Shown here in pieces: positions 1 through 64,000 of a stretch of 64,000 nt of DNA. Under the pieces are notes generated by a model. It did not search any database. It saw only the letters and a program-made list of their open reading frames with translations, and was not told where the DNA came from. Source of the DNA: Curvibacter sp. GWA2_63_95. GTDB lineage: Bacteria > Pseudomonadota > Gammaproteobacteria > Burkholderiales > Burkholderiaceae_C. Positions within the stretch are counted from its first letter, which is position 1, and each line of letters starts with the position of its first letter. The DNA lies in contig MGPB01000024.1 in NCBI GenBank assembly GCA_001795455.1, positions 72,015-136,014 of the forward strand, given 5' to 3'. The translations under genes and the position numbers were made by a program.

Positions 1-206
1 GGGTTCAACTCGTTGAGCTTGCGGCCTGCGCCGGAGGCGAATTCGTCCGTGCCCATGTCTTTGCTGGCAGCGATGTCCCCGGTGCGCTGGGCTTCTGCCA
101 GTTCAGCGCGTACTTGTTCGCGGGTCTTGCCGACGTCGGCAGCCTGGGCGTGGCCTGTGACCAATGCAGCGACGGCCAATGCGATGGAAGCGGTTGCGTA
201 TTTCAT
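1..206 (-). CDS. DUF4148 domain-containing exported protein, partial
   Basis: Partial gene cut by the left edge; only the first 68 residues are visible. It starts MKYATASIALAVAALV and has a clear Sec signal peptide with a probable cleavage after HAQA. The mature part begins ADVGKTREQVRAELAEAQ, the pattern of the small periplasmic DUF4148 family that is common in Burkholderiales; no biochemical role is known for it. The ATG is preceded by an AGAAGGA ribosome-binding site. It is divergent from the LysR gene, so it is a possible target of that regulator (inference). Confidence 0.85.
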   Translation of the reverse strand, partial: MKYATASIALAVAALVTGHAQAADVGKTREQVRAELAEAQRTGDIAASKDMGTDEFASGAGRKLNELN

Positions 207-407
207 GATTCAAATCCTTCTCTGGTTGATTGATTCCGCCGGCAGGACACAGCGTCCTGTGGGCGGTATCGAGGGGGCGTTTAAGGTTCGTCTCGTCGAT
301 GGGATGAACTTTAGAGAAGGCCTAGCATTAGAAAAATACCTCTGCGAACAGTGGTTCATTACGTTAGTTGGAATAATTCAGAACTTGAAAATCAAAAAAG
401 GGACTCC

Positions 408-1340
408 ATGGATCGCTTGATGTCAATGCGGGTATTCCAGACTGTGATCGACCAGGGTGGCTTTGCAGCGGCGGCCCGTGCGCTCGATATTTCCTCGGCT
501 GCCGTCACCCGATTGATTGCGGATCTGGAGGACTACCTCGGCACCCGCCTGCTGCACCGGACCACCCGCCGTATCTCGCTCAGTCCCGCGGGAGAAACCT
601 ACCTGGGCCGTGTGCGTGACATCCTGCAGGACATCGATGCTGCACATGAGGCGGCCAGCTCCCAGACCCATGAGCTCTCGGGGGTGCTGCGTGTGCTGGC
701 ACCACCAGTGCTGGCTTCGCATGTGTTGGCACCGCTGGTGGCAGGCTTCAATGCCCAGTATCCGGACATCACGCTGCACATCGATGTGGAAACCTTCAAG
801 GAGCCACCGATCGAGGATTACGACGTCACCCTGTTGCCCACGGAAGGGGACTTTGATGCAGACATCATCGCCCGCAAGGTGTCGTCCACCGAGGCGGTGC
901 TGGTCGCCTCGCCGCAGTACCTGCAGCGCATGGGTGCTCCCGTGTTGCCCCAGGACCTGGGCAGCCACGACATCCTGCGGCTGAAGCTGCCGGGCCAGGT
1001 GCACACGCAGTGGCGTCTGCTGAATGCGGACGATGCGGATGCGGTGCAGGAGGTAACGATCCGGCCCAAGCTGCTGGCCAACCACTCCGACACCTTGTTG
1101 CGTGCCGCCATGGATGGGGCCGGCATCACCTCCGCGCCGGTGGACCTGGTGGCGCCGCTGCTCAACAGTGGCGCGTTGGTGCGTGTGTTGGCGCCATGGA
1201 TTGCGGGGCGCCTCTCGCTGTATGCGGCACTGCCCAGCCGCAAGTTCCTGCCAGAGCGCACCAGTGTGTTTTTGGATTACCTGATCACGCAGACTCGCCA
1301 GCAGTCTGCCAACGCTTTGCGCGCCTGTACGCGCTGCTGA
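408..1340 (+). CDS. LysR family transcriptional regulator
   Basis: 310-residue LysR-type regulator. Residues 1-60 form the winged helix-turn-helix (MDRLMSMRVFQTVIDQGGF, then the AAARALDISSAAVTRLI recognition region), followed by a linker helix and a LysR substrate-binding domain from about residue 90 to 300. The start at 408 was chosen over an upstream in-frame ATG at 351 because MDRLMSM is the canonical LysR beginning and an AAGGGA sequence lies just upstream. It resembles the LysR subgroup whose members often act on small aromatic or stress-related genes; the ligand is unknown. It is divergent from the DUF4148 gene and its 3' end faces gspE. Confidence 0.9.
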   Translation: MDRLMSMRVFQTVIDQGGFAAAARALDISSAAVTRLIADLEDYLGTRLLHRTTRRISLSPAGETYLGRVRDILQDIDAAHEAASSQTHELSGVLRVLAPPVLASHVLAPLVAGFNAQYPDITLHIDVETFKEPPIEDYDVTLLPTEGDFDADIIARKVSSTEAVLVASPQYLQRMGAPVLPQDLGSHDILRLKLPGQVHTQWRLLNADDADAVQEVTIRPKLLANHSDTLLRAAMDGAGITSAPVDLVAPLLNSGALVRVLAPWIAGRLSLYAALPSRKFLPERTSVFLDYLITQTRQQSANALRACTRC

Positions 1341-1349
1341 GCGGCAGGC

Positions 1350-2738
1350 TCAGTCCCGCACCACGCGCAGCAGTTCCTCGGGGCTGGTGAGACCGTCGCG
1401 CACCAGGCGCTCACCGTCCTCGCGCAGTGGCACCATGCCGGTGGCCAGCCCGGCCTGGCGGATTTCAGCTTCGGAGGCACGGTGGTGTACCCGCTCTGCA
1501 ATGGCGTCATCCACCACCAGCAACTCGAATACACCGGTGCGGCCCAGGTAGCCGGTGTGGCCGCATTGGGGGCAGCCTTTGCCCTTGCACTGGGTGCACA
1601 GTTTGCGCACCAAGCGCTGCGCCAGCACGCCGCGCAACGATGAGCTCAGCAAAAACGGCTCCACCCCCATGTCGAGCAGGCGCGTGACGGCGCTGGCCGC
1701 GTCGTTGGTGTGCAGGGTGGCCAATACCAGGTGACCGGTCAGCGAGGCCTGGATGGCGATTTGCGCGGTTTCGAAATCGCGGATTTCGCCGATCATGATC
1801 ACGTCCGGGTCCTGGCGCAGGATGGCGCGCAAGGCCTTGGCAAAGGTGAGCTCAATCTTGGGATTGACCTGCGTTTGGCCCACACCGGGCAGCTCGTATT
1901 CGATGGGGTCCTCCACCGTCATGATGTTCTGCCGCGCAGCGTCCAGCCGGCCCAGCGATGCGTAGAGCGTGGTGGTCTTGCCCGAGCCCGTGGGCCCGGT
2001 CACCAGAATGATGCCGTGGGGCTGGGCGATCAGGCCCTCAAAACGCTGCAGTACCGTGCCCTGCATGCCGATGGATTCGAGGCTGCGCTGGTCCTGGCTT
2101 TTGTCCAGCAGGCGCAGCACCGCGCGCTCGCCGTGCGCACTGGGCAGGGTGCTCACGCGCACATCCACCGCCCGCGTGCCAATGCGCAGGCTGATGCGAC
2201 CGTCCTGTGGCAGGCGCTTCTCTGAAATGTCCAGGTCGGCCATCACCTTGAGCCGGGAAATCAGCGCAGCATGCAGCGCACGCTGGGCTTGCACGACTTC
2301 ACGCAAGGTGCCGTCCACCCGGAAGCGCACACTGCTGTGGCGTTCATAGGGCTCGATATGGATGTCGCTGGCGCCATCGCGTGCTGCCTGGGTCAGCAAG
2401 GCGTTGAGCATGCGGATGATGGGGGCATCGTCAGCGGTTTCCAGCAAGTCTTCCACCGCGGGCAGCTCTTGCATCATGCGGCTGAGGTCGGCCTCGCCCT
2501 GCACCTCGTGCATCACCGTGGCGGCACTGGACTCGCCCTGGGCATAGGCTGCACTGATGCGCTGGGCCAAGGCCTCAGCTTCCTGGTTCTGCACGTTGTA
2601 GACGGCGTACTTGCGCAGCACCTCGCCCACGGCCGATGGGGCCGTTCCAGGGTGCACCCACAGCATCAGAATCTGGCCGTCGTCTTCCAGCAAAAGTTGC
2701 TGGCTGCGCGCAAATGCGTAAGGCAGCGGGTAGCGCAT
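1350..2738 (-). CDS. gspE: Type II secretion system ATPase GspE
   Basis: 462-residue cytoplasmic ATPase that powers pseudopilus assembly in type II secretion. The Walker A motif GPTGSGKTTT is at about residue 246; the Asp box, a Walker B region (DPDVIMIGEIRD) and a His box (TGHLVLATLHTND) follow. A tetracysteine zinc-binding motif, CTQCKGKGCPQCG, lies near residue 384, as in classical GspE and not as in most PilB proteins. The N-terminal domain is short for the family. It is the last gene of the minus-strand gsp operon, starting just after gspD. The usual next gene, gspF, is absent: the convergent LysR gene ends 9 bp beyond. Confidence 0.95.
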   Translation of the reverse strand: MRYPLPYAFARSQQLLLEDDGQILMLWVHPGTAPSAVGEVLRKYAVYNVQNQEAEALAQRISAAYAQGESSAATVMHEVQGEADLSRMMQELPAVEDLLETADDAPIIRMLNALLTQAARDGASDIHIEPYERHSSVRFRVDGTLREVVQAQRALHAALISRLKVMADLDISEKRLPQDGRISLRIGTRAVDVRVSTLPSAHGERAVLRLLDKSQDQRSLESIGMQGTVLQRFEGLIAQPHGIILVTGPTGSGKTTTLYASLGRLDAARQNIMTVEDPIEYELPGVGQTQVNPKIELTFAKALRAILRQDPDVIMIGEIRDFETAQIAIQASLTGHLVLATLHTNDAASAVTRLLDMGVEPFLLSSSLRGVLAQRLVRKLCTQCKGKGCPQCGHTGYLGRTGVFELLVVDDAIAERVHHRASEAEIRQAGLATGMVPLREDGERLVRDGLTSPEELLRVVRD

Positions 2739-2743
2739 ACGGG

Positions 2744-4849
2744 CTACGGTGTGCTGGTGGCGGGGGCTGCTGCAGGCGCTGGGGCCGGTGCAGCAGGGCG
2801 CGCGGGCAACACCGGAAGCACGGGAGCCTCGTTGATGGGCACCAAGCTGCTGGGGGCAGGCTGGCTGCTTTGCTGGCCACTGCGCATGAGTTCGTAACGG
2901 TCGGTCGACAGGGCTTGTGTGGCCGCCGCATCGCGCACCACCACCGGCCGCAGAAAGACCATCAGGTTGGTCTTCTTGCGGCTACGTGCCTCGCTTTTGA
3001 ACAGGTTGCCAAAGAAAGGGACATCGGCCAGGCCAGGCACTTTCTCTTCGTTGCCGGCGTACTCGTCTTGCAGCAGTCCACCCAGCACCACCACCGCACC
3101 GTCTTCCACCAGCACATTCGATTCGATGGTGCGCTTGTTGGTGGTGGGGCCGTTGGTGGCGTTGGCCGTTGAGGCCAGCACGCTGGAGACCTCCTGGAAG
3201 ATGGTCAGCTTCACCGTGCCGTTCTCGCTGATTTGTGGTTTCACCTTCAGGGTCAGGCCCACGTCCTTGCGCTCGATGGTCTGGAAGGGGTTGACTGTGC
3301 TGGTGCTGGCCCCGGTGTTGGTGAATTGGCCGGTCACAAAGGGCACGTTCTGGCCAATGACGATCTTGGCCTCCTCGTTGTCCAGTGTCAGCAGGTTGGG
3401 GGTGGAGAGCACATTGCCACTGCCTGACTCTTCCAGAAAACGCGCCAGAAAACCCAGCACGTAAACGCCATTGGTTTTGCTGGCTGCACCGAGGTTGAAG
3501 CCGCGGGCGGGGGCCACCGTGCCTGCCGCACCCTGGGTGGCCAGGCTGATGATGTTCTTGCCTGCGCTGCCAAAGTTGGTGCCCAAGAGGCCAATCACGC
3601 CGTCGCCTGCATTGCCCACAGCACCTTGCCACTGAATGCCAAACTCGGCCGCCTTGTCGGCGCTGACCTCGGCAATCAGGCTCTCCACAAACACCTGGGC
3701 GCGGCGTGCATCGAGCTTGTCGATGACGGCACGCAGCTGGCGGTACTGGGGTTCACTCGCCGTGATGATGAGCGAGTTGGTGCTCGGGTCGGCCTGGATC
3801 TGGCCCCCTGTGCTGGGCTGGCTCGCGGTCCCTGCGGCCGCTGCCCCTGCTGCCGGTGTGGCCGCCGGGCTGCTGCCGCGTGTGTCCGCACTGATGGCGG
3901 CGCGTAGCGTGCCAGCCAGTTGGGTGGCGTTGGCGTTTTTCAGGTAGACCACATAGATGTTGCCTGCTGCACCGTTGCTGGTGTTGGCGCTGGGTTGGTC
4001 CAGCCGCTGGATCAGGGTCTTGGCCAGCGCGAGGCGGGCCTGGTTGGCCGCACGCACGATGACGGCGTTGGAGCGGGGTTCCACCAGGATGGTGGTCTTG
4101 TAACTTGCATCGGCCTGGCCGCCCGGCGCCGCGCCCGCGGGAGCTTCCAGCAAACGGGTGGCCAACTGGGCCAGGTCGGTCGCTACTGCGTGCTGAATGG
4201 GGATGATTTCCAGGTCGGTGGCATTGGGCACGTCCAGCGCCTGCACGATGCGGGCGATGCGGCGCAGGTTGTCGGCGTAGTCGGTGATCACCAGCGAGTT
4301 GTTGCCGGTGTTCACGTTGATGACGTTGTTGGGCGTGATCAGCGGGCGCAGCACAGGCACCAGACTGTTGGCGTTTTCGTGGGTGATCTTGAAGATCTGG
4401 GTCTGGATCTGGCCAGTGGTGACCGGGCCTTTGCCATCGTCGACCGACACGGCGGTGCCTTGCAGCTTGGCGTCGGCCTCGGGCACCACCTTGTCCAGGC
4501 CGTCCACCTGCACCACGGTAAAGCCCTGCATGCGCAGGGTGGTCAGGAACAAATAGTAGGCGCGGGCGGGTGATGCGGGACTGTCGGTGACCAGGGTGAT
4601 GGTGCCCTTGACGCGCGGATCCACCACCACATTGCGCCCGGTGAGGGCTGCCATGGTGCGGGCCACGGCCTCGATTTCGGCGTTGTTGAAGTTCAGCGTA
4701 ACGGGCTCGCCGCGCTTGCCGGCTACTGCCTGGCCCCAGGAATTGGTAGTAAATATGCCGCTAGCCCCCGTGAATAGTGCGCAAGCAGCTATCAAATGCA
4801 TAGCTGCTTGGCGCCATCGGGGGCGAGATGTTGGTAGATGGTGTGGCAT
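2744..4849 (-). CDS. gspD: Type II secretion system secretin GspD
   Basis: Outer membrane secretin of about 701 residues from the chosen ATG at 4849 (an upstream in-frame ATG at 4954 would extend into gspN and is unlikely). After the signal peptide comes an N0 domain beginning VTLNFNNAEIEAVARTMA, then N1-N3 repeats and a C-terminal secretin domain with the typical VPGLADVPFFGNLF segment. An Ala/Pro-rich tail ends the protein. The signal peptide core (HLIAACALFTGASGIF) is encoded by a copy of the dispersed repeat found all over this window. It follows gspN by 4 bp and precedes gspE by 5 bp. Confidence 0.95.
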   Translation of the reverse strand: MPHHLPTSRPRWRQAAMHLIAACALFTGASGIFTTNSWGQAVAGKRGEPVTLNFNNAEIEAVARTMAALTGRNVVVDPRVKGTITLVTDSPASPARAYYLFLTTLRMQGFTVVQVDGLDKVVPEADAKLQGTAVSVDDGKGPVTTGQIQTQIFKITHENANSLVPVLRPLITPNNVINVNTGNNSLVITDYADNLRRIARIVQALDVPNATDLEIIPIQHAVATDLAQLATRLLEAPAGAAPGGQADASYKTTILVEPRSNAVIVRAANQARLALAKTLIQRLDQPSANTSNGAAGNIYVVYLKNANATQLAGTLRAAISADTRGSSPAATPAAGAAAAGTASQPSTGGQIQADPSTNSLIITASEPQYRQLRAVIDKLDARRAQVFVESLIAEVSADKAAEFGIQWQGAVGNAGDGVIGLLGTNFGSAGKNIISLATQGAAGTVAPARGFNLGAASKTNGVYVLGFLARFLEESGSGNVLSTPNLLTLDNEEAKIVIGQNVPFVTGQFTNTGASTSTVNPFQTIERKDVGLTLKVKPQISENGTVKLTIFQEVSSVLASTANATNGPTTNKRTIESNVLVEDGAVVVLGGLLQDEYAGNEEKVPGLADVPFFGNLFKSEARSRKKTNLMVFLRPVVVRDAAATQALSTDRYELMRSGQQSSQPAPSSLVPINEAPVLPVLPARPAAPAPAPAAAPATSTP
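4753..4805 (+). repeat. Dispersed ~50 bp Comamonadaceae repeat, copy 1 (inside gspD)
   Basis: Copy of the repeat reading ATGCCGCTAGCC, then AATAGTGCGCAAGCAGCTAT, then a short hairpin ending ATAGC. On the opposite strand it encodes the GspD signal peptide core. Orientation is given by the AAGCAGCTAT core on the plus strand. Confidence 0.85.
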
Positions 4850-4853
4850 GCAG

Positions 4854-5642
4854 TTAACCCACTTGGAGTATGGAGCGTGCGCCGCTGCGCCGTCCAATGA
4901 TATTGAGCAAATTGGCCAAGGCCTCTTCTTGGCCAGGTGCAGCCTGGGCGTCACCGGTGAATTGCAGCTGTCCCTGGCGCCACCGTCCGGTGCCTTGCAA
5001 TTGCAGGCCCCCTTCCAGCGTGCGCAGTGCCAGTGTAGGTGTTAGGCCGCCTTCCAGGGTGACGGCATAGCTGCCAACCGGCCGCAGCGGGGATAAGGCG
5101 GTGGACATGGCCAGGGCCTGCAACTGCAGCTGGCCTTGCAGCTTGGGGTGGTCTTGGCCCAGGTCCAGCAACAGGGCTTGTGTGGACAGCGTCAATGTGC
5201 CCTCCAGTTGCAGCGTGTTCCAGGGGGTGCCCAGGCCGATGAGCAGGGCGCTGGGCAATCGCAGCGGGTGTTGGGCGTCACGGTCCTCGGGCAGGATCTG
5301 CAGGCCCAGCCAGCGCGGCTGCAGATCCCAGGTCCATGTGCCGTCCAGGCAACAGGGGGCACTCAACCGCACCCGCAATCCCTGCCAGTGGGGCTGCAGC
5401 TGCCACATCACCTCGCCCGGCAAGGCGGTACGTGGTGCCAAGGGGTCCTCACTGCCCAATGTGAGTTGGGCGCGCCCGTTCCATACCGTGCCCTGAGCGG
5501 ATTGCAGTTGCAGCCGCTGGGTAGTCAGTTGGCCGATGCCATAGGCCAGCCAGTGCGCTGGCGCCACCACTGCCACGGCCAGCAGCAAACCGGCCATGGC
5601 CCCTAGCCAGGCCCAGATCCAGGGTGGTGTGCTGCGTCTCAT
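4854..5642 (-). CDS. gspN: Type II secretion system protein GspN
   Basis: 262-residue inner membrane protein with one N-terminal membrane segment (WAWLGAMAGLLLAVAVVA) and a periplasmic domain rich in beta structure. The segment LQLQSAQGTVWNGRAQL is the usual early GspN signature. GspN is an accessory, not universally required component of the machine. Its ATG overlaps the gspM stop by 4 bp, implying translational coupling, and gspD follows directly. Position between gspM and gspD supports the call. Confidence 0.88.
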   Translation of the reverse strand: MRRSTPPWIWAWLGAMAGLLLAVAVVAPAHWLAYGIGQLTTQRLQLQSAQGTVWNGRAQLTLGSEDPLAPRTALPGEVMWQLQPHWQGLRVRLSAPCCLDGTWTWDLQPRWLGLQILPEDRDAQHPLRLPSALLIGLGTPWNTLQLEGTLTLSTQALLLDLGQDHPKLQGQLQLQALAMSTALSPLRPVGSYAVTLEGGLTPTLALRTLEGGLQLQGTGRWRQGQLQFTGDAQAAPGQEEALANLLNIIGRRSGARSILQVG

Positions 5643-6133
5643 GCGGGCCCCAGCCGAATACGCAGAGTGCCACTCCAGCCCTGCGGCCCGCGTTGCAGCT
5701 TGGCCTCAAAGGGGGCCAGCCGTGCCGTGCTGCGGGTGCGTACCAGCCACTGCGCCAGCGCCTCGGGGCGTACGCCTTGCAAGGTGACAGTGGCAATATT
5801 GCCTTGCACCTGCATGTTGGCTTGGGGCCCCAGGCTGGTCCTCACGCTGGCCTGCAAGGCCTGTTGGGCGGCGGCGGGTTCCAGTGCCGGCATGGCCTGC
5901 AGGCTTTTGGCCTGGGCCTGCAATTGCAGCATGCGCTGGTGCTGTTGCTCCAGGACGAGGTGCCGGGCGTCAAAGGTGCGCAAGCTGCGCCATGCGGGAG
6001 CCAGCAGCAGGCTCCACAGCAGTGTCAGGCCGACCAGGCATGCAGCTGCCAGCAGCAGGGCCTGCTCACGTGGCGGGCGCTGCTGCCACCAGACCTGCAA
6101 GGCGTTGGTCGGTGCGGAAGGGGGGCGTGCCAT
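5639..6133 (-). CDS. gspM: Type II secretion system protein GspM
   Basis: 164-residue bitopic inner membrane protein. A short cytoplasmic start with WWQQRPPREQALLLAAA leads into a single membrane helix (about residues 25-45), then a coiled-coil stretch (FDARHLVLEQQHQRMLQLQ) and a small ferredoxin-like periplasmic domain. It partners with GspL in the inner membrane platform that holds the GspE ATPase. Sequence conservation in this family is low, so the call rests on topology, size and the position between gspL and gspN. Confidence 0.85.
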   Translation of the reverse strand: MARPPSAPTNALQVWWQQRPPREQALLLAAACLVGLTLLWSLLLAPAWRSLRTFDARHLVLEQQHQRMLQLQAQAKSLQAMPALEPAAAQQALQASVRTSLGPQANMQVQGNIATVTLQGVRPEALAQWLVRTRSTARLAPFEAKLQRGPQGWSGTLRIRLGPA

Positions 6134-6151
6134 GGTGGGTGCGGTGGGTCG

Positions 6152-7408
6152 TCAGGGGCTGGTGGTGGCACGCACGCGCAGGCTGTTGCCATCGGCCTGC
6201 AGGGTGTAGCCCAGGTCGGTGAGCTGGCGGCGCAGCGCCTCCACAGGCTCCGGGCTCAGTGGCAAGCCGCTGATGCGCAGTTCACCTGCTGCAAATTCCA
6301 TGGCGGGTTGCGCAGATCCGGTGTGCATGAATGGCTCAAAGTTCTCCGATCCTCCGAGCGCGGCCAGCAGGCTCTCCAGGTCGCCCTTGGCTGCACTGCC
6401 GCTGGACTGGCGCAGGGCCGCCACGGCGCGTTCCATTTGCAGAGGCGCATCCACCACCACGGTGGTCGCAGGAAATGTGGTTTGCAGCAGGCCGTGCAAG
6501 ACGCTGCGGCGTTGTGCCAGGCTGTGCTCGGCCCACCAGGCGTAGGCCTGCAGGCCTACCAGTTGGGTGGCCACCAGCGCCAGCGCTGCCCACCGCGCCG
6601 GGCGCCAGTCGGGGGCTTGCCACAGCGTTTGCAGGGCTTGGCGGATGCGGCCCCAGCCCGCATGGGTAGGGGCTAGCTCGCCTTGGGCCAGGTTCCAGTC
6701 TGTGTGGGTGCAGTTGAGCAGGCGCTGCGCGCGTGACATCACCTCCACATCGCGCTGCAGTGCGGTTTCGGCCAGCGCCGCCATGCCGGGCTCGGCCCAC
6801 ACGGTGCCTTGCAAGGCGTCGGGTGGGAGGTGGGGCGCGACCGGCGAGGGCCAGGGGCGCCGGTGCACCCCTTGGGCATCGGTCCAGATCCACTGGGCAT
6901 CATGGCCGCCACCGGTGCACCAGAGGGCGTTGGTGGGGCCATTGCCGGGCACCCATTCGGGCACTACGGCCTCGGGGGTGTGGCCTGCGTGGGCGATGGC
7001 GGCCAAGGCGTTCTGCAGCCACTGCCGTTGGCATACCGCGACCCACACCGTGCCCTGCTGCGTCGCCCCGGGGGGCAAGGCGAAATGCAGGTTGGCGGGC
7101 TCGTCCAGCAGTTGGTCTTCCAGCAGGCCTTCGAGCACGGCACGCAGGCGTGCCGCACTGCCCCCGCGCCACCCGGGGCGCAGCGTACCCGCAGGCAGCG
7201 TCACCCGGTGCCACGACAGCGCTTGGGTCGGCACAATGGCTACTGTGGCTTGCCTGCCCACGCGGTGCGGCAGCTCGGGCAAGATCAAATGCTCCGTGAC
7301 ACTGCGCCCGTCATTGCTGCGCACACTCTCCCACATGCCTTCTAGGTGCACGCTCACGCCGGCCGGTGGGGCGGGCAGCAAGGGCAACAAAATGGCCTGG
7401 TGGATCAT
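6152..7408 (-). CDS. gspL: Type II secretion system protein GspL
   Basis: About 418 residues from the ATG at 7408 (MIHQAILLPLLP); a GTG at 7477 in the same frame would add 23 residues but overlap the end of gspK and has no better ribosome-binding site. The N-terminal two-thirds is the cytoplasmic actin-like domain that binds GspE, followed by a membrane helix near WAALALVATQLVGLQAYAWW and a periplasmic ferredoxin-like domain resembling that of GspM. It is part of the inner membrane platform. Confidence 0.88.
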   Translation of the reverse strand: MIHQAILLPLLPAPPAGVSVHLEGMWESVRSNDGRSVTEHLILPELPHRVGRQATVAIVPTQALSWHRVTLPAGTLRPGWRGGSAARLRAVLEGLLEDQLLDEPANLHFALPPGATQQGTVWVAVCQRQWLQNALAAIAHAGHTPEAVVPEWVPGNGPTNALWCTGGGHDAQWIWTDAQGVHRRPWPSPVAPHLPPDALQGTVWAEPGMAALAETALQRDVEVMSRAQRLLNCTHTDWNLAQGELAPTHAGWGRIRQALQTLWQAPDWRPARWAALALVATQLVGLQAYAWWAEHSLAQRRSVLHGLLQTTFPATTVVVDAPLQMERAVAALRQSSGSAAKGDLESLLAALGGSENFEPFMHTGSAQPAMEFAAGELRISGLPLSPEPVEALRRQLTDLGYTLQADGNSLRVRATTSP

Positions 7409-7445
7409 GTGTGTCGGGGCGGGCCCATGGGCCGGAGTGGGGCTT

Positions 7446-8402
7446 TCATTGTACGGACGCCAGGGGCGGTGTTTCACGCAGCGTGGCCAAAGTCTTCACT
7501 TGCAGGCCTTCGCGGCGCAGCATGCTGCGTTCCTGGCTCACGGCGCTGCCCAGGCGCAGGCGTACACGCACCTCGAAATAGCGGGAGCCCACACTGTGCT
7601 GGCCGCTGTTGACGGCCAGGTCCGGAACGCCCGATGCTTGCACCGCATCGGACAGGGTGCGGAAGTGGCTTTGCTTGCGGGCCTGCACCATGCGCTCTGC
7701 CGCGGCCAGGTCCAGCCCTGGCAGGCTTGCATGCAGCACCAGTGCAGAGGCGGTATTCAGATTGACGGGGGTGCGTTCCGGCAGAACCACGGCGTGGGCT
7801 TGCAGGGCGGCCAAGGTGGCCGGAGTGAGGCCTAGCCAAGCCAGTTGCTCGATGTTGCGGGGCAGCAGAGGGTGGGGGCCCTCGGTGGCGCTCTCTGCCT
7901 GCGTGGCCTGGAGTGTCAGTTGCAACTGTGCTACCAAAAATGCGAGCTCGGCAGGCGGCAACTGCAGTGCTTCAAACAGGCGGCTGAATGCCCGCAGACT
8001 GGGCTGGTGGATTTGGCCCTCCTGGACCAGGTTGAGCAGGTTGAGCCGCGCCTGCAAATCGGTAATCTGGCCGGAGAGGTAGGCTGCCTTCAGGTGCTCA
8101 CCCAGGTCAGCGGCGGACCCGCTGCCCGCCAAAAAGCTGGACAGCTGTGCTTCCTGCAGCACCACCGCCCAAGGCTCGCCCAGGTGATCGGGGGCCGCGT
8201 TGCGGGCGTCTTCACGCAGAATGAGCCGTGCCCAGTCCAGTGCACCTTGCAGCAGCCAGCGCGATTGGACCTTGGTCCTTTCGGCCGTTTCCACCTCCAG
8301 CGCGCGCCACTGCTGCCAGAGTGCGGAGGTGCTCAGCGTGGCGACGAGCGTGACCAGGAGCAAAGCAGTCAGGATGGCTGCGCCACGCTGTGTGTGTTTC
8401 AT
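7446..8402 (-). CDS. gspK: Type II secretion system minor pseudopilin GspK
   Basis: 318-residue minor pseudopilin that caps the pseudopilus tip. The N-terminus MKHTQRGAAILTALLLV has the prepilin cleavage site after RG and a hydrophobic helix, but lacks the usual Glu at position +5, as is typical of GspK. A large alpha-helical insert and the LNLNTASA-like segment (VNLNTASALVLH) follow. The start at 8402 overlaps the gspJ stop by 4 bp; the same frame stays open far upstream, but that extension is non-coding. Confidence 0.92.
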   Translation of the reverse strand: MKHTQRGAAILTALLLVTLVATLSTSALWQQWRALEVETAERTKVQSRWLLQGALDWARLILREDARNAAPDHLGEPWAVVLQEAQLSSFLAGSGSAADLGEHLKAAYLSGQITDLQARLNLLNLVQEGQIHQPSLRAFSRLFEALQLPPAELAFLVAQLQLTLQATQAESATEGPHPLLPRNIEQLAWLGLTPATLAALQAHAVVLPERTPVNLNTASALVLHASLPGLDLAAAERMVQARKQSHFRTLSDAVQASGVPDLAVNSGQHSVGSRYFEVRVRLRLGSAVSQERSMLRREGLQVKTLATLRETPPLASVQ

Positions 8403-9043
8403 GGCAAGGCCCCCGCTGTGTTGCTGCGGGCCCAATCGCGCACCAACGGCCCCATCAGGGGATGGCCTTGCGGCAGGGTGAGCACCAGCCGAATGCCATC
8501 GGGCAGGCTGTTGTTCACTGCGGGGTCTGTGCCAGTGCTCGACAGGGGGTTGCTCCAGGCGCCAGTGCGATAAAAATACACCTGCCATTCGGTCAGGGGC
8601 GTCACGCGGACTTCGCGCCGGTCGGTGCCGTCTTGGGTGGTTTGCGCCCAGGTGTGGGCCTCGTTCCAGGCCAATTGCCAGCCCTCGCGGCTGGTGAAGG
8701 GGGGCGACTGCCAGCGCAGCCACTGGAACTGGCCGTCGCGGTTGGCACGCGTCCAGGCCACAACGATGGCCCCGTCGCTGCCCGTGCTGCCGCTGCGACG
8801 TGTCAGGTGCAGGGCCCGGCCATCCCAGTCCAGGGTGCGCGTCAGAGGCAGCTCCACCAATGCATCCAGGTCCAAGCCCCATTGGGCCAAGCTGGCGTCC
8901 AGTGTCAGCACTTGGTCGGCATGCTGGCGGTTGATGTCCACGGCGGTCTGCATGCTGGACAGAACGCGCCAGCCCAGGGTCGCCATCAAGGCCATGATGG
9001 CCAGTGCCACCAACAATTCGATGAGTGTGAAGCCGCGTTGCAT
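8399..9043 (-). CDS. gspJ: Type II secretion system minor pseudopilin GspJ
   Basis: 214-residue minor pseudopilin with the prepilin signature MQRGFTLIELLVALAIMA (cleavage before Phe, conserved Glu at +5). The soluble domain contains the GspJ pattern GWRVLSSMQTAVD and RREVRVTPLTEWQVYFY. With GspI and GspK it forms the pseudopilus tip complex. Its start is 2 bp after the gspI stop and its stop overlaps gspK. Confidence 0.93.
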   Translation of the reverse strand: MQRGFTLIELLVALAIMALMATLGWRVLSSMQTAVDINRQHADQVLTLDASLAQWGLDLDALVELPLTRTLDWDGRALHLTRRSGSTGSDGAIVVAWTRANRDGQFQWLRWQSPPFTSREGWQLAWNEAHTWAQTTQDGTDRREVRVTPLTEWQVYFYRTGAWSNPLSSTGTDPAVNNSLPDGIRLVLTLPQGHPLMGPLVRDWARSNTAGALP

Positions 9044-9045
9044 GG

Positions 9046-9411
9046 TCAGATGCGGCCCACGATGGTGGTGAGTTGCAGCACGGGGGTGTCTTCGACCGAC
9101 AGGCGGGCTTCGACGCGACGGAAGTTGGGATTGGGGGTGGGCTGCACCAGCAGGCGCAGCTGCAGCACACGGCCCGCTTGCGCGCAGGGGTGGGTACTGT
9201 CCCCCACATCGGGCAGCCGCTGGCTCAGCCGGACCTGGGCCAGGGCATTTTCAGCGCACAGCTGGGCCAATACCCGGTCGGTTTGGCGCTGGGCGTTGCG
9301 TGTGAGGGCACCCGTCGCCTGCAGGCCCGCCAGCAGGGTGGTGGCCACAATGGCCAAAGCCACCAGCACTTCGATCAGGGTAAAACCCTGTGGGTACGTG
9401 CGGCGTGTCAT
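9046..9411 (-). CDS. gspI: Type II secretion system minor pseudopilin GspI
   Basis: 121-residue minor pseudopilin. MTRRTYPQGFTLIEVLVALA carries the prepilin peptidase site and Glu +5, and the LCAENALAQVRLSQRLP segment is the usual GspI continuation. The ATG at 9411 overlaps the gspH stop (ATGA), so the longer in-frame reading from 9579 is rejected. It forms the tip complex with GspJ and GspK. Confidence 0.92.
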   Translation of the reverse strand: MTRRTYPQGFTLIEVLVALAIVATTLLAGLQATGALTRNAQRQTDRVLAQLCAENALAQVRLSQRLPDVGDSTHPCAQAGRVLQLRLLVQPTPNPNFRRVEARLSVEDTPVLQLTTIVGRI

Positions 9412-9857
9412 GGTTCGGTGTTGTGCACGGTGAATGGCCGCAGGCCATCCGTGCTGACCCACAGGCTGCGTTCGGGGGCATTTTGCTGCCACAGGCGGAT
9501 CTGTTGCGGACCAATGACCGGCTCGGGCCCCAGCACCACGGGGCTGGCGCTGTAGGCTGCGGTTTCGGGATAGTCCCACGCCGTGGGCAATGCGGCGGCG
9601 GTCGGCAGGCCTTCAAAGACAAAGCCGGGCGCCGCACTGCGCCAGCGTACCGGCACCCCACGGCTGCGCGACTGCGCACGTGCACCCTCCAGCAGGGCCG
9701 CCAGTCGCTGGGCTTCACGGTCCAGGCGGGACTGACCGGCATCCCGCAGGGCAAACGCCACCCCGGCGGACGCCATGCCGACGATGGCCACCACCAGCAG
9801 CAGTTCCAGCAGGGTAAAGCCTTGGGGGCGCCGGTGCCAGGGGGAGTGCGGCGTCAC
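9408..9857 (-). CDS. gspH: Type II secretion system minor pseudopilin GspH
   Basis: 149-residue minor pseudopilin with RRPQGFTLLELLLVVAIVGM (prepilin cleavage after QG, Glu +5) and a C-terminal beta-rich domain. The family links the tip complex to the major GspG pseudopilus. Start lies 3 bp after gspG and its stop overlaps gspI, consistent with a tightly packed operon. Confidence 0.92.
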   Translation of the reverse strand: MTPHSPWHRRPQGFTLLELLLVVAIVGMASAGVAFALRDAGQSRLDREAQRLAALLEGARAQSRSRGVPVRWRSAAPGFVFEGLPTAAALPTAWDYPETAAYSASPVVLGPEPVIGPQQIRLWQQNAPERSLWVSTDGLRPFTVHNTEP

Positions 9858-9860
9858 GAG

Positions 9861-10292
9861 TTACCAGTTGCCAATGTCAGCATTCTTGCCTTCCCCCCCC
9901 GATTGGCCGTCGGCGCCAAAGCTCAGCACGTCCACTTCACCATGCAAGCCGGGGTTCATATACAAGTAAGCGCGGCCCCAGGGGTCATTGGGCAGCTTGT
10001 CTACATAGGGTCTCCAGTTGGCCGGTACCACGCCGTTGGTGGGCTTGAGCACCAGGGCCTGCAGGCCCTGCTCCTGGCTGGGGTAGCGCTGGTTGTCGAG
10101 TTTGTACAGTTTGAGCGCTTGGTGCAGGTTGGCAATGTCGGTTTTGGCGGCAGACACGCGGGCGTCATCGGCCCGGTCCAGCACATTGGGCACGATCAGT
10201 GCGGCCAGAACCCCGATGATGACGAGCACCACCATCAGTTCGATGAGGGTGAAGCCGCGTGGCTTGGGATGGGGGCGGGTGGTGGTGGACAT
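9861..10292 (-). CDS. gspG: Type II secretion system major pseudopilin GspG
   Basis: 143-residue major pseudopilin. RGFTLIELMVVLVIIGVLAA is the class III signal and the assembly helix; DNQRYPSQEQGLQALV, NGVVPANWRPYVDKLPNDPW and the C-terminal SFGADGQSGGEG are the diagnostic GspG blocks, including the calcium-binding C-terminal loop. It is the first gene of the minus-strand gsp operon; gspC starts 44 bp away in the opposite direction, so the short region between them probably holds both promoters. Confidence 0.96.
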   Translation of the reverse strand: MSTTTRPHPKPRGFTLIELMVVLVIIGVLAALIVPNVLDRADDARVSAAKTDIANLHQALKLYKLDNQRYPSQEQGLQALVLKPTNGVVPANWRPYVDKLPNDPWGRAYLYMNPGLHGEVDVLSFGADGQSGGEGKNADIGNW

Positions 10293-10336
10293 GGTGGGTA
10301 CTTCGCTAAGGCGTGACAGGGCCGGGCAGTGTGTAC

Positions 10337-10804
10337 ATGATAATGCGCAGCATGGTTTCTTCCACTACTTCACGATGGGCCCCCAGGCTGGCCGCTTCGC
10401 TGTTGGCGGGGTTGGCGGCCGCTGGTGTGGTCTATTGGGCACTCAAGGTGCCGGTGTCCGGCACGGGCAGCGCGGTTGCAGCAGTGCAGGTCCCCGTGCT
10501 GGCGCCTGACACCGGGCTCGTGGCGCGTGCGCTGGGGGGCTCGGCGGCGCCGGCCGACTTGCCGTCTGCTGTGGCAGCGCCTGTCGCCGCGTCGGCCCGT
10601 TTTGCGCTGGTGGGGGTGGTGGATCAGGCGGGTAGCGGCGTTGCCCTTATTGGGCTGGACGGCAAACCCGCCAAACCGGTGGCCGTGGGCGCCAGCGTCG
10701 GAGAGGGCTGGGTTTTGCGCCACGTGCAAGGCCGCAGCGCCACGCTGGAACGCGAGGGGGATGCGCCCCTGCGGCTGGAGCTTCCACCCAAGATTAAGGG
10801 TTAA
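10337..10804 (+). CDS. gspC: Type II secretion system protein GspC, short form
   Basis: About 155 residues. A short cytoplasmic start and one membrane helix (LAASLLAGLAAAGVVYWAL) are followed by an Ala-rich linker and the homology-region domain (FALVGVVDQAGSGVALIGLD through APLRLELPP). GspC links the inner membrane platform to the GspD secretin. There is no PDZ or coiled-coil domain after the homology region, unlike the enterobacterial protein. Several in-frame starts exist (10313, 10337, 10343, 10352) without a clear ribosome-binding site, so the start is uncertain. It is divergent from gspG. Confidence 0.82.
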   Translation: MIMRSMVSSTTSRWAPRLAASLLAGLAAAGVVYWALKVPVSGTGSAVAAVQVPVLAPDTGLVARALGGSAAPADLPSAVAAPVAASARFALVGVVDQAGSGVALIGLDGKPAKPVAVGASVGEGWVLRHVQGRSATLEREGDAPLRLELPPKIKG

Positions 10805-10805
10805 A

Positions 10806-10856
10806 ATGGCCTCTAGCCAGCGTGGATATTGCGCAAGCAGCTATTATTTTTGTAGC
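10806..10856 (+). repeat. Dispersed ~50 bp repeat, copy 2 (gspC/ilvA convergent gap)
   Basis: ATGGCCTCTAGCC, GGATATTGCGC and AAGCAGCTATTATTTTTG are present, ending GTAGC. The element fills the gap between the convergent gspC and ilvA ends, and on the minus strand it supplies the last ilvA codons and its TAA stop. Confidence 0.85.
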
Positions 10857-12472
10857 TGAAGAAACATCCGATAGACCGGATTTTGTGTTTCTTCGACATA
10901 GGGGTAACCCAGAGTTTCCAGGAATTGCGCGAAGGCTAGGTCATCCGCTTGCGGGACCTGCAAGCCCACCAAAATGCGGCCGTAGTCCGCGCCTTGGTTG
11001 CGGTAGTGGAACAGGCTGATGTTCCAACCCGGGCGCATCAGACTCAGGAACTTCATCAACGCGCCCGGCCGCTCCGGGAACACGAAGCGCAGCAGGCGCT
11101 CGTCCTGCGCCAGGCTGGAGATGCCCCCCACCATATGGCGGATGTGCTCTTTGGCCAGCTCATCGTGGGTCAGGTCCAAGGTTTTAAAACCGTTTTTTTC
11201 GAAGTTCTTGGCCACCTTGGCCGACTCGCCTTTGCCCTGGGTACTCAGGCCCACAAACACATGTGCCTGGGCTGCGTCGCTGATGCGGTAGTTGAACTCG
11301 GTCACATTGCGCGTGCCGCCGGGCAGTTCGCCAATCAGCTCACAAAAGCGCTTGAAGCTGCCGCGCTCCTCGGGGATGGTTACGGCAAACAGCGCCTCGC
11401 GCTCTTCTCCCACCTCCGCCCGCTCGGCCACAAAGCGCAGGCGGTCGAAGTTCATATTGGCGCCGCACAGGATGGCGGCGTAGGTCTCTCCCTTGGTTTT
11501 GTGCGTGGCCACGTACTGTTTGATGGCGGCTACGGCCAGCGCACCGGCTGGCTCCACGATAGAGCGGGTGTCCACAAAGATGTCTTTGATGGCCGCGCAC
11601 ACCGCGTCGGTGTCCACCGTCACATAGTCGTCTACCAGATTGCTGGCAATGCGAAAGGTCTCCTCACCGACCAACTTCACGGCCGTGCCGTCGGAAAACA
11701 GGCCCACGTCCGGCAGCGTCACACGCTGCTTGGCGCCCACGGACTGGATCATGGCGTTGGAGTCATTCATCTGTACGCCGATGACTTTGACGCCCGGCGC
11801 CACCGCCTTGATGTAGTTGGCCACACCCGAGATCAGGCCGCCGCCGCCAATGGCTACAAACACGGCATCCAGGCCGGGGCCGGTTTTGCTGCCGGTTCTG
11901 TGGCCAGACTTGGCCGCCTTGTCCGCGCCCAGGGTCTGTACCTGGCGCAGGATCTCCATGGCCACAGTGCCCTGGCCCGCAATCACGTCCGGGTCATCAA
12001 ACGGGTGCACAAAGGTCAGCCCTTCTTTTTTCTGCAGGGTCACGGCATGGCCGTAAGCGTCCGAGTAGCTCTCGCCAAACAGCACCACCTCGCCACCAAA
12101 ACCGCGCACTGCGTCCACCTTGAGCTGGGGCGTGGTGGTCGGCATCACGATCACCGCACGCACGCCCATGCGACTGGCCGATAGGGCCACGCCCTGCGCG
12201 TGATTGCCGGCAGACGCACAGATCACGCCCTTGGCGATCTGCTCGGGCGGCATTTGTGCCATCTTGTTGTAGGCGCCGCGCAGCTTGAAGCTGCGCACCG
12301 GTTGCTGGTCTTCGCGCTTGAAAAGCACAGTGTTGTGCAAGCGGCGGCTCAGGGCGCGGGCGGGCTCCAGGGCGGTCTCGCTGGCCACGTCGTAGACGCG
12401 GGCTGTCAGAATTTTCTTGAGGTAATCCGCCGGGGTGAGGTGGGGGACAGGGGGCTGTTGGGGGGAACTCAC
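10844..12472 (-). CDS. ilvA: Threonine ammonia-lyase (biosynthetic)
   Basis: 542 residues. PLP-dependent deamination of threonine to 2-oxobutanoate, the first step of isoleucine synthesis. The catalytic domain has the PLP lysine motif RSFKLRGAYNKM (about residue 60), SAGNHAQGVA, and the glycine loop VAIGGGGLISG; two ACT-like regulatory domains occupy the last third, so isoleucine feedback is expected. A roughly 20-residue Lys/Gly-rich insertion (about residues 178-198, ADKAAKSGHRTGSKTGPG) precedes LDAVFV and is absent from the E. coli enzyme as I recall it. The final residues MFLQLQK run into a dispersed repeat. Confidence 0.95.
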   Translation of the reverse strand: MSSPQQPPVPHLTPADYLKKILTARVYDVASETALEPARALSRRLHNTVLFKREDQQPVRSFKLRGAYNKMAQMPPEQIAKGVICASAGNHAQGVALSASRMGVRAVIVMPTTTPQLKVDAVRGFGGEVVLFGESYSDAYGHAVTLQKKEGLTFVHPFDDPDVIAGQGTVAMEILRQVQTLGADKAAKSGHRTGSKTGPGLDAVFVAIGGGGLISGVANYIKAVAPGVKVIGVQMNDSNAMIQSVGAKQRVTLPDVGLFSDGTAVKLVGEETFRIASNLVDDYVTVDTDAVCAAIKDIFVDTRSIVEPAGALAVAAIKQYVATHKTKGETYAAILCGANMNFDRLRFVAERAEVGEEREALFAVTIPEERGSFKRFCELIGELPGGTRNVTEFNYRISDAAQAHVFVGLSTQGKGESAKVAKNFEKNGFKTLDLTHDELAKEHIRHMVGGISSLAQDERLLRFVFPERPGALMKFLSLMRPGWNISLFHYRNQGADYGRILVGLQVPQADDLAFAQFLETLGYPYVEETQNPVYRMFLQLQK

Positions 12473-12513
12473 GGGGCTACACTCCAGTACGACGAGGTAA
12501 AACGCAATCGGCT

Positions 12514-12572
12514 AGCTCCGCGCGGAGCTGTTTGGCGTATTGTAGCGAACTGTTTTTGGCCCCGCGCGGGGC
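12514..12572. promoter_or_regulatory. Two perfect palindromes between ilvA and the OsmC-like gene
   Basis: A 16 bp palindrome AGCTCCGCGCGGAGCT (12514-12529) and a 14 bp palindrome GCCCCGCGCGGGGC (12559-12572) lie in the 122 bp divergent gap. They could be operators or RNA hairpins in the OsmC-gene leader; nothing in the sequence decides between these. Confidence 0.45.
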
Positions 12573-12594
12573 AATTTGTTAAAGGAATACGACG

Positions 12595-13044
12595 ATGGAA
12601 TGCACAGTGAGCTGGACCGGCGGTTTGAATACCCGCTCCGGCATGGGTTTTGTGGCGGAAACCGGCAGCGGCCACACCTTGATGATGGATGGTGCGCCTG
12701 ACGCGGCGAAACCCGAAAACGGTGGCCAGAATTTGGCGCCCCGCCCGCTGGAAATCGTGCTGGCTGGCACCGGTGGCTGCACAGCCTATGACGTGGTGCT
12801 GATTTTGAAGCGTGGCCGCCACGATGTGCAGGGCTGCACCGTCAAGCTCACTGCCGAACGCGCCGAGGTGGACCCCAAAGTGTTCACCAAGATCCATATG
12901 CAGTTCACCGTGACCGGCAAAGGCATCCCCGCCAGTGCCGTGGAACGTGCCATTGCCATGAGCCACGAAAAATACTGCTCGGCCAGCATCATGCTGGGCA
13001 AAACGGCCGAAATCACGACCGGGTTTGACTTGGTCGAGGCCTAA
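12595..13044 (+). CDS. OsmC family protein (YhfA-like)
   Basis: 149-residue OsmC/Ohr-fold protein. The two family cysteines are present, in GGCTAYDV (near residue 61) and EKYCSAS (near residue 128), which in Ohr/OsmC form the thiol peroxidase centre. The RPLEIVLAGTGGCTAYDVV and HEKYCSASIMLGKTAEI blocks fit the YhfA-like subgroup better than true Ohr. An AAAGGA ribosome-binding site precedes the ATG. It is divergent from ilvA and convergent with coq7. Peroxide substrate is unknown. Confidence 0.88.
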   Translation: MECTVSWTGGLNTRSGMGFVAETGSGHTLMMDGAPDAAKPENGGQNLAPRPLEIVLAGTGGCTAYDVVLILKRGRHDVQGCTVKLTAERAEVDPKVFTKIHMQFTVTGKGIPASAVERAIAMSHEKYCSASIMLGKTAEITTGFDLVEA

Positions 13045-13050
13045 TTAGCC

Positions 13051-13668
13051 CTAGATCCGCTCTGCCACGGTGGTCATCACCTTGGCGGCGGCGCGCATGA
13101 GTGCTTTGACGGGTTGTGGCAAGTCCACACCGCCTGCCGCCTGTGCCTCGTTGGCATGGCGAAGCTCGTCATCGTGCATCTGCGCCACGATCGCGCGCGA
13201 GGCGTGGTCGCTCTCTGGCAGCAGCTCCAGGTGGCTTTGTAGGTGAGCGCCTACCTGTGTTTCGGTTTCCACCACAAAACCCAGGCTGATGGCATCGCCC
13301 ATGCGGCCCGCCAGCAGCCCCAAACCGAAGGCGCCCGCGTACCACAAGGGGTTCAGCAGCGAGGGCCGCGATCCCAGTTCCTGCAGGCGCTGGGCCGTCC
13401 ACGCCAAGTGGTCGGTTTCTTCAATGCAGGCCTGGGTGAAGTGTTTGCGCAGGGTCAGGTTGGGGGTGGCCAGGGCTTGCGCCGTGTAGAGCGCCTGGGC
13501 GCACACCTCGCCCACATGGTTCACCCGCATCAGGCCTGCCGCATTGCGTTTTTCCGCATCCGTCAGTTGCGTTGCCTGCTCGGCCACGGTGGGGCAGGGT
13601 TTGGCTGCGTGGGGTTGGGCAAACAGGGTGCGCAACGCAGTGTCTGCCGCCGTGAAAATTGCGTCCAT
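13051..13668 (-). CDS. coq7: Demethoxyubiquinone monooxygenase Coq7
   Basis: 205-residue diiron hydroxylase for the 5-demethoxyubiquinone to demethylubiquinone step of ubiquinone synthesis, membrane-associated. The ferritin-like ligands are visible: Glu in [12 protein letters not shown], the EETDH pair in [11 protein letters not shown], Glu in [16 protein letters not shown], and the E..H pair in MHDDELRHA. Length is normal for the bacterial family. It stands alone and ends 6 bp from the convergent OsmC-like gene. Confidence 0.95.
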
Positions 13669-13910
13669 AGAGAGTCTTTCCAGTATGGCCAGAGTCTACC
13701 GGGGCTGACGTTAAGGTGAGCTTGATAGCAGTCAAACAAATTGTTGCAACCCAACAACGGTAACCCGTAAGAACCCTAATCTTTTGCCTGTTTTCTTTGC
13801 CAAACGTCCCCCCGTCTGGTGCAATACATCCAACTTCCTGAATAGGAGGTTGGCCCGGAGTTCCGAACAATCGGTCCGGAGCTCTATGTTTAACCTTGGA
13901 GTATTTCTAC

Positions 13911-14912
13911 ATGAAAAAGACTTTGATCGCTTTGGCCGTTTTGGCTGCTTCCGGCGCTTCTTTCGCACAAGTCACCATCACTGGTGCAGTTGCTTCTGGT
14001 TACCGCGCATCCACCGCAGTGTCTACCACAGCGGGTGTTAGCACTTCTTCTGACAGCTCCGGTTTGGGCGTGGACACTGCTGAACTGTTCTTCAAGGCTT
14101 CCGAAGACCTGGGCGGCGGCTTGAAGGCTGACGCTGTGTTGAGCTTCGACACTGTGACACGCGCTGGCGTTGCTGGTGGCGACACTTCTTTGACTTTGTC
14201 CAACGCTTCTTGGGGCGCTTTGGCTCTGAAGTCTGTCAAGGGCGCTGACTACCTGTCCGGTGGTATCGCTAACGTGGGCGGTGTTGGTTTTGACGGCAAA
14301 GTCTTTTCTGGCAAGTCTTACTCTGACAGCATCAGCTACACATCGCCTTCGTTCAGCGGTTTTACAGTGGGTCTGTCCCACGCTGAAAACAGCGTGAACT
14401 CTGTTACCACTGGCCAAGGCCTGGGTGTTGGTGCTGCTGGTACTCCTACCGGTCGCGATTCTCAGCGTAGCTCTGGTGTTTCCGCTGCTTACGCTGCCGG
14501 CCCATTGGCTGCTAACTTGGGTTACACCACTTACGACCAAAAGGGCACTGAAGTTCTGGATCCCACCAACAGCGATAGCAAATGGTATGCATCCGCTGCC
14601 TATGACTTCGGCTCGTTCAAGCTCGGCGCTGGCGTAGAAGCCCGCAAGCTGGTTAAGGGTACGCGTAATGACGCTTTGATCGGTGGCGCATTGCCTTTGG
14701 GCGCTCTGACACTGAACGCTACATTTGCTAGCCGTCAATTCAACGACGTCAATGCCGCGACTGACGGTACCAAGACCGGTTACGGCCTTGGCGCTTCTTA
14801 CGCTCTGAGCAAGCGTACCAGCTTGATCGCTAACTACCGTAACTGGACCAACACTGTTGGTGACAATGCCAAGGCTACAGAAACCAACCTGTTGGTTGCT
14901 CACTCCTTCTAA
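13911..14912 (+). CDS. Outer membrane porin (Gram-negative porin family), copy 1
   Basis: 333-residue trimeric-type general porin. MKKTLIALAVLAASGASFAQ is a Sec signal peptide; the mature protein starts VTITG and ends in a C-terminal Phe (LLVAHSF), the Bam recognition signal. Transmembrane beta strands alternate through the chain, as in the Comamonadaceae/Bordetella porins. Codon use is shifted toward GCT, TCT and GGT relative to the GC-ending codons of neighbouring genes, consistent with very high expression. A strong terminator follows. It is a paralogue of the next gene. Confidence 0.92.
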   Translation: MKKTLIALAVLAASGASFAQVTITGAVASGYRASTAVSTTAGVSTSSDSSGLGVDTAELFFKASEDLGGGLKADAVLSFDTVTRAGVAGGDTSLTLSNASWGALALKSVKGADYLSGGIANVGGVGFDGKVFSGKSYSDSISYTSPSFSGFTVGLSHAENSVNSVTTGQGLGVGAAGTPTGRDSQRSSGVSAAYAAGPLAANLGYTTYDQKGTEVLDPTNSDSKWYASAAYDFGSFKLGAGVEARKLVKGTRNDALIGGALPLGALTLNATFASRQFNDVNAATDGTKTGYGLGASYALSKRTSLIANYRNWTNTVGDNAKATETNLLVAHSF

Positions 14913-14950
14913 TTTCTTGCTGGCGTAAGCCAGCTTGAGAGTTAGAAAAT

Positions 14951-14986
14951 AAAAAACCCGCTGCAGAAATGCAGCGGGTTTTTTTC
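14951..14986 (+). terminator. Rho-independent terminator of porin 1
   Basis: A 15 bp perfect stem (AAAAAACCCGCTGCA / TGCAGCGGGTTTTTT) with a GAAA loop, continuing into a T-run. The remaining part of the 301 bp gap between the porins (to 15213) contains no gene that I can see. Confidence 0.92.
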
Positions 14987-15124
14987 TTAAACGGGCATAT
15001 TCCGTAATGTGGGAAAAACTAACTCATTGGTGCTAATACAACAAAACTCACTTTTTGGCACGGTCGTCTACTTTTTGTCCTCTTGATTACATGACGCGAA
15101 TGTGAATTTTTGTTTCAATACAAG

Positions 15125-15146
15125 CTACTTCTGAATTAAGAAGTAG
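15125..15146. promoter_or_regulatory. 22 bp inverted repeat upstream of porin 2
   Basis: CTACTTCT and AGAAGTAG flank a GAATTA spacer, a perfect 8+8 bp dyad about 68 bp before the porin 2 start. It may be a regulator binding site or a leader hairpin. No equivalent was seen before porin 1. Confidence 0.5.
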
Positions 15147-15213
15147 GAGTTGCAAGTTAGGTTTTTCAAATTTTGACTTGCTCACCATCTAACTCAAATT
15201 GAAGAGACAACAC

Positions 15214-16365
15214 ATGAAAAAATCTTTGATCGCATTGGCAGTTTTGGCTGCCTCTGGCGCCTCCTTCGCGCAAGTCACTATCACTGGCCAGGTGATTGCT
15301 GGATACAAGCAATCTAGTGTTTCTGGTGAAGCCGGTTCAGGTAACGAGGCAACTAAAAACAAGTTGCTGGCAGGCGTCGCAGATAGTTTTGTGGGTGGCA
15401 GCGGCGGTAACGCGACAGGTGACTCCTCCGGTCTTGGACTGGATACCTCAACCATCACGTTTGCGGCATCTGAAGACTTGGGGGGCGGTATGAAGATCGC
15501 TGCCTCTATGAATATCGACAAGGTAAACCGTAAAGAAGTTCAAGGGGGTGACACCTCGCTGAAACTGACGACTGGCATTGGCCGCTTTACATTGCAAACG
15601 TATCGGCCTGTTGACTATTTGTCCGCTGGTGTTTCTGGTGTGGGCGGCGCTGGTCTGGATGATCGTGTCTTTTCTGCACGCGTAAACCGCGATGCGGTTG
15701 GTTTTGATACCAAGCTGGGCCCAGTTTACGTGGGTGTTGCAATGTTGGAAGCAGGTAAGAGCAAGACAAGCACCACCACCGATGTTGGTTTGGGTGTTGG
15801 CTCTGCCGGGGCTGCTGGCACTACCGGCCAGCGTATCAATTCCTACTCTGTCACCTATGTTGGTGGACCGTTGATCGCCAACCTGAACTATTTGACCTAC
15901 GACAGCATTGGTACTACAGATGCTGGTTACAAAGACGTGATCCGTACATCGGCCTCCTATGACCTTGGTGTTGTCAAGTTGGGCGGAGGTTACTCTGTCA
16001 CTACGACTGCAGCGGGTGGTACCGTGAAAGACGCCTTGGTAGCTGCATCGGTTCCTGCAGGCAGCTGGACGTTTGGTGCGAATTACGGCATGGGCACTGT
16101 GGAAGGTACAACGATCGCCCGTAGCGCGGCGGGCCAAGCTTTGATCGCTAACGGAACTGCGCCAGCGGCGGTGTCGGCAACCCTCAACGCTTTGGGCATC
16201 AATGCAGACTCCTTGAACGGTACACGTTCTGGTTACAGCCTGACCGCCGGTTACGCTTTGAGCAAGCGCACCAGCGTGACTGCGTCTTACGTGAACTGGC
16301 TGTCCAGCCCGTTTGCTGCAACACGTAGCACAGAAGCGACCCTGTTCCTGTCGCACTCTTTCTAA
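15214..16365 (+). CDS. Outer membrane porin (Gram-negative porin family), copy 2
   Basis: 383-residue porin with nearly the same signal peptide as copy 1 (MKKSLIALAVLAASGASFAQ) and the same VTITG mature start, DSSGLG block, SEDLGGG strand and C-terminal SHSF. It is about 50 residues longer than copy 1, mainly from extra external loop sequence (near residues 30-60 and 290-330). The start at 15214 follows GAAGAGAC. Codon use is less extreme than in copy 1, suggesting lower expression. Likely a tandem duplication followed by divergence of the loops. Confidence 0.92.
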   Translation: MKKSLIALAVLAASGASFAQVTITGQVIAGYKQSSVSGEAGSGNEATKNKLLAGVADSFVGGSGGNATGDSSGLGLDTSTITFAASEDLGGGMKIAASMNIDKVNRKEVQGGDTSLKLTTGIGRFTLQTYRPVDYLSAGVSGVGGAGLDDRVFSARVNRDAVGFDTKLGPVYVGVAMLEAGKSKTSTTTDVGLGVGSAGAAGTTGQRINSYSVTYVGGPLIANLNYLTYDSIGTTDAGYKDVIRTSASYDLGVVKLGGGYSVTTTAAGGTVKDALVAASVPAGSWTFGANYGMGTVEGTTIARSAAGQALIANGTAPAAVSATLNALGINADSLNGTRSGYSLTAGYALSKRTSVTASYVNWLSSPFAATRSTEATLFLSHSF

Positions 16366-16404
16366 TTTCAATGCTGGCATGACCAGCATCTGAGTCAGAT
16401 AGTG

Positions 16405-16440
16405 AAAAGCCCCGCTGCAGCAATGCAGCGGGGCTTTTTA
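16405..16440. terminator. Terminator between porin 2 and hexR
   Basis: Perfect 15 bp stem AAAAGCCCCGCTGCA / TGCAGCGGGGCTTTT with a GCAA loop, flanked by A and T runs. It can stop both the plus-strand porin and the convergent minus-strand hexR. Confidence 0.9.
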
Positions 16441-16480
16441 TTGGGAGCTTGGTGCTTGGCTTACGGCAAGCGTTTGCCGA

Positions 16481-17329
16481 TCAAGCGTAGCGCTTGTTCC
16501 GCAGGTTGTGTTTCATCTCCCGCAGCAGCGGCTGCAGCGTGCCGCTGCCGATGCGCAGGGCGACGCAGGTGGCGAGGATGTCGATAATCATCAGGTGCAG
16601 CAGGCGCGACACCATGGGGCTGTAGCGGTCGAAGCCTTCGGGGTGGTCGGCGCTCAGGTGGATGTGCCCAGCGCTGGCCAGGGGTGAGCCGCTGGCGGTG
16701 ATGACGATGGTGATAGCGCCATTTTTGCGGGCGATGTCACAGGCGTCCATGAGATCGCGGGTTCGGCCGGAGTTGCTGATCACCACCACGCAGTCTCCGG
16801 GCCCCAGGATGGAGGCGCTCATGACCTGCATATGGCCATCGCTATAGGCCGTTGTGTTGATGCCCAGGCGGAAGAATTTGTGTTGGGCGTCTTGCGCCAC
16901 GATGCCGGAGTTGCCGACACCGAAGAACTGGATTTGGCGGCCCGCACTATAGGCCTCCACCAGGGCCAAGACAGCCTTTTCGATCGCCAGGGTAGAGGCG
17001 TCGTTGCGGTATTTCAGGAAGGCCGCTACGGTGTTGTCAATGACTTTCACCATGACGTCACCGGTCTTGTCATCCGCGTCCACGCTGCGGTGAATAAAGG
17101 GCACGCCCTCGTTCACGGTGCCAGCCAGCTTCAGTTTGAAATCTGACAGGCCGTCATAACCCACGCTGCGGCAAAACCGCACGACGGTGGGCTTGCTCAC
17201 ATGGGCGCGGTCGGCCAGCTCGCTGACGGGCAGTTTGGCAAAGGCGCGGGGGTCGGCCAGGCATAGCTTGCCCACCCGCTGTTCCGCGGGGGCCAAGGAG
17301 GGCAGGGAAGCTTTGATTCGGTCCAGCAT
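16481..17329 (-). CDS. hexR: RpiR-family transcriptional regulator HexR
   Basis: 282 residues. N-terminal HTH_6 domain (about 1-77; VSKPTVVRFCRSVGYDGLSD is the recognition segment) and a C-terminal SIS sugar-phosphate domain (GVGNSGIVAQD, VISNSGRTRDLMD). HexR represses zwf and Entner-Doudoroff genes and is released by 2-keto-3-deoxy-6-phosphogluconate in characterised species. Its location directly downstream of zwf on the same strand, 59 bp apart, supports this identity over other RpiR members. Confidence 0.9.
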   Translation of the reverse strand: MLDRIKASLPSLAPAEQRVGKLCLADPRAFAKLPVSELADRAHVSKPTVVRFCRSVGYDGLSDFKLKLAGTVNEGVPFIHRSVDADDKTGDVMVKVIDNTVAAFLKYRNDASTLAIEKAVLALVEAYSAGRQIQFFGVGNSGIVAQDAQHKFFRLGINTTAYSDGHMQVMSASILGPGDCVVVISNSGRTRDLMDACDIARKNGAITIVITASGSPLASAGHIHLSADHPEGFDRYSPMVSRLLHLMIIDILATCVALRIGSGTLQPLLREMKHNLRNKRYA

Positions 17330-17388
17330 GATCGGGTTCCAGGTGAACAGCGCAGCAACCCTGTGGCCGCTGCGCCGTCGTCAGCACA

Positions 17389-18855
17389 TCAAGACTCTTC
17401 TGACCAGCAAAAGCCGTCACGCGCAATCATGGCGCTTGAGGCGCTGGGGCCCCAGGTGCCGGCAGCGTACAGGCGCGGGCCTTGCGTGTCCGCGGCCCAG
17501 TGTTCCAGCATGGGTTCGACCCAGCGCCAGGCTTCTTCCTGCTCGTCGCTGCGGACAAACAGGTTCAGGCGGCCGTCAATCACGTCCAGCAGCAAGCGCT
17601 CGTAAGCACCCACGCGTTCGGAGCCGAAGCGTTTGTCAAAGTCCAGGTCCAGTTGCACGGGAGCCAGGCTTTGTGATGCCGCAGCGCGCGACTGGCGGTT
17701 CTCCTGGCCCTGGGCCAGCAGGTGCAACTCCAGCCCGTCCTTGGGCTGCAGATTGATGATCAGCCGGTTGGCCGCGCCCTCGTTGGAGTCGTAAATGGCG
17801 TGGGGCGTAGGCCGGAAATTGATGACGATGCGTGCATCGCGGCCCGCCAGGCGCTTGCCGGTGCGGATGTAGAAGGGCACGCCGGCCCAGCGCCAGTTGG
17901 CGATCTCGGTGCGCAGGGCGACAAAGGTTTCGGTGTTGCTCTTGGGGTCGACCCCGGCTTCTTCGCGGTAGCCGGGCACCTTGTTGCCGCCGCTGGTGCC
18001 GGCTGAATACTGGCCGCGCACCACATCCTGCTTCAATGTCTCTGTGGTCCAGGGTTTGAGCGAGCGCAGCACCTTGAGCTTCTCGTCGCGGATGGCATCG
18101 GCGTGCGAGTTGATCGGCGGTTCCATGGCGATTGCACACAGCAGTTGCAGCGCGTGGTTCTGCACCATGTCTCGCAGGGCACCGGTGGTTTCATAAAACG
18201 CGCCACGGCTCTCCACGCCCAGGTCTTCGGCAATGGTGATCTGGATGTTGGCGATATGTTCGCGGCGCCACAGCGGTTCGAACAAGGCGTTGCCAAAGCG
18301 CATGGCAAACAGGTTTTGCACCGAGGGCTTGCCCAGGTAGTGGTCGATGCGGAAGATCTGCTTTTCTTCAAAGAAGCGGCGCACGGTCTGGTTGATCGCG
18401 CGGTTGGAGGCGAGGTCATGGCCCAGCGGTTTTTCCAGCACCACGCGGGTCTTGGGTGTGTTCAGCCCGGCGGCGGCCAGTTGCTCGCACACATTGGTGA
18501 ACAGGCTGGGTGCGGTGGCCACGTAGATCACCACGCTGTCGGCGTTGCGGGCATTCAGTGTCTCGGCCAAGGCGGCGTAGTCGTCGGGCTTGGACAGGTC
18601 CATGCGCTGGAACTCGAGGATGGCGGCAAAGCGGGCAAACTCTTCGGCGCTGGGGCGCTTGGCCAACTCCACTTTTTCGAAGCGAGACTGGATCAAATCG
18701 CGGTATTGCTCGTGGCTGAGGTTGTCACGGCCCACGCCGATAATGCGTCCACCTTCTGGCAGCGAGCCATGGCGGAACGCCTGAAACAACGCGGGCATCA
18801 ACTTGCGCCAGGCCAAATCGCCGGTGCCGCCAAACATGACTAGATCAAAGCTCAT
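17389..18855 (-). CDS. zwf: Glucose-6-phosphate dehydrogenase
   Basis: 488 residues, normal for the family. Oxidises glucose 6-phosphate to 6-phosphogluconolactone with NADP+. The coenzyme loop MFGGTGDLAWRKLMPALF is at the N-terminus and the substrate motif RIDHYLGKPSVQNL is near residue 170. It is divergent from tal; the inverted repeat in the 142 bp gap is a candidate HexR operator that could control both genes. Confidence 0.97.
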   Translation of the reverse strand: MSFDLVMFGGTGDLAWRKLMPALFQAFRHGSLPEGGRIIGVGRDNLSHEQYRDLIQSRFEKVELAKRPSAEEFARFAAILEFQRMDLSKPDDYAALAETLNARNADSVVIYVATAPSLFTNVCEQLAAAGLNTPKTRVVLEKPLGHDLASNRAINQTVRRFFEEKQIFRIDHYLGKPSVQNLFAMRFGNALFEPLWRREHIANIQITIAEDLGVESRGAFYETTGALRDMVQNHALQLLCAIAMEPPINSHADAIRDEKLKVLRSLKPWTTETLKQDVVRGQYSAGTSGGNKVPGYREEAGVDPKSNTETFVALRTEIANWRWAGVPFYIRTGKRLAGRDARIVINFRPTPHAIYDSNEGAANRLIINLQPKDGLELHLLAQGQENRQSRAAASQSLAPVQLDLDFDKRFGSERVGAYERLLLDVIDGRLNLFVRSDEQEEAWRWVEPMLEHWAADTQGPRLYAAGTWGPSASSAMIARDGFCWSEES

Positions 18856-18876
18856 AAGACAGGTGGTACGTTTAAG

Positions 18877-18908
18877 AGTTACATGAAAGATGACGTTGTA
18901 ATGTAACT
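18877..18908. promoter_or_regulatory. Candidate HexR operator between zwf and tal
   Basis: AGTTACAT (18877-18884) and ATGTAACT (18901-18908) form a perfect inverted repeat with a 16 bp spacer containing TTGTA. It sits 22 bp upstream of zwf and 90 bp before tal. HexR sites in other proteobacteria are also TGTA/TACA-rich dyads, so HexR is the natural candidate; binding is inferred only from position and composition. Confidence 0.5.
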
Positions 18909-18997
18909 TTGTTTCATTGATAATTCAAGGGGACAAACCGCAACTCTGTGCAGGTTTACCCCTAGTCTTCAACCTTGGCCTTTGGCCCGCGCCCTCC

Positions 18998-19945
18998 ATG
19001 AACCAACTCGACGCACTCAAACAATTCACCACCGTGGTGGCTGACACCGGCGACTTCAAACAGCTCGACGCTTTCAAACCCCAAGACGCGACCACCAACC
19101 CTTCACTGATCCTGAAGGCCGTGCAAAAGGCCGACTACGCGCCTTTGGTGAAAGACACGGTGAACCAGTTCCGCGGCCGCCCCATGGACGAAATCGTGGA
19201 CCGCTTGCTGGTGCGTTTTGGCTGCGAAATCCTCTCCATCATCCCCGGCCGCGTGTCCACCGAAGTGGATGCCCGTTTGAGCTTTGACACCAACGCCACC
19301 GTGGCGCGTGGCGAGCGTCTGATCGAGCTGTACCAAGCCCAAGGCATCCATTCCGACCGCGTGCTGATCAAGGTCGCCTCTACCTGGGAAGGCATCAAGG
19401 CTGCCGAGCAGCTGGAACGCAAGGGCATCCGCACCAACCTGACCTTGTTGTTCGCGTTCTGCCAGGCCGTGGCCTGCGGCCAAGCCAAGGTGCAGCTGAT
19501 TTCCCCGTTTGTCGGCCGCATTTACGACTGGTACAAAAAGAACGCTGGCGCCGCCTGGGTGGAAGCCGACAACGCGCTGGCCAACGACCCCGGCGTGAAG
19601 TCTGTGGCACAGATCTACAACTACTACAAGAAGTTCGGCATCCAAACCGAGGTGATGGGCGCGAGCTTCCGCAACGTGGGCCAGATCACGGCCCTGGCCG
19701 GTTGCGATCTGTTGACCATCAGCCCCGATCTGCTGGCCATCCTGGCCGCGACCGACGCACCGCTGACCCAGGCCCTGAATGCCGACACGGCCAAAGACCT
19801 GGCGCTGGAGCATGTGAGTTATGACGAAGCCAGCTTCCGCCTGGCGCTGAACAACGACGCCATGGCGACCGAGAAGCTGGCCGAAGGCATTCGCGCCTTC
19901 TGTGTGGATGCGGTGAAGCTGGAACAGCTGCTGCTGGCCGCTTGA
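18998..19945 (+). CDS. tal: Transaldolase
   Basis: 315 residues, close to E. coli TalB. Transfers dihydroxyacetone units between sedoheptulose 7-phosphate and glyceraldehyde 3-phosphate in the pentose phosphate pathway. [12 protein letters not shown] is the N-terminal signature; the Schiff-base lysine lies in [11 protein letters not shown] (about Lys125). The start [10 protein letters not shown] at 18998 was preferred over an upstream in-frame ATG at 18917 on family length. pgi follows 48 bp downstream on the same strand. Confidence 0.96.
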
Positions 19946-19993
19946 TGCTTTGCGGGACAGACCTTCAGCTCTGTCCCCAACTGATTAAAGACT

Positions 19994-21562
19994 ATGACAC
20001 GTACCCGTTGTGACCGCACGCCCGCCTGGGGCGCCCTGCAAGCCGCTTTTGATGCCACCGGCCGGGCGCTGGATGTGCGCGAGGCCTTCAAGGCCGACGC
20101 CCAGCGCTTTGGCCGTTTCAGCCAGGAGGCGCCCTATGTGTTCGCCGACCTGTCGAAGAACCGCATTGACGCGGCGACTGAAGCGCTGTTGTTTGACCTG
20201 GCGCGCCAGAGCGGCGTGTTGGAACACCGCGACGCCATGTTCGCAGGCCAGAAGATCAACAACACCGAGCAGCGCGAGGTGTGGCACGTTCTGTTGCGAA
20301 ATCCGCCTGGAGTGCCCGTGGAATATGCGGGAGCAGCTACGGAATTTGTAGCAGGCGAGCAGGCCAAGGTGCATGCCACACTGGACGCCATGCTGGCCTA
20401 CGCAGAGAAGGTGCGTGCCGACCAGGCTATCACCGACGTGGTGAACATCGGCATTGGCGGTTCCGATCTGGGCCCGCAAATGGCGGTGCTGGCGCTGGAC
20501 GCGTTTGCCACCACCGGCAAGCGCCTGCACTTTGTGAGCAATGTGGACGGCCATGAGCTGGCCGCCAAACTGCCGCATCTCAAAGCCGACAGCACAGTCT
20601 TCCTGATTGCCAGCAAGACCTTCACCACCATCGAGACCATGACCAATGCCGCTTCGGCCAAGGCCTGGTTCGAGGCGCAGGGCGGCACCGACATTGCCCG
20701 CCACTTTGCCGCGCTGACCACCAACGTGCCGGCGGCCAATGCCTTTGGCATCACCACCACCTTCGGCTTCTGGGACTGGGTGGGCGGTCGTTATTCCATG
20801 TGGTCGGCCATTGGCCTGCCGATCGCCATTGCCATTGGTTCTGCGGGCTTCCGCGAGTTTTTGGCCGGTGCGCATGCCATGGACGAGCACTTCCGCACCG
20901 CGCCGCTGGAAAGCAATCTGCCGGTGCGCCTGGGCCTGCTGGACGTCTGGTACCGCAATTTCCACGGCTTCACCAGCCGCAGCATTGCGCCGTACCACAG
21001 CGCCTTGCGCCGCGTGCCGGCCTACCTGCAGCAACTGGAGATGGAGAGCAATGGCAAGCGTGTGGACGCGTCGGGCGAAGCGCTGCCGTTTGGCACCTCG
21101 CCCGTGCTGTGGGGCGAGCCCGGCACCAACGGCCAACACGCCTACTTCCAGATGCTGCACCAGGGGACCGATGTGGTGCCCATGGAGTTCATCGCCGTCA
21201 AAAAGGCGCGCCACGACCTGAAGGGCCACCAACCGCTGCTGCTGGCCAATGTGCTGGCGCAAGCCCAGGCTCTGTTGCAGGGCAAGAGCGACGCGGGTGG
21301 CCACAAGCATTTCACGGGCAACCGCCCCAGCACCTTCCTGTTGCTGGACGACCTGACCCCGGCTGCGTTGGGCGCGCTGATTGCGTTGCAGGAGCACCGC
21401 GTGTTTGTCAGCGGCAGCCTGTGGGGCATCAACAGCTTTGACCAGTGGGGCGTGGAGCTGGGCAAGGTGCTGGCCAAGGAGATTGAGCCACGTCTGGCTT
21501 CCGGTGATGTCACTGGATTGGACGGCTCTACCGCTGGCTTGCTGGCACGCTTGCGGAGCTAA
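19994..21562 (+). CDS. pgi: Glucose-6-phosphate isomerase
   Basis: 522 residues. Interconverts glucose 6-phosphate and fructose 6-phosphate. Diagnostic blocks: NIGIGGSDLGPQMA, IASKTFTTIETM, FGFWDWVGGRYSMWSA and QGTDVVPMEFI. Residues about 104-120 (GVPVEYAGAATEFVAG) are encoded by a dispersed repeat copy and make the loop before KVHATLDAML somewhat longer than in E. coli Pgi as I recall it. Likely co-transcribed with tal. Confidence 0.96.
   Translation: MTRTRCDRTPAWGALQAAFDATGRALDVREAFKADAQRFGRFSQEAPYVFADLSKNRIDAATEALLFDLARQSGVLEHRDAMFAGQKINNTEQREVWHVLLRNPPGVPVEYAGAATEFVAGEQAKVHATLDAMLAYAEKVRADQAITDVVNIGIGGSDLGPQMAVLALDAFATTGKRLHFVSNVDGHELAAKLPHLKADSTVFLIASKTFTTIETMTNAASAKAWFEAQGGTDIARHFAALTTNVPAANAFGITTTFGFWDWVGGRYSMWSAIGLPIAIAIGSAGFREFLAGAHAMDEHFRTAPLESNLPVRLGLLDVWYRNFHGFTSRSIAPYHSALRRVPAYLQQLEMESNGKRVDASGEALPFGTSPVLWGEPGTNGQHAYFQMLHQGTDVVPMEFIAVKKARHDLKGHQPLLLANVLAQAQALLQGKSDAGGHKHFTGNRPSTFLLLDDLTPAALGALIALQEHRVFVSGSLWGINSFDQWGVELGKVLAKEIEPRLASGDVTGLDGSTAGLLARLRS
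20305..20352 (+). repeat. Dispersed ~50 bp repeat, copy 3 (in frame inside pgi)
   Basis: Partly diverged copy: CCGTGGAATATGCGG, then GAGCAGCTACGGAATTTGTAG, matching the core and terminal hairpin of the intergenic copies. It is translated as part of Pgi. Confidence 0.7.
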
Positions 21563-21703
21563 CCCTTTGCCTGTGCGTTGTCTGGCACTCGCACAGCACG
21601 CAGGGGCACGGCGGCGGGCTCATACTGCCAAACGCGCAGAAATCGCCCGCCACCGCACCCCTGCATGCTGCGGGGCGTTGGGCGGCATAGATCTCATGCA
21701 TCC

Positions 21704-22954
21704 ATGAGTGTTTCCCTTTCGCTTGTGCAAGCCCGCAACCTGCATCTCGCAGCGCAGGGTTTGTTGCAGCCCCCCACGCGTGCCGCCAAGCGGGCCGATG
21801 TGGCGGCCTGCATCCAGCGCATGGCGCTGCTGCAGATCGACACCATCCATGTGGTCTCGCGCAGCCCTTACCTCGTCCTGCATTCCCGCCTGGGGGACTA
21901 CCCGCGCGAATGGCTGGAGGACACACTGGCTGCAGCCCAGGTGTTTGAAACCTGGGCCCACGAGGCCTGCTTTGCCCACGTGGACGATCTGCACATCCAC
22001 CGCGCCTACAACCGCCACACCCGCCGCCACTGGGGCCTGGCCAAGGCCGCGCAAAGCCATGCGGCGCAGCGCCCGCACCTGGACAAGTTGCTGGAGCACA
22101 TCCGCAGCAAGGGCCCCGTGAAATCGTCCGACTTTGAGCGGCCCGAAGGCAAGGGCGGTGCCTGGTGGGGCTGGAAGGACGAGAAACGCTGGCTGGAAGC
22201 CCTGTTTGCGCTGGGCGAGCTGATGATTGCACGGCGCGAGAACTTCCACCGCGTCTATGACCTCAGCGAACGCGTGGCACCGCAGCTGCTGCAGCCTGCG
22301 GCCCCGCCCAGCGAGGCTGCGCTGCACGCCCAACTGATGGAGAAAGCCATCGCCGCGCTGGGCATCACCCAGGCGCGTTGGGTGAACGACTACTTCCGCA
22401 CCAAGCCGCGCTTCAAAGACGCGGACCTGGATGCGCTGGTGGACGCTGGCAGCGTGCTGCGCGTGGACGTGGAGGGCTGGGATGCACCCGGCTATGTACA
22501 CGCTAGCCACACTGCGCTGCTGAAAAAGGCGAGTGCCAACAAGCTGGAGGCCACACACACTGCACTGCTGTCTCCGTTTGACCCCGTGGTGTGGGACCGT
22601 GAACGCGGCTCCACGCTGTTTGACTTTGACTACCGGCTGGAGTGCTACACGCCTGAAGAGAAGCGTGTGTACGGCTACTTTGTGCTGCCCATTCTGTGCC
22701 GCGGTGCACTCATTGGCCGGTTGGACGCCAAGGCGCACCGCGCCGAGGGAGTGTTCGAGGTGCGTGCCCTCCATGCCCAGCCCGGCCTGGTGTGGAGCGA
22801 CCAGCACATCGCCGATGTGGCCCTGGCTATCCAGCGCAGTGCGGACTGGCACGGCACGCCGCAGGTGCGCATCACGCGCACGCAACCGGCCAAGCTGGCC
22901 GCCGCGCTCAAACGCGCCCTGAAGCATTTAAAACTTGAAAGACCTGACGCATGA
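21704..22954 (+). CDS. Winged-helix DNA glycosylase, YcaQ family
   Basis: 416 residues of the HTH_42/AlkZ-YcaQ family, which unhooks DNA interstrand crosslinks and removes bulky N7-alkylguanines. The catalytic Q-x-D motif typical of YcaQ rather than AlkZ is visible as Q44-I-D46 in LLQIDTIHVVSRSPYLVL. Further family blocks are YEYW-equivalent FETWAHEACFAH and the C-terminal SPFDPVVWDRER. The ATG at 21704 (MSVSLSLVQAR) fits the family; a longer in-frame reading from 21578 has no support. Its stop overlaps the next gene by 4 bp. Confidence 0.88.
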   Translation: MSVSLSLVQARNLHLAAQGLLQPPTRAAKRADVAACIQRMALLQIDTIHVVSRSPYLVLHSRLGDYPREWLEDTLAAAQVFETWAHEACFAHVDDLHIHRAYNRHTRRHWGLAKAAQSHAAQRPHLDKLLEHIRSKGPVKSSDFERPEGKGGAWWGWKDEKRWLEALFALGELMIARRENFHRVYDLSERVAPQLLQPAAPPSEAALHAQLMEKAIAALGITQARWVNDYFRTKPRFKDADLDALVDAGSVLRVDVEGWDAPGYVHASHTALLKKASANKLEATHTALLSPFDPVVWDRERGSTLFDFDYRLECYTPEEKRVYGYFVLPILCRGALIGRLDAKAHRAEGVFEVRALHAQPGLVWSDQHIADVALAIQRSADWHGTPQVRITRTQPAKLAAALKRALKHLKLERPDA

Positions 22955-23601
22955 ATGTGGTGTTTGACTTTGGCGCGGTGCTGTTCACCTGGCGCCCGGT
23001 AGATCTGGTGACTGAATGTTTTCCCGACCGTGCGCCGACGCCCGCGCTGGCCGGCCACCTGGCGCACGAGGTGTTTGGCCATGCCGACTGGCAGGAGTTT
23101 GACCGCGGCACGGTGTCCATGCCCGAGGTCATTGAGCGCACCGTGGCTCGCCTGGGGCTGGACCGCGCTGCGCTGACCAAGTTGGTGGAAAGCATTGGTG
23201 AGCGGTTGGTGCCCATGCCCGAGTCCATGGCGCTGCTGAACCGGCTGTGTGCGCTGCGCACGCAGCCGCAGGTGAATGGCGGCGAGCCGCTGCATCTCTA
23301 TTTCCTGTCCAACATGCCCGTGCCCTATGCGCGCACGCTGGAGCGCCTGCACCCGTTTCTGCGGAACTTCGACGGCGGTATTTTTTCGGGCGATGTGCTG
23401 CTCATCAAACCCGAGCCCGCCATCTACCAGCTGCTGCAAAGCCGCTATGCGTTGGAGCCGGCCAAGACGGTGTTCATCGACGACCTGCTGGGCAACGTCG
23501 AGGCTGCCCGCGCCCAGGGCTGGCACGGCATCCATTTCAAGAATGCCACCCAGGTCACGCAGGACCTGCAGGCCTGGGGTTTAAAGGAAATTGGCCTCTA
23601 G
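22951..23601 (+). CDS. HAD-superfamily phosphatase (YihX-like)
   Basis: 216 residues. HAD motif I is VVFDFGAVLF with Asp6 as nucleophile; the second position of the DxD is Gly, as in E. coli YihX (DLGN). Motif II is the FLSNMPVPYA region, the Lys is in LIKPEPAIYQLL, and motif IV is VFIDDLLGNVEAARAQGW. YihX acts on alpha-glucose 1-phosphate and other sugar phosphates; the substrate here is not determined. Translation is coupled to the upstream YcaQ gene through an ATGA overlap. Confidence 0.85.
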   Translation: MNVVFDFGAVLFTWRPVDLVTECFPDRAPTPALAGHLAHEVFGHADWQEFDRGTVSMPEVIERTVARLGLDRAALTKLVESIGERLVPMPESMALLNRLCALRTQPQVNGGEPLHLYFLSNMPVPYARTLERLHPFLRNFDGGIFSGDVLLIKPEPAIYQLLQSRYALEPAKTVFIDDLLGNVEAARAQGWHGIHFKNATQVTQDLQAWGLKEIGL

Positions 23602-23641
23602 CCCCCGTCGATAGTGCGCAAGAAGCTATCAAAAGCATAGT
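23592..23641 (+). repeat. Dispersed ~50 bp repeat, copy 4 (3' end of HAD gene)
   Basis: TTGGCCTCTAGCCCCC, ATAGTGCGCAAGAAGCTATC, then AAAAGCATAG. It contains the HAD gene stop codon region (CTC TAG), so the repeat terminates this ORF. Confidence 0.85.
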
Positions 23642-23653
23642 GAGCTAGGCGTA

Positions 23654-23690
23654 AAAAAGCCCCGCAAGGTAAAACCTTGCGGGGCTTTTT
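23654..23690. terminator. Bidirectional terminator between HAD gene and groL
   Basis: Perfect 17 bp stem, AAAAAGCCCCGCAAGGT / ACCTTGCGGGGCTTTTT, with a three-base loop. Flanking A and T tracts allow it to end both the plus-strand HAD transcript and the minus-strand groESL transcript. Confidence 0.92.
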
Positions 23691-23734
23691 ATTTGGCTTT
23701 TGTCGCAAGCGGCAAAGCCACTACGACGCAGCAT

Positions 23735-23812
23735 GAGGTGCCAGGCCAAGGCGCAAGGGCGCAGACAGTACCTACGGTACGGCAAGCCCTTGCAACGCCG
23801 GCATGGCGCCTC
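23735..23812. repeat. Long imperfect palindromic element downstream of groL
   Basis: GAGGTGCCAGGCC...GCGCAAGGGC on the left pairs with GCCCTTGCAACGCCGG...GCGCCTC on the right, with a central GTACCTACGGTAC dyad, giving a roughly 78 bp hairpin. It looks like a mobile-type or REP-like palindromic unit and lies between groL and its terminator, so it should be transcribed. Confidence 0.7.
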
Positions 23813-23825
23813 AGGCCAGGAGAGC

Positions 23826-25490
<1,665 letters not shown>

Positions 25491-25499
25491 TTAAGTGAA

Positions 25500-25551
25500 A
25501 TATGCCGCTAGCCCGCATGGATATTGCGCGGCCAGCTATGAATTCAATAGT
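25500..25551 (+). repeat. Dispersed ~50 bp repeat, copy 5 (groS-groL intergenic)
   Basis: ATGCCGCTAGCCCGCATGG, ATATTGCGCGGCCAGCTATG, ending CAATAG. It takes up more than half of the 91 bp spacer inside the groESL operon and would form a small hairpin in the mRNA between the two genes. Confidence 0.85.
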
Positions 25552-25566
25552 GCTTTAAGCCCGGTA

Positions 25567-25860
25567 TTACTTGGACTCAACCACAGCAAACAAATCATCC
25601 TCTTTCATCACGAGGAGTTCGTCGCCGTCCACCTTCACGGTCTGGCCGGAGTACTTGCCGAACAACACGCGGTCGCCGACCTTCACGGTCAGGGCCTTGG
25701 TTTCGCCCTTGTCGTTGGTCTTGCCTGGGCCCACAGCCAGCACTTCGCCTTGGTCTGGCTTTTCAGCGGCGTTGTCAGGAATGTAGATGCCGGAAGCAGT
25801 CTTGGTTTCGCTTTCAACGCGCTTAACAATCACGCGGTCTGCCAGAGGACGCAGTTTCAT
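25567..25860 (-). CDS. groS: Co-chaperonin GroES
   Basis: 97 residues, the lid of the GroEL chamber. [16 protein letters not shown] start, mobile loop [15 protein letters not shown], and the [11 protein letters not shown] block are standard. The ATG at 25860 has a good AGGAG ribosome-binding site, so the longer reading from 25905 is rejected. First gene of the heat-shock operon. Confidence 0.99.
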
Positions 25861-25944
25861 GAGGAATCTCCTAGGGTTTGAAACAGAAAGGGAACAGGTG
25901 CCCACCTAAGGGTAAGCACACATGAACTTGTGGAACGGGCGCTG

Positions 25945-25971
25945 TTAGCACTCCATCCCAACGAGTGCTAA
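25945..25971 (-). promoter_or_regulatory. CIRCE operator (HrcA binding site)
   Basis: Perfect TTAGCACTC-N9-GAGTGCTAA, the canonical CIRCE element bound by the HrcA repressor, 85 bp upstream of groS. Confidence 0.97.
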
Positions 25972-25999
25972 TGATAAGGCCTTTTGCCCCACTTTCAAG
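25971..25999 (-). promoter_or_regulatory. groESL promoter
   Basis: On the minus strand TTGAAA is followed after 16 bp by TATCAT, a good sigma-70 pair ending at the first base of CIRCE. The same bases also read CTTGAAA-N13-CCTTATCAT, close to a heat-shock sigma-32 promoter. The overlap fits HrcA repression plus heat induction; both readings are inferred from sequence. Confidence 0.65.
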
Positions 26000-26066
26000 G
26001 GAGCGTGCCGCGAATGCCCCCCGGTACCGGGTCCCGCCTGCACCGCATTGCACCGTGCACGGGCAT

Positions 26067-26100
26067 AAAAAAAGCGCCCCGCCAAGGGACGCTTTTTAAG
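26067..26100 (-). terminator. Terminator downstream of the 93-residue hypothetical gene
   Basis: On the minus strand AAAAAGCGTCCC pairs with GGGGCGCTTTTT (one G-U pair), followed by a T tract. It separates the small gene from the groESL promoter. Confidence 0.85.
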
Positions 26101-26114
26101 GGAGGGGCGGATGT

Positions 26115-26396
26115 TCAGACCGTCTGGCCGGCCAGGGCTGCGCGCTCTACGCGATCGGCCAGGGCATAGAGGTCTTGCGCAAAGTTGGGGTCCTTGGCCA
26201 TCGCGTCGTCGGCCAGGGCACGCAGCTGGCTGGCTTCGTCCAGTTCCACTGGGCTTACGGTTTGGCGCTGGAAGGCCGCTGCCCACAGCGCGCTGCTCAG
26301 TGTGCGTGCCGACACCAGCAGGTCGCGCAGTGCCTGTGCCACATTGGGCTGCTGGGCGGGGGCGAAATGGGGGGTACGGATTGCAGTGCTGGCCAT
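26115..26396 (-). CDS. Hypothetical protein
   Basis: 93 residues, function not recognised. Predicted all-helical: ALRDLLVSARTLSSALWAAA, a linker, then ELDEASQLRALADDAMAKD and DLYALADRVERAALAG. No cysteines, signal peptide or membrane segment. The ATG at 26396 is preceded by an excellent GGAGG site, and a terminator follows, so it is a genuine monocistronic gene. Its small acidic helical character could suit a regulatory or adaptor role, but nothing shows this. Confidence 0.75.
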   Translation of the reverse strand: MASTAIRTPHFAPAQQPNVAQALRDLLVSARTLSSALWAAAFQRQTVSPVELDEASQLRALADDAMAKDPNFAQDLYALADRVERAALAGQTV

Positions 26397-26583
26397 GGGA
26401 AACCTCCAAAATGAACGATGTTGCACTGCAGTATAGGGTAAACCCTAGGTTCTCTCAAGTGGGGTGTTGTGTTCGCCGCACGGGCTGTGCGGGTATCCCG
26501 CAGGATGAAACTCGCAGCCTTGGGGCAGAATCGCCCGACTTGGGACGTGGGCCCCCGGCCCTTATTTTTCTGGAGAAATTGCC

Positions 26584-27558
26584 ATGTTGTTGAAGAAGTT
26601 GTTGGTGTGGGGTCTGGTGTCTGCGGCGGCGGTGGGCGTAGCCCAGGCCCAGAATGCGGCCTACCCCAACAAATCGGTCCGCCTGATCATTCCCTTTCCT
26701 CCTGGCGGCGGCACCGACATCCTGTCCCGTCTGGTGGCGCAAAAGCTCACCGAGGCCAACAAATGGTCGATAGTGCCTGACAACCGCGCGGGCGCTGGCG
26801 GCACCATCGGCATCACCGAGGCTGTGAAGGCCGCCCCCACCGGCTATGACATCGTCATGGGCCAGAAGGACAACCTGGTGGTCGGCCCCTGGCTGTATGG
26901 CAACCTGCCCTGGGACCCGACCAAGGATCTGGTCGCCGTGGCCCATGTGGCGTACACCCCGGTGGTGATTGCCACCAGCGCCAATTCCAGGTTCAAGACC
27001 CTGGCCGATGTGGTGGCTGCTGCCAAGGCCACGCCCGACACCATCACCTACGGCTCGCCGGGTAACGGCACCACCATCCATTTGGCCGGTCATCTGTTTG
27101 AGAAGGCCGCCAATATCAATATCCGGCATATTCCCTACAAGGGCTCCAATCCGGCGTTGATGGACGCGCTGGGGGGCAATGTGGATTTGCTGGTGTCTTC
27201 CGTGCCCTCGGCCATGGCCCAGATCAAGGCCGGCAAGCTGCGTCCCCTGGCCGTCACCTCGGCCGCACGCAGCAGCTCGCTTCCCGATGTGCCCACGGTG
27301 GCGGAGTCGGGCTACAAGGACTTTGATGTGAGCACCTGGTACGGCCTGTTTGCCCCCGTCGGCACACCGGCTGCCGTGGTGACCACGCTGAACACCGAGG
27401 TCAACAAGTTGTTGGCCAACCCCGAAGTCAAGGCTGCCATCCAGGCCCAGGGTGCCGAGCCTGTGGCCATGAAGGTCGAGCAGTTCTCCACCCTGCTCAA
27501 GACCGACTACGCCAAGTGGAAGGGCATCGTCCAGGCCTCGGGCGCCAAGGTCGAGTAA
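26584..27558 (+). CDS. Bug-family tripartite tricarboxylate transporter binding protein
   Basis: 324 residues. Signal peptide MLLKKLLVWGLVSAAAVGVAQA, then the Bug fold opening YPNKSVRLIIPFPPGGGTDI with the ligand-contacting PPGGGTD loop and DNRAGAGGTIG block. Such periplasmic proteins (TctC family) bind carboxylated or aromatic solutes and are very numerous in Burkholderiales, mostly without their own TctA/B permease; none is adjacent here. A GGAGA ribosome-binding site precedes the ATG. Confidence 0.93.
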   Translation: MLLKKLLVWGLVSAAAVGVAQAQNAAYPNKSVRLIIPFPPGGGTDILSRLVAQKLTEANKWSIVPDNRAGAGGTIGITEAVKAAPTGYDIVMGQKDNLVVGPWLYGNLPWDPTKDLVAVAHVAYTPVVIATSANSRFKTLADVVAAAKATPDTITYGSPGNGTTIHLAGHLFEKAANINIRHIPYKGSNPALMDALGGNVDLLVSSVPSAMAQIKAGKLRPLAVTSAARSSSLPDVPTVAESGYKDFDVSTWYGLFAPVGTPAAVVTTLNTEVNKLLANPEVKAAIQAQGAEPVAMKVEQFSTLLKTDYAKWKGIVQASGAKVE

Positions 27559-27591
27559 GCCAAGGTCTGCAGGGATGCGCCGCGTGGCGTA

Positions 27592-29523
27592 TTACAAATC
27601 GACCGCGGGGCGCATGGCGGCAGTTTTGACAAAACGCCAGCGCCCCAGCGCCATCGACAGCAGCATGGCCGCCGCCCCAGACGCAGCCACATAGGCCAGC
27701 GGTCGGACCCACTCTCCATCAAAGGCACCAAACAGGCTGGCCTTCACGGCGCGCACCACCCAGGTCATGGGCAACCAGGGGCTGATCTGGGTGAACAGGC
27801 CGCCGCTCAGTTCCACCGGCATCACGCCGCCCGACGAGGACAGCTGTACCGCCAGCAGCACCATGGCCATGGCCTTGCCCGCATCGCCAAAGGCCTTGGT
27901 CAGCAACAGCACCATGGCCAGAAAGCTCAGGCCGGATACCACCAGTGTCAGCATAAAGGCCAGGCCGTTGGCCACATGCATGGTCAGCACCTGCTGTGCC
28001 GCAAACCCCAGCAGCAGCGCTTGCACCACCACCACCCCTGCGGGCAGGCCCATCTTGCCCAGCAGCTGCGCCGGGCGCGAGAAATGCTGGGCCCGCCGCG
28101 GCAGCGTGCGCACATGGATCAAAAAAGCCGCAATGCCTGCACCCAGCCACAAGGCAGCGGGCAGGATGTTGGGGGCAAAACCGCTGCCGCTGTTGGACAC
28201 CGGGGCGCTGAGCTCCATCACCGGCTGCACCGAGCTGGCCATTCCGGCAGCACTGCCGCCCGGGGTGTCCAGCGCAGCGGGGAGGGAGTTGGCCAGCAGG
28301 TCCAGCCCGCCCGAGAGGCCCTGAGAGCCAGCCCGGATTTTCTGCAGCCCGTCGGCCAGGGCGAAATTGCCGTTGGCCAGCGCACTGGCGCCCCGGTTCA
28401 GCTCATCCAGCTGGCTGTCTTCGGGCAGTTTGGCCACTGCGGTGCGAATGCCACCATTGAGTGCGCGCATGCCGGTGGTGAGCGCGCCAACACCAACACT
28501 GACCTTGTCCGCGCCCTCGGCCAGCTGGCGTTGCGCATGACCCGCGGTTTTGATGCCTTCGTCGAGCTGGTTGACGCCGTTGGCCAACTGGTTGGTGTTG
28601 TCTTTTACGCGGGTAGACACCAGCAGGCTACCGTTGGCCTCTTCTTGAAAACCCGCCACGCCTTCGCGAATTTTTTGCGAACCCACCTGCAGCTCGTCCA
28701 TGCCGCGCGACAGCTCGTTGTGGCCCGTCGCCAGGCTCTCCGCCCCGGTTTTGAGGCGGTTGAGTTCGGAGTTGGGCGGGCGGCGTGCGTCCATGGTGCG
28801 CAGGCCGGTGCCCAGCTGGCGCATGCCGTCGGTCAGTTGCTCTACACCGCCTTGTAGTTTGCCTGCACCACCCGAGAGTGTTTTTGCCGCACTGGCGGTT
28901 TGTTCGCTGCCGGTTTTGAGCTGTGCCGCGCCCAGGCGCAACTGCTCCACCCCTTGCCGGAGTTGCTCCACGCTGTGCTGGGAGCCAGCCGCGTTGCTCA
29001 GCACCAGGGCCCAGCGCCGCTCGTTCAGGCTCTCATTCACCTCGTGGCCCAGTTCGGTGGCGAACTGGCGGGCAATCACGGCGGTCTCGTAGTTGTTGCC
29101 TTCGGCGCTGTAGATCACCAGTTTGCCGCCACCCGGCTGTGCACCGGGAATGGCGTTGGAGCTGAAGTCTTTGGGAATGATGAGCGCAAAGGCCAGACTG
29201 CCCTGGCGCACCCGGTGCCGGGCTTCCTCGGCATCGTGCAGGTCCACATACCCAAACCGGTGGCTGCTGCGCAGCTTGGACACGACCTGCCAGCCCACGT
29301 TGAACACATGGTCGCGGTACTCCACCCCTTCGTCCAGATTCACCAAGGCGACGGTCAGTGACCGCGTGTTGGACGCCGGGTCCCACACGCTGGAGAGGTA
29401 GATCAGTGCGTAGAGCGCTGGCAGCAAAGCCACGGCCACGGCGGCCACCCGCATCTTGGGGTAACGCACAAACGCGCGCAGCTCGGTGCGCATGATGTAG
29501 GCGATTTGCTGCAAAGGTGTCAT
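27592..29523 (-). CDS. YhgE/Pip domain membrane protein
   Basis: About 643 residues. One N-terminal membrane helix (VAAVAVALLPALYALIYLSS), a large extracytoplasmic region full of helical repeats of the type LQGGVEQLTDGMRQLGTGL, then five or so C-terminal helices resembling ABC-2 permeases (FAMLTLVVSGLSFLAMVL region). The family includes the phage infection protein Pip and export-linked YhgE; substrate is unknown. The start at 29523 overlaps the mscS stop (ATGA), so the longer open frame upstream is not coding. Confidence 0.85.
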   Translation of the reverse strand: MTPLQQIAYIMRTELRAFVRYPKMRVAAVAVALLPALYALIYLSSVWDPASNTRSLTVALVNLDEGVEYRDHVFNVGWQVVSKLRSSHRFGYVDLHDAEEARHRVRQGSLAFALIIPKDFSSNAIPGAQPGGGKLVIYSAEGNNYETAVIARQFATELGHEVNESLNERRWALVLSNAAGSQHSVEQLRQGVEQLRLGAAQLKTGSEQTASAAKTLSGGAGKLQGGVEQLTDGMRQLGTGLRTMDARRPPNSELNRLKTGAESLATGHNELSRGMDELQVGSQKIREGVAGFQEEANGSLLVSTRVKDNTNQLANGVNQLDEGIKTAGHAQRQLAEGADKVSVGVGALTTGMRALNGGIRTAVAKLPEDSQLDELNRGASALANGNFALADGLQKIRAGSQGLSGGLDLLANSLPAALDTPGGSAAGMASSVQPVMELSAPVSNSGSGFAPNILPAALWLGAGIAAFLIHVRTLPRRAQHFSRPAQLLGKMGLPAGVVVVQALLLGFAAQQVLTMHVANGLAFMLTLVVSGLSFLAMVLLLTKAFGDAGKAMAMVLLAVQLSSSGGVMPVELSGGLFTQISPWLPMTWVVRAVKASLFGAFDGEWVRPLAYVAASGAAAMLLSMALGRWRFVKTAAMRPAVDL

Positions 29524-31136
29524 GTCTGGCGCGGTGGCTGGGCTGGTGCGGCGAACCACTGGTCCGGCGGCACCTGCTTGGGCGTTTGTGGGTCGGCAAT
29601 GTACTGCGGCGACATGATTTGCACGCCGTAGGTGTTGAACACGTCCTGGATGTTGGCGTGCAGCGCACTCAGCAGCAGCGCCCGCGGGCGCGGCTCCGAG
29701 GGCACGGCCTGGCAGACCAGGCGGTACACCGGGTACCAGTCCGACAGTGCGGTCTGGAACACCTGGGGCTCGGGGGTGGTCAACACGCCTTCGGTGCGGG
29801 CGGCTGCCTCTTGCAGCATGGCGTGCACCTGTCGCCAAGGGGTGTCGTAGCCAATGGTGACCGTGGTGTCCAGCACATAACCTTCGCCTTGCACGGCACG
29901 TGAATAGTTTTTGGTGGTGCTGCCCAAGATGGTGGTGTTGGAGATGGTGACTTCTTCACCCAGGCCGGTGCGGATGCGGGTGGCAAACATGCCCACATCG
30001 GTCACCGTGCCTTCCTGGTCCGCAATGCGCACATACTCGCCGCGGCGAAACACCCGGCCGTAGGTCAGGATCAGGCCACTGGCGGCCTGCCCCACCAGGT
30101 TGGAGGCACCCAGCGAAATCATCAGGCCCACCAGCACCGACAGGCCCTTGAACGCCTCGGTCTGTGCGCCCGGCAAATAGGGGTAGGCCATGGCCAACGC
30201 AAACAGCCAGACCACGGCGGTGGCAATGCGCCGGGTGGGCACGGCCACATCGGCGTCCAGCCAGGCCACGCTGTGTTGTCCTTGTTGGACGCGGTCGAAA
30301 AAGCGGTGCAGCATGCCGGTGGCGGCGCGCGCCAGGTAGAAGATCACCACCGCAGTGAACAGGCCCGGCACGGCGCCCACCATGGCGCCCCCTATCAGGC
30401 CCAGCAGGTTGAGCAAATAGCTGTTGAGCGTTTCACCCCACACGCGGGTGAAGGGAAAACGCGCCAGCACAAAGCTCAGCCACTCGTACGCCAGCAAGAG
30501 CAGCACCACGGCATAGGCGCCGTTGAGCAGCTTGCGCACTACCGCCGCAGCACGCTCGCGCTGCAGCAGCTCGATGCCGCCCCACTGCAGCTTGCGGGAG
30601 TGCCACTCGGACAGCGTGACCAGGCGCCGCGCCAGTGCCGCATGGCCGCGCCGCAGCGCCCAGGCCAGCACCAGCGCCAGTGCGCTGGCCAGGGCCGACC
30701 AGCCCAGCGCCCACAGCAGGGCCTGCCAGTCACGCGCCTCGCGGCTCTCGGCGATCACCCGCTCCAGCGCTTGGGCCGCACGCTGGGCGCTGGCCTCCAG
30801 GCTTTCTTGCTGCAGCACATCCACATCGTCAGCCGTCACCACAAAGGTGGTGGCGCCATCAATCTGCACCAGCACCCCCATGGGCTCAGGCTTCTGGTCT
30901 ACCCGGTGGGGCCCCGGGGCGTCGAGTTGTTCGCGCAGCCGGGCCGCAGCGCGCTGCGCGCGGTCGGAGGCGGAGACGCCGGACAAGCTGCTGCGAAAGG
31001 TGACTACCGGGCGGTTGAAGTAGTGCAGGGTATTGGCGGCATCCACCGCCGTGGCGGGGGGCGGGCTTGGCTCTGCTGCCACCCCGGAGCTGACGACAAA
31101 CAGGCCCAGACAACAGGCAAAGAGAATGCGTTTCAT
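29520..31136 (-). CDS. Mechanosensitive ion channel, MscS family
   Basis: About 538 residues. Signal-like start (MKRILFACCLGLFVVSSGVA), a periplasmic domain of about 120 residues, four or five membrane helices, and the MscS pore/beta domains: SLGASNLVGQAASGLIL is the pore-lining helix, and YVRIADQEGTVTDVGMFATR the beta domain. An upstream ATG at 31148 is an alternative start. The family releases solutes on hypo-osmotic shock. Coupled by overlap to the YhgE/Pip gene. Confidence 0.88.
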   Translation of the reverse strand: MKRILFACCLGLFVVSSGVAAEPSPPPATAVDAANTLHYFNRPVVTFRSSLSGVSASDRAQRAAARLREQLDAPGPHRVDQKPEPMGVLVQIDGATTFVVTADDVDVLQQESLEASAQRAAQALERVIAESREARDWQALLWALGWSALASALALVLAWALRRGHAALARRLVTLSEWHSRKLQWGGIELLQRERAAAVVRKLLNGAYAVVLLLLAYEWLSFVLARFPFTRVWGETLNSYLLNLLGLIGGAMVGAVPGLFTAVVIFYLARAATGMLHRFFDRVQQGQHSVAWLDADVAVPTRRIATAVVWLFALAMAYPYLPGAQTEAFKGLSVLVGLMISLGASNLVGQAASGLILTYGRVFRRGEYVRIADQEGTVTDVGMFATRIRTGLGEEVTISNTTILGSTTKNYSRAVQGEGYVLDTTVTIGYDTPWRQVHAMLQEAAARTEGVLTTPEPQVFQTALSDWYPVYRLVCQAVPSEPRPRALLLSALHANIQDVFNTYGVQIMSPQYIADPQTPKQVPPDQWFAAPAQPPRQT

Positions 31137-31221
31137 GGTGAAAATCATTGTCGCTCAAGGCAGCCAATCCCGGGTTACCGGGCTGCAACAGCGGCGGCAC
31201 GGCTGCGCCGTGCTGGACGCA

Positions 31222-32349
31222 CTAAGGCGTGCTTTGCAAGTAACGCGCCACAAATCGGCGGTCGGCCCATTCCTTGAGCCAGCTGATGGGGCGGCCCTGG
31301 GCGCTGTAGGTGCCCCAGCCCGCTACCGCCTGCCGCGCTCCGCCAAAGAGCAGGTGCAGGGCATGCGCCTCGTTGCGGCTGGCGTGCAGGGTGCCGCCGG
31401 TGGTGGCGGCTGGCAGGTTGCGCGCCAACGCCATGCTGTTGTCCGTCACGGCAAATACCTGCGGGTGGCTGGTGCTGCGCTGGTAGTCGTCGGTGATGAT
31501 CCGGCCCTGGGGCGACAGGGCCAGCGCGCTTTGCGCCTGCCAGGCGGGCGTCTGCCCCTCAATGGCGAGCAGTGGCACATCACATGCCAGGCGGGCGCCG
31601 CACCCCAAATGCACCTCGTCGGCTTTCAGGCCCACCGCGTTGTCATGCAGCACGGTGATGCGCTGGGCTTTCATGGTGGTGGTCAGGCGCTGCTGCAAGG
31701 GGCTGGGGGTGCTGGCACCATCGGCCAGCGGGCCGGCCACCAGCGTGACCGCGCTGTTGGGCAGCCGCTGGCGCACGGCCATGGCCAGCTCCATGGCGGC
31801 GGTGCCGGTGCCAATCACGGCCACGCGCAACGCACGTGTCTCGCCGAGTTCGCAAACGCGCGGCCACAGGGCTGCAAAGGTTTCCATGGGGTGCACAAAC
31901 AGGCCGTGCTCGCGCGCACCGGGGATGTCGCGTTCAATCTGCTCGCGGTTTTGTATTTGGCCGGTGTTGACCGACAGCCAGTCGTAGTGCTGGGTGCTGC
32001 CGTCGTCCAGCAGCAGGGTCTGGGTGGCGGCGTCCAGCGCCTTCACATTGCGTTGTAGCCAGCGAATGCCGGCGCGCCGGACCAGCGGCTCCAGCGGGAT
32101 GGCACATTCGTCCAGCGCGTAGTGACCGGCCACAAAGCCGGGCAACATGCCGGGGTAAATGCTGCGCGGGTGGGGCGCCACCAAAATGATGCGCATCTCG
32201 GCCAGCGGGTGGGCGGCCAGGTTGGCCAGCACCTGCAAATTGGCCATGCCACCCCCCAGCAAAACCAGTTGGCGCGGCTGGTAACCACGCGCATCGCCAT
32301 GCGGCACCGAGTCCACATGGTTCTTGAGATGCGCAGCCAGAGCGTTCAT
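31222..32349 (-). CDS. FAD-dependent pyridine nucleotide oxidoreductase (paralogue of the SelD-fused domain)
   Basis: 375 residues. N-terminal FAD motif LVLLGGGMANLQVL, second nucleotide motif VAVIGTGTAAMELA, and a C-terminal VFAVTDNSMAL equivalent to the usual ATGD block. It shares the unusual GMLPGFVAGHY segment with the N-terminal half of the nearby SelD fusion (GMLPGYVAGHY), so the two are paralogues of the NDH-2-like group known to occur fused to SelD. No CxxC redox disulfide is present. It starts 4 bp after the DUF3047 gene. Substrate unknown. Confidence 0.82.
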   Translation of the reverse strand: MNALAAHLKNHVDSVPHGDARGYQPRQLVLLGGGMANLQVLANLAAHPLAEMRIILVAPHPRSIYPGMLPGFVAGHYALDECAIPLEPLVRRAGIRWLQRNVKALDAATQTLLLDDGSTQHYDWLSVNTGQIQNREQIERDIPGAREHGLFVHPMETFAALWPRVCELGETRALRVAVIGTGTAAMELAMAVRQRLPNSAVTLVAGPLADGASTPSPLQQRLTTTMKAQRITVLHDNAVGLKADEVHLGCGARLACDVPLLAIEGQTPAWQAQSALALSPQGRIITDDYQRSTSHPQVFAVTDNSMALARNLPAATTGGTLHASRNEAHALHLLFGGARQAVAGWGTYSAQGRPISWLKEWADRRFVARYLQSTP

Positions 32350-32353
32350 GCTG

Positions 32354-33124
32354 CTATTGTTTCATGAGTAGCAGGTCTTTGACAAACCCCAGGCTGGCGC
32401 TACCGGTGTTGTCGGAATCGGCACCCAGCACAATCGCCAGCAGCGGCGGCACGGTGTCGGTTTCGTCGCCAAAACTGGCCAGAAAGTCAGCCTGCAAATC
32501 GCGCCGCTGGCCGTGCCATTGGCCCAGGGCATCCGAGCCGCTGGCGAGGATGTGCAGGCGCACGCGGCCCGTGTAGGCGTTGGCCAGCAGGGTGCCGGTC
32601 GGCAAGGTGGTGTCCCACACATAACACAGCGTGGCGCCGGGCAGGGCCTCACCGCTCACGCGGCGCGCCAGACGCAGCAGGTTGCGCTCCACAAAGGGGA
32701 TTTTTTCCAGCGGCAGGTCAAACAGGGCACAGACCTTGAGTGCGGCATCGTCACCGTCCTTGCGCCGCAGGTTGGTCGCGGCCAAGGGCTGGTCCAGACG
32801 CCACCGCCATTGCAGAAAGCGGGCACCGGCACCGGGTGGCACGGCATGGCTGACCGTGCCATAACTCTTGTCGCTGCGCAGGCGCAGCACCGACTGGCCA
32901 TCGAGCGGGGTGATGTCGGGCGCCAGCAGCGGCACCTTGTTGCCCGGCAGGCCCACCACGCGCCAGGGCGCGGGCGGCGCGCCTTCTGGGGCCCCCGCAA
33001 AGGGCTGTAGCAAGGGTGGCTCGGGTGTTTGCGCCCAGGATTCAGCGCCCGCCATTGCCCACAAAAATGCACAAAAAATGCCTCTAGCCCTTATGGAATA
33101 TGCGCGAGCAGCTATTGAAAACAT
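32354..33124 (-). CDS. DUF3047 exported protein
   Basis: 256 residues. Starts MFSIAARAYSIRARGIFCAF, a signal peptide whose N-terminal half is encoded by a dispersed repeat; predicted cleavage near ESWAQ. The rest matches the DUF3047 pattern (FLQWRWRLDQPL, DDAALKVCALFDLP, LCYVWDTTLPTGTLLANAYT). The family is uncharacterised; the domain looks beta-rich and periplasmic. It starts 4 bp after the selD fusion and ends 4 bp before the FAD oxidoreductase, so the three form one transcription unit. The upstream extension to 33358 is non-coding overlap with selD. Confidence 0.82.
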   Translation of the reverse strand: MFSIAARAYSIRARGIFCAFLWAMAGAESWAQTPEPPLLQPFAGAPEGAPPAPWRVVGLPGNKVPLLAPDITPLDGQSVLRLRSDKSYGTVSHAVPPGAGARFLQWRWRLDQPLAATNLRRKDGDDAALKVCALFDLPLEKIPFVERNLLRLARRVSGEALPGATLCYVWDTTLPTGTLLANAYTGRVRLHILASGSDALGQWHGQRRDLQADFLASFGDETDTVPPLLAIVLGADSDNTGSASLGFVKDLLLMKQ

Positions 33125-33127
33125 AGC
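33079..33127 (+). repeat. Dispersed ~50 bp repeat, copy 6 (signal peptide of DUF3047 protein)
   Basis: ATGCCTCTAGCCC, TTATGGAATATGCGCGAGC and AGCTATTGAAAACATAGCG. It runs from the selD stop through the DUF3047 ATG and the first 16 codons. Confidence 0.88.
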
Positions 33128-33128
33128 G

Positions 33129-35429
33129 TTACAGGGCCACCACCACCGGCGCTTCTCCGGCTGGCAGGGCCTGTACCCGGCCAATGGCGCAGGCAGCGGT
33201 GTAGCCCTGCGCGTGCAGCGCCGCCAGGCAGGCAGTGGCCTGCGCCGCGGGCACGCTGGCCAGCAGGCCGCCGGCGGTTTGCGGGTCCACCAGCAGCGGC
33301 CAGCGTGCGTGGGCCATGGCGTGCGCTGCGTTTTGCACCACATGCTGCTGGCGCGCATTGGCGCCGTGCAAGGAGCTCAGCAGGCCTTGCTGCACACAGT
33401 CCAGCGCGCCATCCAGCAGGGGCAGGGCGTTGACGTCCAGCAGCACCTGCACGCCGCTGGGGCGCGCCATTTCCACCGTGTGGCCGATCAGGCCAAAGCC
33501 GGTCAGGTCGGTGCAGGCCGTGGTACCAAAGCTGCGCAGGGTGTGTGCCGCCGCTTGGTTGCTGTGCACCATGCTGTGCAGGGCGGCCTGTACCCAGCGC
33601 CCGGTGGCCGCCGCGCGGCCGTGGGCAGCAAACAGGGCGCCGGTGCCGATCGGTTTGGTCAGCAGCAGCACGTCGCCCGGCTGCATGCCGCCTTTGCGCA
33701 ACACGCCAGTCATCTGTCCGTTGGCATCGGTCTCCACCAGGCCGTTCACCGCAAAGCCCAGCGCCAGCTCGGCCCCTTCACCGCTGTGGCCGCCAATGAG
33801 GGTGCAGCCCGCAGCGTTGAGCACCTGCACCGCACCGGCCATCATCTGGCGCAGCGTGGCCTCCACCTGCCGGTCGACACCCGGGGGCACGGTGGCAATG
33901 GCGGTGGCCGTGTGCGGCTGCGCGCCCATGGCAAACAGGTCGCCCAGCGCGTGGTTGGCGGCGATCTGGCCGAAGACAAACGGATCGTCCACAAAGGCGC
34001 GGAAAAAGTCCACGCTGTGCACCAGCGCCCGGCCGGGCGGCACGCGCACCACGGCGGCGTCGTCCGGGCTGTCCAGACCCAGCAGCACATCGGGGTTGGG
34101 CGCCACCCACAGGTCTTGCAGCGCGCGCGACAGCACACTGGCCCCCACCTTGGCGCCGCAGCCGCCGCAGCGCATGGCTACGGCGGCCTGGGCTTGTTGG
34201 GACTCTTCCGCCGATAGCTGAAGGGCGGCCGGTGCGGCGGGCACCGACGGTGCCGCCATGCCTGGCAAACCATCCGCTCCCTGCACACTGAAGCGTTGCA
34301 TGAAGCGCCGGTCTATCCAATCCTTCCAGCGCCAGACCCAGGCACCCGCGAAGCCGATGGCGCCGCGCGAGGCGACGGCATAGCGGTCGCCGGTGCTGAT
34401 CAGCGCCAGCCAGCGGCGCTGCGGGCGGTAGGGCTGCAGCGGCAGGCCTTGCACCGCGCGCTGCAGATTGCGCGCCAGCGGCATGCCCATGCGCACGGCA
34501 AATACGCCGGCTTTCTCCAGCGCAAAGTTCTCCATGGCCGCCACATCGCCCGCCGCAAACACGCGCGGGTCGGTGATGCTTTGCAGCGTGTCGTGCAGGC
34601 GGATGCAGCGGTGCGCATCCAGCGCCAGGCCCGTGCCCTGCAGCCAGGCGCCGCCGCCCGCCTGGGTGACCCAGAGCACTTCGTCGGCAGCAAACCAGCT
34701 GCCCTGGGCGCTGCGCAGGCGCCCGGCCTGCACTTCGGCAATGGCGGTGTGCGGGTGCACGTGTACACCGCGTTGCGCCAATACCCGTGCAAAGCGGCTG
34801 CGCACACCGGTGTTGTGGGTGGGCAGCAAGCCCTCGGAGGTAAACAGGTGGAACTGCAAGGCTTCGGCATCGCGCCCGGCGGCCTGCAGCACAGCGCGTA
34901 GCCGGTACTGCATGGACAGGCACAGCTCCACCCCGCCCGCGCCACCACCGACGATGGCGACGTGCAACGGGCCCTGGTGCTGTTCCACCCGCGCCAGCAG
35001 CGCGAGCCAGCGCTGCTGAAAGCCGGTGATGGGCTTGACCGGCACCGCATGCGCGGCCGCACCCACCACCTGCATTTGGGGGGTAGAGCCGGTGTTGATG
35101 GAGACCACGTCGTAGTCGATGTCGGGCCGGCCGCGCAGCTGCACGGTGCGGGCTTCGCGGTTGAGCCCGGTGACTTCGGCCTGGATGAAACGCGCACCGG
35201 TGGCAGCACACAGGCGGCACAGGTCGATGTGCACGTCGTCATAGCGGTAGTGGCCCGCCACATAGCCGGGCAACATGCCGGAGTAGGGCGTGTGTGCATC
35301 GGTGCAAATGAGGGTGAGGCGCACACCGGGCAGCGGGTGCATGGCGAAATGGTGCAGCACGCCCACATGGCTGTGGCCGCCGCCCACCAGCACAATGTCG
35401 CGGACGATGGGGGAGGCGGGAGTTTGCAT
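33129..35429 (-). CDS. selD: Selenide, water dikinase SelD fused to an N-terminal FAD oxidoreductase
   Basis: 766 residues, about twice the size of stand-alone SelD. Residues 1-385 are an NDH-2-like flavoprotein (DIVLVGGGHSHVGVLHHFA; VAIVGGGAGGVELCL; RVFAAGDVAAME), the domain catalogued as N-terminal to SelD. Residues from about 415 are SelD: MRCGGCGAKVG holds the nucleophilic Cys and the catalytic Lys, then ALVHSVDFFRAFVDDPFVFG and TLIGGHSGEGAELALGF. SelD makes selenophosphate from selenide and ATP for selenoprotein, selenouridine or selenium-cofactor synthesis; which of these applies here is not visible. DUF3047 follows after 4 bp. Confidence 0.93.
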   Translation of the reverse strand: MQTPASPIVRDIVLVGGGHSHVGVLHHFAMHPLPGVRLTLICTDAHTPYSGMLPGYVAGHYRYDDVHIDLCRLCAATGARFIQAEVTGLNREARTVQLRGRPDIDYDVVSINTGSTPQMQVVGAAAHAVPVKPITGFQQRWLALLARVEQHQGPLHVAIVGGGAGGVELCLSMQYRLRAVLQAAGRDAEALQFHLFTSEGLLPTHNTGVRSRFARVLAQRGVHVHPHTAIAEVQAGRLRSAQGSWFAADEVLWVTQAGGGAWLQGTGLALDAHRCIRLHDTLQSITDPRVFAAGDVAAMENFALEKAGVFAVRMGMPLARNLQRAVQGLPLQPYRPQRRWLALISTGDRYAVASRGAIGFAGAWVWRWKDWIDRRFMQRFSVQGADGLPGMAAPSVPAAPAALQLSAEESQQAQAAVAMRCGGCGAKVGASVLSRALQDLWVAPNPDVLLGLDSPDDAAVVRVPPGRALVHSVDFFRAFVDDPFVFGQIAANHALGDLFAMGAQPHTATAIATVPPGVDRQVEATLRQMMAGAVQVLNAAGCTLIGGHSGEGAELALGFAVNGLVETDANGQMTGVLRKGGMQPGDVLLLTKPIGTGALFAAHGRAAATGRWVQAALHSMVHSNQAAAHTLRSFGTTACTDLTGFGLIGHTVEMARPSGVQVLLDVNALPLLDGALDCVQQGLLSSLHGANARQQHVVQNAAHAMAHARWPLLVDPQTAGGLLASVPAAQATACLAALHAQGYTAACAIGRVQALPAGEAPVVVAL

Positions 35430-35469
35430 AGGCGTGGATTGTGCCGGGTTGGGGGGCTGGTTTCAGCGC

Positions 35470-35539
35470 CGGGCCGCCCCAAGCGGAAACGCGCCCCCTC
35501 GGGGGGCAGCGACCCGCGCAGCGGCGGAGCGTGGGGGCA
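35470..35539. repeat. GC-rich intergenic repeat between selD and the VTT/oxidoreductase gene
   Basis: GGGCCGCCCCAAGCGG, then CGCCCCCTCGGGGGGCAGCG, then GCAGCGGCGGAGCGTGGGGG. It contains a CGCCCCC/GGGGGC-type dyad and resembles a repeat frequent between genes in Comamonadaceae. It occupies most of the 115 bp gap and may act as a terminator or attenuator after the upstream gene. Confidence 0.6.
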
Positions 35540-35544
35540 CTATT

Positions 35545-37728
35545 TCAGCCGCGTTTCCAGTCGTGGAACTTGCGCACCCATTCCAACAGCTGGTGCGGCT
35601 GGTGCGCACGCTTCCATTCACCGGCCGCGTATTTGTTGGCTTCGGCCAGCGTGGGGTAGGTGTGGATGGTGCCCAGAATTTTGTTGAGGCCCAGCCCGTG
35701 TTTCATGGCCAGCACGTACTCGGCCAGCAGGTCGCCGGCATGGGTGCCCACAATCGTCACCCCCAGAATCTTGTCTTTGCCCGGCACGGTCAGCACTTTC
35801 ACAAAGCCGTGGGCCTCGCTGTCCGCAATGGCGCGGTCCAGGTCGTCGATGCCGTACTTCGTCACCTCGTAGGCAATGCCTTGCTCCTTGGCGTCCTGCT
35901 CGTTGAGGCCCACACGTGCCACCTCGGGGTCAATGAAAGTGGCCCAGGGGATAACGGCGTAGTCGGCCTTGAATTTCTTGAAGTCGCCAAACAGCGCATT
36001 CACCGCGGCATACCAGGCCTGGTGCGCCGCGGTGTGGGTGAACTGGTAGGGCCCGGCCACATCGCCCGCCGCATAGATGTTGGGGTAGATGGTTTGCAGG
36101 TACTCGTTGGTTTGCACCGTCTTGTGGGTGGGAATGCCCAGCTCTTCCAGGCCATAACCCGTGAGCCGCGCACTGCGGCCCACGGCGCATAACAACTGGT
36201 CAAAGGCAATGCGCTTTTCCACACCGGCGTGCTCCACCACCAGCACTTTTTCGCCGTCGACCTTTTCACAGCGCAAGGCCTTGTGGCTGGTGAGCAGGTC
36301 CACACCATCGGCGCGCAGGGCTGCGGCGGCGAGATCAGACACCTCCAGGTCTTCCCGCGCCATGATGCGGGCTGCCATCTCTACCTGGGTGACGTGTGAG
36401 CCCAGCCGCGCAAAGCTTTGCGCCAGCTCGCAACCAATCGGCCCGCCGCCCAGCACCACCAGGCGCCGGGGCACCTCGTCCAGCTTGGCGAATTCGTCCC
36501 ACAGCGTGTCGCTGGTCACATAACCCACTTCATCCAGCCCCGGCAGCGGCGGCACGAAGGGGCGGGCACCCGCGGCGATGACGATGCTGCGCGTGGTCAG
36601 GGTTTGTTTACCGCCGTCATTCAGTGCAATCTCCACCGTCCACGGATTGATGATTTTTGCGTAGCCCTGCAGCACCTCCACGCCCAGGCCGGTGTAACGC
36701 TCCACGCTGTCGTGCGGCGCAATGGCGGCAATCACGTCGTGGATGCGCTGCATCACTTTTTTGAATGAAAAGAGTGCCTGCCCCCCGTCCTCTGTGCGCA
36801 AGCTGCTATGCAAACCATAGCGCTCTGCGTGCTGCATCTGGTGGGCCAGCTTGGCGCTCTTGATCAGCGCCTTGCTCGGCACGCAGCCGTAGTTGAGGCA
36901 GTCGCCGCCCATCTTGTGCGCCTCGACCAGTGTGACCTTGGCTTTGACGGCGGCGGCAATGTAGGCCGACACCAGCCCGCCCGCGCCACCCCCGATGACG
37001 ACGAGGTTGCGGTCAAACGACTTGGGGCGCACCGCATTCCAGCGTGCGTAGACCTGGCGTTTCTGGAGGTAGTTCATGGCAGCCTTTGCAAGTAGGGGGA
37101 ACACACCCAGCAGCACCAGCGCGCCCAGTAGGCCGGGGCTGGCTACGTCCTGCAGGCTGTGGATGTCGGCCAGCTGTGTGCCCGCGTTCACATACACCGC
37201 GGTGCCCGCCAGCATACCCAGCTGGCTGACCCAGTAAAAGGTCCAGGTGCGCAGCGTGGTCAGGCCCATGGCGAGGTTGATCACAAAAAACGGCACCACG
37301 GGAATCAGGCGCAGACTGAACAGGTAGAGCGCGCCCTCGCGCTCTACCCCGGCGTTGATGTCGGCCAGGCGTTTGCCAAAGCGGGCCTGCACCCCATCGC
37401 GCAGCACAAAACGCGCGGCCAGGAACGACAAGGTGGCGCCGATGCTGGAGGCAAACGACACCAGCAGCAAGCCCCAGCCCAGGCCAAAAATGCCGCCGCC
37501 GGCCAGCGTGACAATCGCCGCACCGGGCAGGGACAGGCCGGCCACGGCCACATAAATGGCAAAGTACGCAGCCCGCACCGTCCACGGCTGTTCGGCATAC
37601 AGGGCCGCAAACGCCGCCTGGCTGGACTGCAGGTAGTCCAGCTTCAAGAAGCGGCCCAGGTCCAGCCCCACAAACGCGGCAATGGCCGCGGCCACCACCG
37701 CCAGCAGCACCAGTTTGGACAGCTTCAT
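35545..37728 (-). CDS. VTT-domain membrane protein fused to a MerA-like FAD oxidoreductase
   Basis: 727 residues. Residues 1-235 are a TVP38/TMEM64 (VTT) membrane domain with about six helices and the conserved LSLPGAAIVTLAGGGIFG and FFVINLAMGLT stretches. Residues 240-727 are a class I pyridine nucleotide-disulfide oxidoreductase: FAD motif LVVIGGGAGGLVSAY, redox disulfide GGDCLNYGCVPSK (about 272-284), NAD motif LVVLGGGPIGCELAQ and the C-terminal HTYPTLAEA. The vicinal cysteines of true MerA are missing, so mercury reduction is unlikely. A dispersed repeat is translated near residues 302-318. Starts inside the ynjF stop. Confidence 0.88.
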   Translation of the reverse strand: MKLSKLVLLAVVAAAIAAFVGLDLGRFLKLDYLQSSQAAFAALYAEQPWTVRAAYFAIYVAVAGLSLPGAAIVTLAGGGIFGLGWGLLLVSFASSIGATLSFLAARFVLRDGVQARFGKRLADINAGVEREGALYLFSLRLIPVVPFFVINLAMGLTTLRTWTFYWVSQLGMLAGTAVYVNAGTQLADIHSLQDVASPGLLGALVLLGVFPLLAKAAMNYLQKRQVYARWNAVRPKSFDRNLVVIGGGAGGLVSAYIAAAVKAKVTLVEAHKMGGDCLNYGCVPSKALIKSAKLAHQMQHAERYGLHSSLRTEDGGQALFSFKKVMQRIHDVIAAIAPHDSVERYTGLGVEVLQGYAKIINPWTVEIALNDGGKQTLTTRSIVIAAGARPFVPPLPGLDEVGYVTSDTLWDEFAKLDEVPRRLVVLGGGPIGCELAQSFARLGSHVTQVEMAARIMAREDLEVSDLAAAALRADGVDLLTSHKALRCEKVDGEKVLVVEHAGVEKRIAFDQLLCAVGRSARLTGYGLEELGIPTHKTVQTNEYLQTIYPNIYAAGDVAGPYQFTHTAAHQAWYAAVNALFGDFKKFKADYAVIPWATFIDPEVARVGLNEQDAKEQGIAYEVTKYGIDDLDRAIADSEAHGFVKVLTVPGKDKILGVTIVGTHAGDLLAEYVLAMKHGLGLNKILGTIHTYPTLAEANKYAAGEWKRAHQPHQLLEWVRKFHDWKRG
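36775..36822 (+). repeat. Dispersed ~50 bp repeat, copy 7 (inside the VTT/oxidoreductase gene)
   Basis: GTGCCTGCCCCCCGTCC, TCTGTGCGCAAGCTGCTAT, GCAAACCATAGCG. It lies in frame and encodes YGLHSSLRTEDGGQA in the loop after the FAD-domain helix. Confidence 0.72.
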
Positions 37729-38330
37729 TGGAAGGTTCTCCAGCCCCACCAGATGCGGGTGACGATGGTGATGCCGCACAAGGCGGCAAAGGCATAGGCC
37801 AGCGTGGCAAAGTGCGCGGGCCACAGGCACATGGCCACAAAGAAGGCCAGTGTTTCGGTGGCCTCGGTCAGCCCGCCCAAAAAGTAGAACGATTTGCCCG
37901 GTGTGGCCAGGTCTTGCAGCCCGCGTTTGGCAGCCAAGGTCGCAAAGGCCAAAAAGCTGCTGCCCGTGCCCATGAAGGCGGCCAGCAGCAGCGCTGCAGG
38001 CAGGGCGTTGTTGGCCGGGTCGGCCACGGCAAAGGCCAGCGGAATGCTGGCGTAAAACAAAAAGTCCAGCGTGATGTCCAGAAAGCCGCCCGCATCGGTG
38101 GCCTGCGTCTGGCGCGCCACGGCACCGTCCAGTCCGTCGCACAGTCTTGAAGCCAAAATGGCCACAGCGCCTATGGAATATGCGCCACTAGCTATCAAAA
38201 TTGCAGCGCACAGGCCCAGGCCAAAACCCAGCAAGGTGACGGTGTTGGCCCCCAGCCCGGCGCGTACCAACAGGCGGGCCGTGGCTGTGATGGGCGGGCG
38301 GATCAGGGGGATGGCGTAGCGGTCGAGCAT
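37725..38330 (-). CDS. ynjF: CDP-alcohol phosphatidyltransferase (YnjF-like)
   Basis: 201-residue integral membrane enzyme. The family motif DG..GA.AR.T......GG..D...D is intact (DGLDGAVARQ then GGFLDITLD), so it should bind Mg2+ and a CDP-activated lipid; the alcohol acceptor is unknown. Six helices are predicted. E. coli YnjF, the last gene of ynjABCDEF, has the same size and family. Residues about 41-57 (CAAILIASGAYSIGAVA), part of a membrane helix, are encoded by a dispersed repeat. The stop overlaps the VTT/oxidoreductase start. Confidence 0.85.
   Translation of the reverse strand: MLDRYAIPLIRPPITATARLLVRAGLGANTVTLLGFGLGLCAAILIASGAYSIGAVAILASRLCDGLDGAVARQTQATDAGGFLDITLDFLFYASIPLAFAVADPANNALPAALLLAAFMGTGSSFLAFATLAAKRGLQDLATPGKSFYFLGGLTEATETLAFFVAMCLWPAHFATLAYAFAALCGITIVTRIWWGWRTFQ
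38158..38208 (+). repeat. Dispersed ~50 bp repeat, copy 8 (inside ynjF)
   Basis: ATGGCCACAGCGCC, TATGGAATATGCGCCACTAG, CTATCAAAATTGCAGCGC. Translated in frame as a transmembrane segment of the phosphatidyltransferase. Confidence 0.78.
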
Positions 38331-38391
38331 GGCGTGCAGTCTAGGCGACGCGCTTGGCGTCTGCCGGTTGGTCGCACAAAGCCAGGGTTTC

Positions 38392-39030
38392 TTACAGGGG
38401 GCTTGGCGGGCGCAGCTGGGTCAGGCACTGCGGGTCGGCCACATCGGCGGCGTCGTGTGTGACCAGCAGGGCCGGAATCTGGCGGCTTTGCACCAGGCCA
38501 AACACCAGCGTGCGCATGCGGCCGCGCAGCGCGGCATCCAGTTTGGAAAACGGTTCGTCCAGCAGCAGGGCGCGCGGTTGGGCCAGCAGCGCACGCGCCA
38601 GTGCCACGCGGGCACGCTGGCCACCCGACAGGGTGGCCGGGTTGGCGTGCAAAAAAGCGCCCATTTCCACATCGGCCAGTGCGGCCAACACCGCCGCCTC
38701 GCGCACGGGCTGCTGCCCGGCGGGCACGGCAAACAGCAGGTTCTCACGCACCGTCATGTGGGCGAACAGCAGGTCTTCCTGGAACAGGATGCCGACCTTG
38801 CGCGCCTGGGTGGGCAGGGTGTCAATGCACTGGCCGTTCAACGTCACTTTGCCGTCCCACTGCAGGGCCTCGTCCAGCGTGCCGCACACGGCGGCCAGCA
38901 CACTGCTTTTGCCGGAGCCGCTCTCGCCCATCAGCGTGTGCACGGTGCCGGGGGCCACGTGCAGGTCCAGCCCCTGCACCAGGGGGGTGGTGGGCGTTGC
39001 CAGCTGGGTGATGCGGATGTGCAGGCTCAT
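38392..39030 (-). CDS. ynjD: ABC transporter ATP-binding protein (YnjD-like)
   Basis: 212 residues from the ATG at 39030 (MSLHIRITQL). Walker A GESGSGKSSV, Q-loop LFQEDLLFAHMTVRENLLF, signature LSGGQRARVALARALL, Walker B ALLLDEPF and H-loop VTHDAAD are all complete. Size and the short spacer between Walker A and Q-loop match E. coli YnjD. The cognate permease (YnjC-like) is at 40553-42202 and the probable binding protein (YnjB-like) at 55869-57068. The start overlaps the end of the Rieske gene. Confidence 0.87.
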   Translation of the reverse strand: MSLHIRITQLATPTTPLVQGLDLHVAPGTVHTLMGESGSGKSSVLAAVCGTLDEALQWDGKVTLNGQCIDTLPTQARKVGILFQEDLLFAHMTVRENLLFAVPAGQQPVREAAVLAALADVEMGAFLHANPATLSGGQRARVALARALLAQPRALLLDEPFSKLDAALRGRMRTLVFGLVQSRQIPALLVTHDAADVADPQCLTQLRPPSPL

Positions 39031-39437
39031 GGGCTGGGGGCAATACAAATGCGGCCTTGTACGTCCACCACCACCGGGATGGGCAGCAGGCCCACACCCT
39101 CACATTCGCCGCCCGCGCAGGTGCCATCGCTCCAGCGGTAGCGTGCGTAGTGCACATTGCAGCTGAGGCTGGTGTGGGCCTGAAAAATCAGCTGGTCTTG
39201 CCGCGCGGCCAGCGGTACACCAAAGTGGGCGCAGCGGTTCACATAGGCCTTGACCTCGGCGCCGCTGCGCAGCAGCAGGTAGCGGAAGCCGTGGCCCGGT
39301 GTTCCGGTGGGCGGCGGCAGTTCCTGCATCAGGGCCTGGCCATCCGCCACGGCTGGAAGCGTGCCCAGCACCGTGCCGGGGGCCGGGGCGTGGGGCACTT
39401 GATGCCAGTGTTGCGGGTCGGGCGGAGGCGTGCTCAC
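39027..39437 (-). CDS. Rieske [2Fe-2S] domain protein
   Basis: 136-residue soluble protein with both halves of the Rieske cluster site: CAHFGVPL and SCNVHYARYRWSDG (C-x-H and C-x2-H), with a GTCAGGECEGVGL tail. No membrane segment or signal peptide is evident, so it resembles ferredoxin-type Rieske proteins that pass electrons to oxygenases or reductases. It is translationally coupled to ynjD by a 4 bp overlap, an unusual partner for an ABC ATPase. It is divergent from the ZIP transporter gene. Confidence 0.87.
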   Translation of the reverse strand: MSTPPPDPQHWHQVPHAPAPGTVLGTLPAVADGQALMQELPPPTGTPGHGFRYLLLRSGAEVKAYVNRCAHFGVPLAARQDQLIFQAHTSLSCNVHYARYRWSDGTCAGGECEGVGLLPIPVVVDVQGRICIAPSP

Positions 39438-39606
39438 AGGGCGGGCCGGGTGGGTTGGGGCTTTGCATGATAGCCCTGGCGGGTTGCGCCATTGAAGGCC
39501 GCTATGGGTAGCTTAAAAATATTGATGTTTATATGTTCATAGTGAATGGCTAACATCTGGCTTTCCTCCAAGTTTGCCCACTGTTCGCGTTTTCAGAGTC
39601 CTGCCC

Positions 39607-40533
39607 ATGCCTAGCACCACCACCACCGCCTCCACCTGGTCCCAGTCCCTGAGCGCCCATGCCCGTGCCCACCCGCTGGCGCTGGCCGGACTTGTCGTGG
39701 CCGTGCTGGGCTTGCTGGCGCTGTGGGCGCAGGGTGGTGTGTTGCCTGTGGGGCAGAGTAGCCAGTTTGTGGCTTGGGCGCTCTTGGGTGGCACGGCGGG
39801 CTTGGTGGCCACCACGGTGGGGGCCTTGCCTGCCTTGCTGTTTGGCAGCCTGCAGCAAAAGACCGAAGACGTGATGCTGGGCCTGGCCGCCGGCATGATG
39901 CTGGCCGCGGCGGCTTTCTCGCTGCTCTTGCCGGGTATTGCTGCCGGGCGCGAGCTAACTGGTAATGCGGGTTTGGGCGCGGGCCTGGTGGTGCTGGGCA
40001 TGGCCCTGGGGGTGTTGCTGATGCTGGGGCTGGACGCCTTTACGCCGCACGAACATGACAGCAGCGGCCCCTGCGGCCCCGGCTACGCGCGCTGCAACCG
40101 CGTGTGGCTGTTTGTGTTTGCCGTGGCCATCCACAACCTGCCCGAGGGCATGGCAGTGGGCGTAGCGTTTGCGCAGGGCGACATGGGCGTGGGCCTGCCG
40201 CTGGCTACGGCCATTGCCTTGCAAGACATTCCCGAAGGCCTGGCCGTGGCCATGACGCTGCGCTCCATTGGCACCCCGGCCTGGAAGGCCGTGGGCATTG
40301 CTGCCCTGGGCGCACTGCTGGAGCCGCTCGGTGCGTTGGTGGGCATCAGCCTGGTGGGCAGCTCCGCGCTGGCCTACCCGGTAGGCTTGGGCTTGGCCGC
40401 GGGCGCCATGCTGTTTGTGGTGTCGCATGAGGTGATACCCGAGACCCACCGCAACGGCCACCAGACCGCAGCCACCCTGGGCCTGATGGCCGGCTTTGCG
40501 CTGATGATGGTGCTGGACACCACGCTGGGTTAA
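39607..40533 (+). CDS. ZIP family metal transporter
   Basis: 308 residues, about eight membrane helices. The metal-site helices IV and V are clear: AIHNLPEGMAVGVAF and ALQDIPEGLAVAMTLR. ZIP proteins import Zn2+, Fe2+ or related divalent metals. A cytoplasmic loop with a few His/Asp residues (PHEHDSSGPCG) lies before helix IV. It is on the plus strand between ynjC (convergent, 19 bp apart) and the Rieske gene (divergent), so it interrupts the ynj array. The start at 39607 is the likely one. Confidence 0.9.
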   Translation: MPSTTTTASTWSQSLSAHARAHPLALAGLVVAVLGLLALWAQGGVLPVGQSSQFVAWALLGGTAGLVATTVGALPALLFGSLQQKTEDVMLGLAAGMMLAAAAFSLLLPGIAAGRELTGNAGLGAGLVVLGMALGVLLMLGLDAFTPHEHDSSGPCGPGYARCNRVWLFVFAVAIHNLPEGMAVGVAFAQGDMGVGLPLATAIALQDIPEGLAVAMTLRSIGTPAWKAVGIAALGALLEPLGALVGISLVGSSALAYPVGLGLAAGAMLFVVSHEVIPETHRNGHQTAATLGLMAGFALMMVLDTTLG

Positions 40534-40552
40534 GCCCAGCCTCCCGCATCGT

Positions 40553-42202
40553 CTAAAACCGGCGTGCCCGCCCCAGCCGCACGGCCAGTGCAAACACCAG
40601 CACCGGCAGCAGCCACTGCAGCCAGGCAAAGGCCGCGGTGAGCGAGCGCTGCCCACCGGCGGCCAGGTTCACGGCTTCGGTGGTCACGGTGGCAAAACGG
40701 CCCGCGCCCACATAGAGCGTGGGCAGGTACTGCGCCACACTCACCGCAAACCCAATCGCCGCGCTGGCGGCCAGCGCGCTGCGTAAGAGCGGCCATTTCA
40801 CGCGCAGCAAAAACACCGCATGGCCATGGCCCAGGCTGGCGCTCACGTGGCGCAGGCGGGGGTCAAACCCTTGATAAGGGCCTTGCAGCGCTATCAGCAC
40901 ATAAGGCAGTGCGGCCAGCGTGTGCGCCAGCCACAGGCCCACACCCGTGGTGTCCAACCCCCAGGCCAGGCTGAGCCGGTGCAGGCCCACCACCCACAGC
41001 ACCGCGGGCAACACCAGCGGCAGCATGAGCAGGGGCCGTGCCCGCAGTTGCCAGTGCGCTGGCGCCCACTCCAGCCACGCCACGGCCCACAGCAGCGCGG
41101 CACCGCTGCTGGCCAGTGCCAGCCACACCGTGGTCCACAGGGTGCTGCTGCTGCGGGCTACGCCTTGCCAGGCGACCCAGGTGAAGGCCTCGGGCAGCAG
41201 CTGCGGAAACGGCCAGGGCCCGATCACACTGCCCAGCAGCAGCGCCAGCATCACCGCGCCGTACACCACCGCCAGCCAGGCCAGTGCCGTGGGCCCGCCT
41301 GCCGTGGGCGTGCGGCCTGTGTGCTCAGCGGCACCACGCGTCCAGCGCTGGCGTCTCCAGGGCGTGTGCAGCAGCCCCCAGGCCAGCGTGGCGCACAGGG
41401 CCAGCACCGCAGCCAGCAGCCAGGCCGCGGCGGCACCTTGTGCGTTGCGCACCGGGTCGGCATCTTGCAGCCACTGCCAGGCCAGCACGGCCAGTGTGGG
41501 CGGTGTGCTGGGGCCTATGAGCAGCGCCACGTCTACCACCGTGAGCCCGTAGGCCAGCACCGCCAGCAAGGGCGCGGCCAGGCGCGGCAGCAGCTGCGGC
41601 CAGCCCACGCGCCACCAGGCGGCAGAGGCACCGTAGCCCAGCGTGTGCGCCAGGCGCAGCTCCTGCTGCAGTCGGCGCGCCACATCAGGCCGCTGCAGGT
41701 GGGCCAGTGCAGCCCACAGCAAAAACGGAATCTCCTTGCACACCAGCACCGCCATCAGGCCCAGACCCCAGGGGTCTTGGGTGGTGGGCCAGGGCGGGGG
41801 CGTAGTGAGGCCGGTGGCCCAGGGCGACAACAAGCGCAGCAGCCAGCCACTGGGCGCCAGCAGGGCCAGCAGCCCAATGGCAAAGGCCGCGTGCGGCACG
41901 GCCAGCAGCGGCGAGAGCAGGCGCGTGAGCCGGTTGCCCTGTGCCGTGCTGTGCAGCCGCCCCACGGTGGCGGCCAATATCCACGCGGTAGCCGCGGTGG
42001 CCAAGAGCGTGGAGGCCACGCCCGTCCACACACTGGCACCCAGTGCTGCCAGGGTGTGTGGCGCATGGGCCAGCGCGGCCCAGCCCGCTGCATCCAGTCC
42101 GGCGGCCACGGCGCCCCACAGGCTCCAGCCCAGCGGCAGCAGCACGGCCAGCAGCAGCGCAAGCGCTACGGGGTGGCTGTGGGTGGGGTGGGCATGCTGC
42201 AT
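40553..42202 (-). CDS. ynjC: ABC transporter permease, two-fold (YnjC-like)
   Basis: About 549 residues from the ATG at 42202 (MQHAHPTHSHPVALALLLA); an in-frame ATG at 42283 would add a stretch encoded by a dispersed repeat. About twelve helices arranged as two homologous halves, each with an EAA-like loop (LAHTLGYGASAAWWRVGWPQ and RHVSASLGHGHAVFLLRVKW), as in FbpB/ThiP and E. coli YnjC. It should pair with the YnjD-like ATPase about 1.5 kb downstream. Substrate unknown. Confidence 0.87.
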   Translation of the reverse strand: MQHAHPTHSHPVALALLLAVLLPLGWSLWGAVAAGLDAAGWAALAHAPHTLAALGASVWTGVASTLLATAATAWILAATVGRLHSTAQGNRLTRLLSPLLAVPHAAFAIGLLALLAPSGWLLRLLSPWATGLTTPPPWPTTQDPWGLGLMAVLVCKEIPFLLWAALAHLQRPDVARRLQQELRLAHTLGYGASAAWWRVGWPQLLPRLAAPLLAVLAYGLTVVDVALLIGPSTPPTLAVLAWQWLQDADPVRNAQGAAAAWLLAAVLALCATLAWGLLHTPWRRQRWTRGAAEHTGRTPTAGGPTALAWLAVVYGAVMLALLLGSVIGPWPFPQLLPEAFTWVAWQGVARSSSTLWTTVWLALASSGAALLWAVAWLEWAPAHWQLRARPLLMLPLVLPAVLWVVGLHRLSLAWGLDTTGVGLWLAHTLAALPYVLIALQGPYQGFDPRLRHVSASLGHGHAVFLLRVKWPLLRSALAASAAIGFAVSVAQYLPTLYVGAGRFATVTTEAVNLAAGGQRSLTAAFAWLQWLLPVLVFALAVRLGRARRF

Positions 42203-42223
42203 GGGTAAATAGTAGTCAAATTG

Positions 42224-42272
42224 GTCTGCAGCCCATATGGAGTGTGCGCAAGCAGCTATTAAAAATATAGCA
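42224..42272 (+). repeat. Dispersed ~50 bp repeat, copy 9 (upstream of ynjC)
   Basis: CTGCAGCCCATATGGAG, TGTGCGCAAGCAGCTATT, AAAAATATAGC. It lies in the divergent gap between ynjC and the SDR gene, 22 bp before the chosen ynjC start, and is open in the ynjC frame (IFLIAACAHSIW). Confidence 0.87.
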
Positions 42273-42391
42273 TTCAAACGCACTGCGATAGGCGCTTTCT
42301 CTGCGCTGCATCAATGTACGGTGCACGACAGTTGAACACGATAGAAGCTGTCATTGTCGGATGTTCCCTTACACATCTTCAGGAGAAAGCC

Positions 42392-43144
42392 ATGCGTTTA
42401 CAAGGCAAGAGCATTCTGGTTACGGGCGGTGCCAGTGGCATTGGTCTGGCCACGGTAGAGCGTTGTTTGCAAGAGGGCGCCAATGTGGTGATGGCCGACC
42501 TGGCCAGCTCCCAGGGGGCCAGGCTTGCAGACGCGCTGGCCCAGCAACATGGCGGTCGCTGCCGTTTTCTGGCGGCCGACATGGCGTCCACGCCCCAAGT
42601 CGATCAGCTCATCGCCGACACGGTCACTGCCTTTGGTCGCCTGGACGGTGTGTTCAACAACGCGGGCATTGGCGGCCTGAGCCCGGCCGACGCGTACACC
42701 GACGAAGACTTCCTGCGCATCATCGACATCAACCTGATGGGCGTGTTCCGCGTGGCGCGCGCTGCGTTGCGCCCGATGTATGGGCAGGGCAGCGGCAGCA
42801 TCGTCAACTGCGCGTCCATCCTCGGGGTGTTTGGCCAGAGCATGACGGCGGCCTACTCTGCGGCCAAGGGTGGTGTGGTGAACCTGACACGCACCCTGGC
42901 GCTGGAGGCGGCGGCCAAGGGCGTGCGGGTGAACTCGGTAGGGCCCGGCTACATCGACACGCCCTTGCTCGCCGGGCTGGACCCCGCCATGAAACAAGGG
43001 CTGATTGCCCTGCACCCCATTGGGCGCCTGGGGCGGTCCGAAGAGGTGGCCAACCCGGTGCTGTTTTTGCTGAGTGACGAGGCCAGCTTCATCACCGGCG
43101 CCAACCTGCTGGTGGATGGCGGCTTTACGGCCGGAAAGTCCTAG
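42392..43144 (+). CDS. Short-chain dehydrogenase/reductase
   Basis: 250-residue classical SDR. Cofactor loop VTGGASGIGLATVE, NNAG motif (FNNAGIGG), catalytic Ser in VNCASILG, and YSAAKGG with the catalytic Tyr and Lys; VRVNSVGPGYIDTPLL closes the active site. Asp in VVMADLA suggests NAD(H) preference. AGGAGA precedes the ATG at 42392. Its stop overlaps that of the convergent AraC gene by 4 bp. Substrate not identifiable; the neighbouring AraC and dioxygenase genes suggest a small catabolic unit. Confidence 0.92.
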   Translation: MRLQGKSILVTGGASGIGLATVERCLQEGANVVMADLASSQGARLADALAQQHGGRCRFLAADMASTPQVDQLIADTVTAFGRLDGVFNNAGIGGLSPADAYTDEDFLRIIDINLMGVFRVARAALRPMYGQGSGSIVNCASILGVFGQSMTAAYSAAKGGVVNLTRTLALEAAAKGVRVNSVGPGYIDTPLLAGLDPAMKQGLIALHPIGRLGRSEEVANPVLFLLSDEASFITGANLLVDGGFTAGKS

Positions 43145-44004
43145 GCCGTTGCCCCCTGGTAGCTGGCGCGAAACGCGCGCGGCGTCATGCCCTTGCGCTG
43201 CAGAAACTGGCGGTTGAAGTGCGCCAGCGTGCCGTAGCCCACGTCGCTGGCAATCACCTTGATGGGCCGCGAAGTGTTGATCAGCAACTGGCAGGCCTGG
43301 CCGATGCGCAGCTGGCCCACGTAGTCCAGCACCGTCATGCCGGTGTGGCGTTTGAAGAAGCGGTGGAAGGCGCCGACCGACATGGCCACCTCCGCGGCCA
43401 AGGCCGGGGCTGACACGGTGTCCGTCGGCTGCGCATGCAGGCGGTGCAGGATCTTGCCGATGCGTGCCCCCACCTTGTCGCCTGCGGGGGTGTAGGCGTG
43501 GGTGGCCAGCGGGCGTGCCTCTGCATCTTTGGACAGCAGCGTGAGGATGTGCAGCAGCGTGGGCAGGCGCAGCGCCGGCTCTTGCGCCTGCAGCGCGAGG
43601 ATCAGCGGCTGCACCTGCGCACGCGCCGCATCCGAGAACTTGAGCCCTCGCCCAGCCTGGGCCGACAGGGTGTGCAGTGCCGTCAGCTCGGGCCAACTGG
43701 CCAAGGCACGCTCCAGCCAGTCGGTGCTGAACCACATCACCACGGCCAGCATGGGCAGGCTGGCATCGGGCCGCTCGGTGGCGGCCCAGGTGTGGGGCTG
43801 GTTGGGGCCGGTGAGCACCAGGTCGCCGGAGGCAAAGTCTTCCAGGCTGTCGCCCACATAACGCTGGCCCTGCGCGTTCAGCGTCAGGGTCAGCTCGAAC
43901 TCGGGGTGGTAGTGCCAGAGAAACGGCAGCTCGGGCAGCTCGCGCCACAGCAGGCTCCAGGACTCGCCCACCGGTACGGTGACTTGTTCAAACTGCGGTT
44001 TCAT
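43141..44004 (-). CDS. AraC family transcriptional regulator
   Basis: 287 residues from the ATG at 44004, preceded by AAGGTC; an upstream in-frame start at 44085 is less likely. N-terminal cupin domain with HYHPEFELTLTL and GDLVLTGPNQPHTW, C-terminal double HTH (about 185-285) ending with AHFNRQFLQRKGMTPRAFR. Divergent from the phytanoyl-CoA-type dioxygenase gene (118 bp gap), which is the obvious candidate target. Confidence 0.9.
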   Translation of the reverse strand: MKPQFEQVTVPVGESWSLLWRELPELPFLWHYHPEFELTLTLNAQGQRYVGDSLEDFASGDLVLTGPNQPHTWAATERPDASLPMLAVVMWFSTDWLERALASWPELTALHTLSAQAGRGLKFSDAARAQVQPLILALQAQEPALRLPTLLHILTLLSKDAEARPLATHAYTPAGDKVGARIGKILHRLHAQPTDTVSAPALAAEVAMSVGAFHRFFKRHTGMTVLDYVGQLRIGQACQLLINTSRPIKVIASDVGYGTLAHFNRQFLQRKGMTPRAFRASYQGATA

Positions 44005-44121
44005 GACCTTGGGTGGATTGAATTGGTCAGAATCGTACCAGTCTTGGGCAGTCCGCAGGTACCGCCAAGGCACGTCCGTTTCCACAATTCCCTACGTCAG
44101 AACAACACGCAGGAGACCGAC

Positions 44122-45081
44122 ATGAACGACCGCTACCGCTACGGCGACCAACGCCCGGGCAACCCCACCCTCTCGTACACCGCCAGCGAACAGCTGCGCG
44201 ACATTCAAAAGCAACTGCCGCTGCGCGTGTTGTCCGAAGCCGACTTTGCCCACTGGCAGACCTACGGCTATGTCGTCATCAAGCAGGCCATCCCGGCCGA
44301 GAAGGTGAAAGCCACCACAGATTTCCTGTGGGCGTTCCAAGACTGGGACCCGAAAGACCCCAGCACCTGGAACCGTGCCGAGCTGCGCGGCCACGAGATG
44401 AAAGAACTCAACGGCTCGGGCATGGTGGAGACCTACCAGCACCAGACCCTGTGGAACAACCGGCAGACGTCGCGCGTGTACGACGCGTTTGTGGACATCT
44501 GGGACCGCGAAGACCTGTGGGTCAGCATCGACCGCGCCAACCTCAACACACCCAACCGCGGCGCGCGCCAGTTCACCGGCTTTATCCATTGGGACGCCGA
44601 CACCACGCTGGACCCGTTGCCCGTCAACGTGCAGGGTGTGCTGGCCTTGTCCGACACCAGCCCGGAGAGTGGTGGTTTCCAGTGCATCCCCGAGCTGTTC
44701 AAACACTTCAACGAATGGCGCAAGACCGCACCCGCGGACCGCAACCCCTGGCGCCCCGATGTGGACAGTCTGCCGTGGCCGGTGCAGTTCATTGCCATGC
44801 AGGCGGGCGACCTGCTGATCTTCAACAGCCTGCTGGCCCACGGCATCCGCCCCAACACGTCAGACCACCTGGTGCGCGCTGCGCAGTACATCGCCTTCAC
44901 CCCCGCCAACGAGCGGGACACCATGCTGCGCGATGCGCGCGTGACATCGTGGCGCGAACGTGAAGCTCCGCAGGGCTACGCCTTTCCGGGCGACCCGCGG
45001 GAGTGGGAAAAGAAGAAGTACCCCACCGCCACACTCACCCCGCTGGGCGAACGCATTCTGGGGCTGGCCGACTGGAGTTAA
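44122..45081 (+). CDS. Phytanoyl-CoA dioxygenase family protein
   Basis: 319-residue Fe(II)/2-oxoglutarate oxygenase. The metal triad is visible as His156-Asp158 in FIHWDAD and His240 in LLAHGIRPN, followed by an Arg for 2-oxoglutarate. The opening QTYGYVVIKQAIPAEKV is typical of the PhyH fold. The substrate is unknown; bacterial members act on secondary metabolites, halogenated compounds and ectoine as well as on fatty acyls. AGGAGA precedes the ATG. Divergent from AraC. Confidence 0.87.
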   Translation: MNDRYRYGDQRPGNPTLSYTASEQLRDIQKQLPLRVLSEADFAHWQTYGYVVIKQAIPAEKVKATTDFLWAFQDWDPKDPSTWNRAELRGHEMKELNGSGMVETYQHQTLWNNRQTSRVYDAFVDIWDREDLWVSIDRANLNTPNRGARQFTGFIHWDADTTLDPLPVNVQGVLALSDTSPESGGFQCIPELFKHFNEWRKTAPADRNPWRPDVDSLPWPVQFIAMQAGDLLIFNSLLAHGIRPNTSDHLVRAAQYIAFTPANERDTMLRDARVTSWREREAPQGYAFPGDPREWEKKKYPTATLTPLGERILGLADWS

Positions 45082-45103
45082 GCGCTCCGCACACAAGCCA
45101 CCT

Positions 45104-45195
45104 GAGAGTTCGGGTGGCTGGGTGTTCTGCGCAGGTCAAGGAGGAGGCCCAAGGCCGGGGGGCACGGAGCAGAACGCCCAGTCACCCGGACTCTC
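45104..45195. repeat. 92 bp inverted-repeat element
   Basis: Left arm 45104-45130 (GAGAGTTCGGGTGGCTGG then GTGTTCTGC) pairs with right arm 45169-45195 (GCAGAACGCCCAGTCACCC then GGACTCTC) over 27 bp with four differences; the 38 bp centre is purine-rich (AAGGAGGAGGCCC). It sits between the convergent dioxygenase gene and a small minus-strand gene. It looks like a dispersed, structure-forming element rather than a simple terminator. Confidence 0.8.
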
Positions 45196-45221
45196 GGCCC
45201 CGAACAATGGCTTTCAGTCCC

Positions 45222-45467
45222 TCAGGTGATCTTGAACACGGTGAGCACCTTCTTGCCGCCCACCTTTTCTTCAAAGGCGGACCACTGCTTGATGCCTTTG
45301 ACAAGCACCGTGTTGCTCACGTCCTTGACGGGCTGTTTGGCTTTGAGTTTGGTGGTGACCCAGTCCTGCACATGGGGCAGCAGCGGGCCTTGCTCGCCGG
45401 TGGGGATCAGCAGCAGTTTGCCGGCCACGGTGCCGGCGGGGGTGACTTTCAATTCGGTAGCGGGCAT
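45222..45467 (-). CDS. Hypothetical protein
   Basis: 81 residues, function not recognised. Contains LKVTPAGTVAGKLLLIPTGE, then HVQDWVTTKLKAKQPVKDV and a C-terminal QWSAFEEKVGGKKVLTVFKI. Basic, soluble, no cysteines, probably mixed alpha/beta. It starts 21 bp after the RNA methyltransferase gene on the same strand, so the two are probably co-transcribed. No strong ribosome-binding site is visible. Confidence 0.62.
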   Translation of the reverse strand: MPATELKVTPAGTVAGKLLLIPTGEQGPLLPHVQDWVTTKLKAKQPVKDVSNTVLVKGIKQWSAFEEKVGGKKVLTVFKIT

Positions 45468-45488
45468 GGTGCTTTATACGTCAAGGCC

Positions 45489-46445
45489 TCAGAGGGTTGC
45501 CAGTTCAGGTGCCCGGTACACCAGCACCTTGAGCGCACGCTCGGGTGCGACATCGGCAAACGCGGGCGGGTTGGGCAGGCGTTGCACCAACGTCAACTCC
45601 GGTGCCTGCTCCTGCATATGGGTTTGCAGAAAAGTGGTGTCCAGCTCGGGCGCATTCAGGCACACCAGCGCGTGGCCGCCGGGGGCCAGCAACTCGGGCA
45701 GGCGGCGTACCAGGCGGGCGTAGTCTTTGGTGGCCACAAAGCTGCCTTTTTGGTAGCTGGGCGGGTCCAGCACGATGAGGTCATACGGCCCGCCGCGGGT
45801 GATCTTGCCCCAGGTCTTGAAGATGTCGTGTGCCAGAAAACTGGCGCCGGTGTTGAAGCCGTTGAGCCGGTGGTTTTGCTGGCCAATGGCCAGCGCGCCC
45901 TGGCCCATGTCCACATTCACCACCTGTTTGGCCCCGGCCTGCAGTGCCACCACCGAGAAGGCGCAGGTGTAGGCAAACAGGTTGAGCACCTTGAAGGCAT
46001 AGGTCTTGGGGTGCGCGGCCACATGGGCTCGCACCCAGCGCCGGCCCTCAGCCATGTCCAGAAACAGGCCATGGTTTTGCCCGCGCAGCACATGCACCTT
46101 GTACTGCGTGCCGTCTTCCGACACCACATGCGGTTCGGGCACAGCACCGGCCATCAGCCGCGTTTCCGCGTGGCCCTCGGCCCGGCACTGGAACACCCAG
46201 TTCAGCGGCTGCTTGGGCACCAGTTGCGCCCAGCGTGCCGCTAACGCCGTGCCAATGGTGTCAAGGCTGGCTGCATCCACTGGCGCAAAGCTGGTGAGCA
46301 CCCACACGGGCGGATACAAGTCCAGCGCCCACTGTTCGCAGCCAGGGTGCAGGCCGCCGCGGCCATGGAAGAGGCGCTGGGCATCAGTGGGCAGTTCCAT
46401 CGTGGCGATGGTGTGGAGCAGGGCTTGCACAGGTGGGTGGGTCAC
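45489..46445 (-). CDS. Class I SAM-dependent RNA methyltransferase, RlmI-like
   Basis: 318 residues. The SAM-binding motif I is VLNLFAYTCAFSVVAL, motif II VVNVDMGQGAL, and motif IV DLIVLDPPSYQKGSF; an HGLFLDMAEGRRWVR block precedes it, as in the RlmI/RlmK group of rRNA methylases. It lacks the PUA domain of E. coli RlmI. A cytosine C5 or guanine target in 23S rRNA is likely from the family, but specificity is not fixed by the sequence. It is convergent with nothing and divergent from the OMP gene. Confidence 0.82.
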   Translation of the reverse strand: MTHPPVQALLHTIATMELPTDAQRLFHGRGGLHPGCEQWALDLYPPVWVLTSFAPVDAASLDTIGTALAARWAQLVPKQPLNWVFQCRAEGHAETRLMAGAVPEPHVVSEDGTQYKVHVLRGQNHGLFLDMAEGRRWVRAHVAAHPKTYAFKVLNLFAYTCAFSVVALQAGAKQVVNVDMGQGALAIGQQNHRLNGFNTGASFLAHDIFKTWGKITRGGPYDLIVLDPPSYQKGSFVATKDYARLVRRLPELLAPGGHALVCLNAPELDTTFLQTHMQEQAPELTLVQRLPNPPAFADVAPERALKVLVYRAPELATL

Positions 46446-46632
46446 TCAGAAAAGGTTGCCAAGTGTATGCAGGGGTTTGCGCGTTGTGCCGTGTGGGGTG
46501 CCAATCGGTCGCACAAATTTTTACAGGGCACGCACGCTTGTTTACGTGCTTTTGCGCAGCAGCCAACACAGGTTTACACGCCACCGAGACCATGGAGGTC
46601 CCTTAACTCGGACCCTTAACCCGGTTCTCTCC

Positions 46633-47217
46633 ATGAAAAAACTTGTTCTGACGACCCTTGCATTGGGTGCTTTTGCAGCCTCTTCCGCCTTTGCGGCGGG
46701 CCCGGCGGATCTCTCGGGTTTCAGCATCGGCGCCAACGCCGAGCTGTCCACCGGATCAGCCACGGCGACCGATGGAACGTCTGACACCGGGAAAACCACC
46801 GCCCTGGGCCTGCAGGCCCGCTACGACTGGGCATTGGCCCCCAACTTCGCCATCGGCCTGGGTGGCTCTTACAGCTCGGGCAACCACCTGGCCGGCACCT
46901 ACGCCAACGGCACCGCAGCCAGCATCAACAACCGGTACTCGATTGATGTGATTCCTACCTTTGCGCTGGCCAACAACTTCCAGCTCTACGGCAAGCTGTC
47001 CTCCATCTACGGTTCTGCCGCCGCCAATGACGGTAGCAGCACCAACGACGTGCAAGGTGTGGGCTACGGCATCGGCGTGCGCCAGATGCTGGACAAAAAC
47101 ATGTACTGGCAAGCGGGCTACGACCTCAACCAGTTCCGTGACGTGACCTTTGCCTCCGGCACCACATCGAGCCTGAAGGAGAACGTGTTCTCGTTCGGCA
47201 TCGGCTACAAGTTCTGA
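46633..47217 (+). CDS. Outer membrane beta-barrel protein
   Basis: 194 residues. MKKLVLTTLALGAFAASSAFA signal peptide, then a small OmpX/OmpA-like eight-strand barrel ending in the C-terminal aromatic FGIGYKF. Strand signatures such as LGLQARYDWALAPNFAIGLG and YGIGVRQMLDKNMYWQAGYD fit the OMP_b-brl group. Function of this class is mostly unknown; some are adhesin- or integrity-related. A good terminator follows at 47240. Confidence 0.87.
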   Translation: MKKLVLTTLALGAFAASSAFAAGPADLSGFSIGANAELSTGSATATDGTSDTGKTTALGLQARYDWALAPNFAIGLGGSYSSGNHLAGTYANGTAASINNRYSIDVIPTFALANNFQLYGKLSSIYGSAAANDGSSTNDVQGVGYGIGVRQMLDKNMYWQAGYDLNQFRDVTFASGTTSSLKENVFSFGIGYKF

Positions 47218-47239
47218 GCGGACACCGCAGCGACCTGAG

Positions 47240-47280
47240 AAACACCTCCCGGAGTGTGCTCTGGGAGGTGTTTGCATTTT
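47240..47280 (+). terminator. Terminator of the OMP gene
   Basis: 11 bp perfect stem AAACACCTCCC / GGGAGGTGTTT with a 12-base loop, followed by GCATTTT. Confidence 0.85.
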
Positions 47281-47291
47281 CTTGGGCAGTT

Positions 47292-47341
47292 TGACCGGTA
47301 GCCAGCATGGAATATGCGCAAGCAGCTATGAAAATAATAGC
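47292..47341 (+). repeat. Dispersed ~50 bp repeat, copy 10
   Basis: GACCGGTAGCCAGCATGG, AATATGCGCAAGCAGCTATG, AAAATAATAG. A well-preserved intergenic copy between the OMP terminator and the DUF2835 gene. Confidence 0.9.
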
Positions 47342-47379
47342 AAATCCTGCGAAGGTGAAGTGACGCTAGCATCTCCTCC

Positions 47380-47598
47380 ATGCACCGCTTCGAATTCAGC
47401 CTCCACATTTCCGCCCAAGACTATCTCCCGTACTACCGTGGCGAGGTTCGGCAGGTTCTGGTGCGGTGTACGGACGGGCGTAGGGTGCAGTTTCCGGCCG
47501 CGCTGCTCACGCCGTTTGTCAGCAGCGGCGGCGTTCGGGGGCAGTTCGTGCTGACCTGCGATGACGGTGGCACAGGCGCGCGGCTACAGCGCAGCTAG
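47380..47598 (+). CDS. DUF2835 family protein
   Basis: 72 residues. The pattern ISAQDYLPYYRGEVRQVLV, DGRRVQFPAALLTPFV and GVRGQFVLTCDD is that of DUF2835 (PF11197 from memory), small beta-rich cytoplasmic proteins of unknown function spread through gamma- and betaproteobacteria. Full family length. Stands alone, downstream of a dispersed repeat. Confidence 0.8.
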   Translation: MHRFEFSLHISAQDYLPYYRGEVRQVLVRCTDGRRVQFPAALLTPFVSSGGVRGQFVLTCDDGGTGARLQRS

Positions 47599-47632
47599 GG
47601 CATCGGGGCGCCGGGGGGATGGGTTGACGGCC

Positions 47633-47830
47633 TCAACTGCGTTTTCTGGCGAGCTCCATCCAGCAGACGCTGCAGCGCCAGCGGCCGGGTGCCAGCTCTA
47701 CGCCACCCTCGGGCGGGCGCTCGCCCTGGCAGCGCCCGGAGCAGAAGCGAAAGCGGGCTGCTTCCCGGTGGTCCAGGCTGCTGTTCTCAGGCGTGACATT
47801 CACGCGGGCTGATGGAGACATTGCTTGCAT
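47633..47830 (-). CDS. Small Cys-rich hypothetical protein
   Basis: 65 residues from the ATG at 47830, which has an AAGAGG site upstream (a TTG start at 47857 is possible). Function not recognised. The chain holds RFCSGRCQGERPPEGG and RWRCSVCWMELARKRS, i.e. C-x3-C and C-x2-C pairs about 20 residues apart, a plausible single zinc site. Divergent from another small Cys-rich gene. Confidence 0.6.
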   Translation of the reverse strand: MQAMSPSARVNVTPENSSLDHREAARFRFCSGRCQGERPPEGGVELAPGRWRCSVCWMELARKRS

Positions 47831-47948
47831 TAGGGGTCGCCTCTTGGTTCGATTCAAACGTCAGTCCCATACTAACAAGGGTGTCTGACAGTTTGGCTCC
47901 ATGGTGTGCAAGCAGTATCCAGGCCAGCTAGGACGTAAAATCGGGGTT

Positions 47949-48158
47949 ATGAGTAAGCCAGCAGACAAAACCAAGATCCTGGAAGACGGGTTGCGATACA
48001 AGTCCAAGGTCGGAGGTTCTCCGTTCCTGACCGCATCCAGCCCCGGCGCCACCACCATGTCCTGTTTCCTGTGCGGCAAACATCGCCCCCGCAGTGAACT
48101 CAAGACGCGCAAGTTCATCGGCAAGTCACAAGCGGTGTGTGACCCCAAGTGCAGCTAA
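47949..48158 (+). CDS. Small zinc-ribbon-like hypothetical protein
   Basis: 69 residues from the ATG at 47949 (MSKPADKTKILEDGL); an earlier in-frame ATG at 47901 is less likely. Function not recognised. C-terminal half has SCFLCGKHRPRSELKTRKFI and AVCDPKCS, giving C-x2-C and C-x3-C pairs that would bind zinc. Positively charged overall, so nucleic acid or ribosome contact is possible. A terminator follows immediately. Confidence 0.7.
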   Translation: MSKPADKTKILEDGLRYKSKVGGSPFLTASSPGATTMSCFLCGKHRPRSELKTRKFIGKSQAVCDPKCS

Positions 48159-48175
48159 GACGGAACTGACGCACC

Positions 48176-48213
48176 AACAACAAGGGCCCCACATTGGGGC
48201 CCTTGTTGTTTTT
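48176..48213. terminator. Bidirectional terminator
   Basis: 15 bp perfect stem AACAACAAGGGCCCC / GGGGCCCTTGTTGTT with an ACATT loop and flanking T/A tracts; serves the zinc-ribbon gene and the convergent histone-like gene. Confidence 0.88.
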
Positions 48214-48230
48214 GAAAAATCGCGGGGCGA

Positions 48231-48572
48231 TTATTTCTTGGCGGCTGCCTTGGCCTTTTTGGCGGGTGCCTTGGCAGGTGCTTTGGCCGCAGGCTTTGCT
48301 GCGGGTTTGGCCGCGGGCTTCGCGGCAGCTTTGGCCTTGGGGGCTGCGGGTGCAGCAGCAGGTGCGGCCTTCAGCGCGGTGCGCTGGTCACGCAAGGCAT
48401 TGATCTCTGCAGAGATCTTGTTCTTGCGTTCGGTCAGCTTGGCGATGTTGTCCGTCAGTTTGGCAATCGCTTTGGCTTCTTTGGACACAACGGCCTTTTT
48501 GGCCTTTGCAGGTGCAGCGATTTTCTTGGGGGAGACGGCGGCTTTGGGGGCCGCTTTTTTTGCAGTTGCCAT
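48231..48572 (-). CDS. Histone H1-like Ala/Lys-rich protein
   Basis: 113 residues from MATAKKAAPK at 48572 (AGGA site upstream). An Ala/Lys/Pro start and tail (AAAKPAAKPAAKPAAKAPAK) enclose a short helical, coiled-coil core (AIAKLTDNIAKLTERKNKIS). This composition is that of bacterial histone H1-like/AlgP-type nucleoid proteins, which bind DNA through the Lys-rich tail. The PAAK repeat count is likely to vary between strains. Convergent with the zinc-ribbon gene. Confidence 0.75.
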   Translation of the reverse strand: MATAKKAAPKAAVSPKKIAAPAKAKKAVVSKEAKAIAKLTDNIAKLTERKNKISAEINALRDQRTALKAAPAAAPAAPKAKAAAKPAAKPAAKPAAKAPAKAPAKKAKAAAKK

Positions 48573-48676
48573 GGGATTGATTTTCCTTTTGTTATCTGAC
48601 CAGTGATCCAGCCAGGGGTGTATTGTCGCCAATCTTGGCACCACAGCTTTCACACCCCGCTTTCCTTCGCCACACC

Positions 48677-49411
48677 ATGACCCGTTTCAACGCAGAATTC
48701 TCCCGTCTCTATGGGGTGCCAGACCAGGCGCCCTCCGTCCAGTCACCCGCATTTGCCCCTGTGAAAGTGATGGTGCTGGAGTTGGCCAGGCCCGCGGACT
48801 GGGCGGTGTTGTCCAGCGTGTGGCGCGCGGTGCAGAGCGATCTGGAATTGCCTGCGCCGGCCATTGCGGTTTCGGGCAACGATGGTTTGCAGTTGTGGTT
48901 TTCCGTGGCGCAGCCTGTCCCGGCCAGCGAGGCCGCAGACTTCTTGGCAGCGCTACGCCAGCAGTACCTCGCTGCCATCTCCGAGAGCCGCCTGGGCCTG
49001 TACCCCTCCCGCACCGGGCTTGTGGTCGGCAAGGGAGGCCTGGCGCGCGCAGTCCCCGCGGTGGATGCACACACGGGCCACTGGTCCGCGTTTGTGAGTG
49101 CCGATTTGGTTTCGGTGTTCGGGGACGAACCCTGGCTCGACATCCCCCCCAATCGGGACCAACAAGCGGACATTCTTTCGCGGCTCATGCCCATGCCACT
49201 GCCGGCATGGCGTGAAGCGCTGCTGCGCTTGGCTGCAGCGCAGCATCCCAGTGCTTCAGCAGTGGTGCCAGCCTCTGCCCAGGTTCCTCCCGCAGGCGAC
49301 GCCCGGGAGCAAGGTCCTCGCGCGTTCTTGATGCAGGTGATGCATGACCCCACCGTGGCGCTGCGTGACCGGGTCGAGGCCGCCAAGGCGCTGCTGCCTT
49401 ACGAGCGCTGA
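48677..49411 (+). CDS. Conserved hypothetical protein
   Basis: 244 residues; function not recognised. Soluble, no signal peptide. The central part (VMVLELARPADWAVLSSVWR, ISESRLGLYPSRTGLVVGKGG) may be a small alpha/beta fold, and the C-terminal FLMQVMHDPTVALRDRVEAA-KALLPYE segment resembles a helical motif seen at the ends of several phage/plasmid-associated hypothetical proteins. ATG at 48677 chosen because the upstream frame overlaps the start of the histone-like gene. No clear operon partner. Confidence 0.7.
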   Translation: MTRFNAEFSRLYGVPDQAPSVQSPAFAPVKVMVLELARPADWAVLSSVWRAVQSDLELPAPAIAVSGNDGLQLWFSVAQPVPASEAADFLAALRQQYLAAISESRLGLYPSRTGLVVGKGGLARAVPAVDAHTGHWSAFVSADLVSVFGDEPWLDIPPNRDQQADILSRLMPMPLPAWREALLRLAAAQHPSASAVVPASAQVPPAGDAREQGPRAFLMQVMHDPTVALRDRVEAAKALLPYER

Positions 49412-49424
49412 AGGACCATTCGCG

Positions 49425-50216
49425 TCAAAGGGGCGCGTAGGCTCCCGTGCCGCCCGGCCAGGCGGTCAGCACGTCGTAGCCCGTAGGGGTTACCGCCACC
49501 ATGTGCTCCCACTGGGCCGAGAGAGAGTGGTCCTTGGTCACCACTGTCCAGCCGTCGGCCAGCTCCTGGGTTTCGCGGCCGCCCGCATTCAGCATGGGCT
49601 CGATGGTGAACACCATGCCCGGCTCCAGGGTGAGCCCGTGGCCGCGCTGGCCGTAATGCAGCACCTGCGGTTCGTCGTGGTAGATCTGGCCAATGCCGTG
49701 GCCGCAGTACTCGCGCACCACGCTGAAGCGCGCGCGGTGGGCGACCGTCTGGATGGCGTGGCCCACATCGCCCAATGTGGCGCCGGGCCTGACCTGCTGG
49801 ATGCCGGCGCGCAGAGCTTCGTACGTGGTCTCCACCAGGCGGCGGGCCAGCACGCTGGGCTCGCCCACATAAAACATGCGGCTGGTGTCGCCAAACCAGC
49901 CATCCTTGTTGACGGCCACGTCGATGTTGACGATGTCACCCTTTTTCAGGATCTTGTTGGCCGACGGTATGCCGTGGCACACCACCTGGTTGACGGAGGT
50001 GAGGATGGTTTTGGGGTAATCCATGTAACCCAGGTTGGCGGGAATGGCACCTTGGACTTGGACGATGTAATCGTGGCAGAGGCGGTCCAGCGCCTCGGTG
50101 CTGACGCCGGGCACCACGTGGGGTTCGATCATGGCCAACACCTCCGCCGCCAGTTGGGCGGCCCGGCGGCACTGGACCATTTCGGCGGCGGATTTGAGGG
50201 GGACGTCGTGCCGCAT
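49425..50216 (-). CDS. map: Type I methionine aminopeptidase
   Basis: 263 residues. Removes the initiator Met from nascent proteins. The five metal ligands are in place: Asp in VNIDVAVNKDGWFGDTSRMF, His in YCGHGIGQIYHDEP, and the two Glu in FTIEPMLNAGG and SAQWEHMVAVT. VCHGIPSANKIL is the usual upstream block. Its ATG overlaps the stop of the ParD-like gene, so the two are translationally coupled. This looks like an accessory Map, as the primary gene usually neighbours rpsB. Confidence 0.93.
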   Translation of the reverse strand: MRHDVPLKSAAEMVQCRRAAQLAAEVLAMIEPHVVPGVSTEALDRLCHDYIVQVQGAIPANLGYMDYPKTILTSVNQVVCHGIPSANKILKKGDIVNIDVAVNKDGWFGDTSRMFYVGEPSVLARRLVETTYEALRAGIQQVRPGATLGDVGHAIQTVAHRARFSVVREYCGHGIGQIYHDEPQVLHYGQRGHGLTLEPGMVFTIEPMLNAGGRETQELADGWTVVTKDHSLSAQWEHMVAVTPTGYDVLTAWPGGTGAYAPL

Positions 50217-50479
50217 CAGTGTTTGCCCACCGCCGCAGGTGCTGCCGTGGGCAGCTTGCCCGCCAGCCCGCTGACTGCCCCGGCAATATCCAGCCCTCCT
50301 GCCAGTTCAGCGCGGATCAGCAGCTGGCTGATCTCCCGGTGGTTGAGCTCGGGGTACATCTCAATCAGCATCCCCACGCGCATCCAGTGTTCGGCCTGTG
50401 CGTTGATGGACCGGCTGAGCGCGCTGCCCGCCACGCGCAGGTTTTCATGCATCTGGTCCGAAATTTTGACAATACCCAT
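50216..50479 (-). CDS. ParD-like antitoxin family protein
   Basis: 87 residues. MGIVKISDQMHENLRVAGSA opens a ribbon-helix-helix-like domain, followed by SINAQAEHWMRVGMLIEMYP, the pattern of the ParD_like family. No ParE-type toxin gene is adjacent; instead it overlaps map by one base. A conserved ParD_like-map pair would suggest a regulator of map rather than an addiction module. Ends in an Ala-rich tail. Confidence 0.75.
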   Translation of the reverse strand: MGIVKISDQMHENLRVAGSALSRSINAQAEHWMRVGMLIEMYPELNHREISQLLIRAELAGGLDIAGAVSGLAGKLPTAAPAAVGKH

Positions 50480-50609
50480 TCGCTAACTCCATATGAAACG
50501 TATACGAATTATATGCGTTTCGTATGGTCTTGGTGCATGCACCACCTAGCGCATGGCAAAGACAAGGCTGCGCCAAGCATGCGCCGGAAGCTCCGATTTT
50601 TGAATGAAA

Positions 50610-50660
50610 TATGCCTCTAGCCAGCGCGTGATATGCGCAAACAGTTATCAAAATAATAGC
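50610..50660 (+). repeat. Dispersed ~50 bp repeat, copy 11
   Basis: ATGCCTCTAGCCAGCG, TGATATGCGCAAACAGTTATC, AAAATAATAGC. Lies in the gap between the ParD-like gene and the end of the Hsp70 gene. Confidence 0.87.
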
Positions 50661-50663
50661 AAA

Positions 50664-51929
50664 CTAGAACTGCTGCACGGCACCGGCCCAAGCCAACCCG
50701 GCGGCCACACCGCCAAAGCGGTTGCCTTCCACCAGCGTGGCCTGCGGCATGGCTTGGCGCAGCGCCTCGATCAGCGGGCGCAGGGCCGAGGAACCGCCGG
50801 TGAGGTAGACCGCATCCACCCCTTGCAATCCGGCCGCCGCCACGCAGTCCTGCGCGCACTGCACCACCTGCGCCAGCGACTGGTGCAAGGCAGCTTCCAT
50901 GTTCACGGCATCCACGATGGGCGTCAGGCTGCGGTCCAGAAAGTCGAGTTGCACCACCGCGCTCTCGCCGCTGATGGAGCAGGCAATCTTGGCGGCTTCC
51001 ACGCTGGCCAGCATGCGGTGGCCGTGTTGTTCTTCCAGCGCGTCCATCAGGCGGCGGTGCAGGGTCTGGTTGGTGTAATCCGTCCACAGCTCCTTGGCAA
51101 AGTGCATGGCCTTGCGCGTGTAGGCCTGGTGGATCAGGTGCCAGGTGCTCAGGTCAAAAAACACGCTGCTGGGCACAATGCGCCCGCCAGTGCCCACGTG
51201 CTTGTAGCCCAGGTGCGGCATCACGGTGGTCAGGTCCAGCAGGCGGTCAAAGTCGGTGCCGCCAATATGCACGCCGGTGGTGGCCAGAATGTCGGCGCTG
51301 CGGTCGCCCAGCGTGCTGCGCTCAGGGTTGAGGCGGATGACGGTGAAGTCGGACGTACCGCCGCCTATGTCCACCACCAGTGCGGTGGTTTCCTGTGTCA
51401 CACGTTGCTCATAGTCCAGCGCCGCGGCAATTGGCTCCATCTGGTAGGCGATGTGGGTGAAGCCGGCTTCCAGCGCGGCACGGCCCAGCGTCTCCTGCGC
51501 CAGCGCATCACGCTCGGCATCGTCGTCCACAAAGTGCACCGGGCGGCCCAGCACGGCGTGGGTCAGGGGCTGGCCCACATGGGCTTCGCAGCGGCGCTTC
51601 AACTCCTTGAAGAACAGCACCACAATGTCAAAGAAGCGGATGCTTTTGTCGCCCACGGCGGTGTACTCGTCCATCAGGCGGCTGCCCATCAGGCTTTTGA
51701 GCGAGCGCAGCAGCCGGCCCTCGGTGCCATTCAGGTAAGCCTGCATGGCGGCCGCGCCATACAGCACGGTGTGGGTTTCGCTGGCAAAAAACAGCGCGGT
51801 TGGCATTTCGGCCTTGGCACCGTCCAGCGGGATGACCTGTAAGGCGCCGTGCGCGTCAATCAGCGCACAGGCGGAGTTCGAGGTGCCGAAGTCAATGCCC
51901 AGCACCAGGGGGCGAGCGGTGCTGCTCAC
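50664..51929 (-). CDS. Hsp70-family protein, YegD-like
   Basis: 421 residues: only the actin-like nucleotide-binding fold, with no substrate-binding domain. Phosphate 1 loop LGIDFGTSNSACAL, phosphate 2 loop VVDIGGGTSDFTVIR and the adenosine block VDAVYLTGGSSALRPLI are clear. E. coli YegD is the closest characterised name; its client and role are unknown. Its start overlaps the esterase stop by 4 bp, so the two form an operon. Confidence 0.9.
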   Translation of the reverse strand: MSSTARPLVLGIDFGTSNSACALIDAHGALQVIPLDGAKAEMPTALFFASETHTVLYGAAAMQAYLNGTEGRLLRSLKSLMGSRLMDEYTAVGDKSIRFFDIVVLFFKELKRRCEAHVGQPLTHAVLGRPVHFVDDDAERDALAQETLGRAALEAGFTHIAYQMEPIAAALDYEQRVTQETTALVVDIGGGTSDFTVIRLNPERSTLGDRSADILATTGVHIGGTDFDRLLDLTTVMPHLGYKHVGTGGRIVPSSVFFDLSTWHLIHQAYTRKAMHFAKELWTDYTNQTLHRRLMDALEEQHGHRMLASVEAAKIACSISGESAVVQLDFLDRSLTPIVDAVNMEAALHQSLAQVVQCAQDCVAAAGLQGVDAVYLTGGSSALRPLIEALRQAMPQATLVEGNRFGGVAAGLAWAGAVQQF

Positions 51930-52597
51930 GCGGGCAACACTTGCTTCAGGAAGGCGGCAATGTCAGCCACTTCGCGCGGGTGCACGCTGTGCGGCATGGG
52001 GTAGGTGTGCCACTGCACCTTGTGGCCCAGCGAAGCCAGCGCGTCACGCGAGTCTTCCCCGCGTTTCAGGATCACCACCGGGTCTTGCGTGCCATGGGCC
52101 ATGAAGATGGGCGTGTCGGCATTGGCCGCGTGGCGTTCGCCGGGAAAACGGTCGGCCAGCGGCAGGTAGCCCGACAGGGCCATGACGCCGGCGATCTTGT
52201 AGGGCAGGCGCAGCGCGGTGTGCAGCGCCATGGCACACCCTTGGCTGAAGCCGGCTAGCACGATGCGATCAAACGGAATGCCACGTGCCACTTCGTTGTT
52301 GATCAGGGCGCGAATGTCTGCCTCGGAGCGCTGGATGCCCGCTGCGTCCTGCTGGCTCACCAGGTCCATGCCGTACAGGTCGTACCAGCCGGGCATCACA
52401 TAGCCACCGTTGATGGTGATCGGGATGCTGGGCGCTTGCGGAAATACAAATCGGATGGGCTGGCAGCCTGCCAGGTCCAGCTCCGGCACCAGGCCCGCAA
52501 AGTCGTCACTGCTGGCGCCCAGCCCGTGCATCCAGATGACGGCGGCGGTGGGGTTGGGGGCGGATTCGAGTTCGATGCGGGGGAGCAGGGCTGTCAT
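51926..52597 (-). CDS. Carboxylesterase/phospholipase family hydrolase
   Basis: 223-residue alpha/beta hydrolase of the acyl-protein thioesterase/EstB group. VIWMHGLGASSDDF is the oxyanion region, GFSQG (Ser near residue 117) the nucleophile elbow, HGTQDPVV supplies Asp and PMPHSVHPREV the His. Hydrolyses short acyl esters in characterised members. Coupled to the YegD-like gene. Confidence 0.9.
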   Translation of the reverse strand: MTALLPRIELESAPNPTAAVIWMHGLGASSDDFAGLVPELDLAGCQPIRFVFPQAPSIPITINGGYVMPGWYDLYGMDLVSQQDAAGIQRSEADIRALINNEVARGIPFDRIVLAGFSQGCAMALHTALRLPYKIAGVMALSGYLPLADRFPGERHAANADTPIFMAHGTQDPVVILKRGEDSRDALASLGHKVQWHTYPMPHSVHPREVADIAAFLKQVLPA

Positions 52598-52649
52598 ATG
52601 CGCGGAGTAATCACCAATTCGGGAAGGGGTGATTGTCCGCGAAAGCGGA

Positions 52650-52684
52650 GGCTGGCATCTGGGGCCGCAGCCAGAATGCCAGCC
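52650..52684 (-). terminator. Hairpin downstream of the DUF2846 gene
   Basis: 9 bp perfect stem GGCTGGCAT / ATGCCAGCC with a 17-base loop and no T tract; a second small stem CCGC-GAAA-GCGG is next to it at about 52637. Possible weak or Rho-assisted terminator, or a 3' stability hairpin. Confidence 0.45.
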
Positions 52685-52692
52685 GGGTCTGC

Positions 52693-53127
52693 TTACTTGG
52701 TTTCGGCCAGTTTGGTCTCGCGCACGCCTTTCTGGCCTGTGGCGGGGTCTACCAGCTGCAGTTTGGAGCGCGCACCGAAGAATCCCATTTTGACTTCTTG
52801 CCAGATGTAGAGAATGCTGCCTGGCTTGGCATCCACTTCGATGGAGCTGTCGTTCTCTGCTTGCGAGGTGATGGTGTGCTTGCCGGGTGCCACTTCCTTG
52901 TAGAGGTAGGTGTTCGCGGCGGTCTGGCCAATCGAGACACCATCCACGGTGACGCCCATTTTTGACACTGCGCCCATGGACTCATTGCGATAGATGTAAA
53001 GCGAGGCTTTGTCTGTGGGGGCTTTGAAGGTTTTCAAGGCAGCGTCTTGCTTGGCATCTCCCATGGAGACAGAGGCGCAGCCCACCAGGCTCAGGCTCAG
53101 GAAGGCGATGGAGAGAAGTTTTTTCAT
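52693..53127 (-). CDS. DUF2846 lipoprotein
   Basis: 144 residues. Lipoprotein signal MKKLLSIAFLSLSLVGCASV with lipobox LVGC and Cys17 as the acylated residue; Ala/Ser at +2 favours transport to the outer membrane. The mature domain (ASLYIYRNESMGAVSKMGVT, YLYKEVAPGKHTITSQAEND) is the DUF2846 beta sandwich of unknown function. Monocistronic, followed by a hairpin. Confidence 0.85.
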   Translation of the reverse strand: MKKLLSIAFLSLSLVGCASVSMGDAKQDAALKTFKAPTDKASLYIYRNESMGAVSKMGVTVDGVSIGQTAANTYLYKEVAPGKHTITSQAENDSSIEVDAKPGSILYIWQEVKMGFFGARSKLQLVDPATGQKGVRETKLAETK

Positions 53128-53212
53128 GGGTGTTCGATGGTTGAGAAAAGACCCGCGGAGTCTAGGTGCACCGTGGGGGAATGGCTATCCCCCAAACGGG
53201 TGAATGTGCAAA

Positions 53213-54325
53213 CTATTTGGCCGCCATCCACCCCAGCCCGTGCGCATGCAGGCTCTGCACATACAGGCGGTCTTTGGTTTCGGTGATGGCCGTGGTTTCG
53301 GGGTATGCGCCGCTGGGGTCTTGCAGGTCGGCCACCACCTTGCCGTCTTCGGTGAAGGCAATCACATGGCCATAGGCCTTGGGGATGGGCCACAACACGC
53401 GCGGCAGGCGCAGTGTGAGGCTGCGCAACCAGGGCTTTTGCGCCAGCTTGTCGATGGTGGGGTTGCGGGGCTTGGCCAAACCCAGCCAGATCTTGCCATC
53501 CAGGCCACGCATCAGGTTGTCGGGGTAGCCGGGCAGGTTGTCCAGCAACACGCTGGCTTGGGCACTGGGTTGTGTGGCCAGGGTGCTGAGGTCCAGGTGG
53601 TTCGCGGTCACCGCAATCTTCCATACGCGGTATTTGCCGGTCTCGTTCACAAACAGGGATTGTTCGTCCTGGCTGAGCGCCACGCCGTTGGCAAAGCTGA
53701 TGCCGCTGGCCACCACACGGGTGGTTTGGGTGGCGGGGTCGTATTCGAGGATGCGGCCGGTGCTGGCTTGTTCCAGGATGTCGAGCACGCTGGCCTCAAA
53801 GGTGCCGCCCCAGTCTTTGGGGGCAAACCGGGTGGAGGCATCGCTGAAATACATCTTGCCGCTCTTGGCCACCACCACGGCATCGGCATACCGGATGGGG
53901 TCCGCATTCACGCTGTCCGTCAGCACGGTGACCCTGGCATCGGGGGCGATGGACAGCAAACCCTTGATGGCATCGGCGGCAATCAGGTTGCCCTGGGCAT
54001 CAAAGTCAAAGCCCAGCACGCGCCCGCCGGTATTGGCAAACACCTGCTGTTCGGTGCCATCGGCGTTCATGCGCAAGATGTTGCCGCTGAGCACGGTGGT
54101 GTAGAGCTTGCCGTCGGAGCCGAACTGGATGTGCTCGGGGCCCACTTCACCTTTCAGGTCGATAAGTTGAAGGTTGGCGAGCTTGTTGTTGGCGACATGT
54201 GGACCGGTGTAGCCCGGTGCAGCGGGGGCGTCCCACACCACCGGGTTGATGGGCACCGGCCAGGCCAGCAGGTACAGGGCGGCCAATGCCACCAAGGCAA
54301 CAACAGAAAGCGCTATTTTTTTCAT
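53213..54325 (-). CDS. SMP-30/strictosidine synthase-like beta-propeller protein
   Basis: 370 residues from the ATG at 54325 (GGGAGAC upstream). One N-terminal membrane anchor (IALSVVALVALAALYLLAWP), then a six-bladed propeller with NHL/SMP-30-like repeats: EHIQFGSDGKLYTTVLSGNI, DFDAQGNLIAADAIKGLL, FANGVALSQDEQSLFVNETG, GYPDNLMRGLDGKIWLGLA. Related to strictosidine synthase/adipocyte membrane-associated protein group, lactonase-type enzymes. Substrate not known. Follows the Cache sensor gene. Confidence 0.83.
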   Translation of the reverse strand: MKKIALSVVALVALAALYLLAWPVPINPVVWDAPAAPGYTGPHVANNKLANLQLIDLKGEVGPEHIQFGSDGKLYTTVLSGNILRMNADGTEQQVFANTGGRVLGFDFDAQGNLIAADAIKGLLSIAPDARVTVLTDSVNADPIRYADAVVVAKSGKMYFSDASTRFAPKDWGGTFEASVLDILEQASTGRILEYDPATQTTRVVASGISFANGVALSQDEQSLFVNETGKYRVWKIAVTANHLDLSTLATQPSAQASVLLDNLPGYPDNLMRGLDGKIWLGLAKPRNPTIDKLAQKPWLRSLTLRLPRVLWPIPKAYGHVIAFTEDGKVVADLQDPSGAYPETTAITETKDRLYVQSLHAHGLGWMAAK

Positions 54326-54395
54326 CGTATGTCTCCCCAAAAGAGCGCCCATTTTGCGCGCACCCCATCCGTGGGTCTGGCGCGTGGGCGACGTG

Positions 54396-55862
54396 TTATT
54401 CGGGCAACGGGTTGGGGCGTGCGGGCTTTTTGGCCGCGCCTTGGGCGGCTTGCGCGTCGGCCAGCGCGGCGCTGAGTTGCGCGTAGGCGCTGCGCAGCTC
54501 GCCAGCGCGGGTAGCCATCTGGGCTTCGTGTTCGGCGGCGGCGTTGCGCATGTCCACGAGGTGCTGGGCGGCCTGGTTTTCGAGCTGGGTGGTGCGCTGG
54601 TGGGCACCCATCACCTGGTCGCGCCGGTGCAATGCGTTGCGGGCCACGCGGTCAAACCAGGGTTTCCAAAGTGCGGGCACGGGGGGTGGGCGTTTGATGC
54701 TGGGGCCTTCGGTGTGCTGCACGTAGTCGGCCAGTTGCAGGGCCGGTTGGGTGAAGCGTCGGTACAGCCAGAGGCAGGCTCCCAACAGCGCCAGCAGCCC
54801 GGCCACACCCGTGGCCAACATGGGCACCATTTGCGCCAGCGTTTTGCGGGCCACCACATTGCCGGGCGCATGCACCAGCAGGCTCCAGTCGGTGCCGCGC
54901 AAAGTAAAGCGCAACCAGCCCGCCTCCGGCGCATAGGGGCCTGCAGGGAGGGCGGCGGGCTTGGTGTCGCTGCTGGCCAGCACCTGGCCTTGGCCGTTGA
55001 TCACCCAAGCCTGGCCCATGGGCAGGGCGCGTTGCAGCAACACGGCGCTCAGGGCGTCCAGCGTCAGGTCGGCGCCCACCAGACCTACATAACGCTCAGC
55101 GTTGTAAACCGGGGCCAGCACCGACACCACGGCATTTTTTTTGATCGGATCGGTGTGGGCGGCGGTCCACACCAGTTCTTTTTGCGGGTTACGCGTGGGG
55201 CCTGCGGCATCCAGCGGGGCGGTGCCCCCCGCGTCCCACAGCGTGGTCAGGGCGCCAGCCATCTCGGTCTGGTCGGTGGCCGTGATCAGGTCTTCGCGCG
55301 ACTGGGCCGGGTAGACCCAGCGCCATTGTTTTTGCGCGTCGTAAAAATAGCTCCATTGCAGGCGCTGGTGCTGGCTGTGCGACGCGGCCACCTGGGCCAG
55401 TGCGCCCAATGGGGCTTCCACGCCGCGGCGGTAGGCGGTGGCATCAGCGCCAGGGTCCACGTGCACTGCGCCGACTTCTTTCACCAGGTCTTGTGGCAGC
55501 CGGTCCCAGGGCGCATCGCGCAGCGGCGCCAGGTTGCGCCGCTCCAGGCGGTCTGCCAAGCTGGTGTCGGCCAGCAGAGGCTGGCGCAGGTTGCGTTCGG
55601 TGGACAAGCGCATGCCACCCACATGGCTGCGTGCCACATCCAGGGTGTCGTTCAGCGCCAGCTGTATCTGCTCACCCTGGCTGCTCAAGCCCCACCACAG
55701 GGCCGCACGCTGGCGCGCATACACGCTCCAGCCGTAGGCCAGCAGGGCCACGGTGAAAACGGCCATCACGATCGCCAGGGCGGTGGCGTGTTGGCGCTGG
55801 ATATGCCGTGCCGACGGGGCCGGCGCCTCAGTGTGCGGGACAGTGTCAGACATGCCCGCCAT
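54396..55862 (-). CDS. Cache-domain transmembrane protein without output domain
   Basis: 488 residues. Helix 1 (ATALAIVMAVFTVALLAYGW) and helix 2 (MVPMLATGVAGLLALLGACL) flank a 280-residue periplasmic double-Cache-like domain with VLAPVYNAERYVGLVGADLT. After helix 2 there is only a cytoplasmic coiled coil (TTQLENQAAQHLVDMRNAAA) and a Pro-rich end; no MCP, kinase, GGDEF or EAL domain. It begins 6 bp after ynjB, so it may sense the same ligand or act with that binding protein (inference). Confidence 0.72.
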   Translation of the reverse strand: MAGMSDTVPHTEAPAPSARHIQRQHATALAIVMAVFTVALLAYGWSVYARQRAALWWGLSSQGEQIQLALNDTLDVARSHVGGMRLSTERNLRQPLLADTSLADRLERRNLAPLRDAPWDRLPQDLVKEVGAVHVDPGADATAYRRGVEAPLGALAQVAASHSQHQRLQWSYFYDAQKQWRWVYPAQSREDLITATDQTEMAGALTTLWDAGGTAPLDAAGPTRNPQKELVWTAAHTDPIKKNAVVSVLAPVYNAERYVGLVGADLTLDALSAVLLQRALPMGQAWVINGQGQVLASSDTKPAALPAGPYAPEAGWLRFTLRGTDWSLLVHAPGNVVARKTLAQMVPMLATGVAGLLALLGACLWLYRRFTQPALQLADYVQHTEGPSIKRPPPVPALWKPWFDRVARNALHRRDQVMGAHQRTTQLENQAAQHLVDMRNAAAEHEAQMATRAGELRSAYAQLSAALADAQAAQGAAKKPARPNPLPE

Positions 55863-55868
55863 TGTGGA

Positions 55869-57068
55869 CTAAGCGCCGTAGCGCCGGGTCCATTCCTTCT
55901 CCAACGGATCGACCCAGCTGCCGTGCGGTTCGGGAATGGCGGGGGCGCTCTTCTCTACCTGGCCAGGCAGGGGCTTGGCCGCAAAGCGCGCGCGCTCTGC
56001 GGGGCTCAGTTTGTCCAGCGCCAGCACGGTGGGGTCGCCCCAGAGGGCAATGTCCGCCTTGCGGGCCTGGGCTTCGGCGCTGAGCAAAAAGTTGGCAAAC
56101 ACCTGCGCGCCCTCGGGCGCCGAGGCATTGACGGGTATGGCCACGAAGTGTGTGTTGCCAATTGTTCCGCTATCAAATTGGTAGCTTGTCACGCTGTCAG
56201 ACAGGCGCTTGGCGGCGATTTCATTGGCTGCATCGTTGGGGTTGAAGGTCAGTGCCAGGTGCAGTTCACCATCGGCCAGCATTTGGCGCATGGCTTCGGC
56301 GTTTTGCGGGAACTGCTTGCCGGCCCGCCACAGGTGCGGGTGCAGCTGGTCCAAGGTGGCCCACAAGGGCGCGGTGGCTTTGGCAAACGACTCCATGGCC
56401 ACGGGTTTGTAAAAGGCGCTGCGGTACTCGCTGCTGTCCAGCAGCAGCTGCTTCAGAAACGTGGTGCCATGAAAATTGGGCGGGCGCGGGTAGGTCACAC
56501 GGCCCGGGTTGGCCTTGGCGAAGGCTTGCAGCTCGGCCAGGCTTCGGGGCGGCTTGGGGGTGCGCTTGCGGTCCGCCATGAAGGTGAGCTGGGCCATGCC
56601 CCAAGGGGCTTCCATGCCGTCCACGGGCTCCGAGAAATCAATGCGTGTGGTGGGCTTGCCCTGCACGTCCACCTTGGCGTAGGCAGGCAGGCGCTCGGCA
56701 AAGGGGCCCAACAGCAGGCCCTCGCGTTTCATGGTCAGAAAGTTCTCGCCATTGATCCACACCAGGTCGACTGTGCCGGCCATCTTGCCTGCAGCCTTTT
56801 CGCTGCGCACACGTTTCACCACGTCGGCGGTGTCCGTGACCTTGACGTGTTCGACCTTGACGCCAAAGCGCTTCTCCATCTCGGTGGCGGCCCACTGGAT
56901 GTAGGCGTTGATGTTTTCTGCACCACCCCAGGCGTTGAAGTACACCGTCTGGCCCTTGGCCTTGGCCTCGATGGCAGCCCAGGCGGGTGTGTTCTGGGCA
57001 AAAGCAGGGGTGGCCAGTGCGGCACCCGACAGGGCGAGGACATGGCGGCGGGAAAAGGCTGTTGTCAT
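55869..57068 (-). CDS. ynjB: ABC transporter substrate-binding protein (YnjB-like)
   Basis: 399 residues. Tat-like signal RRHVLALSGAALATPAFAQ with a twin Arg (SRRHVLAL). The mature protein has the YnjB pattern: VYFNAWGGAENINAYIQWAA, DLVWINGENFLTMKREGLL, and WVDPLEKEWTRRYG. Periplasmic binding component expected to serve the YnjC/YnjD-like permease and ATPase encoded about 14 kb away, since no permease is adjacent here. It lies between ftsY and the Cache protein. A degenerate dispersed repeat may overlap codons for SVTSYQFDSGTIGN. Confidence 0.88.
   Translation of the reverse strand: MTTAFSRRHVLALSGAALATPAFAQNTPAWAAIEAKAKGQTVYFNAWGGAENINAYIQWAATEMEKRFGVKVEHVKVTDTADVVKRVRSEKAAGKMAGTVDLVWINGENFLTMKREGLLLGPFAERLPAYAKVDVQGKPTTRIDFSEPVDGMEAPWGMAQLTFMADRKRTPKPPRSLAELQAFAKANPGRVTYPRPPNFHGTTFLKQLLLDSSEYRSAFYKPVAMESFAKATAPLWATLDQLHPHLWRAGKQFPQNAEAMRQMLADGELHLALTFNPNDAANEIAAKRLSDSVTSYQFDSGTIGNTHFVAIPVNASAPEGAQVFANFLLSAEAQARKADIALWGDPTVLALDKLSPAERARFAAKPLPGQVEKSAPAIPEPHGSWVDPLEKEWTRRYGA
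56170..56222 (-). repeat. Possible degenerate dispersed repeat inside ynjB
   Basis: GCTATCAAATTGGTAGCT followed by TGTCACGC and GGCGCTTGGCGGC aligns, with several mismatches and small gaps, to the reverse of the dispersed repeat. The hairpin half is convincing, the other half is not. Confidence 0.4.
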
Positions 57069-57134
57069 GGTGCAAAGGGGGTTGGTAAAACCGTTTGGTC
57101 GGTGCTGGCGGTGTTTTCTTACACCCGGGTGGGC

Positions 57135-58247
57135 TCAGGCCAGCAAGGCCTGCGCAAATTCGCGGGCGTTGAAGGTTTCCAGTTCGTCGAGTTTTTCGCC
57201 CACGCCGATGAAGTACACGGGGATAGGCCGTTCGCGCGCAATGGCGGCCAATACGCCGCCCTTGGCGGTGCCGTCCAGCTTGGTGACGATCAGGCCGGTG
57301 AGGCCCAGTGCGTCGTCAAAGGACTTGACCTGGGCCACAGCGTTTTGCCCGGTGTTGCCGTCGATGACCAGCAGCACCTCGTGCGGCGCGGTGCCGTCGG
57401 CCTTGCCGATCACGCGCTTGATCTTCTTGAGCTCTTCCATCAGGTGCAGCTGGGTGGGCAGGCGGCCTGCGGTGTCGATGAGCACCACATCCTTGCCACG
57501 GGCCTTGCCCGCGGTCACCGAGTCGTAGCTTACGGCCGCAGGGTCGCCACCTTCCTGGCTGACGATCTCCACGGTGTTGCGGTCGGCCCAGACGGTGAGC
57601 TGTTCGCGCGCTGCTGCGCGGAAGGTGTCGGCTGCGGCCAGCAGCACGCTGGCGTTGCTGTCGGCCAGGTGTTTGGTGAGCTTGCCAATGCTGGTGGTTT
57701 TGCCCGCACCGTTGACGCCGGCCACCATGATGACGGTGGGTGTGTGCTGGCCAATGACCAGCGGCTTTTGCAGCGGTTGCAGCAGCTCGGTCAGTTCGGC
57801 AATCAGGATGTTCTTGAGGGCAGTGGGGTGCGTCACGCCGCTGGCCTTGACCTTTTTGCGCAAGGCGCTGGTCAGGTGTTCAGTGGCGGCCACGCCGGCG
57901 TCGGCCATCAGCAGTGCACTCTCCAGGTCTTCGTACAGCGCTTCGTCAATCTGGCTGCCGCCAAAGACGCCCGAGATGCTGCTGGCGGTTTTGCCCAGGC
58001 CCGCCTTGAGTTTGTCCAGCCACTTTTGCCGCTCGGGCGGGGTGGTGGGTGCGGCGGGTATCTCGATAGGAGCAACCAGCGCGCTGCCGATCAGCGAGCC
58101 GCTGGGCAGGGGACTAAGCGGCGTGGGCGCCGGAGCCGCCACAGGCGTTGGTATCGCCGGTGGCGTGTCGGCCGCAGGGGCGCTAGGCACCTCGTTGGGG
58201 GTGGGTGCAGGGGAGGAAGAGAATTTTTTCTTGAAAAAACTGAACAT
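57135..58247 (-). CDS. ftsY: Signal recognition particle receptor FtsY
   Basis: 370 residues from MFSFFKKKFSS at 58247; the upstream ATG at 58268 would not fit. A short Pro/Ala-rich A domain (about 1-80) precedes the NG domain. GTPase motifs: G1 GVNGAGKTTSIGKL, G3 DTAGRLPTQ, G4 TKLDGTAKGG, and GVGEKLDELETF near the end. Docks SRP-ribosome complexes at the membrane. Divergent from the M16 peptidase gene, as is common in Burkholderiales. Confidence 0.97.
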   Translation of the reverse strand: MFSFFKKKFSSSPAPTPNEVPSAPAADTPPAIPTPVAAPAPTPLSPLPSGSLIGSALVAPIEIPAAPTTPPERQKWLDKLKAGLGKTASSISGVFGGSQIDEALYEDLESALLMADAGVAATEHLTSALRKKVKASGVTHPTALKNILIAELTELLQPLQKPLVIGQHTPTVIMVAGVNGAGKTTSIGKLTKHLADSNASVLLAAADTFRAAAREQLTVWADRNTVEIVSQEGGDPAAVSYDSVTAGKARGKDVVLIDTAGRLPTQLHLMEELKKIKRVIGKADGTAPHEVLLVIDGNTGQNAVAQVKSFDDALGLTGLIVTKLDGTAKGGVLAAIARERPIPVYFIGVGEKLDELETFNAREFAQALLA

Positions 58248-58276
58248 GTGGGGCGTTCTTAGAATCACAGCATTCT

Positions 58277-59713
58277 ATGAAACACCCATTCCACGGGCTG
58301 GGGCGCCGCATGGCTGCCTGCAGCTTGCCTCTGGCGCTCGCGCTTTTCTCCCTTTCTTCTCCCTCCCGTGCGCAATCGGCGCCGCCCGTGCAGGCCCAGC
58401 AGTTCACGCTGAAAAATGGCATGGCGCTGATCGTCAAACCGGACCGGCGTGCGCCCACGGCGGTGCACATGCTGTGGGTGCGGGTGGGGTCCATGGACGA
58501 GGTGGATGGCACCAGCGGCGTGGCCCATGTGCTGGAGCACATGATGTTCAAAGGCACCCCCACCGTGAAGGCGGGTGATTTTTCGCGCCAGGTGGCGGCC
58601 TTGGGCGGGCGCGAAAACGCCTTTACCAGCAAGGACTACACGGGTTATTTCCAGCAGATTCCGGCGGGCAAGCTGGAAGACGTGATGCGCCTGGAGGCCG
58701 ACCGGTTTGCCAACAACCGCTGGAATGACGAGGTGTTTGCCAAGGAGCTGGAAGTGGTGAAAGAAGAACGCCGCCTGCGCACCGATGACAACCCCCATGC
58801 CCGCCTGCACGAGGCGATGTCGGCCCAGGTCTACCTGGCCCATCCCTACCGCCGCCCCATCGTGGGCTGGATGAGTGATCTGGAGGCCCTGACGGCACAA
58901 GACGCGCGCGACTTCTACCAGCGCTGGTACACCCCTGCCAATGCAGCTGTGGTGGTGGCCGGAGATGTGGATGTGAACCAGGTGCGCGCCCTGGCCGAAA
59001 CATACTACGGTGGCCTGCCCACACGTGCCGTGCCGCCACGCAAGCCGCGTGAAGAGCCGGAGCAGTCGGGCTTGCGCCGCATGGACTTCAAGGCCCCAGC
59101 GGAGCAAGCCTATGTCGCACTGGCCTTCAAGGTGCCCGGCCTGTCGCCCGAGACCTTGGCAGACGCCGGGCCAGCGGCCGACGACAGTTTGGCGCTCACG
59201 GTGCTGTCGGCGGTGCTCAGCGGGTACGACGGTGCCCGCTTGCCGCGTGCGCTGACACTGGATGCCAACCCGGTGGCCGACAGCGCCGGGGCGTATTACA
59301 GCCTGACGTCCCGGGGCCCTGAACTTTTCACGCTCTACGGCGTGCCCGCTGTGGGCAAAACAGCCGCCGAGGTGGAGCAGGCCTTGCGTACCCAGGTGGC
59401 GGAGGTGGCCCGGGATGGGGTGACCGCCGCCGAGTTGAACCGGGTGAAGAACCAGTGGGTGGCAGGGGAGGTGTACAAACAAGACAGCGTCTTCAACCAG
59501 GCCCGCCTGCTGGGAGTGGGCTGGATCAACGGCTACCCGCTGGGCAGCGACCAGCGCCTGCTGGAGCGTTTGCGCAAGGTCACGGCCACCCAGGTGCAGG
59601 CCGTGGCCGCCAAGTACTTTGGTGACGATGCCCTGACCGTGGCCACGCTGCTGCCCCAGCCCGTGGACAAGACCCGCAAACCCCGCCAGCCCACGGCCGG
59701 TGCCCGCCACTAA
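58277..59713 (+). CDS. M16 family zinc peptidase, catalytic member
   Basis: 478 residues. Signal peptide MKHPFHGLGRRMAACSLPLA through SRAQ, then an M16 domain with the inverted zinc motif H84-x2-E87-H88 in VAHVLEHMMFKGT, and the distal Glu in EVVKEERRL. LRTDDNPHARLHEAM is a conserved block. Periplasmic pitrilysin-type peptidases work as pairs with an inactive partner, which is the next gene (15 bp apart). Divergent from ftsY. Confidence 0.93.
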   Translation: MKHPFHGLGRRMAACSLPLALALFSLSSPSRAQSAPPVQAQQFTLKNGMALIVKPDRRAPTAVHMLWVRVGSMDEVDGTSGVAHVLEHMMFKGTPTVKAGDFSRQVAALGGRENAFTSKDYTGYFQQIPAGKLEDVMRLEADRFANNRWNDEVFAKELEVVKEERRLRTDDNPHARLHEAMSAQVYLAHPYRRPIVGWMSDLEALTAQDARDFYQRWYTPANAAVVVAGDVDVNQVRALAETYYGGLPTRAVPPRKPREEPEQSGLRRMDFKAPAEQAYVALAFKVPGLSPETLADAGPAADDSLALTVLSAVLSGYDGARLPRALTLDANPVADSAGAYYSLTSRGPELFTLYGVPAVGKTAAEVEQALRTQVAEVARDGVTAAELNRVKNQWVAGEVYKQDSVFNQARLLGVGWINGYPLGSDQRLLERLRKVTATQVQAVAAKYFGDDALTVATLLPQPVDKTRKPRQPTAGARH

Positions 59714-59728
59714 GCTGCCAAATCACAC

Positions 59729-61069
59729 ATGATTGCTATCAAATCAGCAGCTGCTCGCGCAGTGTTTACGGGCGCTACAGCCCTATTTTTTATAAATTCT
59801 GCATGGGCAGGCATTCCCATCCAGCATTGGACACAACCGGGTGGCGCGCGCGTCTACCTGGTGGAGAGCCCGGCCATTCCCATGGTGGATGTGCAGATTG
59901 ACCTGGACGCAGGCGGGCGCCGCGACCCGGCCGACAAGCCGGGGCTGGCCAGCCTGATGGCGTCGAGCACTTCCAATGGTGTGCGGGCCAGTGGCGCTGC
60001 GCCCGCCATGGACGAACACCAACTCAGCGAAGCCTGGGCGGACCTGGGGGCCTCGTTTGGCGGCAGCGCGAGCGCGGACCGCATGAGTTTTGCCCTGCGC
60101 AGCCTGACCTACCCGGACCTGCTGGACAAGGCGGTGGGTTTGGCGGCACGCCAGTTGGGTGAGCCCTCGTTTCCCGAAGCTCCGTGGTTGCGCGACCGCC
60201 CCAAGCTGGTTGCCAGCCTCAAGGAAGCCAACACCCGGCCCGCCACTCTGGCGGCACGCGCCTTCAACCGCGCGGTGTACGGCAGCCATCCCTATGGCTG
60301 GGAGATGACAGAAGAGAGCCTGCTGCGCACCAGTGTGGCGGACCTGCGCGCGCTGCATGCACGCGCTGTGCGGGCGTGTGATGCACGCGTGAGCATCGTG
60401 GGGGCGCTCAACCGTGCCCAAGCCGATGCGCTGGTGACGCGCTTGCTGGCCCGTCTGCCCAAGGCCCCCTGCGCACCACAAGCCGTCGTGCCCGAGGTGC
60501 AGCCGCTGGCCCAGGCGTCTGAGCAGCGCATTGCCTTTGCCTCGGCACAGGCGCATGTGCTGCTGGGGCAGCCCGGCTACCAGCGCAATGACCCGGACTT
60601 TTTTGCACTCACTGTGGGCAACCACATCCTGGGTGGCGGTGGCTTCACCGCCCGCCTGACCGAAGAGGTGCGCGAGAAGCGGGGCCTGACCTATAGCGTC
60701 TACAGCTACTTTGCACCGGGCCTGCATGCGGGGGCCTTCACCATCGGCTTGCAAACACGGCCAGACCAGGCAGAGCAGGCGCTGACGTTGGTGCGAGACG
60801 TACTGACTAAGTTTGTGACCGAAGGCCCGACCGAGAAGGAACTGCAGGCGGCCAAAGACAACCTCATCGGTGGTTTTGCCTTGCGTCTGGACAGCAACAG
60901 GAAGCTGCTGGACAACGTGGCCAACATCGCCTGGAATGGCCTGCCACTGGACTACCTGGACACCTGGACTCAGCGGGTGGAGCGGCTCACCGTGGCCGAC
61001 GTGCGCGCTGCGTTTGCGCGCAAGGTGCAGCCCGCCAATCTGGCCACGGTGGTGCTGGGCGCACCCTGA
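59729..61069 (+). CDS. M16 family peptidase, non-catalytic partner
   Basis: 446 residues. The HxxEH position is replaced by PGLASLMAS, so zinc binding is lost. It keeps the partner's Arg/Tyr pair region (REKRGLTYSVYSYF) that completes the active site of the catalytic subunit. The signal peptide MIAIKSAAARAVFTGATALF, cleaved probably after NSAWA, is encoded by a reverse-oriented dispersed repeat. Forms the heterodimer with the preceding gene. Confidence 0.92.
   Translation: MIAIKSAAARAVFTGATALFFINSAWAGIPIQHWTQPGGARVYLVESPAIPMVDVQIDLDAGGRRDPADKPGLASLMASSTSNGVRASGAAPAMDEHQLSEAWADLGASFGGSASADRMSFALRSLTYPDLLDKAVGLAARQLGEPSFPEAPWLRDRPKLVASLKEANTRPATLAARAFNRAVYGSHPYGWEMTEESLLRTSVADLRALHARAVRACDARVSIVGALNRAQADALVTRLLARLPKAPCAPQAVVPEVQPLAQASEQRIAFASAQAHVLLGQPGYQRNDPDFFALTVGNHILGGGGFTARLTEEVREKRGLTYSVYSYFAPGLHAGAFTIGLQTRPDQAEQALTLVRDVLTKFVTEGPTEKELQAAKDNLIGGFALRLDSNRKLLDNVANIAWNGLPLDYLDTWTQRVERLTVADVRAAFARKVQPANLATVVLGAP
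59735..59790 (-). repeat. Dispersed ~50 bp repeat, copy 12 (signal peptide of the M16 partner)
   Basis: Read on the minus strand: a GGGCTGTAGCGCCC segment, TAAACACTGCGCGAGCAGC, then GATAGC. Diverged but collinear with the other copies along its length; the first 20 codons of the second M16 gene come from it. Confidence 0.75.
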
Positions 61070-61092
61070 GCGGACAGATCACCGGCAGGTGC

Positions 61093-61791
61093 TCAGCGCA
61101 GCTCCATCAGCCCGGAGGCCTTGCAGTCGTACATGCCCTCGTCGGCGGTTTGCAGCAGGCCGTCCAGGTCCGCGCCGTGGCGCGGGAACAGGCCAAACCC
61201 GACGCTGGCGCCCACGTTGACGGTGGCCCCGCTTTGCAGGGTGATGTCTTCGGAGATGGTGGCAATCAGCTTGCGGCCGATGTGCACCAGTTCGTCGGGG
61301 TCTTCAAACGATTCGATCAGCAACACAAACTCGTCGCCGCCGATGCGGGCCACGGTGTCCGAGGCGCGCACTGCCGAGAGCAGACGCCGAGCTACAGTCC
61401 GCAACACGATGTCACCAGCCGCGTGGCCGTAGTGGTCATTGATCACCTTGAAGCCATTGAGGTCCACCATGAGCAACGCAAATTCCACCCGGTTGCGTTT
61501 GGAGCGCTCCAAGGTGAGCTGAAAGCGGTCGGCCAATAGCAGGCGGTTGGCCAGGCCGGTCAGGCCGTCGGTGAAGGCCTGGTTTTTGAGCTGCAGGGTG
61601 GTGCGCTCCAGGGTCGCCAGTTCGCGCTGCAGCACGGCCTGCTGCTTGAGTGCCGTGCGCAGCCGCAGGCCCAGCCGCACGACCATCCAGCCCAAAGGAA
61701 GCCACGCCAGGTAAGGGGACACTGCCAAGCTGAGCACCGCCACCAGCAGGGCCAGAGCCTCGAATTGGAAGGGGGCGAACGGGGACTTCAT
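61093..61791 (-). CDS. GGDEF domain protein (diguanylate cyclase)
   Basis: 232 residues from MKSPFAPFQF at 61791. One or two N-terminal membrane helices (ALALLVAVLSLAVSPYLAWL), a coiled-coil linker, then a complete GGDEF domain: FTDGLTGLANRLLL, LMVDLNGFKVINDHYGHAAG, and RIGGDEFVLLIES. An RASD sequence five residues before GGDEF gives an intact inhibitory I-site. Expected to make cyclic di-GMP under product control. The longer in-frame reading upstream is antisense to rsmD and is rejected. Confidence 0.9.
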   Translation of the reverse strand: MKSPFAPFQFEALALLVAVLSLAVSPYLAWLPLGWMVVRLGLRLRTALKQQAVLQRELATLERTTLQLKNQAFTDGLTGLANRLLLADRFQLTLERSKRNRVEFALLMVDLNGFKVINDHYGHAAGDIVLRTVARRLLSAVRASDTVARIGGDEFVLLIESFEDPDELVHIGRKLIATISEDITLQSGATVNVGASVGFGLFPRHGADLDGLLQTADEGMYDCKASGLMELR

Positions 61792-61891
61792 GGGCCGTCC
61801 ATTTTGCGGGGCGGGCCTAGGGTTTGTACTTGGCAATTTGTTACCAAACATGACCGCCCACCCGTCGGGGCCCATGCGGTAAGCTGCTCGC

Positions 61892-62509
61892 ATGAAAGCC
61901 AAAGCCACTTCTCCGAACGCAGCCAAGCGTCCCCCCCGGCCCCGTGCCGCCCAGACCCACGAGATCCGCATCATTGGCGGGCTGTGGAAGCGCACCAAAC
62001 TCAAGGTTGCCGACAAACCGGGCCTGCGCCCCACGCCCGACCGGGTGCGCGAAACGGTCTTCAACTGGCTGGGCCAGGACCTGAGTGGCCTGCGCTGCCT
62101 GGATGCCTTTGCCGGCACGGGGGCGCTGGGCTTTGAAGCGGCATCGCGCGGCGCGCAAGAGGTGCAACTGGTGGAGTACGACAGCGCGTTGGCGGACCAG
62201 CTCAAGAAGACCCAGGCGCAGCTGCAGGCCAGCGCGGTGCATGTGGTGCGTGGCGACGGTGTGTCGGCCATCCGCCAGGCCGCACCCGGCAGCCTGGACG
62301 TGATCTTCATCGACCCGCCGTTTGATGCACCGCTGTTTGAGCCCGCGCTGGGCGCCTGTGCCCGCGCGCTGGCGCCCGAAGGCTGGGTCTACCTGGAGGC
62401 CCCCAGCGCCTACACCGACGAGCTGCTCACCGCGGTGGGGCTCACCGTGCACCGGCACCTCAAGGCCGGTGCGGTGCACGCCCACCTGCTCAAGCGCAGC
62501 GCCGCCTAA
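61892..62509 (+). CDS. rsmD: 16S rRNA (guanine(966)-N2)-methyltransferase RsmD
   Basis: 205 residues. IRIIGGLWKRTKLKVADKPG opening, RPTPDRVRETVFNWLG, SAM site LDAFAGTGALGFEAASRGA, and the catalytic IFIDPPFDAPLF (DPPF). Methylates G966 of 16S rRNA late in 30S assembly. coaD follows after 26 bp, the usual bacterial arrangement. Confidence 0.96.
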   Translation: MKAKATSPNAAKRPPRPRAAQTHEIRIIGGLWKRTKLKVADKPGLRPTPDRVRETVFNWLGQDLSGLRCLDAFAGTGALGFEAASRGAQEVQLVEYDSALADQLKKTQAQLQASAVHVVRGDGVSAIRQAAPGSLDVIFIDPPFDAPLFEPALGACARALAPEGWVYLEAPSAYTDELLTAVGLTVHRHLKAGAVHAHLLKRSAA

Positions 62510-62535
62510 TTTCTGCATTCCTGTCTGGAGCGCCC

Positions 62536-63024
62536 ATGCCCAATTCCGTGACCGCTGTCTTCCCCGGCACTTTCGACCCCATCACTCTGGGGCATCAGGA
62601 CCTGATCCGCCGTTCGGCGCGCCTGTTTGGCACCGTCATCGTGGCGGTGGCGGCGGCCCACCACAAGAAAACCATGTTCTCGCTGGATGAGCGCCTGGCC
62701 ATGGTGCGCGATGTGTTTGCGCCCTTGGACAACGTGCAGGTGGAGAGTTTTACCGGGCTGGTGCGCGACTTTGCGGTGGCGCATGGTGCCCAAGCCATGG
62801 TGCGCGGTGTGCGTTCGGTTACCGACTTTGACTACGAAGCCCAGCTCGCGGGCATGAACAAGGCGCTGGCGCCCGATGTGGAGACGGTGTTTCTCACGCC
62901 AGACTCGCGTTATCAGTTCATCTCGAGTACGCTGGTGCGCGAGATCGCCACATTGAAGGGGGATGTCACCCCCTTTGTGGCCACCGTGGTCCATGCCCGC
63001 CTGATGGACAAATTGCCCACCTGA
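62536..63024 (+). CDS. coaD: Phosphopantetheine adenylyltransferase
   Basis: 162 residues. Nucleotidyltransferase signature PGTFDPITLGHQDLIRR at the N-terminus, MVRGVRSVTDFDYEAQ for phosphopantetheine binding, and YQFISSTLVREIATLKG as the ISSTxxR motif. Catalyses the penultimate step of CoA synthesis. Normal family length; in operon with rsmD. Confidence 0.97.
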   Translation: MPNSVTAVFPGTFDPITLGHQDLIRRSARLFGTVIVAVAAAHHKKTMFSLDERLAMVRDVFAPLDNVQVESFTGLVRDFAVAHGAQAMVRGVRSVTDFDYEAQLAGMNKALAPDVETVFLTPDSRYQFISSTLVREIATLKGDVTPFVATVVHARLMDKLPT

Positions 63025-63042
63025 CACCGCAAGGAGGTCGCC

Positions 63043-63486
63043 ATGAAAGTTCTGTTACCGGTTGATGGTTCGGAGTTGTCCATGGAGGCCGTGCATCTGG
63101 CCTTGCGTATGCGACAGGACGGTTTGAAGCTGAGCGCCGTGTTGGCCAACGTGCAGGAGCCCGCCAGCCTGTACGAAATGCTGGTGGCCCACGATCCCGA
63201 CGTGATTGACCATGTGAGCGCCGAAGCCGGTCTGCATGCGCTGCAGCCTGCCAGGGTGCTGTTGGATGCAGCCGGGGTGGACTACGAGTGTGAGGTGGCC
63301 AAGGGCGATCCGGCGCACACGCTGATCGATATCTCGGAGCGTTTTGGCTGTGACATGGTCATCATGGGCGCGCGAGGAACCAGCGCGCTGCGCAGCACCA
63401 TGTTGGGTTCCGTTTCCAACGAGGTCTTGCACGCGAGTTCGGTGCCGGTGGTCATCGTCAAACCCGCGGACCCAGAAGGGCTTTGA
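63043..63486 (+). CDS. Universal stress protein UspA family
   Basis: 147 residues. MKVLLPVDGSELSMEAVHLA N-terminus and the ATP-binding motif G-x2-G-x9-G-S (GARGTSALRSTMLGSVSNEV) indicate the nucleotide-binding subfamily. Cytoplasmic stress protein of unspecified role. AAGGAGG ribosome-binding site precedes the ATG; lies between coaD and the ferredoxin gene on the same strand. Confidence 0.93.
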   Translation: MKVLLPVDGSELSMEAVHLALRMRQDGLKLSAVLANVQEPASLYEMLVAHDPDVIDHVSAEAGLHALQPARVLLDAAGVDYECEVAKGDPAHTLIDISERFGCDMVIMGARGTSALRSTMLGSVSNEVLHASSVPVVIVKPADPEGL

Positions 63487-63527
63487 GCCACCTGCGGCGA
63501 TAATTCCGCCATGGAGCGTGAATTGCC

Positions 63528-63806
63528 GTGGCACTGTTAATTACCGACGAATGCATCAACTGCGATGTGTGCGAGCCCGAGTGCCCGAATGAGGCGATTT
63601 ATCTGGGTGAGCAGATTTACGAGATTGACCCACACAAGTGCACCGAGTGTGTAGGCCATTTTGACGAGCCCCAGTGTGTGCAGGTGTGCCCCGTGTCTTG
63701 CATCCCCGTGAACCCGGAGTTTGTGGAAGACAAAGAGACCCTGTGGCAGAAGTACCGCCGCCTGCAAGCGCAGGACAGTGCCCCTGTCGCACCTCCAGCC
63801 GCCTGA
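63528..63806 (+). CDS. fdx: 2[4Fe-4S] ferredoxin, YfhL family
   Basis: 92 residues from a GTG at 63528. Two cluster motifs: CINCDVCEPECPNEAI and, after a Cys-containing loop (KCTECVGHFDEPQCVQVCPV), the second, with the additional insertion between cysteines typical of YfhL/alvin-type ferredoxins that have unusually low potentials. VNPEFVEDKETLWQKYRRL is the characteristic C-terminal helix. Short electron carrier; partner not encoded here. Confidence 0.93.
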   Translation: MALLITDECINCDVCEPECPNEAIYLGEQIYEIDPHKCTECVGHFDEPQCVQVCPVSCIPVNPEFVEDKETLWQKYRRLQAQDSAPVAPPAA

Positions 63807-63847
63807 GTTCCATTCCCTGGTGCCGATACCGGGCCGCTGTTGCGGCC

Positions 63848-64000
63848 TTAGTTTTTGGCGGGCGCAGGTGGTTTGGCGGTGAAGTACTCCGGGTCCTTGC
63901 TTTTTTTCTTGGCGACGGCTTTGCTGGCGGTCGACGCTTTGGGGGTGCGGGCCTTGGCTAAGGCTTGGTCGGCCGTTCGGGCCTGGGCTTCGTCCTTGAG
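63848..64000 (-). CDS. Unknown protein, C-terminal end only
   Basis: Partial gene cut by the right edge; the last 50 codons and a TAA stop at 63848-63850 are visible. The tail reads TADQALAKARTPKASTASKA then VAKKKSKDPEYFTAKPPAPA, a Lys/Ala/Pro-rich, probably disordered end. The reading frame is the one with the most plausible composition; the family cannot be named. Convergent with the ferredoxin gene. Confidence 0.5.
   Translation of the reverse strand, partial: LKDEAQARTADQALAKARTPKASTASKAVAKKKSKDPEYFTAKPPAPAKN

Follow-up and report, generated by a model that had tools for sequence, protein, structure and literature searches.

The element and its copies in the window

The window, by which we mean the whole analysed stretch of 64,000 nucleotides, belongs to a Rhodoferax-like host in which hundreds of copies of a motif of around 68 bases are scattered within and between genes. 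The dense dispersed family of twelve window copies that the initial annotation described is real (Table 1). All twelve were recovered by a covariance model at 50-71 bits, as they should be by construction, the model having been trained on those 12 places, while the next-best match in the window scored 19 bits. The conserved unit is longer than the ~50 bp given originally, as it runs from position -9 to +59 (~68 bp) with abrupt edges. Seven or so copies had been placed in or across coding sequence; by our own gene calls three are wholly inside genes (those starting at 20288, 36757 and 38143), and several others touch gene ends. One of these genes, pgi (glucose-6-phosphate isomerase), was identified from a PDB match.

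Table 1. Element copies in the window (each spanning motif positions -9 to 59), their surroundings and the state of the corresponding site in other genomes (G numbers)
Feature	Positions	Strand	Setting	Score (bits)	Site in other genomes
Element copy	4740..4808	+	Intergenic, touching a minus-strand gene whose start is uncertain	69.7	Occupied in G001, G015
Element copy	10792..10860	+	Convergent gap, overlapping both gene ends	63.9	
Element copy	20288..20356	+	In pgi, reading ..NPPGVPVEYAGAATEFVA..	60.3	
Element copy	23577..23645	+	3' end of plus-strand gene	68.4	Occupied in G034, G007, G001
Element copy	25487..25555	+	Flanked by two minus-strand genes	62.6	Occupied in G034, G007, G001, G015; unoccupied in G032, G035
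Element copy	33063..33131	+	Flanked by two minus-strand genes	70.8	Occupied in G034, G007; G001 without covariance-model match, weak matrix score 27
Element copy	36757..36825	+	Within minus-strand gene	50.7	Occupied in 4 relatives
Element copy	38143..38211	+	Within minus-strand gene	54.2	Occupied in G034
Element copy	42207..42275	+	Divergent gap	69	
Element copy	47277..47345	+	Intergenic	64	
Element copy	50596..50664	+	Flanked by two minus-strand genes	65	
Element copy	59731..59799	-	Flanked by two plus-strand genes; sole minus-strand window copy	57.8	Occupied in G034, G007, G001; G015 without covariance-model match, weak matrix score 26

Number, orientation and placement of the copies

In the host genome (G000) a strict core pattern was matched 74 times and its backward reading not at all, and the covariance model gave at least 150 matches. 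A weight matrix of 69 columns (threshold 0) found 84 copies on the 560-kb contig C21 and none in the reversed sequence, which is far above chance. Over the sampled host contigs the total came to 148 copies in 0.99 Mb (84 + 39 + 25, the last 25 counted at a slightly different threshold), and extrapolation to the host genome gives around 580.

The 11:1 excess of plus-strand copies noted at first exists in the window and disappears genome-wide: the strict copies divide into 34 and 40 by strand, and the sample of 134 copies into 76 and 58. Among 62 strict copies in G007 no orientation with respect to the replichores was found, and a replication-oriented signal was rejected. Copies within genes made up 60 of the 134, against 84.5% of random placements. 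Convergent gaps held 19 copies (50 gaps of at least 50 bp) and divergent gaps 2 (101 gaps); tandem gene pairs followed no orientation rule (30 copies in the same orientation, 23 in the opposite one). The copies inside genes are tolerated with open frames, as initially proposed, and two of the six reading frames hold 50 of the 55 full-length ones. The spacing of copies was more even than expected on contig C24 (CV 0.57 versus 0.96) and, without its 72-kb gap, on C21 (0.76 versus 0.98); it was not on C30, nor on C21 with the large gap included (1.21).

The preference for gene 3' ends and convergent over divergent gaps could point to a structured RNA or intrinsic terminator, but the missing orientation rule and the large share of copies within genes do not fit such a function. 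Moreover, the A-rich hairpin of the initial annotation is not maintained by base pairing: the covariation score was 0.114 as compared to 0.142 in shuffles, with 499 of the 500 shuffles scoring at least as high, and the strongest dependencies were between adjacent columns. In Rfam no window match was obtained at gathering scores. An RNA hairpin or terminator was rejected on orientation and the missing covariation and must be considered highly improbable.

Conservation at orthologous sites and dialects

The comparison with G034, another species of the genus, is one between species. At 43 of the 46 comparable sites the element was present in the same orientation; one site was cleanly empty, corresponding to an 84-bp length difference, and one was flipped. 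Occupied and empty sites had been put forward as a sign of mobility, and this distribution does not provide one. Orthologous occupancy was complete in G007 (6/6), G001 (6/6) and G015 (5/5), although two of these sites are weak.

Within 42 G034 ortholog pairs the 11-column core differed in 2.8% of the comparisons and the variable columns in 42.2%. In 25 genes, fourfold sites in the core (columns at least 85% conserved) were changed in 9 of 99 cases, those elsewhere in the element in 45 of 121, and those in the flanks in 35.9% of 5,889. The cores are constrained copy by copy and, since synonymous core sites are held inside genes, selection or drive acts on the DNA itself.

The sequence also differs between lineages. 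Position 17 is a C at 29 of the 42 host sites and a G at 37 of the 42 G034 orthologues (25 pairs C/G in host and G034, none G/C), and the consensus takes other forms in other genera, so that each lineage has its own dialect. Restriction avoidance was dismissed as the cause of the position-17 shift, considering that AGCGC is not depleted in the host outside the elements (observed/expected 1.08; elements masked in the host, G034 unmasked); TAGCGC (0.89) and AGCGCT (0.78) are mildly low there.

Insertions, native sequence and the RAYT family

The original interpretation of the copies was that of a mobile or REP-like element of very small size. Given the shared sites, the constrained cores and the in-gene sites without insertion, this is not supported, and the copies have the appearance of a signal that is maintained throughout the genome and does not jump. 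We consider it quite unlikely, too, that they descend from a mobile family (REP/RAYT-like or RPE-like) which expanded long ago in an ancestor and whose copies were domesticated afterwards where they stood. The relevant comparisons were made at in-gene sites, the only ones usable for an insertion test. As compared to the element-free genome G035, the length differed at 7 of 12 such sites, which would suit mobility, and the net length change was zero at the other 5. Against distant homologues, the motif in an RlmI-type protein lies over native coding sequence without an insertion (E. coli YccW), and Maf is gapless across it relative to BCAL2394, though it exceeds E. coli YhdE by four residues at this place. 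Element matches occur at the pgi position in 18 of 80 related loci from several Comamonadaceae genera. Some loops with a full copy are longer (138 bp in L169 and 150 bp in L222, versus 63-66 bp in five Sphaerotilaceae-side rows), again in favour of a mobile origin, as is the clean empty site in G034; the idea that the pgi copy is a clean insertion was nevertheless dropped, as the distant PGI chain 4em6 aligns there with a single one-residue gap. The sharing of 43 of the 46 comparable sites with G034 argues against mobility, as does a search of plasmids and phages that gave no match, a weak test with one element copy against each.

The RAYT-type gene that the initial annotation had in mind does exist in the host, with an element copy (34 bits) after its stop codon, and similar stretches were seen by eye elsewhere. 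This could be read as a trace of mobilisation, but the family does not track the copies. Among 41 genomes of the genus, 17 were element-rich (their counts being lower bounds), 7 had 1-20 matches and 17 had none; the RAYT family (PF01797) was found in 39 of the 41 and equally often in element-rich (16/17) and element-free genomes (16/17). RAYT as the mobiliser was therefore rejected. At 21 RAYT loci (the host and 20 others, two of which, L087 and L090, have a different paralogue) the downstream bases contained the same gene start in 11 cases, presumably that of a gltB-like gene. In G007, G034 and G029 the residue that we take to be the catalytic tyrosine is, by eye, a phenylalanine.

Comparison with known repeats and signals

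DNA uptake sequences are known as DUS in the Neisseriaceae and USS in the Pasteurellaceae. The element shares with them the hundreds of copies in and between genes, the favoured frames, the dialects and, probably, the change in place; it differs in its length, in that its uptake role is putative and in that ComEC does not track it. Like REP/REPIN sequences with their RAYT, it is a short dispersed repeat with a copy after the stop codon of a RAYT-type gene; unlike them, it shows no pairing constraint, lies in genes in 60 of 134 cases, is stable across species and occurs in a genus whose element-free members have RAYT as well. Rickettsia palindromic elements are insertions, short repeats that leave the frames of genes open. 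The element resembles them in the latter respect, but some of its in-gene sites show no insertion.

A literature search by sequence string returned nothing related by title among the papers listed, and one on repeats of Comamonadaceae, Rhodoferax and Acidovorax returned the betaproteobacterial repeat element BRE and a Cupriavidus genome paper. According to the parts of PMC3110155 describing it, BRE is dispersed in Bordetella and Comamonadaceae, with some copies in genes as for our element; it is ~90 bp long with 69% G+C in Bordetella, sometimes tandem and present in at most 29 copies per genome. Our element is AT-richer and, comparing by description, identity with BRE was rejected on composition, arrangement and copy number (~580 versus at most 29). 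The Acidovorax form of the motif, on the other hand, is already in print, unnamed. PMC5217627 lists the spaced motifs GCTTAT(N)5AAGCG of Acidovorax ebreus (114 copies) and ATAGCT(N)22CAAAAG of Polaromonas naphthalenivorans (125 copies) as separate short pairs, mostly intergenic, to which no function was given and which were not joined into one family. The former fits the element copies of Acidovorax facilis exactly; of the latter, ATAGCT occurs at a fitting spacing and the second half agrees with the consensus in 4 of 6 letters. Both, like the element, are found preferentially at the ends of genes and in convergent gaps.

A possible signal for DNA uptake

Our tentative explanation is that the ~68-bp motif is a genome-wide recognition signal (~580 sites by extrapolation) with a role akin to that of DNA uptake sequences, an unusually long label of the organism's own DNA. 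This reading is based on the core constraint including synonymous positions, the in-gene sites without insertion, the dialects, the division into genomes that are rich in copies or (nearly) devoid of them, and the lack of an orientation rule; the even spacing on C24 and most of C21 counts for it as well. A DNA-binding protein acting in trans would read the motif, at best guess a type IV pilus competence receptor that prefers motif-bearing DNA. Homologous recombination of the imported DNA would keep restoring the sites and would let changes of dialect sweep across them, and once the reader is lost from a lineage, the sites there would decay.

Part of the evidence counts against uptake. No candidate receptor for the motif was found, and ComEC (PF03772) fails to tell the groups apart, as it was found in 13 of 17 element-rich and 15 of 17 element-free genomes; the element-rich genomes without it are G012, G020 and G030, which are 76-88% complete, and the 99% complete draft G026. 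Known uptake sequences are 9-11 bp (length from PMC4212676), so the motif is far longer. Many sites of intermediate strength would be expected if sites were born gradually by substitution, and the weight matrix gave few. The uneven spacing on C30 and full C21, the seven length differences relative to G035, the longer Maf, and the empty and flipped sites in G034 count against uptake, too. Finally, the 19.5 kb examined of Verminephrobacter aporrectodeae (L217) contained no copy.

The main rival, which we regard as somewhat unlikely, is that the copies are sites of a sequence-specific chromosome-organising or nucleoid protein of the Comamonadaceae, with ordinary selection maintaining every single site. 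The dialects would then have shifted through the coevolution of receptor and site, and element-free genomes would have lost the protein. The per-site constraint, the random orientation, the dialects and the copy-rich-or-none pattern fit this equally well, and competence genes would be unneeded, matching G026. It sits less well with the median strength of ~70 bits (on a matrix trained on those same copies), far above the recognition need of a 4-Mb genome, or with the lack of replichore orientation in G007, and a candidate protein was not found.

The uptake explanation would connect to observations within the family. Transformation in Acidovorax and Verminephrobacter is selective for species or sequence and in Verminephrobacter needs type IV pili, and the passages of PMC4212676 concerned name no signal for this selectivity. 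Our literature search found nothing that joins DNA uptake sequences with the Comamonadaceae. It is therefore conceivable, and somewhat less probable than the uptake role as such, that the motif constitutes the first self-recognition system of the DNA-uptake type in this family, ~68 bp long, with dialects and with ~600 sites kept against codon preference even in enzyme genes, and that it explains the selectivity of both genera.

That the motif is kept at orthologous sites across species, including synonymous positions, points to a reader of DNA that acts on the whole chromosome in a family which is large and environmental. Should the motif serve to organise the chromosome, it would reveal a class of very long binding sites. 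If it is an uptake signal, one more lineage would have self-recognition in transformation, the published species barriers would be explained, and the natural dialects would help to locate the receptor.

Copy number and consensus of the repeat unit

A covariance model built from the twelve dispersed copies described in the initial annotation recovered all 12 at 50-71 bits, with the next match in the window at 19 bits, which bears out that description. In the host genome (G000, 3.88 Mb) a strict pattern gave 74 matches vs 0 for the reversed pattern, and the model gave at least 150. The profile of 110 ungapped copies has abrupt boundaries at positions -9 and +59 and a consensus of roughly AATTTnnnGTCAAATnGGCCTCTAGCCCCCGTGGAATATGCGCAAGCAGCTAYYAAAWTnnATAGCAATC. 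The weight matrix derived from this profile matched 84 times in the 560 kb of contig C21 (0 times in reversed C21), 39 times on C24 and 25 times on C30. The genome-wide profile search proposed initially has thus yielded many copies, 148 in the 0.99 Mb sampled, which extrapolates to about 580 in the genome. Divergence between copies is large (mean pairwise identity 56%). The hairpin that had been proposed within the unit was rejected: covariation of the inner palindrome is below that of shuffled columns, the strongest column dependencies are between adjacent columns, and Rfam gave no match in the window at gathering scores.

Genomic placement and spacing

Using our own gene calls, 134 copies were placed, comprising 118 of 138 matches from one set (the 20 weakest left out) and 16 of 22 from another (three of the other six were on another contig, three were weak). 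Inside genes lie 60 of the 134, vs 84.5% of random placements. Convergent gaps hold 19 copies and divergent gaps 2, with 50 and 101 such gaps of at least 50 bp available, respectively. Two of the six reading frames account for 50 of the 55 full-length in-gene copies. Gene direction is not followed (tandem gaps: 30 same, 23 opposite), and the 62 strict copies of G007, another genome of the genus, show no replication-linked orientation. Spacing is evener than random on C24 (CV 0.57 vs 0.96) and indistinguishable from random on C30. On C21 it is less even than random when a 72-kb gap is included (CV 1.21) and evener without it (0.76 vs 0.98). This gap, at about 298-370 kb, holds no elements and is low in G+C, and its middle 40 kb has almost no homology to the compared stretches of G034, an element-carrying species of the genus; from its sequence it is probably an acquired island. 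That the elements are sites of a chromosome protein is, in our view, plausible but less likely than the uptake-like signal considered below.

Other features in the window
Feature	Window position	Strand	Remarks
Second repeat: G+C-rich large hairpin with conserved loop (..GGCGGGCTCATNNTGCCAAACGCGCAGAAATCGCCCGCC..)	21591-21671		Matches also in G000, G034, G009 and G015
Four stretches with apparent prepilin signal (GFTLIELL-type)	8975-10267	-	Possibly type II secretion pseudopilins
Two neighbouring genes, starts 80% identical over 95 nt	13896-16365	+	Probably duplicated putative porins (the porin name is our guess)

Site stability, constraint and lineage-specific forms

Orthologous places were compared only where both flanks align. 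In G034, 43 of 46 sites were occupied in the same orientation (C24 8/8, C21 35/38); of the other three, one is flipped, one carries equal-length non-element sequence in a gene and one is cleanly empty. The flipped site (C21 52648) is intergenic and occupied in both genomes in opposite orientations. All compared sites were occupied in G007 (6/6), G001 (6/6) and G015 (5/5), including one weak site in each of the latter two (score 26-27) that the model had called empty. The element-free relatives G032 (2/2) and G035 (1/1) were empty. Among element-carrying genomes, the comparison of occupied and empty sites suggested initially returned mostly shared ones.

At 42 ungapped pairs with G034, mismatches affected 2.8% of cells in the 11 columns that vary least between paralogues vs 42.2% in variable columns; the host side is biased toward good cores because its sites were picked by the model, and the G034 sites were chosen by their flanks with a low score threshold only. 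In 25 genes, fourfold-degenerate positions of the core (columns with conservation of 85% or more) had changed in 9 of 99 cases, vs 45 of 121 for other fourfold sites of the element and 35.9% of 5,889 in the flanks. Since the core sites rarely changed, the constraint acts on the DNA itself, and the peptide is not its sole target. Adjacent mismatch pairs were in excess (306 vs 241 expected), so some changes arrive in short blocks.

Position 17 is C in 29 of 42 host sites and G in 37 of 42 G034 orthologues; 25 pairs read C/G and none G/C. Both genomes have G at 12 sites, half of which differ at position 16. The contrast persists when positions 16-17 are left out of detection (C in 63/84 on C21, G in 66/77 in G034). 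Elsewhere, G007 has G (12/13), G015 has C (8/10) and G001 is mixed (8 G, 7 C). AGCGC itself is not depleted in the rest of the host genome; AGCGCT is mildly low. Stretches of Polaromonas, Curvibacter and Acidovorax/Xylophilus have consensus forms of their own (7-19 sites each).

Origin of sites and distribution

The unit had initially been suggested to be a very small mobile or REP-like element. Of 12 in-gene sites comparable with G035, five have no net length change, at 43-57% residue identity across the element, whereas length changes of -5 to +10 residues are seen at the remaining seven. Aligned with E. coli YccW, an RlmI-type methyltransferase that carries a strong copy has no insertion across the element; YccW is two residues longer in that alignment. 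Maf is gapless there vs BCAL2394 (presumably a Burkholderia locus name) but exceeds E. coli YhdE by four residues. The pgi loop has one single-residue gap vs the distant PGI 4em6; in some cases the loop is longer when pgi carries a full copy, which makes insertion possible at some sites. Such alignments suggest that at some in-gene positions the sites formed in place rather than by insertion; there they count against mobility, and the seven sites of differing length leave room for it. A domesticated mobile family we consider improbable.

Of 80 related loci, 18 have the pgi copy at the corresponding position, among them Rhodoferax, Polaromonas, Curvibacter, Variovorax and Xylophilus records. 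On a pgi tree of 89 rows (presence, matrix score > -20; three rows left out; the decayed G022 copy counted as absent) its presence takes 16 changes vs about 23 in shuffles, which fits an old site with many losses, repeated gain also being possible. With strict filters and a model built from the forms found here, 17 of 41 genus genomes had at least 134-135 matches, 7 had 1-20 and 17 had none. Among 200 genomes of the order, host included, five had matches (at most 27 scored): four of the same family, one of them with a single match, and one outside it, also with a single match. In 750 kb of G035 a single stretch scored above 0 by the matrix (22.2). Plasmids and phages, each searched with one copy (a weak test), gave no match.

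Candidate readers

The RAYT-type transposase gene looked for at the suggestion of the initial annotation does exist (L074 9938-10717, host contig C8). It precedes a gene that we take to be gltB-like, an arrangement found at this locus in many genus genomes, and in the host an element copy and GTCCC...GACCCC repeats lie 3' of it. What we presume to be the catalytic Tyr reads Phe in G007, G034 and G029. The family does not track the elements, being equally common in element-free genomes, and was rejected as mobiliser. ComEC does not tell the two groups apart: it is present in 13 of the 17 genomes rich in elements and in 15 of the 17 that lack them, and element-rich G026 (99% complete) has no match. 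No reader protein was found among these candidates.

Relation to DNA uptake sequences

Among the unexplained spaced motifs published in 2017, one pair fits the Acidovorax form and a Polaromonas pair fits in part only; Rhodoferax ferrireducens has the most pairs of all genomes listed there (PMC5217627). A limited literature search found no work that unites the Acidovorax and Polaromonas pairs or assigns them a function.

In the same family, Acidovorax temperans is reported to be transformed by own-species DNA only (PMC4212676). Verminephrobacter uptake requires type IV pili and is cut about 10-fold by foreign DNA at 100:1; raising the ratio as far as 1500:1 brought no further reduction, a pattern interpreted by the authors as selective uptake (PMC4212676). 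Acidovorax facilis, likewise among the species tested (PMC4212676), has the motif in its Acidovorax form close to pgi. The motif length and the ComEC result count against an uptake signal. Uptake sequences share the same set of traits, namely sites both within genes and in the gaps between them, permissive frames, constraint at the DNA level, dialects and a rich-or-none occurrence, and we tentatively favour the possibility that the elements are an uptake-like signal.
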